55,630 nt of DNA. Source: Chitinophagaceae bacterium. Its GTDB lineage: Bacteria; Bacteroidota; Bacteroidia; Chitinophagales; Chitinophagaceae. Every line of letters begins with the position of its first letter. Positions within the stretch are counted from its first letter, which is position 1. Shown one piece after another: positions 1 through 55,630 of this stretch. The notes beneath the pieces are model-generated. The model saw only the letters and a program-made list of their open reading frames with translations, ran no database searches and was not told the DNA's origin. Position numbers and translations under genes: made by a program. Location of the stretch: assembly GCA_947447825.1 (NCBI GenBank), contig CANFLL010000014.1, positions 1 to 55,630 of the forward strand. Reading direction: 5' to 3'.

Positions 1-1
1 G

Positions 2-796
2 GCTATCAGCGACAGGATTCCTGTTTTGGCCGATTTTAAACCTAGCGGTAAATACTTGATGCAGGATTTGCACGAGCATGGTGGCGTTCCGTCTGTGATG
101 AAATATTTATTGCAAAAAGGATTGCTTCATGGTGATTGCTTAACGGTGACTGGTAAAACAATCGCTGAGAATTTAGCTTCTGTTCCTGATTTGAATTTTG
201 AAACACAGAAGATTATCTATCCTTTAGAAACACCTTTGAAAGCAACTGGTCACTTACAAATCCTTTACGGAAACTTGGCAGAAAAAGGAAGTGTGGCTAA
301 GATTAGTGGTAAGGAAGGCGAAAAGTTTGTAGGTACTGCAAGGGTTTTTGATGGCGAACATGAGTTGATTGCAGGTATCCAAAGTGGCCGTGTTCATTCA
401 GGTGATGTAGTGGTTATTAGATATGTAGGACCAAAAGGTGGACCGGGTATGCCTGAAATGTTGAAACCAACAAGTGCCATTATTGGTGCAGGGTTGGGTA
501 AATCGGTTGCCTTAATTACTGATGGACGATTTAGTGGCGGTACACATGGTTTTGTGGTTGGTCACATTACCCCAGAAGCTTTTGATGGCGGAACCATTGC
601 TTTGGTAAATGATAATGATATTATAGAATTGGATGCGGTGAACAATACCATCAACCTAAAAGTTTCTGAAGAAGAAATTGCTGCCAGAAGAGCCGCTTGG
701 AGACAACCTGCCTTGAAAGCAACAAAAGGAGTATTGTTTAAATATGCACGTTGTGTTAAAGACGCAAGTGAGGGTTGTGTAACGGATGAGGCGTAA
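2..796 (+). CDS. ilvD: Dihydroxy-acid dehydratase, C-terminal part
   Basis: The reading frame is open from the window edge and begins [18 protein letters not shown], a signature stretch of the IlvD/Edd family. About 265 residues, the C-terminal half of a protein usually near 560, lie in the window; the N-terminal Fe-S ligands are outside it. The enzyme dehydrates 2,3-dihydroxy acids to 2-keto acids, the third step of valine and isoleucine synthesis. The frame also shows [11 protein letters not shown] and the [20 protein letters not shown] block typical of the C-terminal domain. A TTG at 26 could be mistaken for a start but codes for an internal Leu. It points the same way as ilvB, ilvN and ilvC downstream, but two unrelated genes and a palindrome cluster lie between. 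Confidence 0.96.
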
Positions 797-797
797 C

Positions 798-815
798 CCC
801 CATCCCCTAAAGTGG
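798..815 (+). repeat. Dispersed CCCC-AACCCCTAAAGGGG-type word, copy 1
   Basis: This 18-nt stretch just after the ilvD stop matches 16 of 18 positions of the word found on the reverse strand inside ilvB (2633-2650). It also resembles the copy at 5129-5146. Three related copies within 4.4 kb suggest a short dispersed repeat; its function is unknown. Confidence 0.5.
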
Positions 816-842
816 TGAATAGAAAACTTCTAACGACAATCA

Positions 843-1122
843 GATGTGGTCACAATTTGTGACCACATCATTTAAGCAGTTCTTTGATATCACAATTTGT
901 GATAACGATTATAATAGCTCAAAGGTCGCAAAATGCGACCTTTGAGAATTTGAATCAACAATCTGACGTGGTTACAATTTGTGACCACGTCAGATTGTCA
1001 TCATCACAAATTGTGATGAGAGTAAAGAAGATGCAGCTAAGGTGACAATAGTTTGAGGTCACAAATTGTGACCTCAAAAAGAGAAAAGGGAATAACTTGA
1101 CATCACAATTTGTGATTTCAAG
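843..1122. repeat. Cluster of seven palindromes with core CACAA-W-TTGTG
   Basis: Seven dyads lie at 843-869, 888-904, 918-946, 958-998, 1001-1019, 1052-1078 and 1096-1122. Six share the core (t)CACAA-T/A-TTGTG(a) and one has TCGCAAAATGCGA. The outer arms differ in sequence from copy to copy but stay symmetric: two are perfect 27-mers, one has 13-bp arms around 3 nt, and one is a 41-mer with a single mismatch. Preserved symmetry with changing arm sequence suggests selection on a dyad, either a DNA-binding site or a hairpin. The centres are 32-55 bp apart, so there is no fixed period. The cluster lies directly upstream of the ORF6N gene, and the 1052-1078 copy is identical to a palindrome inside that gene. 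Confidence 0.9.
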
Positions 1123-1138
1123 ATTAAAAAGAGGCGAA

Positions 1139-1657
1139 ATGGAAATACAAGTCATTCAAAAGAAGATTTTTGAGATTAGGGGGCACAAAGTTGTACTAGA
1201 TTCAGACCTTGCAGCGATGTATGAGGTTGAAACAAAAGTTTTTAATCAGGCAATCAAAAGAAATATTGACAGATTTCCTGAAGAATTTATGTTTCAATTG
1301 ACACGAGAGGAGTTCAAAAGTTTGAGGTCACAAATTGTGACCTCAAACAGAGGCGGCACTAGATATATACCTTTTGCCTTTACAGAACATGGGATAACAA
1401 TGGCGGCAAGTATTTTAAAAAGTGATACAGCCATTAGAATGAACATTGCTATTGTACGAGCTTTTATAGAATTGAGAAAATTTGCTTCTCAATATTCAGA
1501 AATTATAGTTCAATTGAAAGATTTAAAAGATAGGGTTGGTAATCATGATGCACATTTGGACAAGATTTATGAAGCATTGGATAGATTGCTAACCAAACAA
1601 GATGAAGAGATAGATTGGGAAGCAAGGCAAAGGATAGGTTTTAAAACTGATTTATAA
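1139..1657 (+). CDS. ORF6N domain-containing putative DNA-binding protein
   Basis: The protein has 172 residues. The N-terminal ~95 residues match the ORF6N domain: IRGHKVVLDSDLAAMYEV, then a Phe-rich helix, LRSQIVTSN at residues 62-70, and the conserved FAFTEHGITMAASIL block. The C-terminal part (about 115-160) is a predicted helix or coiled coil. ORF6N domains are known from phage and bacterial regulators and are thought to bind DNA; the target of this one is unknown. I chose ATG 1139, which follows AAGAGG; a TTG in frame at 1097 would translate through an upstream palindrome. Codons for SQIVTS form a perfect 29-bp palindrome identical over most of its length to one upstream, so the protein may recognise a site that its own gene contains. 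It splits the ilv gene group and stands 5 bp before the next gene. Confidence 0.85.
   Translation: MEIQVIQKKIFEIRGHKVVLDSDLAAMYEVETKVFNQAIKRNIDRFPEEFMFQLTREEFKSLRSQIVTSNRGGTRYIPFAFTEHGITMAASILKSDTAIRMNIAIVRAFIELRKFASQYSEIIVQLKDLKDRVGNHDAHLDKIYEALDRLLTKQDEEIDWEARQRIGFKTDL
1320..1348. repeat. Palindrome inside the ORF6N coding sequence
   Basis: This is a perfect 29-nt odd palindrome with centre base 1334 and core TCACAA-A-TTGTGA. It encodes SLRSQIVTSN. Together with one flanking base on the left it repeats the intergenic copy around 1052-1078 without a mismatch over 29 nt. Confidence 0.9.
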
Positions 1658-1662
1658 AGAGT

Positions 1663-2568
1663 ATGAAAGCATTATTTACATTTTTTCTGATAGTAACAGT
1701 GTTCAGTGTTTCAGCACAGGATGGTGTTATTGTAAAATACTTTGATTCTGCTTGGAATATCACGACAAAAGAACAATCTTTCTACTACACCAAAATAGAG
1801 AAGGGGGAAAAAGGGTTTAAATACACTTCTTACTTTTCAAATACAGGAAATAAATATGGGTATAGTACAATTGCCTATGACACAAATTATATGAATAAAC
1901 GAATAGGTTTACATATTGACTATTATTATAAAACTGGAAAAGTTTTGGATACTATTTTGATAAGTGGTAGCAACCAAACTGTTTATAAACATCGTTATTA
2001 TGAAAACGGAAATATTCAGGATTCATCAAGAGCAAATCAAAATGGGGAAGAGGAATATGAATATGAGTATTATGAAAACGGAAAGCCTAAACTAATAAAA
2101 CATCATTCTGAGTCTAGTAACTCATGTTGCTTTAGAAAGTATGTTGAAGATAGATTCTATGAAAATGGAGTATTATCCTCACACGTTCAGTATGATACCC
2201 TTTTAGGCAAAATAGTAGCAAAGGGTTTTGACAAAAATGGAAAACTGATACCAGACTATATTTACCGTAGAGGAGGATGGTTTTCAGAAGACAGTTTAGG
2301 TTGGGACAAATATTTAAAAGCGAACATTAACACTAGTTTGATAAAATCTAATGGAGCTCCTAAAGGAAAGTATTTCATCAAAGCTTGGTTTCAAATTGAT
2401 AAAGAAGGCAATGTTTTTAAAGTAACTACGAAGAATGACCTTGGATTTGGGATAAAAGAAGAAGTTATCAGGGTTATTAGTAATAGCCCTAAATGGATGC
2501 CTTCTATTAGTTATAATGAACCCATCTCTGTTGGCATTATTGAAGATGTAAATATTTTAGTTGATTAG
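1663..2568 (+). CDS. Secreted MORN-repeat (YwqK-like) protein
   Basis: This 301-residue protein has an N-terminal signal peptide ending near VFSVSAQ. Its middle carries four or five MORN_2-type repeats of the form YYENGn, such as YYKTGKVLD, YYENGNIQD, YYENGKPKL and FYENGVLSS, as in the YwqK family. The last ~85 residues (KAWFQIDKEGNVFKVTT, then an SPKW motif) resemble the TonB C-terminal-like domain often joined to such repeats in Bacteroidota. It is probably exported to the periplasm or outer surface. No catalytic motif is visible and no function is assigned. It begins 5 bp after the ORF6N gene and ends 15 bp before ilvB, so the pair may be a two-gene insertion into the ilv cluster. Confidence 0.75.
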   Translation: MKALFTFFLIVTVFSVSAQDGVIVKYFDSAWNITTKEQSFYYTKIEKGEKGFKYTSYFSNTGNKYGYSTIAYDTNYMNKRIGLHIDYYYKTGKVLDTILISGSNQTVYKHRYYENGNIQDSSRANQNGEEEYEYEYYENGKPKLIKHHSESSNSCCFRKYVEDRFYENGVLSSHVQYDTLLGKIVAKGFDKNGKLIPDYIYRRGGWFSEDSLGWDKYLKANINTSLIKSNGAPKGKYFIKAWFQIDKEGNVFKVTTKNDLGFGIKEEVIRVISNSPKWMPSISYNEPISVGIIEDVNILVD

Positions 2569-2583
2569 CAAAATAAATATATT

Positions 2584-4371
2584 ATGGAAGAAACATTAAT
2601 AATAGAAGAACCCCAAGCGGCAACGGCTAACGCCCCTTTAGGGGTTGGGGAATGGGATAATAAAGTAGGAACAAATATCACCGGCTCACAAGCGGTCTTG
2701 GAAGCCTTGATTGTTGAAGGGGTGGATACTGTTTTTGGTTATCCGGGTGGTGCTATCATGCCTATCTATGATGCGTTGTACGATTATCATGAAAAATTAA
2801 AACATATCCTTGTCCGTCATGAACAAGGGGGTATTCATGCTGGTCAGGGTTATGCGAGAAGCTCTGGAAGAGTGGGAGTTGTCTTTGCAACAAGTGGCCC
2901 TGGTGCTACAAACTTGGTTACAGGTTTGGCTGATGCCATGATTGATAGTACGCCATTGGTGTGTATTACAGGGCAGGTGTTTGCACATTTGTTGGGTACG
3001 GATGCTTTTCAGGAAGTGGATGTAATCAATATTACCACGCCTGTTACCAAATGGAATTGTCAGGTAACAGATGCTTCTGAAATACCTAATGCTCTAGCAA
3101 AGGCGTTCTTCATTGCAAGAACGGGAAGACCGGGGCCTGTTTTGGTTGATATTACAAAGAATGCTCAACTGCAAAAGTTCGATTACGAAGGATATAAACC
3201 ATGCAATCATATCCGTAGCTATCGTCCAAAACCAATTGTAAGACCTTCTTATATAGAGGCTGCTGCCAAATTGATTAATGAAGCAAAGAAGCCTTTTGTA
3301 ATCTTTGGTCAAGGCGTAATTCTTGGTGAGGCTGAAAAAGAATTTAAAGCCTTTATCGAAAAAGGTGGTTTGCCTGCTGCTTGGACAATATTGGGATTGA
3401 GTGCCTTGCCAACCGACCATCCATTGAATGTTGGTATGCTAGGTATGCACGGCAATTATGGCCCCAATGTATTGACCAATGAATGTGATGTTTTGATTGC
3501 TGTTGGGATGCGTTTTGATGACCGTGTTACGGGGAGATTAGATAAGTATGCCAAGCAAGCAAAGGTTATTCACTTAGATATTGACCCTGCTGAAATAGAT
3601 AAGAATGTAAAGACAACCGTTCCAGTTTGGGGCGATTGTAAGGAAACATTGCCAATGCTTACGGCGTTGATTGAAAAGAAAGAACATACCGAATGGCATA
3701 ATCAATTCAAAGCTCTTTCTTTAAAAGAAAATGAAATAGTTATTCACAAAGAACTTAACCCAACCGAAGGTGAGATAACCATGGGCGAAGTTTTGAATGT
3801 TTTGAATGAATTGACTCATGGCAATGCCATAATCGTAACAGATGTTGGGCAGCATCAGATGGTTGCTTGCAGATACGCTAAGTTCAATCAATCAAAGAGT
3901 AATATCACTTCTGGTGGTGCGGGTACAATGGGCTTTGGTTTGCCTGCTGCCATTGGTGCTAAGTTTGGTGCACCAGAAAGAACTGTTGTTGCCATTATTG
4001 GTGATGGAGGTATCCAAATGACTATTCAAGAGTTGGGTACCATCATGCAGACTGGCGTTAATGTAAAAATCCTAATTCTCAACAACCGTTTCTTGGGTAT
4101 GGTAAGACAATGGCAGCAGCTATTCCACGATAAACGCTATTCTTTTGTAGATATCGAAAGCCCTGATTATGTAGCGGTTGCCAAGGCTTATCGTATAGAA
4201 GGTTCTAGTGTTAATGAAAGAAAAGACCTAAAGAATGCTTTGGCTGAAATGCTTAACCACGATGGTTCTTATTTATTAGAGGTAATGGTTGCCAAGGAGG
4301 ACAATGTATTCCCAATGGTGCCACAAGGAAGAGGTGTTTCGGATATTGTGTTAACTAAGGATCAGGTGTAG
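2584..4371 (+). CDS. ilvB: Acetolactate synthase, large catalytic subunit
   Basis: This 595-residue thiamine-diphosphate enzyme condenses two pyruvates, or pyruvate and 2-ketobutyrate, in the first common step of branched-chain synthesis. Visible features are the N-terminal ThDP domain with VFGYPGGAIMPIYDAL and the catalytic Glu in VRHEQGGIHAGQGYA, the central domain, and the C-terminal ThDP motif GDGGIQMTIQELGT followed by NNRFLGMVRQWQ. The first ~30 residues before TNITGSQAVLEAL are unusual: EEPQAATANAPLGVGEWD is encoded by DNA holding a reverse copy of a short dispersed repeat. No later ATG precedes the conserved core, so the ATG after TATATT is kept. It is followed by ilvN and ilvC. Confidence 0.97.
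   Translation: MEETLIIEEPQAATANAPLGVGEWDNKVGTNITGSQAVLEALIVEGVDTVFGYPGGAIMPIYDALYDYHEKLKHILVRHEQGGIHAGQGYARSSGRVGVVFATSGPGATNLVTGLADAMIDSTPLVCITGQVFAHLLGTDAFQEVDVINITTPVTKWNCQVTDASEIPNALAKAFFIARTGRPGPVLVDITKNAQLQKFDYEGYKPCNHIRSYRPKPIVRPSYIEAAAKLINEAKKPFVIFGQGVILGEAEKEFKAFIEKGGLPAAWTILGLSALPTDHPLNVGMLGMHGNYGPNVLTNECDVLIAVGMRFDDRVTGRLDKYAKQAKVIHLDIDPAEIDKNVKTTVPVWGDCKETLPMLTALIEKKEHTEWHNQFKALSLKENEIVIHKELNPTEGEITMGEVLNVLNELTHGNAIIVTDVGQHQMVACRYAKFNQSKSNITSGGAGTMGFGLPAAIGAKFGAPERTVVAIIGDGGIQMTIQELGTIMQTGVNVKILILNNRFLGMVRQWQQLFHDKRYSFVDIESPDYVAVAKAYRIEGSSVNERKDLKNALAEMLNHDGSYLLEVMVAKEDNVFPMVPQGRGVSDIVLTKDQV
2633..2650 (-). repeat. Dispersed CCCC-AACCCCTAAAGGGG-type word, copy 2, inside ilvB
   Basis: The reverse complement here is the 18-nt form to which the copies at 798-815 and 5129-5146 each match at 16 positions. 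The stretch includes a short dyad (CCCCT-TT-AGGGG) and codes for part of the atypical ilvB N-terminus. Confidence 0.5.
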
Positions 4372-4391
4372 AGACGCATTACAATGCGTCT
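4372..4391. repeat. AGACGCATT-AC-AATGCGTCT palindrome after ilvB
   Basis: A perfect 9-bp inverted repeat around 2 nt begins at the last base but one of the ilvB stop region. The word AATGCGTCTTATAAA recurs in the ribD leader (28596-28610), so this is a dispersed repeat rather than only a local hairpin. It lacks a T-run, so termination before ilvN is unlikely. Confidence 0.6.
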
Positions 4392-4431
4392 TATAAAGAA
4401 TAATATTTACAAGGATTAGAAACAAATAGAA

Positions 4432-5076
4432 ATGATACAGTCACAGAATAATATACAGCTTACTCCTACCGATACTCAGGCTGGTCCAGTAAAACAAGAG
4501 TTTACCATTACCGTTTATACCGAGAATCAGGTTGGCTTGCTAAATAGAATTGCGATTATTTTCTCCAGAAGAAAAATCAATATTGAAAGCCTTAATACTT
4601 CTCCTTCTGAGGCAGAAGGTATTCACCGTTTTACCATTGTTATCAATGAGTATGAAGATGTGGTTCGCAAACTTTGCCGTCAAATAGAAAAGCAAGTGGA
4701 AGTTTTAAAAACATACTTTAATACCAACGATGAAATAGTATGGCAAGAGTTGGCTTTATATAAAGTACCTACTGATATTATTGCCGAAAAAGTAATGGTG
4801 GAACGTTTGTTACATAAACACGGTGCAAGAGCGGTGGTGATTCGTAAGGATTATACAATCTTCGAAACAACAGGACATCGTGAAGAAACAGAAGGCCTAT
4901 TAGATGCCTTAGCACCTTTTGGGTTAATAGAATTTGTGCGAAGTGCAAGGGTGGCAATCATAAAAGCAAGTAGCGGATTCCACGAAAAGCTACGTGAGTT
5001 TGAAGCCTATCAACCAGCATCAGAATTATCAGAAAATGAATACTTGGGTAAACGTGAAGGTGTATTTTCAATGTAA
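4432..5076 (+). CDS. ilvN: Acetolactate synthase, small regulatory subunit
   Basis: The protein has 214 residues. The ACT domain covers about residues 23-100 (FTITVYTENQVGLLNRIAII, SRRKINIESLNTSPSE), followed by the C-terminal domain of the long IlvN/IlvH form (AEKVMVERLLHKHGARAVVI, DALAPFGLIEFVRSARVAI). It binds the IlvB subunit and in related systems confers valine feedback inhibition. It starts 60 bp after ilvB, beyond a short palindrome. The extra ~20 residues at the N-terminus before the ACT domain are polar and probably flexible. Confidence 0.95.
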   Translation: MIQSQNNIQLTPTDTQAGPVKQEFTITVYTENQVGLLNRIAIIFSRRKINIESLNTSPSEAEGIHRFTIVINEYEDVVRKLCRQIEKQVEVLKTYFNTNDEIVWQELALYKVPTDIIAEKVMVERLLHKHGARAVVIRKDYTIFETTGHREETEGLLDALAPFGLIEFVRSARVAIIKASSGFHEKLREFEAYQPASELSENEYLGKREGVFSM

Positions 5077-5083
5077 ACCCCTT

Positions 5084-5091
5084 TACTTTGC
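5084..5091 (+). promoter_or_regulatory. TACTTTGC -7-like element before ilvC
   Basis: It resembles the Bacteroidota sigma-factor -7 consensus TAnnTTTG. No convincing -33 TTG lies at the expected distance, so an internal ilvC promoter is only a suggestion. Confidence 0.3.
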
Positions 5092-5128
5092 AACCCGTTA
5101 TAATCATTTAATTAAAATAATAATTAGC

Positions 5129-5146
5129 CCCCAACCCCTAATGGGA
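5129..5146 (+). repeat. Dispersed CCCC-AACCCCTAAAGGGG-type word, copy 3
   Basis: This copy matches 16 of 18 positions of the reverse-strand copy in ilvB. It lies in the 92-bp gap between ilvN and ilvC and is followed by AACAAGGCGACAAAC. Confidence 0.5.
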
Positions 5147-5168
5147 ACAAGGCGACAAACAAAAAAAG

Positions 5169-6653
5169 ATGGCAAATTATTTCAACACGCTTTCATTGAG
5201 AGAAAAATTAAGTCAATTAGGCGTATGTGAGTTCATGGACGGTAGTCAGTTCGCTGATGGCGTAACGGCTCTTTTAGGCAAAAAAATAGTTATAGTTGGT
5301 GCTGGTGCACAAGGGCTTAACCAAGGTTTAAACTTGCGTGATTCTGGTTTGGACGTTTCTTATGCGTTACGTAAAGAAGCTATCGAAGGAAAACGTGCAA
5401 GCTGGAAAGGTGTTACCGAAAACGGTTTTACTGTAGGTACTTATGATGAATTAATCCCTTCTGCTGACCTAGTTATCAACCTTACTCCCGATAAGCAACA
5501 CACTGCTGTAGTTAGTGCTGTAATGCCTTTGATGAAACAAGGTGCTACACTTTCTTACTCTCATGGTTTTAATATAGTTGAAGAGGGAATGCAAATCCGT
5601 AAAGACTTAACAGTTATTATGGTTGCACCTAAATGCCCTGGTTCTGAAGTTCGTGCAGAATATGTACGTGGTTTTGGTGTACCTACTTTGATAGCAGTTC
5701 ACCCAGAAAACGATCCAGAAGGTAAAGGTTGGGAACAAGCAAAAGCGTATGCTGCTGGTACTGGTGGACATAGAGCAGGTGTTTTGAAATCTTCATTTGT
5801 AGCAGAAGTTAAGTCCGATTTGATGGGCGAACAAACCATTTTATGTGGTTTATTGCAAACTGGATCTATCTTAAGTTTCGATAAAATGATTGAAAAAGGA
5901 ATTGATGGTGCTTATGCTGCAAAGTTGATTCAATATGGTTGGGAAGTAATTACTGAAGCGTTAAAACAAGGCGGTATCACTGCTATGATGGATCGTTTGA
6001 GTAATCCTGCCAAGATTAAAGCTTTTGAATTGGCAGAAGAATTAAAGACCATCATGCGTCCATTGTTCCGTAAGCATCAGGATGATATTATGAGTGGTGA
6101 ATTCTCTAAAACTATGATGGAAGATTGGGCTAATAATGATAAGAACCTTTTGACATGGAGAGCTGCAACAGGTGAAACTGCTTTTGAAAAGACTGCTGTT
6201 ACCAGTGCTAAGATTGCAGAACAAGAGTTCTTTGATAATGGTTTGTTAATGGTTGCTTTTGTTAAGTCTGGCGTTGAGTTGGCTTTCGAAACAATGGTTG
6301 AGTCTGGCATCAAGGCCGAGTCTGCTTATTACGAGTCATTGCACGAAACTCCATTGATTGCAAACACTATTGCTCGTAAGAAATTATTCGAAATGAACCG
6401 TGTTATTTCTGATACTGCTGAGTATGGTTGCTATCTATTCGATCACGCTTGTAAACCTTTGTTGGCTGACTTCATGAAGAAAATTGATACTGATGTAATT
6501 GGTACGAACTTCAATGCTGGTAAAGACAATGGCGTAGATAACAAGGAAATAATCGCTGTAAATAAATCAATCCGCGCACATCAGATTGAAGAAGTAGGTG
6601 CAACTTTAAGAGCTGCAATGACTGCTATGAAATCAATAGCTACAGTAGCTTAA
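5169..6653 (+). CDS. ilvC: Ketol-acid reductoisomerase, class II long form
   Basis: This 494-residue NADPH enzyme isomerises and reduces acetolactate or acetohydroxybutyrate to the dihydroxy acid used by IlvD. The start [14 protein letters not shown] and the length match the E. coli type (about 491) rather than the short ~330-residue form. The Rossmann motif [17 protein letters not shown] lies near residue 43. Two duplicated knotted C-terminal domains follow, with Mg-binding acidic residues around [14 protein letters not shown]. It is the last gene of the ilv group and is followed by a strong terminator. Confidence 0.97.
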
Positions 6654-6686
6654 GAAGTTATTTGTATAAAGTTTTAGGAAATAAGT

Positions 6687-6715
6687 AAAAGCCCTGCATT
6701 TATTGCGGGGCTTTT
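6687..6715 (+). terminator. Rho-independent terminator after ilvC
   Basis: A 12-bp stem (AAAAGCCCTGCA / TGCGGGGCTTTT, one wobble pair) encloses the loop TTTAT and ends in a T-rich run, 34 bp after the ilvC stop. Confidence 0.9.
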
Positions 6716-7147
6716 CTATGTAAAATATAGCTAGTGATTCAATTTTTTGTATGAATATAGAAATAGAAATAGTAATTGAAAATCAATTATTTTATATCTA
6801 TAGAAATTACTAAAAATAATATTATAGGTGTAGTACTATAGGTGTAGTTCTATAGGTTCAATATTCTTGTTGAGTGAGAAGGCGAAATAGTATTTAATTA
6901 CTGGAATGTTTTACTTTCTCTATGAAATTGTGTTTCGACGCTTCTCTTGAATTTCAAAAAAAATAGAATTAATTCCTAGGTTCTTCAAAATTAAATCCAA
7001 GTTTGAGAATCGAAAATATTACCTCAACTTGCAATATCCATTGCCTAATCTACTCACTACTGAATAATATTTGCTATTTTAATTTGTTTACTAAGGACAA
7101 ACCGCTAATATTGCGAAAGATTTTATTGATATATTAACACCCTTAAA
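6716..7147. other. AT-rich intergenic region before the FkbH operon
   Basis: I see no gene. The only structured part is a 14-bp tandem repeat, TATAGGTGTAGTnC, with two full copies and a partial third at 6823-6858. The promoter of the next operon must lie here, but no clear TAnnTTTG/TTG pair stands out. Confidence 0.5.
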
Positions 7148-8869
7148 ATGAAAGACTTTTCTGCACTTAAAAAGAATTTGAAGAAAGATTTTACTTCTTT
7201 AAAGAAAATAAAATTGGCTGTGCTTGGCGATACTGCAACACAGTTTTTAACTCAAGCACTAAGAGGAGAAGGTTACGATAAAGGTTTTGACTTGCAAATT
7301 TGGGAAGCTGATTTCAATCAAATAGAAAGACAAGTTTTTGACCCTTCATCTGAATTGTATGAGTTCGCCCCACAAATTGTTATAATCTTTCAATCTGCTC
7401 ATAAGCTTTTGGGAAAATACAACAAGCTAAAAACTGAAATGCACAGCGTTTTGGCTTCTCAAGAATTAAACTTAATAGAGTCTTATTACGGCACTTTACA
7501 AAGTGCATTAGGTTGCAAAATAATCTATTATAACTACACAGAAATTGATGATGCAGTTTTTGGGAACTATGCCAACAAAATTGAAGCATCCTTTCTTTAT
7601 CAACTAAGAAAGTTAAACTTCGGTTTGATGGAGTTTTCTACTAAAGCTGCCAACTTCTATGTTGCTGACATTTCCTCTATTCAGAATGAAATAGGTAAGC
7701 AAAACTTCTTTCAACCATCTATCTACATAAATACAGAGATGGTTTTAAGCATTGAGGCTCTGCCAAAAGTGGCCGACAAAACGGTTTCTGTTATAAGTGC
7801 CATTAATGGGAGTTTTAAAAAGTGCGTTATCCTCGATTTAGATAATACCACTTGGGGAGGTATTATTGGCGATGATGGTCTGGAAAATATTCAGATTGGC
7901 TCATTGGGAATTGGAAAATCTTTTACGGAGTTTCAATACTGGATAAAGAAACTTAAGAATAGAGGTATCATAGTAGCTGTGTGTAGCAAAAACACAGAAT
8001 CTATTGCGAAAGAACCATTTGAAAAACATCCAGATATGGTGTTGCATTTAGAAGATATTGCCGTATTTATTGCCAATTGGGAAAACAAAGCAGACAATAT
8101 CAGACAAATACAAAGTATACTGAACATAGGTTTCGACTCCATGGTTTTTCTGGATGACAACCCTTTTGAAAGAAACATAGTTCGTGAGAATATTCCTCAA
8201 ATCTGTGTACCTGAACTACCAGAAGATCCTGCCGAATATTTAGAGTATTTATATACTTTGAATCTTTTTGAAACAGTTTCTTACTCTAATGAAGATGCTG
8301 AAAGAACTAAACAATACCAAATTGAAGCTAAAAGAGCTACTCTTCAACAAAAGTTTACCAATGAAGATGACTTTTTGAAAAGCTTAGATATGGTTTCATT
8401 GGTAGAACCTTTCAATAAATTTAATACACCCCGTGTAGCACAATTGTCCCAAAGATCTAATCAGTTCAACTTACGTACTGAAAGATTTACAGAAGCTGAC
8501 ATAGAACAAATGGGAACTTCTGACGCTCACTTTACTTTCTCTTTTACGTTGGAAGATAAATTTGGTAACAACGGAATGATCTGTGTCATTATCCTTCAAA
8601 AAGAGAATGACAACACCCTATTTATCAATACTTGGTTGATGAGCTGCAGGGTATTGAAAAGAGGCATGGAAAATTTTGTGTTGAACACTATTTCAAACTT
8701 TGCTAAAGACAAAGGATTCACTTATTTGAAAGGAGAATATATCCCGACTGCCAAAAATGAAATGGTGAGAGATCATTATAAAAACCTAGGTTTTGAATCA
8801 ACAGGCGACTATTGGGTTTTGAACACCTCAAACTACGAGAATAAAAAGAGTTTTATCATAACAAAATAA
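7148..8869 (+). CDS. FkbH-like HAD-IIIC family protein
   Basis: The protein has 573 residues. The N-terminal ~210 residues resemble the SGNH-like domain that precedes the HAD domain in long FkbH proteins. The HAD core begins with motif [10 protein letters not shown] (nucleophile Asp230, with Asp232 and Thr234), then CSKN around 279-282 and the FLDDNPFER block near 345. The C-terminal ~170 residues fit the GNAT-like domain ([15 protein letters not shown], ending [15 protein letters not shown]). Characterised FkbH proteins take a three-carbon unit from 1,3-bisphosphoglycerate and load it on an acyl carrier protein as glyceryl-S-ACP. An ACP gene follows 10 bp downstream, which fits that role, but the substrate here is inferred. 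Confidence 0.88.
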
Positions 8870-8879
8870 ATTAAAGACA

Positions 8880-9122
8880 ATGGAAAGAAGTGAAGTTTTA
8901 GATCAAGTATTAAGTGTTTTTCATGATGTATTGGACAATGAAGAAATTGTGTTAACGGATGAAACAACGGCAAACGACATTGAAGAATGGGATTCTTTGA
9001 GTCATATTCAATTAGTAGTAGGCATCGAGAAAAAGTTTAAACTACGTTTCACTTCTAAAGAAATTCAGAGTTGGAAGAATGTGGGTGAAATGATTGATTC
9101 TATTAAAGAAAAAGTAGCATGA
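8880..9122 (+). CDS. Acyl carrier protein
   Basis: This 80-residue four-helix carrier has the phosphopantetheine attachment site DSLSHIQ, with Ser39 as the modified residue. The acidic helix I/II composition and the final [10 protein letters not shown] are typical of stand-alone ACPs. Its stop overlaps the MaoC start by 4 bp (ATGA), so the two are translationally coupled. In this operon it probably carries the acyl unit made by the FkbH-like enzyme, rather than serving general fatty acid synthesis. Confidence 0.93.
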
Positions 9123-9517
9123 GTTTTAAAGCAGGAGACAACTACAAACTAACTTTTACCGTTAGCGAGGATAAGTACAAGGGTTTCATTGAATTATTCA
9201 ACGATAATAATCCGCTTCATACCAATGATGAGTTTGCAAGAGGATATGGTTTCAAAGGTAAAGTGATGCACGGAAATATCTTGAATGGCTTCCTCTCCTA
9301 CTTCATAGGAGAATGTTTGCCTAGTAAAGATGTCATCATTCATTCGCAGGAAATACAATTCAAGAATCCTGTTTATGTAAACGATGAACTAGCATTTAAT
9401 GCAACCATTTTGGATGTTTATGAGTCTGTGAAAACAGTTGAATTCAAATTCGATTTCAAAAATAATCTATCGAAAACAGTTGCTAAAGGAAAAATTCAAA
9501 TTGGTTTATTAAAATGA
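9119..9517 (+). CDS. MaoC-like hot-dog dehydratase/hydratase
   Basis: This single-domain hot-dog protein has 132 residues. It carries the (R)-specific hydratase signature DNNPLH (Asp29 and His34 as the likely catalytic pair) followed by [16 protein letters not shown]. Family members add or remove water at the 2,3 position of acyl thioesters on CoA or ACP. It overlaps both the ACP gene upstream and the SDR gene downstream by 4 bp. I infer that it acts on the ACP-bound acyl group of this operon. Confidence 0.88.
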
Positions 9518-10236
9518 ATATACTCATAACTGGAGGAGCTTCTGGCTTGGGCGAAGCAATAACTAGAACGCTGGCTAAAGATGCCAATAATAAAATATAT
9601 TTCACCTACAGTAGGTCTGATGTAAACGCAAAAAAGATAGAGCAGGAATTAGAAAATACTTCCTCAATAAAATGCGATTTTACTGATGCGGCTAGTGTTG
9701 CCGAATTAAAACAGCAATTGAGTACTTTTCAGCTTGATGTTTTAATTAACAATGCTTTCTGGGGAACGCCTGTTAAAACCTACTTTCATAAGATAGATGT
9801 AACCGAATTTCAAACCGATTTCACCAATTACATCATCCCTACAGTAGAAATTACACAAGCAGCTATTGCATACTTTAGAAAGAAAAAGAGTGGTAAAATT
9901 ATTACTGTTCTAACCTCTTTTCTATTAAACACCCCTCCTATTGGCTCCTCCGTTTATGTTGCTAATAAAGCTTATTTACAAGCGTTAGTGAAGTCATGGG
10001 CAACTGAAAATATTCCTTACAACATTTCTTCAAATTCAGTTTCCCCCTCTTTCATGTTAACCAATTTGACGGCAGATGTTGATGAAAGAATTATTGAACA
10101 AATGACAGCTAACCACCCCTTAAAGAAAATTTTGACAACCACTGAAGCAGCAGAAGCGGTTTTGTTTTTAGCCAATGCCTCCACACAGGTAAATGGAATA
10201 GACATCGTTTTGAATGCAGGAACTAACATAAAATAA
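9514..10236 (+). CDS. Short-chain dehydrogenase/reductase (FabG-like)
   Basis: This classical SDR has 240 residues. The nucleotide-binding motif TGGASGLG lies at residues 6-13, INNA at 78-81, and the catalytic Ser135, Tyr148 and Lys152 in TSF and YVANK. The C-terminal GIDIVLNAG is usual for the FabG branch. It overlaps the MaoC gene by 4 bp, so dehydration/hydration and ketoreduction steps seem to be co-translated. The substrate is probably an acyl-ACP, though a nucleotide-sugar or free alcohol cannot be excluded. Confidence 0.88.
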   Translation: MNILITGGASGLGEAITRTLAKDANNKIYFTYSRSDVNAKKIEQELENTSSIKCDFTDAASVAELKQQLSTFQLDVLINNAFWGTPVKTYFHKIDVTEFQTDFTNYIIPTVEITQAAIAYFRKKKSGKIITVLTSFLLNTPPIGSSVYVANKAYLQALVKSWATENIPYNISSNSVSPSFMLTNLTADVDERIIEQMTANHPLKKILTTTEAAEAVLFLANASTQVNGIDIVLNAGTNIK

Positions 10237-10243
10237 GTAGATT

Positions 10244-11677
10244 ATGATTTTCAACTCCCTTGAGTTTTTAATTTTCTTCATCCTTTTATACCCTTTGTAT
10301 TGGTTTGGCACTAAAAACAATTTAAAACTTCAGAATTTACTTCTTCTCTTGGGAAGCTATGTATTTTATGCATGGTCCGACTGGAGATTGCTATCCTATT
10401 TAATTGCTTCCTCAATTATATCATTCTATGCAGGTATCTATATTGAAAAAACAACCAATCCTTCACATAAACAATGGTTTTTAACCATTGGATTAGTACA
10501 AGGACTTGGAGGATTGATATTCTTTAAATATTTCAACTTTTTCATTACTTCTTTTAAAGATGCCTTTCACCAAATAGGGATTAACTTAAATATTTCCACT
10601 TTAAATCTTCTAGTTCCTATTGGTATCAGTTTTTTCACTTTTAAAACTATCAGCTATCTGTTGGATGTAAACAAAGGAAAAATGACTGCGTGCAAAGACT
10701 GGATTTCCTTTTTTACTTATGTTGGCTTCTTTCCTACCATACTTTCTGGCCCTATAGACAGAGCAAAAAGTTTTATTCCTCAACTAGAGAAACCAAGAAC
10801 TTTCAGCTATGAAAAATCTATTAATGGATTTAAGCAAATAGTTTGGGGCTTATTTAAAAAAGTGGTTATTGCAGATAGTTTATCTGTTGGTGTAAATGAC
10901 ATTTTCACCAACTATCCAACCTTTCATTTTACCTCATTAATAGTAGGAATTATAGCATATAGTTTTCAATTATATGCAGATTTCTCTGGCTACTCTGACA
11001 TGGCAATTGGCTTTTCAAGACTACTTGGCTTTGAGGTAACACCCAATTTTAATTACCCATTTCTAGGAGAAAATGTTGCCGACTTCTGGCGCAGATGGCA
11101 TATTTCTTTAACCTCTTGGTTAACGGAGTATGTGTTCACTCCTTTGAGCATCACCTTTAGAGATTATGATAAACTAGGCGTAATTTTATCTATAACCATC
11201 AATTTTATTATCTGTGGCTTTTGGCATGGTCCCAATTGGACATTTATTGTTTGGGGCGTGTTGCATGGTCTCTATTTTATACCCCTCATTCTTAGCGGTT
11301 CATTTAATAAAAAGAAAAAAAAGGTTGCAAAAGAAACTACTTCTCAATGGATTGTTAGGCACCTTAAAATAGTTGGCACATTCTCTTTAATAAGTCTTAA
11401 TCTGGTTCTTTTTCGTGCAAACACCATTGCAGAAGCATTTGGTTACTATAAACAAATTCTAGTAGGATTAATAAGTTTTCACTTTGAGGTACCAAAATAT
11501 CTTTCTTCCTTTTACTTCATCCTTTCTTTTATTTTATTGGAATATTATCTAAGAAAAAAGGATGAAATCACAATACTTAAAAGTTTATGGCTCAATAAAG
11601 TTTTTTATGCCATCATTGGCTTTTTCATTGTGCTTTATCTAGGGCAAGCAGAGAGTTATATTTATTTCAAGTTCTAA
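10244..11677 (+). CDS. MBOAT family O-acyltransferase (AlgI/DltB-like)
   Basis: This multi-spanning membrane protein has 477 residues and the AlgI/PatA/DltB-type features: FFKYFNFF, LLVPIGISFFTFKTISYL, DFSGYSDMAIG, DFWRRWHISLTSWL (His286) and the catalytic GFWHGPNW (His328). Such enzymes move acyl groups across the inner membrane onto extracytoplasmic sugars or polymers. The ACP four genes upstream could act as donor, as DltC does for DltB. It is followed by an SGNH-like protein, the usual partner type for MBOAT acylation systems. Confidence 0.93.
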   Translation: MIFNSLEFLIFFILLYPLYWFGTKNNLKLQNLLLLLGSYVFYAWSDWRLLSYLIASSIISFYAGIYIEKTTNPSHKQWFLTIGLVQGLGGLIFFKYFNFFITSFKDAFHQIGINLNISTLNLLVPIGISFFTFKTISYLLDVNKGKMTACKDWISFFTYVGFFPTILSGPIDRAKSFIPQLEKPRTFSYEKSINGFKQIVWGLFKKVVIADSLSVGVNDIFTNYPTFHFTSLIVGIIAYSFQLYADFSGYSDMAIGFSRLLGFEVTPNFNYPFLGENVADFWRRWHISLTSWLTEYVFTPLSITFRDYDKLGVILSITINFIICGFWHGPNWTFIVWGVLHGLYFIPLILSGSFNKKKKKVAKETTSQWIVRHLKIVGTFSLISLNLVLFRANTIAEAFGYYKQILVGLISFHFEVPKYLSSFYFILSFILLEYYLRKKDEITILKSLWLNKVFYAIIGFFIVLYLGQAESYIYFKF

Positions 11678-11689
11678 AATCAGGTTACT

Positions 11690-12685
11690 ATGAATCGTTT
11701 CATTACCAGAATACTGACTTATGTGGTATTGATGTTTTCTATAGGTTTTGCTTTTATCTATTTTGCAATATGGATTTGCCCTAATAAGTTTTCCGGCGAG
11801 CCTTATACCTATTTTCTATGGGATTATCAAACAAAAAGGATGAATCAACAGTTTCCTGCCCATAACAACATCATCATTGGGGATTCTAAAGCATTAGCAG
11901 CTTTAAATCCACATATCACAGGACATAACTTCTACAACTTTTCTCTATCAGGTACAACACCTTTTGAAGGCTATAGTCTTCTTAAAAAATTCATTGCTAA
12001 AAACAAAGTAGATACACTTTTACTAAGCTATAGTCCATTAATGTTTAATGGTAATCCGTTCGACTTTGAACCTGCCACTCTTGCCTTTAACTTTATCGGT
12101 AAAGAGGATATTGAAAACCTTGAAAAAGTGGAACAACAATACCACATTACACTTGACAACAATAAGCCAAGTGATTTATTATATTTGAAAAGAAAACTAA
12201 TAACGGCTCACTTTCCATGGTATTTTAGAGCTGATTTTGTTAATAAAATCTTTACCGACATAAAAACACCTTTTAAGAAAGTAGAATTATTTTTTAATGA
12301 AAATGGACATAGTTTCTACGGTCAAGCTGACTCTTCAACTGCATTAGCTTTTGAAGCAACTCGTCCTAAAAGCCTTAATCATTTTGATGTGAACCCTGTT
12401 AGTATTAGCTATTTTGATTCTATTTATGCACTCTGCAATGAAAAGCACATCAAATTTTACTATGCTACCATTCCAATCAATCAGACTACTTATCAAAAAA
12501 TTGATACCACACCGCTCTACACGCAATATATATCGTTGATAGAATCATTTAAAACAAAATATCCAAACATCACCATCCTAAATAAATATGCCACGCTACC
12601 CAATGCATATTATGGAGATGTGAATCACCTTAATCAAAAAGGCTGTCTTCTATTTTCTAGTTACATACATGAAGCGTTGAAATAA
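11690..12685 (+). CDS. SGNH-like membrane-anchored protein (AlgJ/DltD-type partner)
   Basis: The protein has 331 residues with one N-terminal membrane segment (about 7-30), and the rest is presumably periplasmic. The SGNH hallmarks are visible: IIIGDSKALA with Ser66 in the GDS position, and DVNHLNQKG with Asp310 and His313 as the C-terminal catalytic pair. The family pattern MBOAT plus SGNH is known from alginate O-acetylation (AlgI with AlgJ/AlgX) and D-alanylation (DltB/DltD), where the SGNH protein completes transfer to the acceptor. The sequence itself is divergent and the acceptor is unknown. It is the last gene of the operon. Confidence 0.72.
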   Translation: MNRFITRILTYVVLMFSIGFAFIYFAIWICPNKFSGEPYTYFLWDYQTKRMNQQFPAHNNIIIGDSKALAALNPHITGHNFYNFSLSGTTPFEGYSLLKKFIAKNKVDTLLLSYSPLMFNGNPFDFEPATLAFNFIGKEDIENLEKVEQQYHITLDNNKPSDLLYLKRKLITAHFPWYFRADFVNKIFTDIKTPFKKVELFFNENGHSFYGQADSSTALAFEATRPKSLNHFDVNPVSISYFDSIYALCNEKHIKFYYATIPINQTTYQKIDTTPLYTQYISLIESFKTKYPNITILNKYATLPNAYYGDVNHLNQKGCLLFSSYIHEALK

Positions 12686-12847
12686 GCAGTTGAAATGGAG
12701 AATACTACTTTCTATTTTATATGAAACCATAAGATTGGGTAAAAATGAGCTGCTATCAAAAGGTTGTTACAGACTTTAATCTTATGAATGCTTATTACGA
12801 AAAGTACAATCTGCGTATTATTTAGTGGAACATTATTGTTACCCGAT

Positions 12848-13127
12848 ACAATCGGAGTGTCAGCGAAATCAATTGAACATATCCCCAATATAATTGGAAA
12901 CTATCCTTAATACAGTCTGATTGTCAACGGAATCAATCAGAGTGTATCCTTAATACAATCGGATTGTCAGCGGAATCAATCGAAACGTATTCCCAATACA
13001 ATCAGAGTGTATCCTTAATACAATCGGATTGTCAACGAAATCAATCGGAGTGTATCCTTAATACATTCGGAGTGTATTCCTAATACAATCGGATTGTCAA
13101 CGGAATCAATCGGAGTGTATTGTGGGA
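12848..13127. repeat. Array B: CAATCGGATTG-type words at 21-22 bp, 65-bp higher order
   Basis: The odd dyad ACAATC-G-GATTGT occurs exactly at 12955-12967, 13020-13032 and 13085-13097, giving a 65-bp higher-order period. Degenerate starts lie at 12848 and 12912. Within a unit the related word CAATCGGAGTGTAT recurs every 21-22 bp (for example 13021, 13042, 13064, 13086), separated by TCCTTAAT-like linkers. No open frame runs through it. It starts 160 bp after the SGNH-like gene and ends before the SAM riboswitch. Confidence 0.9.
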
Positions 13128-13354
13128 TAGATTTAAGTTTTCAATCAAACAATCATGAAATAAAAAAAGTCACCCAGAAAATATCCTGAGAAATTACTAA
13201 TGACACTAGCGCATTGAGACTGATAAATACATTGATAGGGATTATATTGTTAGTAAATTCAATTTGGGTGTGCATGAATGAATTTGTTAGTGGTGGTAAT
13301 TTCAATTTGGCAGATTACCCCATCTACCTTTACATTTGCACCAGTTCTTTAAAT

Positions 13355-13468
13355 TACTTATCAAGAAAGGCAGAGGGAATTGGCCCTGTGAAGCCTTGGC
13401 AACCCAAACAAGTGACCGCGCTTGTTTAGAAGGTGCCAACTCCACTCCCGAATGGGAAGAGATAAGTC
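13355..13468 (+). promoter_or_regulatory. SAM-I (S-box) riboswitch
   Basis: The conserved S-box elements occur in order: CTTATCAAGA at the 5' side of P1, GAGGGAATTGGCCC of P2, TGAAGCCTTGGCAACC, the variable P3 hairpin, AAGGTGCCAACTCC, a P4 hairpin (CTCCCGAATGGGAAG) and the closing GATAAG pairing with CTTATC. It binds S-adenosylmethionine and normally turns off methionine genes. The next gene on this strand is metX, the expected target. The start codon is almost 400 bp downstream, with a terminator between. Confidence 0.95.
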
Positions 13469-13521
13469 AGCGTTGGTTTTATTTTCAATGAATACTTCTA
13501 TAGTATTTTATATGTTATAAT

Positions 13522-13555
13522 AGCCCGTCTGATTTATTTCTGATGGGCTTTTTTA
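13522..13555 (+). terminator. Terminator between the SAM riboswitch and metX
   Basis: The stem AGCCCGTC / GATGGGCT, with one wobble pair and further pairing inside, is followed by TTTTTT. Its position 54 bp after the aptamer suits a transcription-attenuation platform, read when SAM is bound. An alternative anti-terminator pairing was not worked out. Confidence 0.8.
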
Positions 13556-13856
13556 TTGCCCCTTCTACCCAATTGTTAAGTATTAATTGCTTATTTTTTT
13601 TGTTGCTATATAGAAGATTTACCAACAAGTTCACAAGGAAAAAAAGAAAGTACACAATGGTTTTATTCCTATTGCAACTTCTTTTTTAATAATTGTTCTT
13701 CCTCCTTTGTGTTCTTTGGTAAACACTTCTTGTTCTGGGTGGTTAAAACATCCTAGAATAGTAACTATTGTTTAACTCTAACTTTTTTGTTCTTATTTTT
13801 TGTAGGAACAGACTCATAACATAGGCACTTATTGGCCGATTGTTATTGCACTAAAT
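13556..13856. other. Long metX leader with an inverted repeat
   Basis: There is no gene. An imperfect inverted repeat pairs 13618-13638 (TTTACCAACAAGTTCACAAGG) with 13704-13723 (CCTTTGTGTTCTTTGGTAAA), spanning 106 bp, with some further symmetry outside the arms. It may be a small MITE-like or structural element. No promoter is evident. Confidence 0.45.
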
Positions 13857-14891
13857 ATGTCTAAGATTTATAAACATCAGGGAGTATTTGTATTGGAAAG
13901 TGGGAAGCGTCTCTCTAACCTTCATTTGGCTTATAGTACATCGGGGGTGCTGAATGAGCAAAAAGATAATGTGGTTTGGATTTTTCATGCACTTACCGGA
14001 AATGATAAACCAAGAGAATGGTGGCCAGGACTTGTGGGTGAAGGTTGCTTATTGAATACGGATGAATATTTTATTGTTTGCGTGAATGCACCTGGGAGTT
14101 GCTATGGTAGCATTAATCCTCTGGATACTAATAGAGAAACAGGCGAACCTTTTTATCATGACTTTCCGCTGTTTACAACAAGGGACATGATTAAAGCCTA
14201 TCAACTTCTGAAAAGAGAGTTGGGCATTGATAGGATTAAAATAGGCGTTGGGGGATCGATGGGTGGACAACAACTATTGGAATGGGCAATAGATGAACCC
14301 TCGATATTTGAATACATAATTCCGATTGCTACTAATGCCAAACATTCATCGTGGGGAATTGCTTTTAATGCCTCGCAGAGAATGTGCATTGAACATGACA
14401 TTACCTGGAAGGAAAAACACCCTGAAGCAGGAATGGAAGGCATGAAAACGGCTAGAAGTATTGCTTTGATTAGCTACAGAAACCATGACACCTACAATGA
14501 AATGCAACAAGGGGTTACTTCCGAAACAAAACATTTACCCGTTGACCAGCAAGTGTTTAAGGTGGAAACTTACCAGAAATATCAGGGAGAAAAACTTGCC
14601 AAACGCTTTAATGCTTTTAGCTATTACTTTTTGAGTAGAGGCATGGACTGTCATAATGTGGGACGTAACAGAGAATCTGTGGAGGCAGCGTTACGATCTA
14701 TTGAGGCAAAGACGCTGGTTATTGGCATATCAAGCGATATTCTTTTTCCTACACATGAACAAGAGTTTATTGCTCAACATATTCCAGATGCTAAATGTGT
14801 TATCATTGAATCATTGTATGGGCATGATGGTTTTCTGCTTGAATTTGCCCAAATAGAAAATGAAATAAGAAAGTTTTTGGTTAATGATTAA
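13857..14891 (+). CDS. metX: Homoserine O-acetyltransferase
   Basis: This 344-residue alpha/beta-hydrolase-fold acyltransferase shows the MetX signatures NVVWIFHALTGND, the nucleophile elbow GGSMGGQQ (Ser134), and the acid and base of the triad at Asp294 (ISSDILFPT) and His323 (YGHDGFLLE). It transfers the acetyl group of acetyl-CoA to homoserine, the first committed step of methionine synthesis. The upstream SAM-I riboswitch supports this assignment over a serine acetyltransferase paralogue. It converges with the YciI gene, with a strong hairpin between them. Confidence 0.95.
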   Translation: MSKIYKHQGVFVLESGKRLSNLHLAYSTSGVLNEQKDNVVWIFHALTGNDKPREWWPGLVGEGCLLNTDEYFIVCVNAPGSCYGSINPLDTNRETGEPFYHDFPLFTTRDMIKAYQLLKRELGIDRIKIGVGGSMGGQQLLEWAIDEPSIFEYIIPIATNAKHSSWGIAFNASQRMCIEHDITWKEKHPEAGMEGMKTARSIALISYRNHDTYNEMQQGVTSETKHLPVDQQVFKVETYQKYQGEKLAKRFNAFSYYFLSRGMDCHNVGRNRESVEAALRSIEAKTLVIGISSDILFPTHEQEFIAQHIPDAKCVIIESLYGHDGFLLEFAQIENEIRKFLVND

Positions 14892-14940
14892 TGTTTAATG
14901 ATGAAGGATTAATTACTTCTCATTAAACATTAATCATTAA
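14881..14940. terminator. 21-bp perfect inverted repeat between metX and the YciI gene
   Basis: The arms at 14881-14901 and 14920-14940 are perfect reverse complements around an 18-nt loop and overlap the metX stop. They lie between convergent genes and probably act as a bidirectional terminator. Confidence 0.75.
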
Positions 14941-14943
14941 AAA

Positions 14944-15243
14944 CTAATCAACATTTTCTGCATCGAGGGCATCAAAAGCTTTAACTTTTTTAGTTGCTTT
15001 AAACTGAATGACTCTACAATCTGCCAAGTTCAAAATAACGAAGGGGTCTTGGGAAATAATGGCATTAATTTCCTCTATACTATCAGCCTTGGCAAAAATA
15101 ATTCCTCCATCACGTGGTTCTTTTCTGCCAGAAGCCAAAAAATTGCCTGCATGATAGTACTTATCTACATATTTCATGTGTGCAGCCATGTTTGCATCAA
15201 TTTGATCTGTTGGTACTTTGTAAGTAAGCTCAATGATATACAT
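14944..15243 (-). CDS. YciI family protein
   Basis: This small protein of 99 residues has the YCII (dimeric alpha+beta barrel) pattern: N-terminal YIIELTYKV, the AAHMKYVDKYYHAGNFLASGRK helix region with a conserved His and Asp, GGIIFAKADS, and DPFVILNLADCRVIQF. The His/Asp pair is the proposed active site of the family, but no general reaction is established, so function is left open. It converges with metX. Confidence 0.88.
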   Translation of the reverse strand: MYIIELTYKVPTDQIDANMAAHMKYVDKYYHAGNFLASGRKEPRDGGIIFAKADSIEEINAIISQDPFVILNLADCRVIQFKATKKVKAFDALDAENVD

Positions 15244-15477
15244 TTTACATAAATTTTAAAGATGAAGGCTTCAAAAGTAAAGCAAGAAGAACAACGAATA
15301 TAACTGATTGTTGTCAGGAATATTATCCAATCCCCCTACATTTACAAATCACTGATAAAGCTACACATCATAGAAAAAGATATAAACGCTATAGGGCTGC
15401 TGGCAATTGCCAATGAAGCTAGCAACGACCATTTTAAAACATTTCTTAAAACAAAAGAAGCCCATTCCATTGATGCA

Positions 15478-15864
15478 ATGGTGTTTGAGCTGAATGAAAC
15501 AATTACCCCACAAATAGATTGTACCTCGTGTGGAAACTGCTGCAAAAGCTTACTTATTAATGTGACAGAAACTGAGGCAGATGCACTTTCTCTACACTTA
15601 AATCAGACGAGAAAAGACTTTGACAATCAATATTTAGAAAAAAGTGGGAATATGATGCTGATGAATGCAATACCGTGTACTTTTTTAAGAAATGATATTT
15701 GTACTGTTTATGAAAATCGTTTTGCTGGCTGTAGGGAATTTCCAGCAATGCACCTGCCAGATTTTAATAAACGCCTATTTACTACTTTTATGCACTACAA
15801 CCGTTGTTTGATTATTTATAATATTGTAGAGGAGCTAAAAGTAATGACAGGGTTTAAGAGATAA
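15478..15864 (+). CDS. YkgJ family cysteine-cluster protein, start uncertain
   Basis: The visible protein (128 residues from the first ATG) contains the family pattern CTSCGNCCK, then CTFLRNDICTVYENRFAGCREFP, and a final Cys in NRCLI. These cysteines are thought to bind zinc or an Fe-S cluster; the role is unknown. The same frame stays open upstream to a stop at 15301 and encodes plausible family sequence (LLAIANEASNDHFKTFLK). The true N-terminus is therefore probably 40 or more residues earlier, yet that stretch has no ATG, GTG or TTG. Either the start is unusual (ATT at 15340, or ATA/CTG) or a base error hides it. Confidence 0.82.
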   Translation: MVFELNETITPQIDCTSCGNCCKSLLINVTETEADALSLHLNQTRKDFDNQYLEKSGNMMLMNAIPCTFLRNDICTVYENRFAGCREFPAMHLPDFNKRLFTTFMHYNRCLIIYNIVEELKVMTGFKR

Positions 15865-15926
15865 AGTGTAATAAGTTGAAGAATTAAGCTAGAATTAATG
15901 AGTTGGTGGTGTACTAATAATGATAT

Positions 15927-15967
15927 AAACATTAAAGGCATACTACATGTGGATGCCTTTAATGTTT
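15927..15967. terminator. Hairpin between convergent genes
   Basis: A perfect 15-bp stem (AAACATTAAAGGCAT with its complement) encloses an 11-nt loop, followed by GTTTG. It lies between the YkgJ gene and the reverse-strand epimerase gene. Confidence 0.75.
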
Positions 15968-16039
15968 GTTTGCTATTTTGTTAGAAATTAATATAAAATC
16001 TGCCTAGCAAAATCTACTTCTTTTTTAGGTATTCTACAA

Positions 16040-17155
16040 TTAGCCTTCAAGTATATCGAATATTCTTTGCGAAGATTTGCCATCTCCATACGGGTTTATT
16101 TTATGGGTCATTTGAGCATAAACTTCTTTGTCATTAAAAAGTTTGCTAAGATAATCAAGTATCAATTCCTTGTTATCGTGAACCAAAACACCAGCACCAG
16201 CATCAATTACTTCCTGCCTTTCGGTAGTGTCTCGTAAAATCAAAATTGGTTTATTGCAAGTAATAGCCTCTTCTTGAATTCCACCACTATCAGTAAACAC
16301 AATGTAGGAATGGTACATCAGGAATACTAACTTGTCATAAGCTAAAGGATTCAAAAGACAAACACCTTTACAATTGCCCAACTCTTTTTTAATGAAATCG
16401 CCATTACGGTTAGGATGAATTGGCAAAACAAATTGAGCCTCGCTTTCTTGTTCCACAAAAGCACGAATACTGTCACAGATATTTTGCAATGGTTGCCCAA
16501 AATTTTCCCTTCTATGTATGGTTGTAAGGATTATCTTTTTCTTTAAATCAACTCCTTTACTTTCAAAATACTTAGCATAATTGGCTTGATTGGTTTCTGT
16601 TATTTCGATGGTATCTATTAAAGAATCAATAACCGTATTGCCAACAATGTGTACCCCATTTAAGATTTTTTCATCATAAAGATTTTGACAAGAAAGACTC
16701 GTTGGGCAAAAATGATAATTGGCAATATGGGTTATCATTTTCCTGTTTCCTTCTTCAGGAAAGGGCGATTCTAGGTCACCACTTCTTAATCCGGCTTCAA
16801 TATGTGCTACTTTTATATTATTATAAAAGCCATATAAAGCTCCCGCAAATGCTGTTGTTGTGTCTCCTTGAACAAAAATAATACTTGGTTTAAACTCCTC
16901 TCCTAGCTTGTGCAATCCTTCCATTATATGATTAAAAGAAGAAACTAGCGTTTGGTTTGGTTTCATTGCAGACAAGTCTACATCATATTTAAAAGAAAAC
17001 AGTTCAAATAAATCATGCAATAATTCCTTGTGCTGCGAGGTTATGCACACCTTTACGTTATGCTTTTCACTAGCCCTGAAAACTTTAATAACAGGGTTCA
17101 TTTTAATTAGCTCAGGTCTTGTACCTAAGATAAAGAGTACTTCTTTTTTACGCAT
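16040..17155 (-). CDS. wecB: UDP-N-acetylglucosamine 2-epimerase (non-hydrolysing)
   Basis: The protein has 371 residues from the chosen start MRKKEVLFILGTRPE, 1 bp after the stop of the upstream gene; an ATG eight codons earlier would overlap that gene. Family signatures are GTRPELIKMNPVI, HIEAGLRSGDLESPFPEEGNR, TIHRRENFG and the UDP-binding DSGGIQEEA. It interconverts UDP-GlcNAc and UDP-ManNAc in the cytoplasm. It is the last gene of a three-gene reverse-strand unit with a membrane glycosyltransferase, so it probably supplies UDP-ManNAc or a derivative for a surface glycan. Confidence 0.94.
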   Translation of the reverse strand: MRKKEVLFILGTRPELIKMNPVIKVFRASEKHNVKVCITSQHKELLHDLFELFSFKYDVDLSAMKPNQTLVSSFNHIMEGLHKLGEEFKPSIIFVQGDTTTAFAGALYGFYNNIKVAHIEAGLRSGDLESPFPEEGNRKMITHIANYHFCPTSLSCQNLYDEKILNGVHIVGNTVIDSLIDTIEITETNQANYAKYFESKGVDLKKKIILTTIHRRENFGQPLQNICDSIRAFVEQESEAQFVLPIHPNRNGDFIKKELGNCKGVCLLNPLAYDKLVFLMYHSYIVFTDSGGIQEEAITCNKPILILRDTTERQEVIDAGAGVLVHDNKELILDYLSKLFNDKEVYAQMTHKINPYGDGKSSQRIFDILEG

Positions 17156-17156
17156 T

Positions 17157-18560
17157 TTAATCTTTTTTAGCAAGTCCATGTTCGGTTTTACTCCAAGCCA
17201 TATTAGGTTTAGTGATTAGCTGATATAAAGCCCGATAACAGGATATAGTGAGTAGAAGGTTTGAAAACAATAGAAAAAAGGGGGAAAGCAACGCATCTTT
17301 ATAACGGCGATACTTGAGGGATGACGCTGCAAAAATGAGCATACTAATGATTGAACCAGAAATCATTAATCCATAAAACCCAATTACAGAAATCCAATAG
17401 GGGAAGAAAGCATTAAAAAGTTTATCTTGAAAAATAATCCAGAGAATGGTAAGCAGAAAAAACATTGGGGAAACAAGGCCAATAACTGAACCTAGCGTCC
17501 AGAAGTTGAACGATAGCCAACGACCAAAACCAATCTGTTTACATGTCTTAACAATGTTCCTGTTCAACACACAAGTAGAAATAATAAACCCTTTTACCCA
17601 GCGTGTTCTTTGGTTTAACAGTTGAGCCAGTTTTACAGGAGCTTCTCCTTTAGTAATGCTTGGCAAATGCCCAATGCGCCCACCGTGACTGTAAACAGAT
17701 GAACTAAAGATGAGATCTTCTGTTGGATTGAACATATCAAAGTACTGAATCTTGTCCATCATTTCCTTCTTTACATAAAAAGAAGTACCCCCCAAAGGAA
17801 GGTATAAGCCCCTATTATTTGCCTTTTTAGTTGTTCTATCAATGCCATTCAAAAGGAATTCAAAAAAGCACCTGAACTCCGAGGAGAAAAAACGAGTTAT
17901 AAAGTTTTGATTAGAGTTGTAAATACCAATGCTACACTGAATAACATCTAAGTCATTGTTTTCAAAGTGATATGCCACTTTTAAAAACTGGTCAACATCT
18001 GGTTCATCTTCACTATCAAAAATTACAGTGATGTCGTTTTCACAGACCTTTAAACCGCAATTTAAAGCCCTCGATTTTGATTGAACTTCACCTTGCCTAA
18101 CAGGATGTATTTTAAGCAATTCCACAAAAGAAGGCATTACTAAGTCCTTAATTTCACTTAAAGTAGTAGTGTCATCCTCCTGAATAATTAAATAGGCTTT
18201 AATTAACTCTTTTGGGTAATTAATCTTATTAATGTTTGCAAGCAAGTCCTTAATTGTCTCCCCTTTTTCTCTGTAATTCGCCAGTAATATATTGAATGAA
18301 GGGTATTTTTTTAGTTCATGATAAGGAACCTCTTTATCCTTTTTGTAGGAGATAAGAAACAAATACCCTTTGTAATAAGTAATTATTAAAAAGAATAATT
18401 GACAAGTTAGGATAAACATCACCAAAACGTATACTGGCTTTGTGAAAACAGCTATTAGCAATGCAATTACAATGTAACCCCAAAAAGCATGACGAAGGTT
18501 ACCGAAGTTCTTCCAAAACTCAAAAGAACCTTTATCTACACTAGAAGACTTTTCTACCAT
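17157..18560 (-). CDS. Membrane-bound family 2 glycosyltransferase
   Basis: The protein has 467 residues. Two membrane segments near 28-70 precede the GT-A domain, and three or four segments lie in the C-terminal ~120 residues. Visible motifs are FNILLANYREKGETIKDLL, the donor/metal region FDSEDEPD, TEDLIFSS (the catalytic ED), and QRTRW, the processive-type Q-x-x-R-W motif. It probably polymerises or transfers sugars on the inner face of the membrane and may export the product. It overlaps the small outer-membrane gene upstream by 7 bp and abuts the epimerase, so UDP-ManNAc is a plausible donor. Substrate specificity is inferred only from the neighbour. Confidence 0.88.
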   Translation of the reverse strand: MVEKSSSVDKGSFEFWKNFGNLRHAFWGYIVIALLIAVFTKPVYVLVMFILTCQLFFLIITYYKGYLFLISYKKDKEVPYHELKKYPSFNILLANYREKGETIKDLLANINKINYPKELIKAYLIIQEDDTTTLSEIKDLVMPSFVELLKIHPVRQGEVQSKSRALNCGLKVCENDITVIFDSEDEPDVDQFLKVAYHFENNDLDVIQCSIGIYNSNQNFITRFFSSEFRCFFEFLLNGIDRTTKKANNRGLYLPLGGTSFYVKKEMMDKIQYFDMFNPTEDLIFSSSVYSHGGRIGHLPSITKGEAPVKLAQLLNQRTRWVKGFIISTCVLNRNIVKTCKQIGFGRWLSFNFWTLGSVIGLVSPMFFLLTILWIIFQDKLFNAFFPYWISVIGFYGLMISGSIISMLIFAASSLKYRRYKDALLSPFFLLFSNLLLTISCYRALYQLITKPNMAWSKTEHGLAKKD

Positions 18561-18985
18561 GCAAAAGTTTTTTCAACTTTTAGTTGTATGTAGTTTTGGG
18601 TTATGTTGCTTTCAATATTATCGTTATGGCGCAATCCTAGCCCCATTACAAACTTTGGTTGCACTTTGAAATTCATAAAAACTTGTGCATTAAAGTAGTT
18701 GTTAATTTGAGAACTAACTATTTTATCATCCTTATAATACTCTGCATAGGTGCTAGCATATAGGCGATCTGTGATGGCAAATTGGTTAAAGTTGTAGAAT
18801 ACAAAGCTTTTATCAGTACTATTAATACTTTTCCCTACTTGCGAACCCAGCGTAATGGCATTATATCTACTATAATCATTTGAGGTATGCAAGAAATAAG
18901 ATTGATATGTTTTATCAATGTTTTGTGCATACAAGGATAGAGCCATGAGGAATGTAGAACATCCCACTAAGAGTGTTTTTTTCAT
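18554..18985 (-). CDS. Small exported, probably outer-membrane protein
   Basis: The protein has 143 residues. A signal peptide ends near LSLYAQ, and short alternating beta-type stretches follow up to a terminal aromatic (KVEKTFAW), the usual end of an outer-membrane barrel. The length allows only a small barrel, or it is the remnant of a longer one. I do not recognise a family with confidence; the C-terminal part recalls YaiO-like barrels. It overlaps the glycosyltransferase gene by 7 bp and is the first gene of the unit, so it could help a glycan pass the outer membrane. Confidence 0.65.
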   Translation of the reverse strand: MKKTLLVGCSTFLMALSLYAQNIDKTYQSYFLHTSNDYSRYNAITLGSQVGKSINSTDKSFVFYNFNQFAITDRLYASTYAEYYKDDKIVSSQINNYFNAQVFMNFKVQPKFVMGLGLRHNDNIESNITQNYIQLKVEKTFAW

Positions 18986-19447
18986 GTTAAATTCAAGGTT
19001 TAATTTAAAGTTAGGTTGGTAAACTTTGGCAACAAATAAGCAATAATATTTTAATGTTTATGAGTGTAAATAGCTTTATAAGTGTTGTGTGTTAGTCATA
19101 CATTTATAAATTTTTTGCAATAATAATAGAAAATACAATCCAATGATTATTTATTAAAAAACAAATTAAAGTGTTTACAAAAAAAATACTAAACAATCTA
19201 AGTACTTAAACACAATCAGTAAATAAATGAAATCAAACACAATGGACTTTAGCGTATACAATAGACATGATACGGCTAAAACAAAACTCACATGGCAATC
19301 TTGAAACTTAATACTATTAAAAAACGCTATGAAGCTCTATCTAGAAGCTGCTGCTAGTGTAAATACTATTCAAAATATTTCCTCCCTATTAACCTTAAAT
19401 GATTAGAAACAAACGTTTACTTTCATATAACTATAAATAAATAGCAT
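18986..19447. other. Intergenic region without recognisable gene
   Basis: This is AT-rich DNA upstream of the reverse-strand glycan unit and downstream of the reverse-strand permease. Apart from poly-A/T runs I see no repeat array, RNA motif or convincing ORF. The promoter of the glycan unit should be near its right edge of the gene (about 19000-19100), but no clear element is visible. Confidence 0.5.
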
Positions 19448-19480
19448 AAAAAAAGCTACCCATTTCTGAGTAGCTTTTTT
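19448..19480 (-). terminator. Terminator of the amino acid permease gene
   Basis: The stem GCTAC/GTAGC extended by A/T pairs (AAAAAAGCTAC with GTAGCTTTTTT) encloses a loop of about 10 nt. On the reverse strand it ends in a T-run, 36 bp after the permease stop. Confidence 0.85.
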
Positions 19481-19515
19481 AATAATTAATATAAAAATGA
19501 AATAGTATTTAACTA

Positions 19516-20988
19516 TTATGGATTATTCAATTTACTATGCTTTTTGCTATATCCAAAATAAACAATAAAACCTATCAATAACCAAACTATTAGACGTAAC
19601 CAATTTGTCCAACCTAAACCAAAAATCATGGCACCACAAACTAATACGCCCATAATTGGCACAAATGGAACCCATGGAGTACGAAATTCACGCTTCATAT
19701 CTGGATCAGTTTTTCTTAAAACTATCACTGCAATACACACAAGCATAAAGGCAAATAAAGTCCCGATGCTTGTCATATCGCCTACAATATCACCAGGAAT
19801 AAATGCAGCAAATAATCCAACTAGAATCAAGGTATATAAGCTTGCTTTGTAAGGTGTTTTATATTTGTCATGTACTTTACTAAACACAGCTGGCAATAAC
19901 CCATCTTTACTCATGGAATAAAACACACGAGATTGCCCTAGTAACATCACCAATATTACCGAAGAAAAACCGCCAAGAATTGCTACAGTAACTAATTTGG
20001 CTAACCAGCCAAACCCAATCATATATTTATTGATGGCAAAGGCAACTGATGCTTCTTTACCAGTAGTCCGAAAATCCTCCAGACTAGCAATCCCGGTAAG
20101 TACGTGAGCAAAAAGGATATACAAAACAGTGCATACAGCCAATGAACCTAGTATACCAATTGGCATGTCCTTTTTAGGATTCTTTGCCTCTTGTGCAGCC
20201 GTGCTTACAGCATCGAAACCAATGAAAGCAAAAAATACCACACCAGCAGCCCCAAGTATTCCCATTACACCACCAAAATTGTGAGGTAATCCTTGGTGAT
20301 CAACATAAGTTCCTGCTGGAGGAATGTAAACTGCATGATTTACAGGATTAATAAAACTCCAACCAAAAACAATTATCATAATTACAATTGAAACTTTGGC
20401 AATAACAATTATGCTGTTTACAACCGCCGACTCTTGTGTGCCCCTGATGAGCAATAAAGTCAGTGCACAAACAATGAATAATGCAGGTAAATTGATAATG
20501 CCATGCAAACTTCCATCAAGTGAATGTTCGAAAGGTGAATGGCATAACTCGAATGGAATGGGTTTGCAGCCAATTACGTTTGTTAACAGGTTATTTAAAT
20601 ATTCGCTCCAAGCAATACCAACAGTTGCAGCACCAACCGCATATTCTAATATTAAATCCCAACCAATTATCCAAGCTATAAATTCTCCCATTGTTGCATA
20701 ACTATACGTGTATGCACTACCTGCTATAGGTATTGATGACGACAATTCAGCATAGCACAAACCAGCCAAAGCACAACCAATTGCTGCCACAATGAACCCA
20801 ATAGTTACTGATGGACCTGCATTTTGTGCAGCCGCCGATGCTGTTCTCACAAATAATCCAGCTCCTATGATAGCACCAATTCCCAAGGAAATTAATGACG
20901 TGGCACTTAGTGTTCGTTTTAATCCCTTTTCAGAGTCGGAAGACTCTTTCATTAATAAATCGATTGACTTTTTTGCAAATAATCCCAT
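19516..20988 (-). CDS. APC superfamily amino acid permease
   Basis: This 490-residue integral membrane protein has about 12 hydrophobic segments. LISLGIGAIIGAGLFVRT near residue 30 is the helix-1 substrate motif of the APC family, and FFAFIGFDAVSTAAQEAKNP near 250 is the conserved helix-6 motif. The pattern is closest to the cationic or broad amino acid transporter branch. It likely imports amino acids with protons; substrate is not determinable. It is divergent from the symporter gene, with a shared 146-bp promoter region. Confidence 0.93.
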   Translation of the reverse strand: MGLFAKKSIDLLMKESSDSEKGLKRTLSATSLISLGIGAIIGAGLFVRTASAAAQNAGPSVTIGFIVAAIGCALAGLCYAELSSSIPIAGSAYTYSYATMGEFIAWIIGWDLILEYAVGAATVGIAWSEYLNNLLTNVIGCKPIPFELCHSPFEHSLDGSLHGIINLPALFIVCALTLLLIRGTQESAVVNSIIVIAKVSIVIMIIVFGWSFINPVNHAVYIPPAGTYVDHQGLPHNFGGVMGILGAAGVVFFAFIGFDAVSTAAQEAKNPKKDMPIGILGSLAVCTVLYILFAHVLTGIASLEDFRTTGKEASVAFAINKYMIGFGWLAKLVTVAILGGFSSVILVMLLGQSRVFYSMSKDGLLPAVFSKVHDKYKTPYKASLYTLILVGLFAAFIPGDIVGDMTSIGTLFAFMLVCIAVIVLRKTDPDMKREFRTPWVPFVPIMGVLVCGAMIFGLGWTNWLRLIVWLLIGFIVYFGYSKKHSKLNNP

Positions 20989-21134
20989 AATTTCCTAGTT
21001 AAACTCCTTTAATAATAATATATTAGGGTAGCAAAATAAACATTTATTGGTGTACTATTACATTTGATTTAAAATTAGCATTATAATAAGTATATATTTA
21101 TTATTCTAAACTGTAAATAATTTAATTTTTAATT
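20989..21134. promoter_or_regulatory. Divergent promoter region, permease and symporter
   Basis: 146 bp of very AT-rich DNA separate the two divergent transporter genes, so both promoters should lie here. I cannot single out a -7/-33 pair or an operator with confidence. Confidence 0.4.
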
Positions 21135-22370
21135 ATGAAATCTAACAAACTTACTCGTAACATTCTTATAGCAATGGTGCTAGGAATTAGTGTTGGTTAT
21201 GGAGTACACGAACTAGTACCAAAAGCATCAATCTCTAATTTTTCGAGTAATGTGAAACTTTTAGGAACCATCTTTATCCGATTAGTTAAAACAATCATAG
21301 CTCCTTTAGTATTTACAACATTAGTGGTGGGGATAGCAAAACTTGGCAATTTAAAAACAGTGGGGCGTGTGGGCGGAAAAGCAATGCTTTGGTTTTTTAC
21401 TGCTTCATTAACCAGCCTTTTAATAGGAATGTTATTGGTTAATTTGCTGCATCCAGGATCTTACATTGACCTTTCTCAAGCAGATAATTCTGGATTGAAA
21501 GATTTGATGGGTAAGACATCCTCATTTTCCTTATCAAATTTTATTGAGCATGTAATTCCTTCAAGTGCGATGGGTGCAATGGCTGAAAATGAAATTTTAC
21601 AGATAGTAGTATTCTCTATCTTTTTCGGAATAGCCGCGGCTTCCATGGGCGATTACGCAAAACCAGTTATCAAAACACTAGATGTGTTTTCGCACATTAT
21701 TTTAAAAATCGTAAACTATATCATGAATTTTGCCCCCTATGGTGTTTTCGGAACATTGGCAGCAGTTGTGGCAGATAAAGGCATAGGCATCTTTAAATTC
21801 TATTTCATCTACTTTTCCTATTTTGTTTGTGGAATTGTTTGTTTATGGATGGTACTTTTATTAGTTGGTTATATTATTCTGGGAAAACGACTCATTTCCT
21901 TATTAAAACATATTAACAACCCACTGTTAATTGCTTTCAGTACAACCAGTAGTGAGGCTGTTTTTCCAAAACTTACAGAAGAGCTTGAACGATTTGGTTG
22001 TAAGAATGATATTGTTGCATTTATTCTTCCATTAGGCTATTCTTTTAATTTAGATGGCAGCATGATGTACATGACTTTTGCCAGCCTCGCCATTGCACAA
22101 GCTTATGGCATTCATTTAGATATTGGCACACAACTAACGATGCTATTGGTTTTGATGCTTACCAGTAAAGGTGTTGCGGGTGTGCCTAGAGCATCTTTAA
22201 TTATCGTTTTAGCCACCTGTGCCATGTTTAAGATTCCTCCAGAAGGTGTTGCATTAATATTACCTATTGACCATTTTTGCGACATGATGCGCACAGCAAC
22301 CAACGTTTTAGGTAATGCTTTGGCAACAAGTGTTGTGAGCAAATGGGAAGGAGCGTTGGAAAATGAATAG
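21135..22370 (+). CDS. Dicarboxylate/amino acid:cation symporter (DAACS family)
   Basis: This 411-residue membrane protein of the GltP/GltT/DctA type has FIRLVKTIIAPLVFTTLVVGIA, the hairpin-1 serine-rich loop (AFSTTSSEAVFPKL), the helix-7 region LPLGYSFNLDGSMMYM, and hairpin 2 GVAGVPRASLIIV. It couples uptake of C4-dicarboxylates, glutamate/aspartate or neutral amino acids to Na+ or H+. The substrate is not assigned. Array C begins only 24 bp after its stop codon. Confidence 0.94.
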   Translation: MKSNKLTRNILIAMVLGISVGYGVHELVPKASISNFSSNVKLLGTIFIRLVKTIIAPLVFTTLVVGIAKLGNLKTVGRVGGKAMLWFFTASLTSLLIGMLLVNLLHPGSYIDLSQADNSGLKDLMGKTSSFSLSNFIEHVIPSSAMGAMAENEILQIVVFSIFFGIAAASMGDYAKPVIKTLDVFSHIILKIVNYIMNFAPYGVFGTLAAVVADKGIGIFKFYFIYFSYFVCGIVCLWMVLLLVGYIILGKRLISLLKHINNPLLIAFSTTSSEAVFPKLTEELERFGCKNDIVAFILPLGYSFNLDGSMMYMTFASLAIAQAYGIHLDIGTQLTMLLVLMLTSKGVAGVPRASLIIVLATCAMFKIPPEGVALILPIDHFCDMMRTATNVLGNALATSVVSKWEGALENE

Positions 22371-22393
22371 TTATTAATTGATAATTATCCAGT

Positions 22394-22582
22394 TCGTTCA
22401 GCTATACGAACATGCCGTAAGGGCTTACCAGACTTCCGTAAAGCTGAACGAACTTTGCGTAAAGGTTAACGGAACTTCCGCTCAACTGAACATTTCTTCC
22501 GGAAGGGCTTACGGAACTTCCGTCCAACTGAACTTTTCTTCCGTAAGGGCTTACGGAGCTTCCGTTAAACTGAACAATTGAC
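22394..22582. repeat. Array C: nine 21-bp units of two alternating types
   Basis: Units start at 22394 and then every 21 bp to 22562. Types alternate strictly, B A B A B A B A B. Type A is CCGTAAGGGCTTACGG plus AACTT, with a 16-bp dyad (arms CCGTAAG / CTTACGG). Type B resembles CCGTCCAACTGAAC plus a T-rich tail and contains a GTTCA-nn-TGAAC-like dyad. The frame happens to stay open through the array, but it has no initiation signal and lacks the look of a protein gene. The rest of the gap to 22711 is AT-rich and featureless. Confidence 0.93.
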
Positions 22583-22711
22583 TAATAAATACCACTTCTA
22601 ATTTTGATTGGCTACTGAATTAATGAAACCTTCATCTTCATTACTTATGATTATATTAAAATTTAATGTTTCTTTACAGCCGAAGTAATTAACCACCTTC
22701 ACATTAAGTTT

Positions 22712-23395
22712 ATGACTGAATTTATTCTTGCATTTCAACTACACGAACTACTTCAACCACAATTCTACATTGATAATGGCGGGCTTTGGCTAATGCTTTT
22801 AATCATATTTGCAGAGACCGGCTTATTTATAGGCTTCTTTTTTCCAGGCGATTCCTTACTATTCGTTGCAGGTATTTTCAGCGATAAATTAGCCATCTCA
22901 TTTTTTGACACAGGGAATTCATTTTTAAATTTATTGATGGTTATTGCTTTAACAGCCTTTGCTGGAATTATTGGAAATACTACTGGCTATATGTTTGGTA
23001 AACGCATTGGGCCTGCCATGTTTAATTGGAATGATAATTTTATATATAAAAAGAAATACCTACACCAAGCCCACGACTTTTATGATAAACATGGTGGAGG
23101 TGCAGTTGTTTTTGCAAGGTTTGTACCGATAGTTCGCACATTTGCCCCCATCGTAGCTGGGATTGTGGAAATGGATAATAAGAAGTTTGCATTCTTTAAC
23201 ATACTTGGCTGCGTTGCTTGGGTGGGAAGTATGCTTGCAGGTGGTCACTACTTAGATAAATTCTTTTTAGAACATTACAATTTCGACATTAAAAAGCATT
23301 TAGAAATAATAGTTTTAGGCATTGTTTTCATTACCACTGCACCTGTACTCGTTAAACTAATTTTTGGCAAAGCCAAATCATCCACTTTAAAATAG
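22712..23395 (+). CDS. DedA family (SNARE-associated/VTT domain) membrane protein
   Basis: The protein has 227 residues and four to five membrane segments. It has the DedA signatures FAETGLFIGFFFPGDSLLF, GNTTGYMFGKRIG, YDKHGGGAVVFARFVPIVRTFAPIVAG and the C-terminal glycine-rich helix. DedA proteins are inner-membrane proteins, and members are implicated in undecaprenyl-phosphate or phospholipid translocation; the exact substrate of this one is unknown. The MFS gene starts 3 bp after its stop, so the two are probably co-transcribed. Confidence 0.93.
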   Translation: MTEFILAFQLHELLQPQFYIDNGGLWLMLLIIFAETGLFIGFFFPGDSLLFVAGIFSDKLAISFFDTGNSFLNLLMVIALTAFAGIIGNTTGYMFGKRIGPAMFNWNDNFIYKKKYLHQAHDFYDKHGGGAVVFARFVPIVRTFAPIVAGIVEMDNKKFAFFNILGCVAWVGSMLAGGHYLDKFFLEHYNFDIKKHLEIIVLGIVFITTAPVLVKLIFGKAKSSTLK

Positions 23396-23398
23396 TTT

Positions 23399-24625
23399 AT
23401 GGACAAAAAGCAGCCAGGGGTTTTCTCCCTGACAGTTATTGTTGGTGCACTAGGTTTTTTTGTAGATGTTTACGACTTATTACTTTTTAGTATTGTACGT
23501 AAACCTAGCCTTAAATCTCTCGGTTTATCTCCCAAAGAAATACTCGATCAAGGTGAATTAATAATTAGCATTCAGATGATTGGTCTGGTTGTGGGTGGCA
23601 TCATTTGGGGTGTTATTGGAGATAAAAAAGGAAGATTGAGTGTGTTATTTGGTTCTATACTGATTTATTCTGTTGCCAATATTGCCAATGGTATGGTTTC
23701 CACGGTTTCACAATATACAATCATGCGTTTTATTGCAGGTATTGGCTTGGCGGGCGAACTAGGGGCAAGCATAACCTTAGTAAGTGAAATGTTACCAAAA
23801 GAAAAGCGTGGCATTGCAGCTTCTATCATTGCAACGGTGGGCGTTTTTGGTGCAGTAGCAGCCTTCTTTATCTATAAATTCTTTGGCAATTGGCGCACTT
23901 GTTTTTATATTGGTGGAGGAATGGGACTGTTGTTATTACTACTTCGTGTAAGCATATTTGAAAGTGGGTTATATGACGAAGTTAAAAAACAGAATGTTGA
24001 AAGAGGTAATCTCTTAATGATAATAAACAACAAAAGCCGCTTCTTTCGCTACATGAAAGGTGTTTTTATTGGACTACCGGTTTGGTATGTAATAGGAATT
24101 TTAATAACCTTTTCGGATGAATTTGGTAAACGTTTTGGCATAAGTAACATCGATCCAGGTCAGGCGATTATGTACCAATATATTGCCATTGGTGTAGGAG
24201 ATATGACTGCCGGAATGCTAAGTAATTATCTTAAAAGCCGCAAAAAAGCCCTCTTTACTTTCTATGGAATATGCAGTTTCTTCATTATTCTATTCTTTAT
24301 GCAGAATGGAGGAAGTGCCACTACAATGTATGTTTTAATAGCGTGCCTTGGTTTTGGATCGGGTATTTCTGTATTATATATCACGATGAGCGCAGAACAA
24401 TTTGGTACAAATTTACGAGCCACTACAGCCATTTCAATTCCTAATGTAGTTAGGGGCTTTCTTCCATTAATGCTATTATTATTTAAAGCCATCAGAAACT
24501 TCACAAATGACAATTACCTTCTTAGTGCCGAGATAGTAGGTGGCATCGTAATGTTAGTAGCCGTTATTTCGGCCTACTACACCAAGGAAAGCTTTGGAAA
24601 TGACATGAATTTCATTGAAGAATAA
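23399..24625 (+). CDS. Major facilitator superfamily transporter
   Basis: This 408-residue protein has 12 predicted segments. The MFS loop motif appears as GVIGDKKGRLSVLFGS after helix 2, and the substrate-family-like helix-4 pattern as MRFIAGIGLAGELGASITLVSEMLPKEKRG, which recalls the sugar/metabolite:H+ symporter branch. A second, degenerate motif (YLKSRKKALFTFYG) follows the central loop. The substrate is unknown. It is probably expressed with the DedA gene. Confidence 0.9.
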   Translation: MDKKQPGVFSLTVIVGALGFFVDVYDLLLFSIVRKPSLKSLGLSPKEILDQGELIISIQMIGLVVGGIIWGVIGDKKGRLSVLFGSILIYSVANIANGMVSTVSQYTIMRFIAGIGLAGELGASITLVSEMLPKEKRGIAASIIATVGVFGAVAAFFIYKFFGNWRTCFYIGGGMGLLLLLLRVSIFESGLYDEVKKQNVERGNLLMIINNKSRFFRYMKGVFIGLPVWYVIGILITFSDEFGKRFGISNIDPGQAIMYQYIAIGVGDMTAGMLSNYLKSRKKALFTFYGICSFFIILFFMQNGGSATTMYVLIACLGFGSGISVLYITMSAEQFGTNLRATTAISIPNVVRGFLPLMLLLFKAIRNFTNDNYLLSAEIVGGIVMLVAVISAYYTKESFGNDMNFIEE

Positions 24626-24906
24626 ACCAAACCAAACTCCTTTGTTGTGTTTTTATGTAGTAGTAGTACGAAAAATGGAGTATACAGGGATTTTAAAGGC
24701 ATTATAACCGAATTACTATTCAATTTATTTCTATTTTAAAAACCAGAGTATATATTTGTTTCAAATTCATTACTACAATAACAGTATTAAAATTGTGCAT
24801 TAGATTAATAAACAAAAATTGCACTTGCACCCCACATCGCAAATACATGTTAAGTTGTAGTTAATTTAACATCAAACAATCATTACTTCACTTATAGTAT
24901 AAACGT

Positions 24907-25662
24907 ATGACAGAGTACATTGGAGAACAATGGAAAACCATTGAATTTAATTTTGAGTACACAAACGAGGCTCGTTTTGAAATATCAAATTATGGCAGGA
25001 TTCGCTCTTTCCATAAAACCTCAAACGGTAACGTATTAAAAGGGTCTACAATTAATGGCTACAAAATAATAAGACTAAAATTTTTTACTCCAAGAGAAAA
25101 AGAAGTTCAAGCACAACTTACCTACTTACAGGAACAAGTACAGAAGCTATCAAAACACTTGACTCAGATGAAAAAGAATGGGGTTAGTAAGGAATCAATT
25201 ACTGAAACTCAGGCAGTATTGGAAACAGTGAAAGAAAGTTTGAAGAAAAAATTTGCTGCCGATACAAAATCGAGAACTATTAATTGGCATTCATTAATTC
25301 ACAGACTAGTTGCAGAGCATTTTTTAGTAAAGCCTACTGAGGCACATACAATCGTTGCTCATTTAGACCATGAGAAAAACAATAATAAAGAGTCAAACCT
25401 AAAATGGATGACTCCCGAAGAAAACTATCAACACCAACAAACTAGCCCTTACGTAATTAAAGAAAAACAAGAAAAGAGAACTGGTAATAAATCAAAATCT
25501 AAAGCAACAAAGCTGACGGTAACAAAAGTTATGTTACTAAAAAAGATGCTCAATCAAGGTAAACCAATGAAAGAGTTAGTGCGCTTTTTTAAAGTAACCG
25601 AAACTCAAATCATCAGGATTAAGCGTGGGGAGAATTGGAAAGAAGTTGAACCCGCTCCCTAA
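24907..25662 (+). CDS. NUMOD4/HNH-like protein with C-terminal helix-turn-helix
   Basis: The protein has 251 residues. The N-terminal NUMOD4-like segment (EQWKTIEF, FEISNYGRIRSF) precedes a charged coiled coil at about 62-115. An HNH_3-like region follows (LIHRLVAEHFLV, VAHLDHEKNNNKESNLKW, EENYQH) and then a lysine-rich C-terminal helix-turn-helix (MKELVRFFKVTETQIIRIKRG). Such parts occur in homing endonucleases, but no intron or intein is near and the gene stands alone. The first HNH His is kept in AHLDH. It may be a free-standing nuclease or a domesticated DNA-binding regulator; I cannot decide. Confidence 0.7.
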   Translation: MTEYIGEQWKTIEFNFEYTNEARFEISNYGRIRSFHKTSNGNVLKGSTINGYKIIRLKFFTPREKEVQAQLTYLQEQVQKLSKHLTQMKKNGVSKESITETQAVLETVKESLKKKFAADTKSRTINWHSLIHRLVAEHFLVKPTEAHTIVAHLDHEKNNNKESNLKWMTPEENYQHQQTSPYVIKEKQEKRTGNKSKSKATKLTVTKVMLLKKMLNQGKPMKELVRFFKVTETQIIRIKRGENWKEVEPAP

Positions 25663-25865
25663 GAAAATTCCGTTTGGCTGTTCTTAGCTTTTCAAAAAAT
25701 GTCCTTGGCGTTGATATGTCTGTTAATTGGGTAGCATGAAATAAACATACCCTTTATGCTCCCTCCTTTTCATAACTTATGGTTAGCTCTTCGTCTTTAA
25801 CCAATAAAACAGAGTGTATTTACTTCAACTCGCCTACTTAATAAATACTGTCGGATTTGATATGG

Positions 25866-26504
25866 TTATTTATTAACTTCTTTTCCATTAATCATTCGGG
25901 AAACAATACCCCCATAATCACCGCAATCGGCAATGATAACTCCAGTAATATGAAATAACATAAAGCCATACATGCCCCACTGAACCAAGCTATGGACATT
26001 TTTAACTAGCTTATGAACAGACTTAAAGATTTCCACATCTTCGAATGCTAATATCAAACCTGTGGTGGCCATTATTAGAAAAAGAAAATAGAAGATGAGA
26101 TAGGAATATTGAACCATTAAATAATGATTTTTATCTTTAGTTGTTTCTGAATAATCAAGTGCAATTTTAACTCTATGCTTTACTTTTTTATCCTTTGCAA
26201 TAACAAACTCTGCCACCAAGCGCCACAAGAAAAGAAATGACAAAGCAAAACCAACATATTTGTGCAACATCCACAATTTATCACTGAACTCATGCGCCAC
26301 ATTTTTAGCTTGCTCCGAAGTTATTACACCACCTTTTTCTTTAACTTTTGCTTGCACCATTTCAACATTATCCTTTGTTTTAAAAAATAAAGAGTGAAGA
26401 ACAACAGTTGCAATAGACACTGCAAAAAAAAGAAAGGCAAGCCAATGCCAAATGCGAATGATGGCTGGCTTAGTTTGTTCAAATAAAACAGATGTAGTGT
26501 CCAT
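25866..26504 (-). CDS. Cytochrome b/b6-domain membrane protein (b561-like)
   Basis: The protein has 212 residues and four membrane segments. Haem-ligand histidines are placed as in di-haem b-type cytochromes: IIRIWHWLAF in helix 1, LHKYVGFALSF in helix 2, and VHSLVQWGMYGFMLFHITG in the last helices. A ~70-residue loop lies between helices 1 and 2. It probably passes electrons between the quinone pool and a periplasmic or membrane partner; no partner oxidoreductase gene is adjacent. It is a single gene on the reverse strand. Confidence 0.82.
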   Translation of the reverse strand: MDTTSVLFEQTKPAIIRIWHWLAFLFFAVSIATVVLHSLFFKTKDNVEMVQAKVKEKGGVITSEQAKNVAHEFSDKLWMLHKYVGFALSFLFLWRLVAEFVIAKDKKVKHRVKIALDYSETTKDKNHYLMVQYSYLIFYFLFLIMATTGLILAFEDVEIFKSVHKLVKNVHSLVQWGMYGFMLFHITGVIIADCGDYGGIVSRMINGKEVNK

Positions 26505-26682
26505 ATAAAAAATAAAATGATAATCTATTAAAATTTATTAGTTCCAAAGCAATATAAAGTGATATACAACCTAAGACATCTAAAACTTTTTCCTACTAAT
26601 ATCAACCAAATTATGATGATTAATTTAATGATATTTTGACCAAACGAATATGATAATTATAGTGCAAAGTCTATTTAAACAA

Positions 26683-26716
26683 AAGTGCGTCAACTTTTAA
26701 AAAAGTTGACGCACTT
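26683..26716 (-). terminator. Terminator of the Cys/Lys-rich peptide gene
   Basis: A perfect 16-bp inverted repeat (arms 26683-26698 and 26701-26716, core GTGCGTCAAC) lies 26 bp after the reverse-strand gene, with a T-run on that strand. Confidence 0.85.
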
Positions 26717-26741
26717 GATAAATACTTTTTCCAATGATGTC

Positions 26742-26948
26742 TTATTTAGCTGCTGGTGCTGGAGAAGCAGGTGCTGCCGGCTTTACAGTTTTTACAGTAG
26801 CATCTTTTGCTTTTTTATCTTTATCACAAGATTTTTTACCACACTCTTTTTTGCTACCTTTTTTGCAACATGATTTTTCTCCTTCTTGAGCCATCACTAC
26901 GCTGCTTACTGCTAAGGCTAATGCAGCTAATACCAATACTTTTTTCAT
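26742..26948 (-). CDS. Small exported Cys/Lys-rich protein
   Basis: This 68-residue protein has a clear signal peptide (MKKVLVLAALALAVSSVVMAQ). The mature part is about 47 residues with four Cys in SCCKKGSKKECGKKSC, many Lys, and an Ala/Pro tail. The Cys spacing could bind a metal or form disulfides in the periplasm; no known family is recognised. A strong terminator and a signal peptide make it a real gene despite its size. Confidence 0.8.
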   Translation of the reverse strand: MKKVLVLAALALAVSSVVMAQEGEKSCCKKGSKKECGKKSCDKDKKAKDATVKTVKPAAPASPAPAAK

Positions 26949-27063
26949 ATCTAATTATTTAATTTGTTATTTAAAATACACTTCAAAAATAAGGGAGTAT
27001 TTTAATTATATCACTTACGTATTGTTAAAACAAATGTCAACTGATAAAAACGAGCTTTAAATT

Positions 27064-27723
27064 TTAGCTCCATGTTGCCAACACTGTAACACCGCCTTTT
27101 ACTACTTGATTTAGTTCAACATTTATTTTTGTTCCTACAGGCAATAAAAGGTCTACACGACTACCAAATTTAATAAATCCATACTCATCAGTTTGATTCA
27201 CTTTTTGTCCAACTTTGGTGTAATTACAAATGCGCTTTGCTAAAGCACCTGCGATTTGCTTGTAGAGGATAGTGCCTTTTTCATGCTTAACAGCCACACT
27301 CCAACGTTCGTTTTCGGTTGAGCTTTTTGGGTGCCATGCCACAAGATATTTCCCTTTGTGATATTGGTTATAGATTACTTCACCACTAACAGGATTTCTA
27401 TTTACGTGCACATTTGCAGGACTCATAAATACACTCAATTGTATCCTTTTGTCTTTAAAATATTCTTCATCAACTATTTCCTCTATAACCACCACTTTAC
27501 CATCAGCAGGGCTAATAATTTGGTTATTATTAATGGTTAATGTTCTACTGGGGATTCTGAAAAATGATATAATAAATAAGAAAAGTGCAAGTGTTACCAC
27601 AAAAATCGCAACAGCAAACCACGCATGCGTTTCACTTAAAAAAGATAAAGAAAAAACGTTAATGACACCAAAAATTAATGCGGTAATACCAATTGTTCTA
27701 AAGCCTTCTCTGTGTACAGTCAT
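27064..27723 (-). CDS. psd: Phosphatidylserine decarboxylase family protein
   Basis: This 219-residue proenzyme of the short PSD-A type has an N-terminal hydrophobic anchor (about 10-58) and SPADGKVVVIEE, VFMSPANVHVNRNP and GALAKRICNY blocks. The autocleavage site is KFGSRVDLLLP, with Ser188 becoming the pyruvoyl group. It converts phosphatidylserine to phosphatidylethanolamine at the inner membrane. The partner synthase gene (pssA), often adjacent in Bacteroidota, is not here. Confidence 0.94.
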   Translation of the reverse strand: MTVHREGFRTIGITALIFGVINVFSLSFLSETHAWFAVAIFVVTLALFLFIISFFRIPSRTLTINNNQIISPADGKVVVIEEIVDEEYFKDKRIQLSVFMSPANVHVNRNPVSGEVIYNQYHKGKYLVAWHPKSSTENERWSVAVKHEKGTILYKQIAGALAKRICNYTKVGQKVNQTDEYGFIKFGSRVDLLLPVGTKINVELNQVVKGGVTVLATWS

Positions 27724-28582
27724 GTAAATAATTTAGGCTGCAAATATATAGGGATAAGAAAGCTAAGATATTAGTATTGAAATTTAATCATGAAATTTAC
27801 GATTAAACCACGAAATACCATTCTTGTAAGATATAATCTTCACGAAATTTCTTTTTATTCATTCCCTCTAGTCAACAAATATGAATTAACTGATTTCAGG
27901 AAATGATCAATTATGTTTAAAAATCAGAATTATTTTACCACTGGAAATAATAATATCAGACACTGTTATCAAAAGAACTTAATTTAAGATTAAGTCGGTT
28001 ACTCCGATAAAAAAAGGGATTACTTGCGCCAAATAGTTTTTCCATAATGCAATCTCATTCTAAACAAAGAAACAAGCCACATGGTATTTTGCAAACCAAC
28101 ATTAAATGGTATATTAATATTTTTAGTGTTTAAAGCATTATTTATCTATTTCATTTTCAATAATATTTTATCAATTTTTAAATTTTATATAACATAATTT
28201 TATTAATTAGAAGAGCCATTTATTTAGTGTAAAACAACACCCACTTGAATGCGTAAAAAAAGGTTTAAAACGTGCTTTTAAATACCTATACTACACATAA
28301 TTTTCAGGTCGAAAAAAAAATAAAGCAACAATAATGTCAACTTTTCGAAAGCATAAAATTTACAGAAGGATTTCCGTTTATAACTATTAGTCTGTCTAAT
28401 ACACTCTTTGTTTTTACTACTTTGCTTGTTTTGTAGTTAATTCACTGTTTATATTGATGTTTAACAAATGTATTTCTCAACACAGTTTTGATTACATAAA
28501 AACAAAGCCGATTATAACATTAAGTTTGCCAAAATATCTAAGGGTGCATAAACGTTTTTTGCTTTACAATCATGGCGGATTT
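27724..28582. other. Large AT-rich intergenic region upstream of ribD
   Basis: About 860 bp lie between divergent psd and ribD. I see no protein gene and no FMN riboswitch consensus. TAAGTTTG at 28521-28528 fits the TAnnTTTG -7 consensus and may be the ribD promoter. The word ACCACGAAATAC near 27806 also occurs, inverted, in the element at 46147-46317. Confidence 0.5.
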
Positions 28583-28610
28583 TAAGACGCAAATAAATGC
28601 GTCTTATAAA
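28583..28610. repeat. Dispersed AAGACGC...GCGTCTT palindrome in the ribD leader
   Basis: The arms TAAGACGC (28583-28590) and GCGTCTTA (28599-28606) enclose 8 nt. The 15-nt word AATGCGTCTTATAAA is shared with the repeat after ilvB. Its presence within the frame upstream of ribD is the reason for placing the ribD start later. Confidence 0.6.
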
Positions 28611-28658
28611 TGCGCCTTAAAAGCTAAAACTTTCATTTACTCATATCAATTAATTCAC

Positions 28659-29717
28659 ATGTATTCTAATACCACATCGGACGAATTTTATATGCAACGT
28701 TGTTTGCAATTGGCACAATTGGGGGCTGGCAACGTTTCACCTAACCCAATGGTGGGCAGTGTGTTGGTTCATAATCAACATATAATTGGGGAAGGCTATC
28801 ACGAACAATATGGCAAACACCACGCAGAAGTAAACTGCATTAACAGTGTCTCGGATATTAACAAACACCTCATTAGCCAATCTACAATGTATGTTAGCCT
28901 TGAGCCTTGCGCTCACTTTGGGAAAACCCCTCCTTGTGCCGATTTAATTATTAAGCATAAAATCCCTAAAGTGGTGGTAGGTTGCCGGGATCCATTTAAG
29001 GAAGTTAATGGCAAAGGATTAGAGAAGTTGATAAATGAAGGAATTGAAGTTACTGTAGGCATATTACAAAAAGAATGCAAACATATTAATAAGCGTTTTT
29101 TCACATTCCATACCATGCAACGCCCATACATCATTTTAAAATGGGCTGAAACTGCGAATCATTTTATAGGAAGTAATACAAATGAACGTTTATTAATAAG
29201 CGGGGCATCAACCAACAGGTTGGTGCATAAATGGCGTAGGGAGGAAGAGAGTATTTTAGTAGGTACTAACACGGCAAGCCTTGACAATCCTTCTTTAAAT
29301 AACAGATATTGGAATGAAAAGCAACCAATAAGAATGGTGATAGATAACCAATTAAAACTTTCTATTAACCTAAAATTATTCAATAAGCGTCAGGAAACAA
29401 TTGTTTTCAATCAAATCTTGAATAAAGAAGAAGAAAACTTAAAATATTATCAATTAGATAGAAATGAAGAATTACTCCCCCAATTGATGCGTGCTTGTTA
29501 TGAACTAAACATTCAGAGCATACTTGTAGAAGGAGGTCGAAAAACCCTACAATTATTTATCGATAGTAATTTATGGGATGAAGCACGTGTAATTACAAAC
29601 ACTAACCTCACTATTGCTGATGGCATCTCCTCTCCTACTTTAATAAATGCTAAAATTGTTGATAGCACTTTGTTGGGAGAAGATAGGATTATTAAATATG
29701 AAAAAATAAACATTTGA
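28659..29717 (+). CDS. ribD: Bifunctional riboflavin biosynthesis deaminase/reductase
   Basis: The protein has 352 residues from MYSNTTSDEFYMQRCLQLA, the usual N-terminus. An ATG at 28572 is in frame, but the extra 29 codons come from a dispersed repeat. The deaminase domain has the zinc ligands HAEVNC (His55) and PCAHFGKTPPC (Cys84, Cys93). The reductase domain runs from about 150 to the end with KWAETANHFIG, ILVGTNTASLDNPSL and ILVEGGRKTLQ. It catalyses the second and third steps of riboflavin synthesis. It stands alone, without ribE/ribBA neighbours. Confidence 0.93.
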   Translation: MYSNTTSDEFYMQRCLQLAQLGAGNVSPNPMVGSVLVHNQHIIGEGYHEQYGKHHAEVNCINSVSDINKHLISQSTMYVSLEPCAHFGKTPPCADLIIKHKIPKVVVGCRDPFKEVNGKGLEKLINEGIEVTVGILQKECKHINKRFFTFHTMQRPYIILKWAETANHFIGSNTNERLLISGASTNRLVHKWRREEESILVGTNTASLDNPSLNNRYWNEKQPIRMVIDNQLKLSINLKLFNKRQETIVFNQILNKEEENLKYYQLDRNEELLPQLMRACYELNIQSILVEGGRKTLQLFIDSNLWDEARVITNTNLTIADGISSPTLINAKIVDSTLLGEDRIIKYEKINI

Positions 29718-29767
29718 TAATCAACAATTCAATTTTGTGAGAATTGGATGTTATATTTTAAAATAGA

Positions 29768-29815
29768 GGTAATGTGCTACGTCATATTTGTTCAATAATA
29801 ACGTAGAACATTACC
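29768..29815. repeat. Imperfect inverted repeat after ribD
   Basis: The 15-bp arms at 29768-29782 and 29801-29815 (GGTAATGTGCTACGT with one mismatch) enclose an 18-nt loop. There is no T-run, so it may be a weak terminator or an RNA-stabilising hairpin. Confidence 0.55.
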
Positions 29816-29891
29816 GTTACCTACATTTAACTATCAATTGTTAAATATCAACTAATCAATTATTTCATTATCCGTTTACTTTGCAGCAATT

Positions 29892-31949
29892 ATGACAATT
29901 AGGCTAACGGGGAGTTATTGCAGGTTTTTATCCATCACATTTATAATGATGCTGGTTCATTTGGCAGCCCATTCTCAATTTAGTGACATATCTTCCAGAC
30001 TAAATAGTGCTTCACAGTCAAGCTCTAGTAGTTCTTCTGGTCAATCATCAAACAATAAAGACTCTTTGCAACATCGAGACCGATTTGCTGATTCGATAAC
30101 TATCTTTTATAAATATTACGATTCCACTAGAACAAGGACAATTGATTCTTCGATCAATGATTTCAACAAACGTTTTTCTGTCCCATACACAAATGATAAT
30201 TTGGGTAATCTAGGTACGGCTACTAGATCATTGTTGTTTAATCCAATCTTAAAATCGGGTTGGGATGCTGGCTTTCATCAATATGATATTTACAATTACA
30301 CAATTGAGAATACCAGATTCTTTCAAACAACAAGACCCTATTCTGAATTGGGCTATTTACTTGGAAGCAAAAATGAACAAACTATCGATGTTCTACATAC
30401 ACAAAATAGGAAATCGAACTTCAACTTCTCTCTTGAATATAGGTTTATCAATTCTCCTGGCACATTCCGAACACAAAACAGTAGCCATAATAACTTAAGA
30501 TTTACAACCCATTATCAATCGCGTAATAAGCGCTACGAATCATACCTAATATACCTTTCAAACAAAAATGCAAGCTCCGAAAATGGTGGCCTAGTTAGTA
30601 ACGTATCATTAGATACACTAGGGGGAGCATTGAATAATCCATATCAATTGGCTACACGCTTAGGCAGCCCTACTGCATATAGTCCTAACCCATTTAATAC
30701 CACAGTTAATACTGGTAACATTTATAAAGAATCAAAAATATTGTTTCGTCATCAATACGATTTAGGCATAAAAGATTCGATTGTTACAGATTCCACTACA
30801 ATTCACTTATTTCATCCGAGGTTTAGAATTCAGCACACGCTTCAATTAGCTAGCAATGAATATAGGTTTGTTGATAATGATGGTGACAGCACAAAATATG
30901 CTACATACTACAATTATCATTTTGCGAAGGACACAATTTCACAGGATACCATTTCTTTTAAAGATCATTGGACGCATGTAAGCAATGAGTTGAGTTTTAT
31001 TTCTTTCCCAGATAAAAACAACCAAAGCCAATATCTTAAAATCGGTACAATCATTCAAAACCTGAAACAAACTATCAACGACAAAACCTCTAATAGTTTT
31101 TATAATTTTTCTGTTATTGGAGAATATCGAAATAGAACCAGAAACAAATTGTGGGATGTGATTGCTAATGGACAACTATATCTTAACGGGCTAAACGCTG
31201 GAGACTTTCAGACATACGTAAGCTTAAAAAGAAAGCTGAGTAACAGTTTGGGAAGTTTGCAAATAGGCTTTCAAAATGTGAACAGATCACCTTCCTTTCT
31301 GCTAAATGCCCCAACAGCATTTCCAATGCAAGCACATGGTTCATTTGCCAAGGAGAACATAACGCATTTATTTGCTTTTTATGATAATGAAAAAGTAGGA
31401 TTTAAGCTTAGTGGTGACTATTATTTACTCAATAACTACACCTATGATGATAACTTTTTCCATGCTGTTCAATATGCGTCTTTGTTCAATGTTTTGCATA
31501 TAAATGGAGAGAAAGTCTTCAGACTACATAATCATATCAATTACTACTTAGAGATTCATCTGCAACAGGCTACAGGCAATGCGCCAATTAGTGTGCCTCA
31601 GTTTTTAACTCGCCAACGGATTGCATTTGAAGGCAACTTTTATACAAATCTATTTTTATCTACTGGTTTAGAGGTTCGTTATGTAAGTGATTATAAAGCA
31701 CCAAACTATTCCCCTTTTATTGGCCAATTTTTCTATCAGGACAATACCACTCTTAGTAATAGACCAGATATAAATTTCTTTTTTCACTTTAGGATTAAGA
31801 GTTTCAAGGCATTTTTCCGTTTAGAGAACTTAAATACAGTTAATCCATCTGATGGTTTTTCATTTAGTCATTATAATTACAAATTGTCAAACTATGCCAA
31901 TACTGGGTTATTTACAAGGTTTGGTATTTGGTGGAACTTTATCAACTAA
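29892..31949 (+). CDS. Putative porin (Porin_10-like outer-membrane protein)
   Basis: The protein has 685 residues. The signal peptide ends near HLAAHSQ, followed by a Ser-rich linker (SSSSSSGQSSNN). A long beta-rich region contains YRFINSPGTFRTQNSSHNN, FHPRFRIQHTLQ and aromatic-rich strands, and it ends WWNFIN. The order of these blocks matches the Bacteroidota putative porin family known as Porin_10. The role in transport is inferred from the barrel only. TACTTTGC lies 8 bp before the ATG, implying either a very short leader or a promoter further upstream. Confidence 0.82.
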   Translation: MTIRLTGSYCRFLSITFIMMLVHLAAHSQFSDISSRLNSASQSSSSSSSGQSSNNKDSLQHRDRFADSITIFYKYYDSTRTRTIDSSINDFNKRFSVPYTNDNLGNLGTATRSLLFNPILKSGWDAGFHQYDIYNYTIENTRFFQTTRPYSELGYLLGSKNEQTIDVLHTQNRKSNFNFSLEYRFINSPGTFRTQNSSHNNLRFTTHYQSRNKRYESYLIYLSNKNASSENGGLVSNVSLDTLGGALNNPYQLATRLGSPTAYSPNPFNTTVNTGNIYKESKILFRHQYDLGIKDSIVTDSTTIHLFHPRFRIQHTLQLASNEYRFVDNDGDSTKYATYYNYHFAKDTISQDTISFKDHWTHVSNELSFISFPDKNNQSQYLKIGTIIQNLKQTINDKTSNSFYNFSVIGEYRNRTRNKLWDVIANGQLYLNGLNAGDFQTYVSLKRKLSNSLGSLQIGFQNVNRSPSFLLNAPTAFPMQAHGSFAKENITHLFAFYDNEKVGFKLSGDYYLLNNYTYDDNFFHAVQYASLFNVLHINGEKVFRLHNHINYYLEIHLQQATGNAPISVPQFLTRQRIAFEGNFYTNLFLSTGLEVRYVSDYKAPNYSPFIGQFFYQDNTTLSNRPDINFFFHFRIKSFKAFFRLENLNTVNPSDGFSFSHYNYKLSNYANTGLFTRFGIWWNFIN

Positions 31950-32163
31950 GGGAAATGGCAAAGTCTACAAAAAATTTAGTTTTCATGTTCTATAGAAGAT
32001 ATTGACACACAAATGCTACAGATAGGCACTTAACCACTTGATTCCAAGAGTATACGTTAATCATAAACAACATTGATTCTTGGTCTAAGTATAATAACTT
32101 TTGACTCATAACTCACAACCTTTGATTTTCGACTTTTAACTTACAATTCACAACTAAATAATT

Positions 32164-32571
32164 ATGCACAAAGGATACATAAAAACAGCCGCATTTTTAG
32201 GTGCTTTATCAGTAATGTTAGGGGCTTTTGCAGCACATGGATTAAAAAGCATTGCGCCAGAACATATTGTAGCATCATTTGAAACTGGTACTCGTTATCA
32301 GTTTTATCATGTTTTTGCATTATCGCTTTCTGCTATCTTGTTTAAAACTTATCCCAATAAACTCATCTTGGCATCAGGAATATTTTTCATTTTGGGTATC
32401 ATATTTTTTAGTGGATCCCTCTACATTTATACCTACAAACAAATTTATTCAATAACTTCTATTAATTGGATTGTTTTTCTAACACCTGTTGGGGGACTAC
32501 TCTTTATTGCAGGTTGGCTATGTTTGTCGTTAGGCATTAAAGGGGAAGGGACAGATGCAAAACAAGGTTAA
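32164..32571 (+). CDS. DUF423 family membrane protein
   Basis: This 135-residue protein has four membrane segments and the DUF423 (YgdD-like) pattern LGALSVMLGAFAAHGLK near the start, GTRYQFYHVFAL, and TPVGGLLFIAGWLCL near the end. Function is unknown. The GT2 gene follows after 94 bp. Confidence 0.92.
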   Translation: MHKGYIKTAAFLGALSVMLGAFAAHGLKSIAPEHIVASFETGTRYQFYHVFALSLSAILFKTYPNKLILASGIFFILGIIFFSGSLYIYTYKQIYSITSINWIVFLTPVGGLLFIAGWLCLSLGIKGEGTDAKQG

Positions 32572-32665
32572 TAATGGGAATAAAATTTAGAAGTTCAGTT
32601 AATGAATTTACAAAGGGTGAATAACTGTTACACGTCTTCTATATCATATCCTTTATTTTTGCCCG

Positions 32666-33793
32666 ATGGAATTTAATTTAAGCCAGTTGGGATTATTGTT
32701 CTTTGTTGTTTTCTGTGCAGTGGCTGGCATACAAGTGTTGTATTATCTTATTTTGTTCAGACGTTTGGCTGTTTACAAAGCTGCCTCCGTCGATACAAAT
32801 AATAACAAGCCTATTTCGGTTATTATTTGTGCACGAGACGAAGCTGATAACTTAGTGAAAAACATGCCAGGTGTATTGGTTCAGGAATATCCACTAAAGC
32901 ATGAAATTATTTTAGTGAACGACAATTCCACAGATCATACCAAATATGTAGTGGAAGAATTTCAAAAAGCTTTTGATACCTTACAACACCTTGAGCTAAA
33001 GCAAGAAGCCAAAATGATAATTGGGAAGAAATTTCCGTTAAGTATGGGTATTAAAACTGCAAAATACGATACGCTACTTTTGACGGATGCCGATTGTGTT
33101 CCTGCAAGCGAAAACTGGGTGAAGCATTTTCAGAACGCTTACTTGCCAGGCATTGAGATTGTGTTGGGATATGGAGCTTTTCATAAAAAACCAGGCTTGC
33201 TTAACAAGCTCATTCGTTTCGAAACTTTTCATTCAGCTTTGCAATACCTTTCTTATGCTCTTGCAGGTATTCCATACATGGGGGTAGGAAGGAATTTGAG
33301 TTACAAAAGGGATTTATTTATGAAAAACAAAGGTTTTTCATCTATAAATATGATTCCAAGTGGAGATGATGATTTGTTTATTAACAAGGTGGCAACCCTC
33401 AGAAACACTGCTATTGTAATTCACCCGGAAGCACATACATTAACACGCCCCAAAAATACTTTTAATGAATGGATGCGCCAGAAGTATAGACATTACACAA
33501 CTACTAAATACTATCAACCAAAGCATAAGTTTTGGCTAGGGCTTTATTCAGTAAGTTTTGGGATGCTTTTCCCTTTTTGCATTGCGTCTGCCCTATTTTT
33601 TAATTGGTGGATTGCATTATCAGTTCTTGGTTTTCGTTGGTTAATTCAAGGCATTATTTTCTATAAAAGCATGAAGAAATTGAATGAATTAGATTTATTT
33701 CCATTTTTTATTCTCTTTGATTTGTGGATGTTTATTTATTACGTAATCACCTTCCCCTCTCTTTGGAAAAAACCCAAACAAAGCTGGGACTAA
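32666..33793 (+). CDS. Family 2 glycosyltransferase with membrane anchors
   Basis: The protein has 375 residues. An N-terminal membrane helix (about 7-32) precedes a GT-A domain with PISVIICARDEADNL, ILVNDNSTDHT and the metal-binding LLTDADCVPAS. GDDDLFINKVAT carries the acidic catalytic region, and MRQKYRHY follows. Three C-terminal membrane segments complete it. It probably adds sugar to a lipid or polymer at the membrane; donor and acceptor are unknown. It is 15 bp before rsmG and likely shares its transcript. TATTTTTGC lies directly before the ATG, so the mRNA leader may be very short. Confidence 0.9.
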   Translation: MEFNLSQLGLLFFVVFCAVAGIQVLYYLILFRRLAVYKAASVDTNNNKPISVIICARDEADNLVKNMPGVLVQEYPLKHEIILVNDNSTDHTKYVVEEFQKAFDTLQHLELKQEAKMIIGKKFPLSMGIKTAKYDTLLLTDADCVPASENWVKHFQNAYLPGIEIVLGYGAFHKKPGLLNKLIRFETFHSALQYLSYALAGIPYMGVGRNLSYKRDLFMKNKGFSSINMIPSGDDDLFINKVATLRNTAIVIHPEAHTLTRPKNTFNEWMRQKYRHYTTTKYYQPKHKFWLGLYSVSFGMLFPFCIASALFFNWWIALSVLGFRWLIQGIIFYKSMKKLNELDLFPFFILFDLWMFIYYVITFPSLWKKPKQSWD

Positions 33794-33808
33794 ACATTTA
33801 TCATTAAC

Positions 33809-34432
33809 ATGACTATTCTAGATAAATATTTTGCGGATTTTACACCTACTCAGATTGAACAATTTGGGTTATTGAAGGATTTATATACCGAATGGAATGA
33901 GAAAATTAATGTAATCTCTCGCAAGGATATTGAACACATTTACACCCACCATGTGCTCCATTCACTAAGTATTGCTGCGGTTGCTGAATTTAATTCAGGA
34001 ATGGAGATTATTGATATTGGTTGTGGTGGAGGCTTTCCTGGTGTGCCACTGGCAATATTTTATCCTGATGTTCAATTTCATTTGGTTGATAGCATAGGAA
34101 AAAAACTAAAAGTAGTGGAAGCTGTTGCTGCAGCAGCAGGCATCAAAAACATTACCACCCAACATACTCGTGCTGAAGAAATTAAAGGGCGTAAATTTCA
34201 TTTTGCAGTAAGCCGTGCGGTTGCTCCTTTAAAAGAATTATGGCATTGGTCTGCTCCTTTATTAAGAAAAGGAAATGCCGCATTACTAGATAATGGTTTG
34301 ATATGTCTTAAAGGAGGAGACCTGCATCAAGAGATTTTTGAGAGTAATGTTAAACCTAGAATGATTAAAATTTATGACATATTTCCAGAAGAATATTTTC
34401 AAGAAAAGTTTATCATTCATGTACCTAAATAA
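33809..34432 (+). CDS. rsmG: 16S rRNA (guanine-N7)-methyltransferase
   Basis: This 207-residue SAM-dependent enzyme methylates G527 of 16S rRNA. The sequence shows LYTEWNEKINVISRKD at the start, the SAM-binding motif IDIGCGGGFPGVPLAI near residue 70, and AVSRAVAPL followed by CLKGGDL. All are diagnostic of RsmG/GidB. It follows the glycosyltransferase gene closely and precedes a 1.2-kb gene-free stretch with array D. Confidence 0.96.
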   Translation: MTILDKYFADFTPTQIEQFGLLKDLYTEWNEKINVISRKDIEHIYTHHVLHSLSIAAVAEFNSGMEIIDIGCGGGFPGVPLAIFYPDVQFHLVDSIGKKLKVVEAVAAAAGIKNITTQHTRAEEIKGRKFHFAVSRAVAPLKELWHWSAPLLRKGNAALLDNGLICLKGGDLHQEIFESNVKPRMIKIYDIFPEEYFQEKFIIHVPK

Positions 34433-34741
34433 TAGATGATATTTTTTTTATTGGGCAGTTGTAATTAATAAGTTACAACCAAAGCACTATTTTATGCAAG
34501 TTGCCATCTTTAATTTATATGCGTCATCAATATTTTAACGTAATTCAATTTCAACTAATTCTACTTTGACAGTTTAAAATAATCGTTATCCATCAGGAGT
34601 TCTACCCCTAAATTTATGTGTAAAAGTGTTAAACTTTTAAGCGCCCTTCCAACTCTCAAAAAGTTCTAAACTTTCTAGAAGTTTATCCCAAACACGCAGA
34701 ATATCAAAATGAGTACATTCTTTTGTCCTCTTTCTTCCAAT

Positions 34742-34881
34742 TATTCAACTGAGTCACGCTTAAATTCACTTGAGTCAGTCCACGACTCACCTGAGTCAGC
34801 CAAAGATTCACCTGAGTGAGTCTACGACTCACTTGAGTCAGACAAGGACTCAGTTGAGTCGTGGACTGACTCAGGTGAGTA
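34742..34881. repeat. Array D: seven 14-bp GACTCA-nn-TGAGTC dyads at exactly 21 bp
   Basis: Dyads start at 34742, 34763, 34784, 34805, 34826, 34847 and 34868, each followed by a 7-bp variable spacer. The central dinucleotide varies (AC, CT, CC, GT, GG). The first half is degenerate in the outer units, the second half (TGAGTC) almost constant. Segments 34772-34797 and 34847-34872 are also inverted repeats of each other over 26 bp with one mismatch. Stop codons occur in the only heptad-like frame, so it is not coding. Confidence 0.94.
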
Positions 34882-35639
34882 AATGACGTTTTCTGTTGCT
34901 AAAATTGCTAAATTAAATGATGTAATCATTGATAGCAAAGGGTTTTAAGGAGTTTATAGATTATACTCAACAGAATTTGGTTTGCGAAATAAGAGAAGCT
35001 TCATTCAATTGAAATCAAGGCAATTAATCATTCCTTTCGGCAAAAGCAATTTTCTGAAGTGTGACCAACCTCAATATTTTATTCTTACAATACATGGGTT
35101 TACTTTTTGGCCTAAAGTTTTTGATAAAAAACGAATGCTTAACTTCAAAATGTTACACACACAAAATGAAATCTAAAGTGTCAAAGTAGAACTAACTATT
35201 TACTAGAAATTGAAATCCTTTTTTTGAATTCCCCAAAAATATCGAAACCCTTACAGGATTATATTTTCTCCCACATGAGTATTACACTTAAATGATACTT
35301 AACATTTAATTTACCTATTTCTTGAATGAGAACGATTGCAATTACAAAGAATGCAAATTGGGTAGTTTTTCATATAATTATTATTTTTCTAATGCACATT
35401 TAATACTTAGATGTTTATATGTTTGCGAGATAAATGGTGTATTTAAAGCAACAAATTGAAGGATATGTCGATTATTTTTCGATACACTCCTACAATTTTA
35501 TGTTGTTGTACTAAATAAAAAGATATGTAACAGTATATCTTCCCTTTGGTGAAATACTAATGCACTATTTTCTTGTCAAGAGATACACTACATTTTTTTA
35601 TTGACGCAAATTATTCTTACTCAAATTAAATAAAATAAG
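34882..35639. other. Gene-free AT-rich region
   Basis: I see no supported gene between array D and the SDR gene. One open frame near 34982-35176 starts at TTG, has biased composition and no recognisable domain. No RNA motif or strong hairpin stands out. Confidence 0.5.
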
Positions 35640-36446
35640 ATGGACTTAAATGGAAAAGTAATAGTTGTAACAGGCGGAACTGGCGTGTTAGGCTACAGTT
35701 TTAATAAGGCAATTAGTAAAGCCGGTGGAATTGTCTGCATTTTAGGCAGAAACAAAGAATTGGCAGAAGCTCGTGCAGCAGAAATTATTGTCGAAGGTGG
35801 TCAAGCAATTGGGTTGTCTGTTGATGTATTAAACGAGGCTGATTTGCAAAAAGCCAATGACATAATAGTTGAAAAGTTTGGTAAGATTGATGGCTTGGTT
35901 AATGCCGCTGGTGGCAACCAACCTAAAGCTGTTATTCAACCAGAGGAAGATTTATTTCATCTAGATATGGAGGCCTTAGATAAAGTCATGAAACTAAATT
36001 TGTTTGGATCATTATTACCTACTCAAATCTTTGGAAGAACCATGTTAGCCACTTCCGAGGCGGCTAGTATTGTAAACATATCTTCTGTATCAGCCTATTC
36101 TGTCATCACTAAAGTTTTAGGCTATAGTTTGGCGAAGTCAGCAATTGAAATTTACACTAAATGGTTTGCCGTAGAATTGGGCAAGCGTTATGGTAGCAAA
36201 GTGCGTATGAATGCAATTATGCCTGGTTTCTTTTTAACAGAACAAAACAGAACGTTACTTACAAACGAAGATGGTAGCTTAACAGACAGAGGGCAAAAGG
36301 TGGTTAATAAAACACCTATGCAAAGATTTGGGAAACCCGAAGAATTATGTACTGCGTTGGTGTATCTGTTAAGTAATGATTCTTCATTCGTAATGGGTAG
36401 CACGATAGGAATAGATGGCGGATTCACTACTTTCAGTGGTGTTTAG
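35640..36446 (+). CDS. SDR oxidoreductase, D-mannonate oxidoreductase-like
   Basis: The protein has 268 residues. The NAD(P) motif TGGTGVLG lies at 11-18, NAAGGNQP at 88-95, and the catalytic Tyr162/Lys166 in YSLAK with an upstream Ser in NISSVSAYS. The NAAGGN segment followed by an acidic insert and the MPGFFLTEQNRTLL stretch are typical of the fructuronate/mannonate reductase-type SDRs of Bacteroidota. It may convert fructuronate to mannonate in hexuronate breakdown. No other uronate genes are near, so the substrate is uncertain. Confidence 0.82.
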   Translation: MDLNGKVIVVTGGTGVLGYSFNKAISKAGGIVCILGRNKELAEARAAEIIVEGGQAIGLSVDVLNEADLQKANDIIVEKFGKIDGLVNAAGGNQPKAVIQPEEDLFHLDMEALDKVMKLNLFGSLLPTQIFGRTMLATSEAASIVNISSVSAYSVITKVLGYSLAKSAIEIYTKWFAVELGKRYGSKVRMNAIMPGFFLTEQNRTLLTNEDGSLTDRGQKVVNKTPMQRFGKPEELCTALVYLLSNDSSFVMGSTIGIDGGFTTFSGV

Positions 36447-36499
36447 TGTATTTACTTTTTCTTTATTAAATGCAAAAGCGATTTAAAATGATAATAATA

Positions 36500-36527
36500 A
36501 AGGCGTTCTTATCCGAAACGCCTTTTT
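36500..36527 (+). terminator. Terminator after the SDR gene
   Basis: The stem AAGGCGTT / AACGCCTT with a 9-nt loop is followed by TTTT, about 54 bp after the stop codon. Confidence 0.85.
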
Positions 36528-36528
36528 T

Positions 36529-37111
36529 AGTATCATTATTTAACAGAAATATGCAATAAGTATTTCGAGTGGACTACAGTACTTATATGCTAGAAAAATA
36601 TTTCAAATTCGGAGAAGATAGATTATCTAGAAAGTCAAATAGAGCAAAAGGTTGCAGCCATCATTTCAAAGAAAGTGGGTAGTCACAAACCTTGTTAATA
36701 TGGATGAGGAAAAAAATATAAAAAGTGTTGTATGGTATAAATCTTTTGTTACTCTTATAGAAATCTTTTACAAAACAAAATCACTAAGATTTCCCATAGA
36801 ACACAAGGATTATTGTTGCTTTATTGTGTAGAATTTGTCATAAAGATTTGAAACAATATAATTCTGAAATGGTAAAGCTCTTGATATTTAACATGTTTCG
36901 TTTTCGGCGAAAGGTGAAGATGTTAATAACTTATAAGTTAATTACTAAAACTAATGAAAAAGTTAACAAATAGGGTTTTATTGTCAATTTGCAAAATTTT
37001 ACTTTTTATAATTAAAGTTCAACCCTTACCTTCGCCGACCTATTCATTTTAGGGTAGGTGGGTTATTTCAGTATAACCTTGATTCAATTCAGCAAAATTG
37101 CAAATTTAGAT
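36529..37111. other. Intergenic region upstream of rpoC, without rpoB
   Basis: About 580 bp contain no gene, and in particular no 3' end of rpoB, which normally precedes rpoC. TACCTTCGCC at 37027-37036 resembles a -7 element. An ATG at 37058 is in frame with rpoC but adds 18 atypical codons. Confidence 0.5.
37027..37036 (+). promoter_or_regulatory. TACCTTCGCC -7-like element before rpoC
   Basis: It resembles TAnnTTTG with one change and the same TTCGC ending as elements before the TonB receptor and the porin-like gene. A TTTGC lies about 36 bp upstream. The support is by pattern only. Confidence 0.35.
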
Positions 37112-40100
37112 ATGGCTATCAAAAGAGACAATCGTCCCAAATCAAATTTCTCACAAATCACCATTAGTCTGGCATCCCCCGACAGCATCTTAGAAAGAAG
37201 CTTCGGTGAGGTATTAAAGCCAGAAACCATCAACTACAGAACTTACAAGCCTGAACGTGATGGATTGTTTTGTGAAAGAATTTTCGGTCCAGTAAAAGAC
37301 TATGAGTGTGCGTGCGGTAAGTATAAGCGTATCCGATACAAGGGTATTGTTTGTGATCGTTGCGGCGTAGAAGTAACTGAAAAGAAAGTTCGTCGTGAAA
37401 GATTAGGACACATCAAATTAGTGGTTCCTGTTGTTCACATTTGGTATTTCAAGAGTCTTCCAAATAAAATTGGTTACTTATTGGGCATGAGTTCTAAGAA
37501 ATTAGAAAGTATTGTTTACTATGAAAGATATGTAGTAATTCAAGGTGGCATCAAAGAAAACTTAGCTCCTGGTGATTTGTTAGCAGAAGAAGAGTACCTA
37601 GATTTATTAGATACTTTACCAAAGGATAACCAATTCTTATCTGATGATGATCCTCAAAAGTTCATCGCCAAAATGGGAGCTGAAGCTGTTCAAGGTTTGT
37701 TGGAAAGGTTAGATTTGGATGAATTGAGCTTCTCTTTACGTAACGCTGCTGCAAACGAAACTTCACAACAACGTAAAGCAGATGCCTTAAAACGCTTAAG
37801 CGTTGTGGAAGGTTTCCGCGAAAGTGCTGACCGTATCACCAACCGCCCTGAGTGGATGGTAATGCAATATGTACCAGTTATTCCTCCAGAATTGCGTCCA
37901 TTAGTTCCTTTGGATGGTGGTCGTTTTGCATCTTCCGATTTGAATGATTTATACCGTCGTGTTATCATTCGTAACAATCGTTTAAAAAGGTTATTAGAGA
38001 TCAAAGCTCCCGAAGTTATCCTACGTAACGAAAAGCGTATGCTTCAAGAAGCTATTGATAGTTTATTTGATAACTCTCGTAAATCTAATGCGGTTAAGGC
38101 TGAAGGTGGTCGTGCATTGAAATCTTTGAGTGATGTGCTTAAAGGTAAGCAAGGTCGTTTCCGTCAGAACTTGTTGGGTAAACGTGTGGATTACTCTGGT
38201 CGTTCTGTTATTGTAGTGGGACCTGAATTGAAAATGCACGAGTGTGGGCTACCTAAGGATATGGCTGCTGAGCTTTTCAAACCATTTGTTATAAGAAAAC
38301 TAATAGAAAGAGGTATTGTAAAAACAGTTAAGTCTGCTAAGAAATTGGTTGACAAAAAAGAAGCTGTTATTTGGGATATTCTTGAAAACATATTAAAAGG
38401 TCACCCAATCTTACTGAATCGTGCCCCTACGTTGCACCGTTTGTCTATTCAATCTTTCCAACCAAAGTTAGTGGAAGGTAAGGCGATACAATTGCACCCA
38501 TTGGTAACAGCATCATTCAATGCGGATTTCGATGGTGACCAAATGGCGGTACACGTTCCTTTGAGCAGTGCTTCTATATTAGAAGCTCAATTATTAATGT
38601 TGTCGTCTCACAATATTCTTAACCCTCAAAATGGTACGCCAATCACCCTTCCTTCTCAGGACATGGTTTTGGGCTTGTACTATATTACTAAAGGACAAGT
38701 TACTACCCCCGAACATACTATTAAGGGGCAAGGAATGAGTTTCTACAGCATTGATGAAGTTTTGATAGCTTATAATGAAGGTGCTATCGACTTGCACGCT
38801 AATATTAAGCTTAGAACTAAGGTTCGTGAAAAAGGTGAATTAGTCAAGAAAATAATTGACACTACAGTAGGTCGTGTATTGTTCAATCAATTTGTTCCTG
38901 CAGAAGTAGGTTATGTAAACCAATTATTGACTAAGAAGAGCTTGAGGGAAATTATTGGTAACATTATCAAGATTACTAACGTTCCAACAACGGCTAAATT
39001 CTTGGATGAAATCAAAACATTAGGATTCCGTATGGCCTTCCGTGGTGGTTTGAGTTTCAGTGTAAATGACTTAATCGTTCCTGAAATTAAACAAGAATTA
39101 CTTGAAAATGCAAAAGGTGAAGTAGAAGAAGTTTGGGATAGCTACAACATGGGGCTTATCACTAACAATGAAAGATACAATCAGGTAATTGATATATGGG
39201 GTCGGGTAGATATGAGAATCACTGAGGCACTTATTCATGAAATGGCTACCGATAAACAAGGCTTCAATTCAGTGTTTATGATGCTGGATAGTGGTGCTCG
39301 TGGTAGTAAAACTCAGGTTAAGCAGTTGGTGGGTATTCGTGGATTGATGGCTAAACCACGTAAAAGTGGTAGTAGTGGAAGTGAGGTAATTGAAAATCCA
39401 ATTCTTTCAAACTTTAAAGGTGGATTGAACGTATTGGATTACTTTATCTCTACCCATGGTGCTAGAAAAGGGTTGGCGGATACGGCATTGAAAACGGCTG
39501 ATGCAGGTTATCTAACTCGTCGTTTGGTTGACGTTGCACAAGATGTTGTAATTGCAGAAGATGATTGTGGTACACTACGTGGTATTGCTATCACAGCACT
39601 AAAAGATAACGAAGACATTATTGAAAATATTTCAGATAGAATTGAAGGACGTACCTCATTACATGATGTTTTAGATCCTTTATCTGGTGAAATTATTTGC
39701 TATGCTGGTGTTGAAATTTCTCATGATACAGCTGTAGCTATTGAAGACGCTGGCATTGAAAGTGTCGAAATACGTTCGGTATTAACTTGTGAAGCCAAAA
39801 GAGGTGTTTGTGTTAAGTGTTATGGTAAAAACTTGGCAACGGGTTATTTAGCTCAACGTGGTGATGCGGTTGGTATCATTGCTGCGCAGTCAATTGGTGA
39901 ACCAGGTACACAGCTTACACTACGTACCTTCCACGTGGGTGGGGTTGCAGGTAGTGCTAACATCGAAAGTTCATTGAATGCTAAATTTGATGGTACTGTT
40001 CAATTTGATGGTTTACGTACTGTAACTGCTGTTAATAATGAAGGTAATAAAGTTCAAGTTGTTATTGGTAGAACAGGTGAAGTTAGAATAATGGACGTTA

Positions 40101-41395
40101 AAAACGACCGTTTACTTATCACCAATAACGTTCCTTATGGTTCTACACTTCAAGTAAAGGATGGAGCTAAAATTACAAAGGGAGATGTGATTTGTACATG
40201 GGATCCATTCAACAATGTAATTGTTGCAGAACAAGCAGGTACAATTCGTTTTGATGCAGTATTGGATGGTGTTACTTTCCGTGAAGAAAGTGATGAACAA
40301 ACAGGTCACCGTGAAAAAGTGGTTATTGAAACAAAAGATAAAACAAAGATTCCTACCATTATTGTAGATGGTAAAGATTCTAAGCATTACAACTTACCTG
40401 TTGGTAGCCACATTGCTATCGAGGAAGGTGAAGAGGTTAAAGCTGGTCAAATTTTGGTTAAAATACCACGTGTTCTTGGCAAGCTTCGTGATATTACGGG
40501 TGGTCTTCCACGTGTAACTGAATTGTTTGAAGCAAGAAACCCAGGTAACCCTGCTACTGTTTGCGAAATTGATGGAGTTGCTACATTTGGTAATATTAAA
40601 CGTGGTAATCGTGAAATTTCTGTGGAAAGTAAGGATGGTGTAACTAAGAAGTACCTAGTTCCATTGTCTCGTCAGATTCTTGTTCAAGATGCGGATTTCG
40701 TTAAAGCGGGTGCACCTTTGTCTGATGGTCAAATAGCTCCTGCCGACATCTTGAATATTCGTGGACCATTTGCTGTGCAAGAATATGTAGTTAATGAAAT
40801 TCAGGAAGTTTATCGTTTACAAGGTGTGAAGATTAATGATAAGCACGTTGAAGTAATCGTTCGTCAAATGATGAAGAAAGTTGAAATCGTGGATGCTGGT
40901 GATACCAAATTCTTAGAAGAAGACTTAGAAGATAAATTTGATTTTATCGATGAAAATGATCGAATATTTGATAAGAAAGTTGTAACAGAACCTGGAGAAA
41001 GCACCAAGTACAGGGCTGGTCAGATTGTTACTGTTCGTGAACTAAGAGAAGAAAACTCAATTCTACGTAGGTCTGATAAAAAGTTAGTTGAAGTACGTGA
41101 TGCACGCCCTGCAACGGCTCAGCCAGTTTTATTAGGTATCACTAAGGCTTCATTGGGTGTTCAGAGTTGGATTTCTGCTGCTTCATTCCAAGAAACAACA
41201 AAAGTATTAAGTACAGCAGCAATTCAAGGTAAGGCTGATTACATGCTAGGATTAAAAGAGAATGTAATTACAGGTCACCTTATTCCTGCTGGTACTGGTA
41301 TGCGTGAATTTGATAATATCATCGTAGGAAGTAAGGAAGAATATGAATTACTCGCTTCTACAAGAGAGATTTTAGCCTTCGATGAGAATGAATAA
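37112..41395 (+). CDS. rpoC: DNA-directed RNA polymerase subunit beta'
   Basis: The protein has 1427 residues from [18 protein letters not shown], the normal Bacteroidota start. The N-terminal zinc site is [36 protein letters not shown] and the active-site NADFDGDQM carry the catalytic Mg aspartates. The second zinc site ([16 protein letters not shown]) and the trigger-loop/bridge-helix region [16 protein letters not shown] follow, then a C-terminal sandwich-barrel part. It forms the catalytic cleft with RpoB. Unusually, rpoB and the ribosomal genes rplJ/rplL are not upstream, so this rpoC seems to have its own promoter. A strong terminator follows. Confidence 0.98.
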
Positions 41396-41418
41396 TTAAT
41401 AGATAAATTATAAAAGTA

Positions 41419-41456
41419 AAAAATGCTGTTTCATTAGTTTGAAACAGCATTTTTTG
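41419..41456 (+). terminator. Terminator after rpoC
   Basis: A perfect 14-bp stem (AAAAATGCTGTTTC with its complement) and an 8-nt loop are followed by a T-run, 23 bp after the stop. Confidence 0.92.
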
Positions 41457-41556
41457 TTTTATCTAGATTTCTAAATCTATGGCTCAATTTTATACAGCCA
41501 ATTTTAACCAGACATACATACCACTCAGCTTTTTCTAGTGTTTATTTCTCCAAATT

Positions 41557-41753
41557 AACAGACCCCGAAGCAAAATTGGTATACCAATTTTCAGAAACGG
41601 TACACCATTTCCCATTTTTGGTATACCATTTTTCTTTAGTGGTATACCATTTTCTAAAAAGGGTATACCATTTCTCCAAATTAATAGACCCCGAAGCTAA
41701 AATGGTATACCAATTCTCAAAAATGGTATACCATTTTCCATTTATGGTACGCT
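41557..41753. repeat. Array E: ten GGTATACC units at exactly 21 bp, with 126-bp duplication
   Basis: GGTATACC or a variant occurs at 41557 (AACAGACC), 41578, 41599 (GGTACACC), 41620, 41641, 41662, 41683 (AATAGACC), 41704, 41725 and 41746 (GGTACGCT), each exactly 21 bp apart. The best units extend to AAATGGTATACCATTT. The first four units recur 126 bp (six units) later, including the odd stretch GACCCCGAAGC, so blocks have been duplicated. A frame stays open and reads as heptads of the VYHFxxx type, but it has no start signal and fits shadow translation. The rest of the gap to 42037 is AT-rich. Confidence 0.94.
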
Positions 41754-42004
41754 GTTTTTCAAGAAAAATGGCTCAAAAAAGGTATTTATTCAATAAATTT
41801 TCATGTTTTTTTGAATGTTAAGAAAAAAAGTGCAATCAAAAACATGTCTATTAATGATGCAATAATTGATTTTGATTATATACAAACTGTAATATTTGTA
41901 TTTAAGCTATTTATATTATATAAAAATTAATTTTCATTCGTTTTGGCGTTTTTCCTGAAAATTTATTAAACATATTACATAACATTAAGTTAACATTGGC
42001 CAAA

Positions 42005-42013
42005 TACTTTCGC
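42005..42013 (+). promoter_or_regulatory. TACTTTCGC -7-like element before the TonB receptor
   Basis: It is the same 9-mer as before the porin-like gene at 53034, about 25 bp before the start codon here. No clear -33 element was found. Confidence 0.4.
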
Positions 42014-42037
42014 ACTTCATCAAACAAAAAATAATAA

Positions 42038-45000
42038 ATGAAGAAGAATTTTATTCTTGTATTGCAAATTCTAATTGCAGTATTCATTTCAGTTTCAAGT
42101 TTTGCACAAGAAACGACGGCAACGTTGAATGGCCGCGTGAAAGACGACAAAGGCACATTATTAGGAGGTGCCACCATTACATTTAAGCACGAGCCAACGG
42201 GTGCAGTTTTTACTACTCAAACTAATAACAAGGGTATATTCTATGCCCCAAACTTAAAACCAGGTGGGCCTTACACCATAAAAGTATCTTATGTAGGCTT
42301 TAAAGAACAAGTGTTTAATGATGTAAACCTTGCTTTGGGAAGTAACCCAGAGTTTACTACTTCACTTAAATCTTCTGGTGCTGCCGAACTTAAGGAAGTA
42401 GTGGTTACAGGCAGTGGAAAGAGAAATATTGGTGGTGGAACAACAATTGGCATCAAACAATTGAACACGCTTCCTACTATTGGTAGAAGCTTGAGCGATT
42501 ATACTCGTTTAACACCTCAATCAAACAATAACTCTTATGCTGGTAGCAACTTCCGTTACAATAACGTAACTGTGGATGGTGCTATAAACAATGATGCTTT
42601 TGGTTTTAGTAATTCTGCAGGTGGTACAAGTGGTGGTGGACAAGCTGGTACTGCTGGTGCGGGTACCCGTACCGTTCCTTATAGTATTGATGTTATTCAG
42701 GAAGTTCAGGTTCAGTTGGCTCCTTATGATGTTAAAATAGGAAACTTTACGGGTGGTAGCGTAAATGCTATTACTAAGAGTGGTGGAAACGATTTTCATG
42801 GTTCGGTTTATGGATATGGAAGAACGGCTGCTTTGGTAGGAAAAAGTGTAGATGGATTGAAGAAATCTATCGGTTCAGACTTTCATGAATATCAAACAGG
42901 TGCTACAATCAGTGGGCCAATCCTTAGAAATAAGGCTTTCTTTATATTTAATTATGAGCACACGGACAGACAAGAACCAAGCACAAACAACATAGGCGAT
43001 CCTGGTGCTGCTGCTACATTATCGGAAGTTACTTCTATTGCAAATCAATTAAAAAATAAATACGGTTATGATGCAGGTGATTATCTTGGTTCATACAAAA
43101 TATTTACAAAGAGTGATAAGGTATTCGGCCGTTTAGATTTTAATTTGAATTCGAAGAATAGTTTGATGTTGCGCCTTATCTATACCAATGGACAAGGAAA
43201 CAACTTAGAAAGATCATCTTCAAACTTTCAGTTTGGATCGAACGATTTTACTCAGTTTACAAAGAATACCAACTTAGTGGCTGAGTTGAAAAGTAAATTT
43301 AGTGCTGATGTAAATAACCAACTTACTTTAAGCTATGTTCATGTTCATGAATACAGAACTTTCCCTGGCACAATTGCACCTTATGTAGATATAGATAATG
43401 GTCGTATTACTTTAGGTACTTGGAGAGAGGCTTCTGTTTATAACCTAAAACAAAGTACTATCGAATTTACAGACAACTTAACCTTTACAAAGGGAATTAA
43501 TAAGTTTACAGTTGGTACACATAATGAGTTTTATGACCTTACTTATGGTTTCATCAACTCTTATAATGGACGTTGGGAGTACAACAGAGGCGTTAATAGT
43601 TTCTTGGCTGACAACCCAAGCCGTATTCGTGGAGCGTTTTCTACTAACAGCAAATACGCTGACATAGATGCTATCCGTAACGATCCTCCAAATCCATTCA
43701 CTGTAGCCCTTACAAGTGCTTATGGTCAAGACGAAATATCGGTTACTAAAAATTTTAAAGTAACACTAGGTTTACGTTTAGATTATTCTTTTGTAGGTTC
43801 TCAACCTTATAAGGATAGTTTGCTTAATAGCACAAATACAAATGCTACAACAGGTGCTCCTGCTTACGTTTCACCAAACCCTACTTATTCCAATACACCT
43901 TTTAGTCAGTTAACTGGTCAATTGCCTTCTCGCATTACTGTTTCTCCACGTATTGGTTTTAACTACGATGTTAATGGTAATGGTAGTTTTGTACTTCGTG
44001 GTGGTACTGGAATCTTTACTGGTCGTGTACCGTTTGCTTGGTATGGCTATGCTTATACTTTAAATGGTGGTACGTACAAGAATATTGACTGGAATTCGAT
44101 TCCATCAACTACCACTGTTCCTTTAGCTATTGATCCAAAGACACTTCAAACCACAGTTACTACTGCAGTGGGGAATACTTCTAAATCGAATACGCGTGAA
44201 ATTGATGTTTTTGATAATAATTTCAAATTGCCTACTGTTTGGAGAAGCAGTGTTGCAGCAGATTTTAAATTTGGAAATGGATATAAATTAACGCTTGATG
44301 TGTTATATACTAAAACAATTCATGACGTAAAGTATGAGCAAATTAACTTGAAAGATTCGGTTGCTTATTATTCTACTGGGCCTACTCAGATACCAGTTTA
44401 TGTAGGTGGTAAATACAATAATGCATATTCTAATGTTTATTACTTAACAAACACTAGTGAAGGATACCGTTATAACTTAACTGCTCAGATGTCTAAGACA
44501 ACTAATAATATAGCGGTTGGTAAACACATTTTAAATACTAACTGTAGCCTTGGTTACACTTACGGAGAAAGTAAGGACATTACAAATGGTATTCGTAACT
44601 CTTGGGAAAGTAGCTACAATGTAAACCCTTCTAACACGCCTAGTAATTCTCCTTTAGCAGCTTCAAACTTCGATTTACGTCATCGTGTTGTAGCGACTGC
44701 AGCTGGAACTGTAATCTGGAATCAGATGAACGCTACTACATTGTCCTTCTTCTATGCAGGAACTTCAGGTAGTCCCTACAGCTTAATTTATCAATCTGCT
44801 TCATTAGGTAATGGTTCAAATGCACCTTTGCCATACATTCCAAAAGATCAATCTGATATTAAATTAGCAGATAATGGAACTTATACGAAAGAACAACAAT
44901 GGGCTGATTTAGATGCTTTCATTAAATCTGATGATTATTTAAAAACACGTCGTGGTCAATACGCTGAAAGAAATGGTTTGCGTACACCTTGGAATCATGA

Positions 45001-45328
45001 TTTAGATATGAAGATTATGCACGAATTTAAGTTGAGCAAATCTGATAAGAGCAAGGCTTTACAAATTAGTTTCGACGTGATTAATGTTTTGAATTTGCTG
45101 AATAGTGATTGGGGACATGTTACTTTCGTTACCAACCTAAACAACTATACTGTTAATTTCTTGAAGTTTGTAAAAGATGCAAGCGGCAAGGGTGTTGGTG
45201 CACCAGCAACTGGATACACGCCTACTTTCAACTTTGTTAAGCCCAATGGTTTAAACAATCATTACTTTACTGTAGATCCTATCAACTCTCGTTGGCAAGG
45301 ACAGGTTGGTGTGAAGTTTATTTTCTAA
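42038..45328 (+). CDS. TonB-dependent receptor with carboxypeptidase-like regulatory domain
   Basis: This 1096-residue outer-membrane protein has a signal peptide ending near SSFAQ and then a carboxypeptidase-D regulatory-like fold (about 27-110: TATLNGRVKDDKGTLLGGAT, NNKGIFYAPNLKPGG, KVSYVGF). The plug follows (VVVTGSGKRN, NVTVDGAINNDAF, GNFTGGSVNAITKSGG), then a long barrel ending in an aromatic residue (VGVKFIF). It imports a large substrate across the outer membrane using TonB energy. No SusD-like gene follows, so it is of the stand-alone OmpA-related class rather than a SusC/D pair, and the substrate is unknown. Confidence 0.93.
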   Translation: MKKNFILVLQILIAVFISVSSFAQETTATLNGRVKDDKGTLLGGATITFKHEPTGAVFTTQTNNKGIFYAPNLKPGGPYTIKVSYVGFKEQVFNDVNLALGSNPEFTTSLKSSGAAELKEVVVTGSGKRNIGGGTTIGIKQLNTLPTIGRSLSDYTRLTPQSNNNSYAGSNFRYNNVTVDGAINNDAFGFSNSAGGTSGGGQAGTAGAGTRTVPYSIDVIQEVQVQLAPYDVKIGNFTGGSVNAITKSGGNDFHGSVYGYGRTAALVGKSVDGLKKSIGSDFHEYQTGATISGPILRNKAFFIFNYEHTDRQEPSTNNIGDPGAAATLSEVTSIANQLKNKYGYDAGDYLGSYKIFTKSDKVFGRLDFNLNSKNSLMLRLIYTNGQGNNLERSSSNFQFGSNDFTQFTKNTNLVAELKSKFSADVNNQLTLSYVHVHEYRTFPGTIAPYVDIDNGRITLGTWREASVYNLKQSTIEFTDNLTFTKGINKFTVGTHNEFYDLTYGFINSYNGRWEYNRGVNSFLADNPSRIRGAFSTNSKYADIDAIRNDPPNPFTVALTSAYGQDEISVTKNFKVTLGLRLDYSFVGSQPYKDSLLNSTNTNATTGAPAYVSPNPTYSNTPFSQLTGQLPSRITVSPRIGFNYDVNGNGSFVLRGGTGIFTGRVPFAWYGYAYTLNGGTYKNIDWNSIPSTTTVPLAIDPKTLQTTVTTAVGNTSKSNTREIDVFDNNFKLPTVWRSSVAADFKFGNGYKLTLDVLYTKTIHDVKYEQINLKDSVAYYSTGPTQIPVYVGGKYNNAYSNVYYLTNTSEGYRYNLTAQMSKTTNNIAVGKHILNTNCSLGYTYGESKDITNGIRNSWESSYNVNPSNTPSNSPLAASNFDLRHRVVATAAGTVIWNQMNATTLSFFYAGTSGSPYSLIYQSASLGNGSNAPLPYIPKDQSDIKLADNGTYTKEQQWADLDAFIKSDDYLKTRRGQYAERNGLRTPWNHDLDMKIMHEFKLSKSDKSKALQISFDVINVLNLLNSDWGHVTFVTNLNNYTVNFLKFVKDASGKGVGAPATGYTPTFNFVKPNGLNNHYFTVDPINSRWQGQVGVKFIF

Positions 45329-45353
45329 TTAATATACAAACAAACACAATATG

Positions 45354-45379
45354 CGGCTTCCTTTTGGGAAGCCGTTTTT
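45354..45379 (+). terminator. Terminator after the TonB receptor gene
   Basis: A perfect stem CGGCTTCC / GGAAGCCG with loop TTTTG is followed by TTTTTG. Confidence 0.92.
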
Positions 45380-45455
45380 GTTTCTGGTTTATAGGATCTA
45401 AACCAATTACTTTGAAAATTCGATTTCGTTTCAGTAGCTGATGGAAATAGATTCA

Positions 45456-46133
45456 TTAGCCCAAATGCTTCATTGCCTCTCGCTTGCTTAATGAATGTAG
45501 TGGATGATTAGCCAAAAAATCTATCACCCAATCACGGTCTACTTTGGCATATTCTCTCAATGCCCACCCAATAGCTTTTCTAACAAAAAACTCTTTACTG
45601 TCGGCTACTCTCAAAATGTGTTTAGCCAAAAGTGTTTTATCGGTTTTCTTTTTATATGCTTTCTGAAAGATGATACTACTTCGCTGAAGCCAAAAATTAT
45701 CACTGTTGTTCCAGGTAGTTGTAAGTTTAACTTCATTGGGAAATAATTGAAAATATTTTCCTACACAGGCTATGTTCAGGTTATCTACCGAATCCCACCA
45801 GCTTTGATTTTTTAAGCAATATTCAATCAATTCAATAGTTTCTCTATTCCAAAGTTTATGATAATAGGCTAATACATCAATTCCTGCATGATGATATTCT
45901 CTTTCTTCCTTCTGCCATAGAATTTTAACAACCTCTGAAATCTTATTAATGTCCATTAATGGATACAGTTTAATAACATCCTTGGTTATTTCCCTTCTTT
46001 CGGCTGTTACTAAGCCAATAAAAGGGAAATGATGCTTCATGTATGCCTTGTTTTTTTCTGCTCGGTCATGATTAGCTTTAGCTTCAAAAAAAGCTTTCAA
46101 GGTTTCAACCAACAGTAACTCATTATCTGCCAT
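45456..46133 (-). CDS. DNA alkylation repair (AlkD-like HEAT-repeat) protein
   Basis: The protein has 225 residues from MADNELLLVETLKAFF. The frame is open 24 codons further, but those codons come from a repeat element, so the later ATG is preferred. It is all-helical with HEAT-like repeats and the AlkD-type pattern: AYMKHHFPFIGL, DVLAYYHKLW, NQSWWDSVDNL (Trp and Asp of the base-excision site), WLQRSSIIFQ and EFFVRKAIGWALREYAK. AlkD-type glycosylases remove bulky or positively charged alkylated bases. Placement rests on these motifs; activity is inferred. Confidence 0.9.
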   Translation of the reverse strand: MADNELLLVETLKAFFEAKANHDRAEKNKAYMKHHFPFIGLVTAERREITKDVIKLYPLMDINKISEVVKILWQKEEREYHHAGIDVLAYYHKLWNRETIELIEYCLKNQSWWDSVDNLNIACVGKYFQLFPNEVKLTTTWNNSDNFWLQRSSIIFQKAYKKKTDKTLLAKHILRVADSKEFFVRKAIGWALREYAKVDRDWVIDFLANHPLHSLSKREAMKHLG

Positions 46134-46146
46134 ATTGAATAATTTT

Positions 46147-46317
46147 TTGTAACTATTCAGGGGATATTTAACCACAAAGGGCACTAATGCTTTCACCAAG
46201 GACACAAGGATTGTGTTGTATTATTTCTTCAGAACTACCATTGGGAGACTCTAAACCTTAGTGTATTTAGTTTTTTCCTAGTGTATTTCGTGGTAAATAA
46301 CCGCTGAAGAGTTACAA
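46147..46317. repeat. MITE-like element with long terminal inverted repeats
   Basis: The left end (46147-46175, TTGTAACTATTCAGGGG then ATATTTAACCAC) and the right end (46290-46317) are inverted repeats over about 28 bp with only a few mismatches and one indel. The similarity continues inward (ACCACAAAGGGCACTAA against ACCACGAAATACACTAG). The element is about 171 bp, has no ORF of its own, and lies between T-runs that could hide a short target duplication. It resembles a miniature inverted-repeat element or a large structural repeat. Confidence 0.6.
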
Positions 46318-46379
46318 TTTTTTTTGGAAATAAATTTCTTCCAGATTGATAATACGTTCAACTTATTAACAACAACTTA

Positions 46380-46787
46380 TCATAGATTTCTTAAATATTC
46401 TTGCAGCAACATCGTTGCAGCCACTTGGTCAATATTGCCTTTCACTTGTCTATCTTTCTTTTTCATACCCATTTCCACCATAGCAAGTGATGCTAATTTT
46501 GAAGAATATCTTTCATCAATAGTTTTTATGGGGATGGTAGGAAAGTTTTTTTCTAATTGTTTAATGGCTGCCAAAACAAGCGGAGTGCCATGTGTGGGGG
46601 TATCGTCCAGATTGAGAGGCATTCCTATCAATATTAGTTCAACAGATTCTTTAGCAATGTATTGTTTCAAAAAGGAAATTAAATCTTTACTTTCAATAGT
46701 GGTCAAAGCTGTCGCAATAATCTTTAACGGATCTGTCACTGCAATCCCAGTTCTTTTTCCACCATAATCAATGCATAATATTCTCAT
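46380..46787 (-). CDS. ruvX: Holliday junction resolvase-like protein RuvX
   Basis: The protein has 135 residues from MRILCIDYGGKRTGIAVTDP; a GTG three codons earlier is possible. It has the RNase H-like YqgF fold with the catalytic Asp in CIDYGGKRTG, GMPLNLDD, the TIDERYSSKLA motif with Asp-Glu, and IDQVAATMLLQ with the final Asp. It is thought to process 16S rRNA precursors or resolve recombination junctions. It lies on the reverse strand, with the MITE-like element and the AlkD-like gene downstream. Confidence 0.94.
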   Translation of the reverse strand: MRILCIDYGGKRTGIAVTDPLKIIATALTTIESKDLISFLKQYIAKESVELILIGMPLNLDDTPTHGTPLVLAAIKQLEKNFPTIPIKTIDERYSSKLASLAMVEMGMKKKDRQVKGNIDQVAATMLLQEYLRNL

Positions 46788-46886
46788 AAATAACACTTAT
46801 TTTTTAATTTAAATTTAGCAGTTTAAACATTGTTAGGTACCGTAATAATTTTACAAGAATATATAAAATCAATAAAAAACTAATCT

Positions 46887-47600
46887 TTACGATACTATCG
46901 TGACCGCATTTTCTTCTAAAGGAGGCAGATTAATAAATTTTAAAATTATGCTTGCTGTTAGTATTACATCTCTTTCGCAATAGTCTGCTATGCGTCGTAA
47001 GTTTTTGTCAATATAATACACATCTTGCACCATACTACCATCAATATCTGTTTTAGAAGTTGGCAATGCTAACACATTTGCCAATAAGTGCAGCGAAATA
47101 TAGTTTTTATAATCACCAAATTTCCAAAAATTCAAGGTGTCAAACATTTTTACTTCCCAAGGTTTTTTTTCATGAATAGATAAATATTCAGGTAATGAGA
47201 TGCCATTAATAACCATGCGTCTGCATAAATAAGGGATATCAAACTCCTTTATGTTATGACCTGCAAATTGAAAATGTGGATTGCGTGAATGAACTTTGTT
47301 ACAAAGCATTATAAATGATTGTAATAATTCCTTTTCATCATTATTATAAAGGCTCTTAACCTTTAAAGCAGTTCTTTTATTGGTATCATCATAGTAAAAT
47401 GCCGTAGAGATACATACGATTTTACCAAATTCAGCTAATATTCCTGCCTTTTTTTTATAACTTTCATAAGGAGAAGTGTTTTCTGGCACGGTTTTAGAAA
47501 TTTTATCAATCCAGAGTGTTTGCCAGATGGTAGGTAATAAATCAAAGTTCTCATACTGTGGAACAGTTTCTATATCTAACAGCAGCAAATCATTAAGCAT
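46887..47600 (-). CDS. DEDD-type 3'-5' exonuclease (PolB-exonuclease-like)
   Basis: This 237-residue ribonuclease H-like protein has motif I DIETVPQ (Asp9, Glu11), motif II FAGHNIKEFDIPYLCRR with the second Asp, and motif III NLRRIADYCERDVILT with the Tyr/Asp pair, as in predicted exonucleases related to the proofreading domain of B-family polymerases. It has no polymerase domain. It probably trims single-stranded DNA or RNA ends, and the exact role is unknown. It is divergent from the coiled-coil gene, 36 bp away. Confidence 0.9.
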   Translation of the reverse strand: MLNDLLLLDIETVPQYENFDLLPTIWQTLWIDKISKTVPENTSPYESYKKKAGILAEFGKIVCISTAFYYDDTNKRTALKVKSLYNNDEKELLQSFIMLCNKVHSRNPHFQFAGHNIKEFDIPYLCRRMVINGISLPEYLSIHEKKPWEVKMFDTLNFWKFGDYKNYISLHLLANVLALPTSKTDIDGSMVQDVYYIDKNLRRIADYCERDVILTASIILKFINLPPLEENAVTIVS

Positions 47601-47636
47601 ATAAATTCTTTTTTATAACGTTTAAAATAAATAAAC

Positions 47637-48605
47637 ATGGACACTTCAACTAATGGAGAACAAACTCCCCCTAAAGACACCCGTAAATTATGGTACGGTA
47701 TTCTAACAGTTTTATTAATTGGTACTTGGGTTTACATCATTGTAGATAAAAGTAAGACTAAAGAAACTATCACACAAAAGGATACACAAATATTAACGGT
47801 AAGTTCCGAAAAAGATTCTATTCAATTGGCATTTAATAATGCAAGCTTGAAATTAGATTCTCTTCAAACAAGTAATACAAAATTTCAAGGTGTTCTTGCT
47901 GAACAAAATGATAAAATATCTACTTTAAAAAATGAAATTGGCAAAATACTAACAAATAAGAATGCTACAAGTGAAGAATTGAAGCAAGCTAAAGCTATGA
48001 TTGCGGAATTGAATGGTAAGATTGATGGATACTCTGCTGAAATTGAAAAGCTTAAGGGGGAAAACAAAGTATTAACCACTACAAATGCACAACTTAGCAG
48101 CCAAAAAGATAGTTTGAATGCAGAAAAGTCAACTTTACAAAAAACACTTTCTACAACGGAAGCTGCTAAGAAAAATGTAGAAGATTTGGCATCTACACTT
48201 CATGCTTCAAACATTGCTATTTTAGCTATTGACAAAAAAAGTGGGGGAAAAGAAGTTCAGACCACTACTGCAAAACGTGCTGATTTGTTGCGTTTTACCT
48301 TTGATTTAGACGAAAATATGATTTCGCCTAGTGGTAACAAGGAGATTTATATTTGTGTAAATGGACCAGATGGCAAACCAATGACTAACGGCGTAACCTT
48401 CAATACTAGAGATTCTGGTGCAAAAGCATATACAAGTAAAGTGGATGTTCCTTACGAACAAGGCAAACGCACTCCGGTAAATGTAGATTGGAAAAAAGAT
48501 GGAGGGAAATATCCTATAGGTGATTACAAGATCACTATTTACCATAATGGCTTTAAGATTGGCGAAGGTGTGAAGTCATTAAAAAAAGGTGGTTGGTTTA
48601 GTTAA
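47637..48605 (+). CDS. Membrane-anchored coiled-coil protein of unknown function
   Basis: The protein has 322 residues. A short cytoplasmic N-terminus leads to one membrane helix (about 18-36, LWYGILTVLLIGTWVYIIV), a long coiled coil from about 45 to 185, and a C-terminal globular domain of about 120 residues. That domain contains LRFTFDLDENM, GNKEIYICVNGPDGKP and GDYKITIYHNGFKIGEG, a beta-rich pattern seen in conserved Bacteroidota proteins without known function. The topology places the coiled coil in the periplasm. I assign no function. Confidence 0.82.
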   Translation: MDTSTNGEQTPPKDTRKLWYGILTVLLIGTWVYIIVDKSKTKETITQKDTQILTVSSEKDSIQLAFNNASLKLDSLQTSNTKFQGVLAEQNDKISTLKNEIGKILTNKNATSEELKQAKAMIAELNGKIDGYSAEIEKLKGENKVLTTTNAQLSSQKDSLNAEKSTLQKTLSTTEAAKKNVEDLASTLHASNIAILAIDKKSGGKEVQTTTAKRADLLRFTFDLDENMISPSGNKEIYICVNGPDGKPMTNGVTFNTRDSGAKAYTSKVDVPYEQGKRTPVNVDWKKDGGKYPIGDYKITIYHNGFKIGEGVKSLKKGGWFS

Positions 48606-48633
48606 TATTATAACATTTTAGCTAAATATGCCT

Positions 48634-48678
48634 AAAATACAAATGCCGTTTCAACTTTTGAAACGGCATTTGTATTTT
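48634..48678. terminator. Bidirectional terminator, coiled-coil gene and mreD
   Basis: A perfect 21-bp stem with core ATGCCGTTTCAA and a 3-nt loop is flanked by A- and T-rich runs on both sides, between convergent genes. Confidence 0.92.
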
Positions 48679-48831
48679 ATTATGTTTATTCATTCTAAAA
48701 AGTACTTACTTCCACTTATATTCCAAAATAAAAAACAATCACATGCCAAATTTATTTTACTAAACTACTGATAATAATTTGAACGAAACTGATGAACTGT
48801 TCAATATTTTTTTACCACTAATAATTAATCC

Positions 48832-49365
48832 TCATCCAGCATTTGTTCTAAAAGACCCTTTTCTGAACATCAACATCTCCGCAATCGCCATTAAAAACAA
48901 ACTAACAACTGTGGAAGCAAGAACTTTTCCCAACAAATAAAGAATGTCTCCAAATTGCAACCACTCAATTATCACTAAATATAAATGATGAATAAAAGTT
49001 AGTAGCGCAAGATATAAAGCGTATAATGCAAACCCCATGCTTTTAATACTTGGTTCAGTATAACTAATTTCATTGCTTTCTTGCCTTATGATAAGGTTTA
49101 ATAGAAATGGACGGATGTAAGCAATTAAAACACATGGAGCTGCATGCAAACCAAGAGTTCCAGTGAAGTAATCAATTGTTAGTCCAAAAACGAAAGCAAT
49201 AGCTAATAGTAAAAGCCTATTTGTATTGAACGGCAACCAAAGAATATAAATTAAATACAAATAAGGGACAACAAATTGATGTAGTGGCGGCACACGATTC
49301 AAAATGAATACTTGAATAAGTATAAACAATATAAATCGGAATATATTTTTTAGTATACTATTCAT
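48832..49365 (-). CDS. mreD: Rod shape-determining protein MreD
   Basis: This 177-residue protein has five membrane segments (VPYLYLIYILWLPF, LLLAIAFVFGLTIDYFTGTLGLHAAP). The GLxxDxxxGxxGxHA pattern is typical of MreD. It acts with MreB and MreC in the elongation complex for lateral wall synthesis. It overlaps mreC by 8 bp. The usual next genes, a class B PBP and rodA, do not follow; the reverse-strand unit ends here. Confidence 0.88.
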   Translation of the reverse strand: MNSILKNIFRFILFILIQVFILNRVPPLHQFVVPYLYLIYILWLPFNTNRLLLLAIAFVFGLTIDYFTGTLGLHAAPCVLIAYIRPFLLNLIIRQESNEISYTEPSIKSMGFALYALYLALLTFIHHLYLVIIEWLQFGDILYLLGKVLASTVVSLFLMAIAEMLMFRKGSFRTNAG

Positions 49366-50212
49366 TTGTCTTTTGTTCTTTTGATTCTAATTCCTTTTGC
49401 TCTTCGTAGCGAACATTTTTCACAAGATATACATATTGCAAACTGGCAAAATTGGTTGATACTTTAACCTTTAAAGTATAAAAATTACTAGAAGGGTCAG
49501 CTGTTTTACCAGCAATTGTACCAATCATTATGCTCGATGGAAAATTGGCGGAATAGTTACTAGTAACAACAGTGTCGCCAATGTTTACTTTTACCCCTTT
49601 TCCGATGTTTTTAAGTGTAACAAAGTACGGGTTTTCACCACTCCATTCAACGCTTCCTGCACTATTATCCTTTTTCAGCATAGCACTAACCTTAGTACTT
49701 CTATTTAGTAAACTCATCACAATTGAGTAATTGTCACTCACATGTAGCACTACACCAACAATACCTTGTGGACCAATAACACTCATTCCTGTTTTAACAC
49801 CCTGCAATGCACCTCTTTCAAGAGTAAGAAAATTGTTTTGAAGCGTAATAGAGTTACTAACAACATTTGCAGGTAAGTAGGTATATTTTCTATATCTACC
49901 AGAGGTGTCAGCCAGAGTAGTGTCTATGAAGCTCTTCTGAGTACTGTCTGGTGTAATTAAATTAGATTTCAGTTGGTAACGTAACTTACTGTTCTCTTCA
50001 GATAATTGTTTATTAATTTCTTTCAAGCTAAAATAGTATGTAAAGTCGCTGTATCCTTTATTTACTGTGCCAATTGCTTCATTATCATAGAATGAAAAAA
50101 ATGCTTCATGGGTTTTGCTACTTCTACTAAGCATCATAATACAGGTAATCTGCAATGCAATAAAGCAGATAAAAGTAAAATAGGTGCGTATGAAAAGTAT
50201 AATATTCTTCAT
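49358..50212 (-). CDS. mreC: Rod shape-determining protein MreC
   Basis: The protein has 284 residues: an N-terminal membrane helix (about 5-28), a coiled coil (LKEINKQLSEENSKLRYQL), and the two beta-barrel subdomains of MreC with NFLTLERGALQGVKTGM, GPQGIVGVVLHVSDNYS and GDTVVTSNYSANFPSSIMIG. It is a periplasmic scaffold linking MreB/MreD to wall synthases. It lies 77 bp downstream of mreB and overlaps mreD. Confidence 0.95.
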   Translation of the reverse strand: MKNIILFIRTYFTFICFIALQITCIMMLSRSSKTHEAFFSFYDNEAIGTVNKGYSDFTYYFSLKEINKQLSEENSKLRYQLKSNLITPDSTQKSFIDTTLADTSGRYRKYTYLPANVVSNSITLQNNFLTLERGALQGVKTGMSVIGPQGIVGVVLHVSDNYSIVMSLLNRSTKVSAMLKKDNSAGSVEWSGENPYFVTLKNIGKGVKVNIGDTVVTSNYSANFPSSIMIGTIAGKTADPSSNFYTLKVKVSTNFASLQYVYLVKNVRYEEQKELESKEQKTNE

Positions 50213-50289
50213 GTAATCTGAAAAAAATAAAGCCTAAATCTTAAGGAGTAAATTTAAGCTTTAGACTTATTAAGTGTATAATTTAGAAA

Positions 50290-51315
50290 TTATTTCATAA
50301 TAAAAGGGTATCGTTGATAGTTTTTAAGTCCTAATCCAGTACCTCTAACAACGCTCTTCAAAGGATCGTCGGCTATATGAACAGGTAATTTAATTTTTGC
50401 AGCTAATCTTTTATCCAATCCTCTTAGCAGGGCACCTCCACCTGTCAGGTATAGTCCTCGTTTATAAATATCGGATGCTAATTCTGGTGGAGTTGCTTCA
50501 AGCGCTTTTAAAATTGCTTCTTCAATTTTAAAAATGCTTTTATCCAATGCTTCAGCAATCTCTTGATAGCTTACCATGATTTGTTTAGGAATACCAGTCA
50601 CCAAATCTCTTCCATTAACTGGAATATCATCTGGAGGGCTATCCAAATCCTTCATTGCAGCACCCACCAATATTTTAATTTGTTCAGCAGTACGTTCTCC
50701 AATTAATAAGCTATGATAGCGTCTTAAAGATTCCATAATGTCCGCAGTAAACTCATCGCCCGCAATACGAATACTCTGATCGCACACAATACCTGCCAAT
50801 GCAATAACCGTAATGCCTGTTGTACCACCTCCAATGTCAATAATCATGTTTCCAACAGGTTCTTCAACATCAATACCAATTCCCAGAGCCGCAGCCATTG
50901 GTTCATGAATCATATATACTTCTTTTGCACCTGCTTGTTCTGCACTATCCCTAACGGCACGTTTTTCAACTTCAGTAATAGAAGATGGAATGCAAATAAG
51001 CATTCTCCAGCTTGGTGGGAATAAAGGTTTCTTAGGGTAAACAAGTTTAATAAGCTCACGAATCATTAATTCCGCAGCATTAAAGTCTGCAATAACCCCA
51101 TCTTTCAAAGGGCGAACTGTTCTGATACTTTCATGCGTTTTTTCGTGCATTAGTAATGCTCGCTTTCCTACAGCTAAAACTTCTTTAGGATTATTGCGGT
51201 TTAGGGCAATAATAGAGGGTTCGTTAACTACTATTTCGTCGTTGTGAATTATGAGTGTATTAGCGGTACCGAGGTCAATCGCTATTTCTTGGGTAAAAAA
51301 ATTGAATAATGCCAT
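50290..51315 (-). CDS. mreB: Rod shape-determining actin homologue MreB
   Basis: This 341-residue actin-fold ATPase has the phosphate-1 motif AIDLGTANTLI, VCIPSSITEVEKRAV, HEPMAAALGIGIDV, the phosphate-2 motif IDIGGGTTGITVIAL and the adenosine motif LTGGGALLRGL. It forms membrane-associated filaments that guide wall elongation. It is the first gene of mreBCD. Its promoter must lie in the 680-bp region shared with cmk, which contains array F. Confidence 0.97.
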   Translation of the reverse strand: MALFNFFTQEIAIDLGTANTLIIHNDEIVVNEPSIIALNRNNPKEVLAVGKRALLMHEKTHESIRTVRPLKDGVIADFNAAELMIRELIKLVYPKKPLFPPSWRMLICIPSSITEVEKRAVRDSAEQAGAKEVYMIHEPMAAALGIGIDVEEPVGNMIIDIGGGTTGITVIALAGIVCDQSIRIAGDEFTADIMESLRRYHSLLIGERTAEQIKILVGAAMKDLDSPPDDIPVNGRDLVTGIPKQIMVSYQEIAEALDKSIFKIEEAILKALEATPPELASDIYKRGLYLTGGGALLRGLDKRLAAKIKLPVHIADDPLKSVVRGTGLGLKNYQRYPFIMK

Positions 51316-51678
51316 TATAAATTAGATAACTTTAAATCCTGCAAAAATTGTGGGCTGCAAAAGTGGAAGAAAAAATGGAATATCCATCCATTAATTTTTT
51401 AATTGGTACAAATAAACGCAAATTCTCACAAATAACAAGATTCTTACTAAATACAGGTAGTTAAAGAAGCATCCTGCATCATGAAATTAGTTACTTCTCA
51501 GAAGCTTTGGCAGTTAGTTTATGAAGAAAAAACAAATGACACAAAGGTTTAGTGTTGGCTTTAAAACTACGCTTGAATACTTTTACATTACATATCATCA
51601 GAACTATCAAAGAGTACTTCTTCCATAAGTCAAAATATGTATTAGAAGTTTAAAATTTATATTGGCTATACCCAGTTC
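51316..51678. other. Divergent mreB/cmk intergenic region, left part
   Basis: No gene is seen. It must hold the mreB promoter. No repeat array or RNA motif was found before array F begins. Confidence 0.5.
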
Positions 51679-51905
51679 TCTCATAATTAACAAAACCCAA
51701 CAAGAACAGGAATAATCTGGGAGAGATTGGTACTACTCTTTACCAGAATCACCAAAACCTGACAAGATTAGGGGCAAACTGGAAGAGATTGGTTCTACTT
51801 TTTACCAGAATCACCAAAACTTGACAAGATTAGGGGCAATCTGGGAGAGATTGCCCCTAATCTTTACCAGAAACATCAAAAACTGATAAGAATAGAGAAC
51901 CATCA
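51679..51905. repeat. Array F: four units at 62 bp, with a 16-bp stem
   Basis: CAAAAC-type words recur at 51691, 51753, 51815 and 51877; TACCAG at 51741, 51803 and 51865; and AGAGATTG at 51722, 51784 and 51846. All are 62 bp apart, close to three times 21. The third unit contains a perfect inverted repeat with 16-bp arms at 51827-51842 and 51848-51863 (AGATTAGGGGCAATCT) around GGGAG. The period is not a multiple of three, so it is not coding. Confidence 0.92.
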
Positions 51906-51994
51906 ACAAAAACAGTATCAACCTTTGGAATTTAACCTTGATAAACTATCATTGCAGAAAGACGTACATTTTATAAAACTGTAAAAAAGAATTA

Positions 51995-52675
51995 ATGAAG
52001 AAAATAATTATCACTATTGACGGATATTCCTCTTGCGGAAAAAGTACTTTAGCTAAACAAGTGGCAAAACAATTAAACTATGTTTTTGTGGATAGTGGGG
52101 CAATGTATAGAGCGGTAACTTATTATTTTATTAAAAACAATTTGAACTGGGAATTGGCAGAGGATGTTACAAACGCATTAGGAAAAATAAGTTTAGCATT
52201 TGAGTATAATTATGAAAATGGCACAAGCGATATTTTATTGAATGGTGAAAATGTTGAAAATGAAATAAGAGAAATGTACGTAAATGATAAGGTAAGCGAA
52301 GTTGCAGTAATTAAAGAAATAAGGGAATTTACGGTGGCTGAACAGCAAAAAAACTCTGTGAGCAAAGGGATTGTAATGGATGGAAGAGATATTGGAACGG
52401 TCGTTTTTCCTAATGCAGAATTGAAAATATTTTTAACTGCTGACCCTGAAGAACGTGTTGAAAGACGGTATAACCAATTGTTGCATCTTGGAAAAAGTGT
52501 TGACAGAGAAGAAATAAAAAAGAATCTAGAAAAAAGAGATTACATAGATACTCACAGAGAAGTTAGTCCATTAAAAAAAGCTGATGATGCCATTACGCTT
52601 GATAATACAGACTTAACCACAACAGAACAATTGGAAATTGTTTTAGGGTGGGCTAATGAAAAAATCAATAACTAG
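51995..52675 (+). CDS. cmk: Cytidylate kinase
   Basis: The protein has 226 residues. The P-loop GYSSCGKSTLAKQ lies at 10-22, FVDSGAMYRAVTYYF binds the nucleotide, GIVMDGRDIGTVVFPNAELK is the Cmk signature, and the lid region RRYNQLLHLGK and DRxDxxR-like segment follow. It phosphorylates CMP and dCMP. It is monocistronic as far as visible, with an inverted repeat after the gene. Confidence 0.96.
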   Translation: MKKIIITIDGYSSCGKSTLAKQVAKQLNYVFVDSGAMYRAVTYYFIKNNLNWELAEDVTNALGKISLAFEYNYENGTSDILLNGENVENEIREMYVNDKVSEVAVIKEIREFTVAEQQKNSVSKGIVMDGRDIGTVVFPNAELKIFLTADPEERVERRYNQLLHLGKSVDREEIKKNLEKRDYIDTHREVSPLKKADDAITLDNTDLTTTEQLEIVLGWANEKINN

Positions 52676-52690
52676 TTTAATAGATGACGC

Positions 52691-52735
52691 ATGCGACAAG
52701 ATTATTGATCTGTTTGTAAAATAATCTTATCGCAT
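52691..52735 (+). terminator. Inverted repeat after cmk
   Basis: The 16-bp arms (ATGCGACAAGATTATT with one mismatch) surround a 13-nt loop, 15 bp after the stop. There is no long T-run, so it is a probable but not certain terminator. The remaining ~300 bp to the next gene hold no other feature except a -7-like element. Confidence 0.65.
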
Positions 52736-52991
52736 AGATCATTATACCGATAAAATATGCCTTAAACCAAAATTGCTTTTTCCCTAGAAAGAAAAAAATA
52801 TTCTAAAATAATTACTTTACTTACAAAGTATTCTTCAATAAATTTTTTACCAATTATTGTGTAAATTAAACTCACTTTAGATTGTTTTATGCAATTATAT
52901 TTCCAATAATTTACTAAAACAGTGCTTTCACTATTTCCGATTCCGTAATGTGCTTTTCCCAAAACGGCATTCACTCCCATACTCAGACGGC

Positions 52992-53000
52992 TACTTTCGC
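52992..53000 (+). promoter_or_regulatory. TACTTTCGC -7-like element before the porin-like gene
   Basis: It is identical to the 9-mer before the TonB receptor gene, 33 bp before the start codon. No -33 TTG at the usual spacing was seen. Confidence 0.4.
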
Positions 53001-53033
53001 CGCACTTTAACAAATCATAAAAGAAAAAAGTAC

Positions 53034-54266
53034 ATGAAGAAAGTAGTTAGTTTGGTAGTAGGAATCGTTGTTTCGGCAAATAGTTTTGCCCAGTACAGAA
53101 CGCAAGCGCAACAGTTAGTGTTAAGTAATGAAGACTCATTGAATGCAGGTATTAGTAGCAGCAAAACTGTTATATCAGGTTATGGAAGTGCCTTTTATCA
53201 ACGTGATTTTAATAAAAAAGAATCGGCACTTAATCTCGAAAGAGTGGTATTGTTTGTAGGGCATCAATTTAATAATAAAATTTCCTTTTTTAGTGAAATG
53301 GAGGTTGAAGACGCTAAGGTTGCTGGAGGAGAAAATGGTGGAGAGATTTCTATGGAACAAGCTTATTTAAAGTTTAATCTTAACCCAAAACAATATATAG
53401 TAGCTGGCTTGTTTGTGCCAAGAATCGGTTTATTGAATGAAAACCATTTGCCCGTAAACTTTAATGGTGTTGAACGCCCATTGGTTGAGCAACAAGTAAT
53501 TCCTGCTACCTGGCGCGAACTTGGTGTTGCATTTTATGGTTCGCTGAATCATGCTCCCGTAAACTATTCTTTGGCTGTTATTAATGGTTTAAATAGTGCC
53601 AATTTTGAACATGGCTCTGGCATAAGAGATGGGCGTGCAGAAGGCAGAAACGCTACAGCGAATAATTTGGCTATAACCGCTTCTGTACAATCTACTTGGA
53701 AAGATTTTAAGTTTCAATTAGCAGGTTATGTAGGGGGTACAGTTGGATTAAACAAACGTAGTGCAGATAGTTTGGGCTTGAATAGTGGGGCTTTTGGCAC
53801 AACACTCTATTTAGGCGAGGCTGATGTGCAGTATAATCACAAAGCATTTTCCGCTAAGGCACTGGCTACTTACATCTCTTATCCCGATGCTGTGAAAGTA
53901 AATACTGCTTATTCTAAAAACTTGGCATCTGGAATGTATGGTGCTTATGCAGAAGTTGCTTACAATTGGTTGTTTAACAACAAAAATAATAAGCAATTTA
54001 TCAGTTTTGTGAGAGCTGAAATATTTGATTTGAATGCTGAAACACCTGCTGCACCTAAAGCAATTTATGATGGCACTGAAAAGCAAACCCATATAATTGC
54101 TGGAATTAGTTATTTACCAGTTCCTAATGTTGTAATTAAAACAGACGTTCGATTGGCGCATACTGGCGCACAAAATCCTGATTTGATTACTAATCCCGCA
54201 CCAAATGCTTTGCCTTATCAACAAAATAATAGCTTCTTTAATTTGAGTATTGGATACTCATTTTAG
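53034..54266 (+). CDS. Porin-like outer-membrane protein
   Basis: The protein has 410 residues from MKKVVSLVVGIVVSANSFAQ, a clear signal peptide; an in-frame GTG 28 codons earlier is not needed. The region SGYGSAFYQRDF, RVVLFVGHQFNNKISFFSEMEVEDA and QAYLKFNLNPKQYIVAGLFVPRIGLLNENH resembles phosphate-selective porin (OprO/P)-like barrels, and it ends in an aromatic strand (NLSIGYSF). It lies before an imelysin lipoprotein gene, so both may belong to a metal uptake unit. The substrate is not known. Confidence 0.83.
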   Translation: MKKVVSLVVGIVVSANSFAQYRTQAQQLVLSNEDSLNAGISSSKTVISGYGSAFYQRDFNKKESALNLERVVLFVGHQFNNKISFFSEMEVEDAKVAGGENGGEISMEQAYLKFNLNPKQYIVAGLFVPRIGLLNENHLPVNFNGVERPLVEQQVIPATWRELGVAFYGSLNHAPVNYSLAVINGLNSANFEHGSGIRDGRAEGRNATANNLAITASVQSTWKDFKFQLAGYVGGTVGLNKRSADSLGLNSGAFGTTLYLGEADVQYNHKAFSAKALATYISYPDAVKVNTAYSKNLASGMYGAYAEVAYNWLFNNKNNKQFISFVRAEIFDLNAETPAAPKAIYDGTEKQTHIIAGISYLPVPNVVIKTDVRLAHTGAQNPDLITNPAPNALPYQQNNSFFNLSIGYSF

Positions 54267-54450
54267 GAGGAAAAAGAGAAAAAGAGGGATGGAGAGATGG
54301 AGGGATGGTTTTTGTAAAGATCTTTAGGTTTTAAGACAGTTTTTTAGTTTAGAATAAATATTTTGAGCGAACTAGTTATTATTCATACCCTCCTTTCCTC
54401 CTATACTCTCTGGGTTTTATCCTCCACCACTCTTTCCCTCCTCCCCTCAC
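54265..54450. other. Purine-rich tract followed by a pyrimidine-rich tract
   Basis: From 54265 the top strand is pure A/G for 25 nt and almost pure to 54308 (GGATGGAGAGATGG-like words). From 54388 to 54450 it is pyrimidine-rich (CCTCC, CTCTC, CCCTCC). The two tracts are roughly complementary, so they could form a long imperfect hairpin in RNA or unusual DNA structure. They separate the porin-like and imelysin genes. Confidence 0.55.
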
Positions 54451-54476
54451 GTAAATAATACTTAAAATACACAGTG

Positions 54477-55553
54477 ATGAAAAATGTAAAAACAATTTAT
54501 TGGTGTTTGTTGGGCTTGCTTTTACTTGTTGGTTCAGCCTGCAATAAAGCACCAGAACTTACACCTAATACAACAGATTTTGCCACGTTAGAAAAACAAG
54601 TTCTGACTGATTTTACCAATAATGTTGCATTGAACAACTATTTAAAATTGAGTGTCTCTGCTTCAAACTTAAATATGGCTTTGCAAAATTTGAATAATAA
54701 CACTACCGATAGTAATTTGGTAGTTGCCAGAGCGTCATGGCAAACATTGAGAGAAACTTGGGAACAAAGTGAAGGTTTTTTGTTTGGACCTGTAGAAGAC
54801 AATGACTATGACCCAAACATGGATACTTGGCCTACAGATTATGTGCAGCTTGATTCCTTATTGGCTAGCAATAACAACTTGATGGCAAGTGATATTCAGA
54901 ACATAACTCTTTCTCTTAGAGGTTTTCATCCTATTGAGTATATAATTTTTGGCAATCATGGTAACAAAAAGGCCTCGGCTATTACTGCCAGAGAAAAACA
55001 GTATATGGTTAGTTTATCTGAGGATATAACGAACACTTGTACTGCTTTGTATTTAAGCTGGAGTTCTGCCCCTATAAATTATGCCCAAGAAGTACTTAAT
55101 TCAGGAAATGTTGGAGAAAAATATGCATCAAAAAAAGAAGTTTATAACGCAATGGTGAGTGCCTTAATTGATATTGCGGGAGAAGTGGCTGATAGCAAAA
55201 TGAAAGAACCTTATGACACGAAGAATCCTCAACTAGTAGAATCGCCTTATTCTGGCAATTCGCTTACAGACTTTAAAAATAATATTATCGGCTTGCAAAA
55301 TGTTTATCTGGGAACTAATGGAGGAAAGGGACTAAAAGATTTAGTTGCTGTTAACAACAAGGCATTGGATAATAAAATTCAAAGTCAAATAACCACAGCT
55401 ATAAATTCAATAAGGAATATTTCAGGTTTTTACGAAGAGGCTATTATTACTCAACGTGTGCAAATTCAACAATCTATGCAAGCCTTGGCAACCTTGAAAA
55501 GTACTTTGGAAGAAGAATTATTGCCTTTCATAAATCAAAATGTGAAAGACTAA
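54477..55553 (+). CDS. Imelysin-family lipoprotein
   Basis: The protein has 358 residues from the ATG; a GTG lies directly before it. The signal ends in a lipobox (LLVGSAC, lipidated Cys22). The imelysin (IMP/IrpA-like) pattern is seen in SWQTLRETWEQSEGFLFGP, the GxHxxE motif in LRGFHPIEYIIFG, and repeated helices to the end (AIITQRVQIQQSMQALATL). Family members are envelope proteins linked to iron or other metal uptake. It follows the porin-like gene on the same strand after a purine/pyrimidine spacer. About 77 bp follow to the window edge, with no gene visible. Confidence 0.9.
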   Translation: MKNVKTIYWCLLGLLLLVGSACNKAPELTPNTTDFATLEKQVLTDFTNNVALNNYLKLSVSASNLNMALQNLNNNTTDSNLVVARASWQTLRETWEQSEGFLFGPVEDNDYDPNMDTWPTDYVQLDSLLASNNNLMASDIQNITLSLRGFHPIEYIIFGNHGNKKASAITAREKQYMVSLSEDITNTCTALYLSWSSAPINYAQEVLNSGNVGEKYASKKEVYNAMVSALIDIAGEVADSKMKEPYDTKNPQLVESPYSGNSLTDFKNNIIGLQNVYLGTNGGKGLKDLVAVNNKALDNKIQSQITTAINSIRNISGFYEEAIITQRVQIQQSMQALATLKSTLEEELLPFINQNVKD

Positions 55554-55630
55554 GACATTAGTTAATAGTCAAGCAAACAGTGAAAGTGAATAGTCTAAAG
55601 TTTAAAGATGAAGCGACTTCCTATTCTTAA

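Follow-up and report, generated by a model that had tools for sequence, protein, structure and literature searches.

Why should repeat arrays lying between the genes of one bacterium keep a unit length without keeping a sequence? The question was raised by the window (the whole stretch of DNA that was analysed, 55,630 nucleotides), in which the initial annotation had described five arrays with a common period of about 21 bp, each with its own family of words. The host belongs to a little-known genus of freshwater bacteria in the Chitinophagaceae. The arrays are listed below.

12846..13127, no strand assigned: array A1, period ~21.7 bp (22+21+22), ACAATC-G-GATTGT dyads; a DUF1574-like gene (below the Pfam cut-off) on one side and a SAM-riboswitch-led gene on the other
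22393..22584, no strand assigned: array A2, 42-bp unit made of two 21-bp dyads, TTCCGTAAGG/GCTTACGGAA and CCGTTCAA/CTGAAC; neighbours are a sodium:dicarboxylate symporter gene and a VTT-domain gene
34737..34900, no strand assigned: array A3, 21-bp units with TGAGTCA-type dyads at the centre, within a MITE-like element
41557..41753, no strand assigned: array A4, 21-bp units with GGTATACC at the centre and linkers that vary; past a terminator-like hairpin (by eye) and upstream of an outer-membrane beta-barrel gene
51717..51895, no strand assigned: array A5, 62-bp unit in 2.9 copies, divergent mreB-cmk intergenic region

Autocorrelation of each array was tested against 300 dinucleotide shuffles per array, whose maximum at lags 20-22 was 0.35-0.40 across the five. 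Peaks were found at lags 65, 43 and 22 in A1 (0.65, 0.56 and 0.49; mean period 21.7), at lags 42 and 21 in A2 (0.73 and 0.46), at lags 21, 42 and 63 in A3 (0.71, 0.71 and 0.69) and at lags 63, 21 and 42 in A4 (0.60, 0.60 and 0.59). A5 reached 0.76 at lag 62 and 0.36 at lag 21, versus a shuffle level of 0.37, and a three-fold dyad test of its 62-bp unit was non-significant (p = 0.195). A5 is therefore a genuine 62-bp array, and its description as 3 x 20.7 bp is unsupported; the common period stood for A1-A4 (21-22 bp, above shuffles) but not for A5. No sequence match was found between any of the five. A2, A4 and A5 have relatives at further loci of the same genome, A3 is part of a dispersed MITE-like element and not a lone locus, and no relative of A1 was found elsewhere in the genome sample; the idea of a word family private to each locus thus held in that the arrays are mutually unmatched, but not for A2-A5. 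As a whole, the array observation was partly confirmed and its first interpretation partly supported.

In 855 kb of the 4.65-Mb genome that contains the window (G000), 52 of 69 non-coding arrays had periods at multiples of 20.5-22 bp. Neither the shuffled control nor 400 kb sampled across ten other genera of Chitinophagaceae had an array of this class; one weak case, a 42-bp array, was seen at a locus of Filimonas zeae (L165, value 0.56). The genome-wide check for a lag-21 excess, suggested at the outset, was strongly positive on these 855 kb, over shuffles and in a held-out sample. By similarity the 52 arrays fell into 40 families, of which nine had at least two members, and 55 of 82 sampled arrays had no relative among the 82. 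The non-coding counts exclude arrays at least half covered by 100-aa ORFs, a filter that calls some arrays coding because periods of 21, 42 and 63 leave frames open. Coding repeats were rejected: periods of 41, 62, 65, 83, 85 and 88 are indivisible by three, and the 3-bp power of unit conservation lay under the null (z = -2.6). The lag-34 array L014:7208 is spurious; it was inside the 31-array orientation and 36-array dyad sets and was dropped from later counts. The lag-21 array L018:6546 (first sample), which resembles the heptamer array of L023 and may belong to a 7-bp class, was retained among the 31 used for orientation.

Repeats with dyads lie between genes in REP/BIME elements. The same is true of CRISPR, from which the present arrays differ, as had been proposed, in that units run head to tail at ~21 bp without long unique spacers. 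Column permutation supported dyads in A2 (p = 0.005), A3 (p = 0.015) and A4 (p = 0.03), and those of A1 were seen by eye; the suggestion of dyad-centred units was supported for most arrays. Dyad-centred units were present at p ≤ 0.05 in 22 of 31 held-out arrays (~1.6 expected); dyads were non-significant in 9 of the 31 and in 14 of 35 first-set arrays. Conservation between units peaked 5-5.5 bp from the dyad, with values at ±5/5.5 bp of 0.748 in the held-out sample (null 0.592) and 0.859 in the first set (null 0.631). It exceeded the array mean at these positions in 19 of 23 held-out and 16 of 19 first-set arrays that were dyad-positive, and in 2 of 8 and 12 of 16, respectively, that were dyad-negative. 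The 10.5-bp harmonic that conservation shows (z = 4.7) may be due in part to smooth blocks. In most arrays, not all, the conservation pattern reads as a pair of half-sites separated by one helical turn. The suggestion of a shared period near two helical turns with differing sequences was supported.

One such pattern, AATAAG-N6-CTTNTT-N3 phased at 21 bp, occurred in 5 of 13 genus genomes and 0 of 26 others (reversed control 0). In the 90 units at 12 of its 13 loci, half-sites were near-invariant and centres and linkers freer, these loci being chosen by the pattern. An array of this kind is conserved between G000:C5 and G004:C29, but its 2.2-kb flank is likewise 88% identical, so that it gives no case for extra constraint. 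Counts of TTCCGT-N8-ACGGAA sites (7, 7, 5 and 3 in G000, G003, G004 and G002; reversed control 0, 3, 2 and 0) are only mildly informative. ArgR binds two ARG boxes, 18-bp imperfect palindromes with 3 bp between them, on one helix face (PMC6640053). As in these tandem boxes, the centres of AATAAG-N6-CTTATT-N3 units lie 21 bp apart; the likeness to the ARG boxes described there is one of geometry only, as those form pairs and not longer rows, belong to arginine genes and have another sequence.

Judging from sequence, we see an even chance that the arrays are phased multi-operator sites for one or more putative dimeric DNA-binding proteins. Each 21-bp unit of most arrays would be a gapped palindrome of 18-20 bp with half-sites one helical turn apart, and units every two turns would place dimers side by side on one helix face and permit cooperative binding. 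Most arrays indeed have phased dyads in which about one helical turn separates the half-sites, and period, dyads, half-site-like conservation, the constraint on A2 and the whole-unit differences of A2 and A4 (both below) are seen directly. Different half-sites in each array family would call for several related proteins, or for one with loose sequence reading. We infer the binding of a protein and its multimerisation, and the purpose might be to anchor the nucleoid, to mark a boundary or to control genes locally. Against the operator reading, 40 families in 52 arrays would mean many specificities for one factor. Also counting against it are the non-significant dyads of some arrays, the uneven behaviour of dyad-negative arrays at ±5/5.5 bp, a 10.5-bp harmonic that smooth blocks may partly explain, indels that are not clearly depleted, the absence of A1 and A5 at matching places in relatives and the conserved A2 flank on the VTT-gene side.

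Dyads could also act in RNA, where hairpin arrays might be small RNAs, attenuators or 3'-end structures. When stretches of 138-144 nt from each strand of the five arrays were folded, nine of the ten did better than shuffles, with z from -3.0 to -10.4, while the plus strand of A2 folded no better (z -0.7), and the 52-nt satellites of Bacillus coagulans are described as transcribed (PMC8161180, PMC8625621). Any self-complementary array, however, folds well on both strands. Gene orientation around 31 arrays (16 tandem, 9 divergent, 6 convergent) was like the background (107, 42 and 26), mismatches on the gene-sense strand showed no G-T bias (56 G-T versus 63 A-C), and A4 lies beyond its terminator-like hairpin (by eye). 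We consider an RNA-level role very unlikely; the proposed transcript 3'-end structures or terminators found no support in gene context or mismatch type.

In G002, G003 and G004 the A2 array is flanked by the same genes and has 5, 6 and 5 listed units, versus 4 in the window. Its inner units (16, the four outermost dropped) are 82-91% identical among the four species, versus 37-55% for fourfold synonymous sites of these species; all 20 listed units are 74-82% identical. The ±5.5 columns were the most conserved (0.99, in 17 of 20 units), and the flank on the VTT-gene side is also conserved. Conservation of A2 across species so far diverged at synonymous sites is evidence that some arrays, at least, are not neutral debris. 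Length differences between species at A2 are whole 42-bp units, and the orthologous array of A4 in G003 shows a gap of one whole 21-bp unit (A4 also has a family mate on contig C69); the predicted gain or loss of whole units was therefore seen in both arrays compared. No array lies upstream of the A1 riboswitch and gene in G002, G003, G004, G006 or G010. The mreB-cmk gap is ~310 bp in G003 and G004 versus 679 in the window, and contains no repeat like A5 (by reading the sequence). Not every array, then, is under old constraint. Unrelated arrays were found at matching loci after the symporter (G010, G006), upstream of mreB (G010) and upstream of the riboswitch (G001); given array density, this recurrence may be chance. 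Across 82 arrays the gap/mismatch ratio was 0.059 (190 gaps, 3241 mismatches), and the neutral-like control, flanks of the A3 element, gave 0.038-0.052 with free ends and 0.12-0.15 with forced ends. Array indels were not clearly rarer than in this control, and the comparison speaks neither for nor against selection on them.

Gaps that span whole units (42 bp at A2, 21 bp at A4), the absence of A1 and A5 at matching places and the lack of clear indel depletion would suit functionless minisatellites, in which palindromic units are copied by replication slippage or unequal crossing-over and hairpin size favours steps of ~21 bp. Neutral origin is nonetheless unlikely in our view: the A2 inner units stand far above fourfold sites in conservation, conservation is concentrated ±5/5.5 bp from the dyad, and periods produced by slippage alone should scatter widely, but G000 has 52 of 69 non-coding arrays in one class.

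A3 lies within a larger element, with these parts.

34556..35195, forward strand: MITE-like element holding A3, 21-nt terminal inverted repeats, matches at 40 places
34556..34576, forward strand: left terminal inverted repeat, arms 90% complementary
35174..35194, forward strand: right terminal inverted repeat

Three of the 40 places match mainly in the array part. In 18 copies the longest ORF was 57-109 aa, with none of transposase size. Seventeen of the 18 had a lag-21 span of 3.3 to 10.5 units; the 16.2 units of the other are probably a span artefact. Four-bp repeats of CTAA, TTAG and TTAA type were seen by eye at the ends in several of 13 listed pairs, and 4-bp target duplications are possible in some copies. 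Inverted-repeat ends, many copies, an internal minisatellite and no transposase gene were thus found together, as in the BrickBuilt MITE of Porphyromonas gingivalis (23-nt units, 19 copies), which is likewise described as intergenic, with a minisatellite of about two turns, a leader and a tail (PMC4596501). The A3 element differs from that description in its 21-bp dyad units, its 40 matching places and its inverted-repeat sequence. The BrickBuilt model leaves A1, A2 and A4 uncovered.

All arrays might nevertheless be minisatellites of such elements, mobilised by a transposase in trans, with flankless arrays as relics. A3 fits exactly, and some families occur at scattered loci whose flanks are not homologous (L007/L011, L012/L023 and A4/L024, for example). 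Against this, the flanks of the A1, A2 and A5 regions do not recur at other sampled sites, A2 holds one place in four species, and 55 of the 82 sampled arrays have no relative within that set. No terminal inverted repeats were found around A1, A2, A4 (among the pairs listed, 5 of 14) or A5, where inverted pairs fall inside the arrays; A1 has two extra inverted pairs (75-78%), neither of which cleanly brackets it. A general MITE origin therefore appears quite unlikely.

The statement that no described system fits did not survive, as the class is already in print: Subirana and Messeguer described bacterial satellites of 20-23 nt with constant size and variable sequence, and a nucleoid-protein role and a two-turn unit length were proposed for them (PMC8161180). 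The present arrays resemble those satellites in their non-coding units of ~20-23 nt, several unrelated families in one genome and restricted, species- or group-specific presence. They depart from the account in the main text of PMC8161180, in which "palindrom" and "Bacteroidetes" are absent, by dyad-centred units, half-site conservation, orthologous constraint and MITE capture, in a genus of Chitinophagaceae. Judged on the open-licence literature, the dyad/half-site architecture and the evidence of constraint are apparently new.

The puzzle was that some bacteria have many satellites with a single unit length and no common sequence. A dyad that recurs every two turns and has its half-sites a single turn apart offers a physical reason for the constant unit length, which the half-site model makes testable, and the conservation of A2 is evidence for non-neutrality of some arrays at least. 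A wider, doubtful but possible extension would be a system of phased operator arrays that number in the hundreds across the genus and belong to many families, with fast-diversifying putative dimeric readers multimerising along one DNA face. Arrays would arise, disappear or be taken up by MITEs, and the 21-bp geometry would persist throughout. If true, the system would give bacteria a counterpart to satellite-binding chromatin proteins, and would also account for the 20-23-nt satellites of unrelated bacteria.

The initial annotation had assigned one period of about 21 bp to five intergenic arrays, A1 to A5. Autocorrelation confirmed it for A1 to A4 and not for A5, and Tandem Repeats Finder gave concordant results. 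A5, which had been read as about 3 x 20.7 bp, has a period of 62 bp without a lag-21 signal, and its three-fold dyad was not significant. Long ORFs cover none of the five arrays (5/5 outside). Features of the window are as follows.

12846-13127, array A1
13355-13468 (+), A1 neighbour, SAM riboswitch (RF00162, 80.6 bits) upstream of an alpha/beta-hydrolase gene that may be metX
14881-14950, heptamer array
22393-22584, array A2, between a sodium:dicarboxylate symporter gene and a VTT-domain gene
34556-35195, element carrying A3 (34737-34900), with 21-nt terminal inverted repeats
41416-41465, terminator-like hairpin with a T run after it, seen by eye between A4 and the upstream gene
41557-41753, array A4
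46147-46315, dispersed repeat of ~170 bp
51717-51895, array A5 in the mreB-cmk gap, member of a dispersed 62-bp repeat family of this genome found also at fetched locus L287:38-394
51826-51864, perfect 17-nt inverted repeat with a 5-nt loop, inside A5

The source genome, G000, comprises 4.65 Mb in 187 contigs, the window being its contig C14. A sample of 455,454 bases of it, the window among them, contained 45 non-coding arrays. Periods at multiples of ~21 bp were found in 31 of these, although L018:6546 is possibly of the heptamer kind; the remaining 14 had lags of 14 (n = 10), 8 (n = 3) or 34 (n = 1). In a fresh 400 kb the class made up 21 of 24; of the other three, two were heptamer arrays and the third had lag 74. 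The lag-21 excess on which the earlier proposal depended is present in the sampled part of the genome: 52 of 69 non-coding arrays in the pooled 855 kb belong to the class. No array appeared in one mononucleotide shuffle (500-bp blocks) of the 793 kb scanned with the fresh sample. Extrapolation gives ~280 class arrays per genome. The period series seen were 21/42/63/84/105, 41/62/83/103 and 22/44/65/88, and a single array of exactly 20 bp occurred in congener G006. Heptamer arrays (7/14-bp period) form a second intergenic class in G000, found also at L016:10655, L020:4747, L023:15, L024:2955 and elsewhere.

The relatives identified were 12 congeneric genomes (G001-G012) and 11 from other genera of the family (G013-G023). 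Non-coding class arrays numbered 6 in G004, 13 in G006, 4 each in G010 and G011, and 1 each in G007, G009 and G012. The sampled stretches of G001, G002, G003, G005 and G008 (8 to 36 kb each) gave zero; the first three do carry class arrays at loci fetched for other reasons, and in G005 and G008 none was seen in the stretches sampled. Ten other genera, at 40 kb each, yielded zero, where ~24 would be expected at G000 density. The nearest named relatives of the window's symporter gene come from metagenome assemblies labelled Chitinophagaceae (90, 89 and 87% identity), which is therefore probably the family of G000. Among 80 named symporter loci totalling 1.33 Mb, the class was found at L098, the locus of the 87%-identical symporter, and as a weak array in Filimonas zeae (L165, 0.56); L097, L128 and L139 have arrays of lag 21, 41 or 42 that are mostly ORF-covered. 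L098 and G007 are probably one genome, since their symporter coordinates are identical. Class arrays thus concentrate in the genus, and some may occur outside it.

The array class itself is already known. The initial annotation, which knew of no described system that fits, is not supported on this point: PMC8161180, in the available part, describes satellites of 20-21 nt and 52 nt, constant in size and variable in sequence, reports the 20-21-nt ones from many groups of bacteria and puts forward nucleoid proteins or small RNAs in explanation. The unit anatomy and constraint found here were not met in that part of the paper or in the open-licence literature searched.

Dyads were tested in arrays of exact 21-bp phase by a permutation that scrambles within-unit order and preserves repetitiveness. 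Values of p ≤ 0.05 were obtained for 21/35 first-set arrays (20/36 in an earlier run) and 22/31 held-out arrays. In dyad-positive arrays conservation was maximal 5-5.5 bp off centre (0.859 vs 0.631 in the first set, 0.748 vs 0.592 held-out), with the unit edge and dyad centre poorly conserved. The ±5/5.5 position exceeded the array mean in 16/19 first-set and 19/23 held-out dyad-positive arrays, and in 12/16 and 2/8 dyad-negative ones, respectively. Regardless of dyads, unit-conservation power in 66 arrays was in excess at 21 and 10.5 bp only, to which smooth blocks could contribute. Double departures from consensus in dyad pairs numbered 66 versus 44 expected under independence (19 arrays), and 36 of the 66 were complementary.

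The pattern AATAAG-N6-CTTNTT-N3 in 21-bp phase was present in five of the 13 genus genomes and absent from all 26 others; its reversed control gave 0 in 39/39. Across 90 units at 12 of 13 loci the half-sites are near-invariant and the linkers and centres freer, an invariance that is partly by construction, since 82 of the units, like the loci themselves, were picked by the pattern. The eight non-matching intervening units deviate at one to three half-site positions.

Some arrays are dispersed. The A3 element, MITE-like and with a 21-bp array inside it, resembles BrickBuilt (PMC4596501). At least 40 places in G000 match its inner 371 bp, and in three of them the match falls mainly on the array; more may exist because 40 of 73 candidates were scored. 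Copies with aligned ends (n = 18) are about 580-740 bp long, and their longest ORFs range from 57 to 109 aa. For the 13-nt repeat core, G000 has 33 occurrences where the control has 1, and each congener has 0-3 where the control has 0-2. Further array families are dispersed with unlike flanks, one having four G000 loci. The ~170-bp repeat has copies, with matched pieces 79-92% identical, at L013, L014, L016, L018 and L022, and a partial one at L020.

A2 lies between the same gene pair in G000, G004, G003 and G002, with 4, 5, 6 and 5 listed units, respectively, exactly 42 bp apart; it was not seen in the remaining nine congeners. Between species, identity is 37-55% at fourfold sites of the neighbouring symporter gene, 82-91% for inner A2 units (n = 16) and 74-82% for all 20, the outermost being degenerate. 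Mean identity to the majority in the ±5.5 columns is 0.99 (17/20 units), and the flank adjoining the VTT gene is likewise conserved. A4 has an ortholog in G003, with different sequence at the site in G007, G009, G001, G006 and G010. Whole-unit change, which had been proposed for comparison between orthologous loci, is seen as one clean 42-bp gap at A2 and a single 21-bp gap at A4. Upstream of the corresponding riboswitch and gene, A1 was not found in G002, G003, G004, G006 or G010, and G001 carries an array of the AATAAG type at that place; A5 is missing between mreB and cmk in G003 and G004. By these comparisons some arrays are old and under constraint; others arose recently or have been lost. 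It is quite possible that arrays were neutral at origin and some were put to use later.

The constraint on A2, the dyads, the half-sites one turn apart and the two-turn repeat fit rows of dimer sites along one face of the DNA, repeated every two helical turns, to which a putative protein would bind. Their geometry matches that of a pair of ARG boxes (PMC6640053). Transcript 3'-end structure, which the initial annotation had also raised, is disfavoured, as RNA and terminator roles fit worse than dimer-site rows. The 52 arrays of G000 sort into 40 families, and rows of dimer sites would therefore imply several candidate proteins or a loose reading of sequence.
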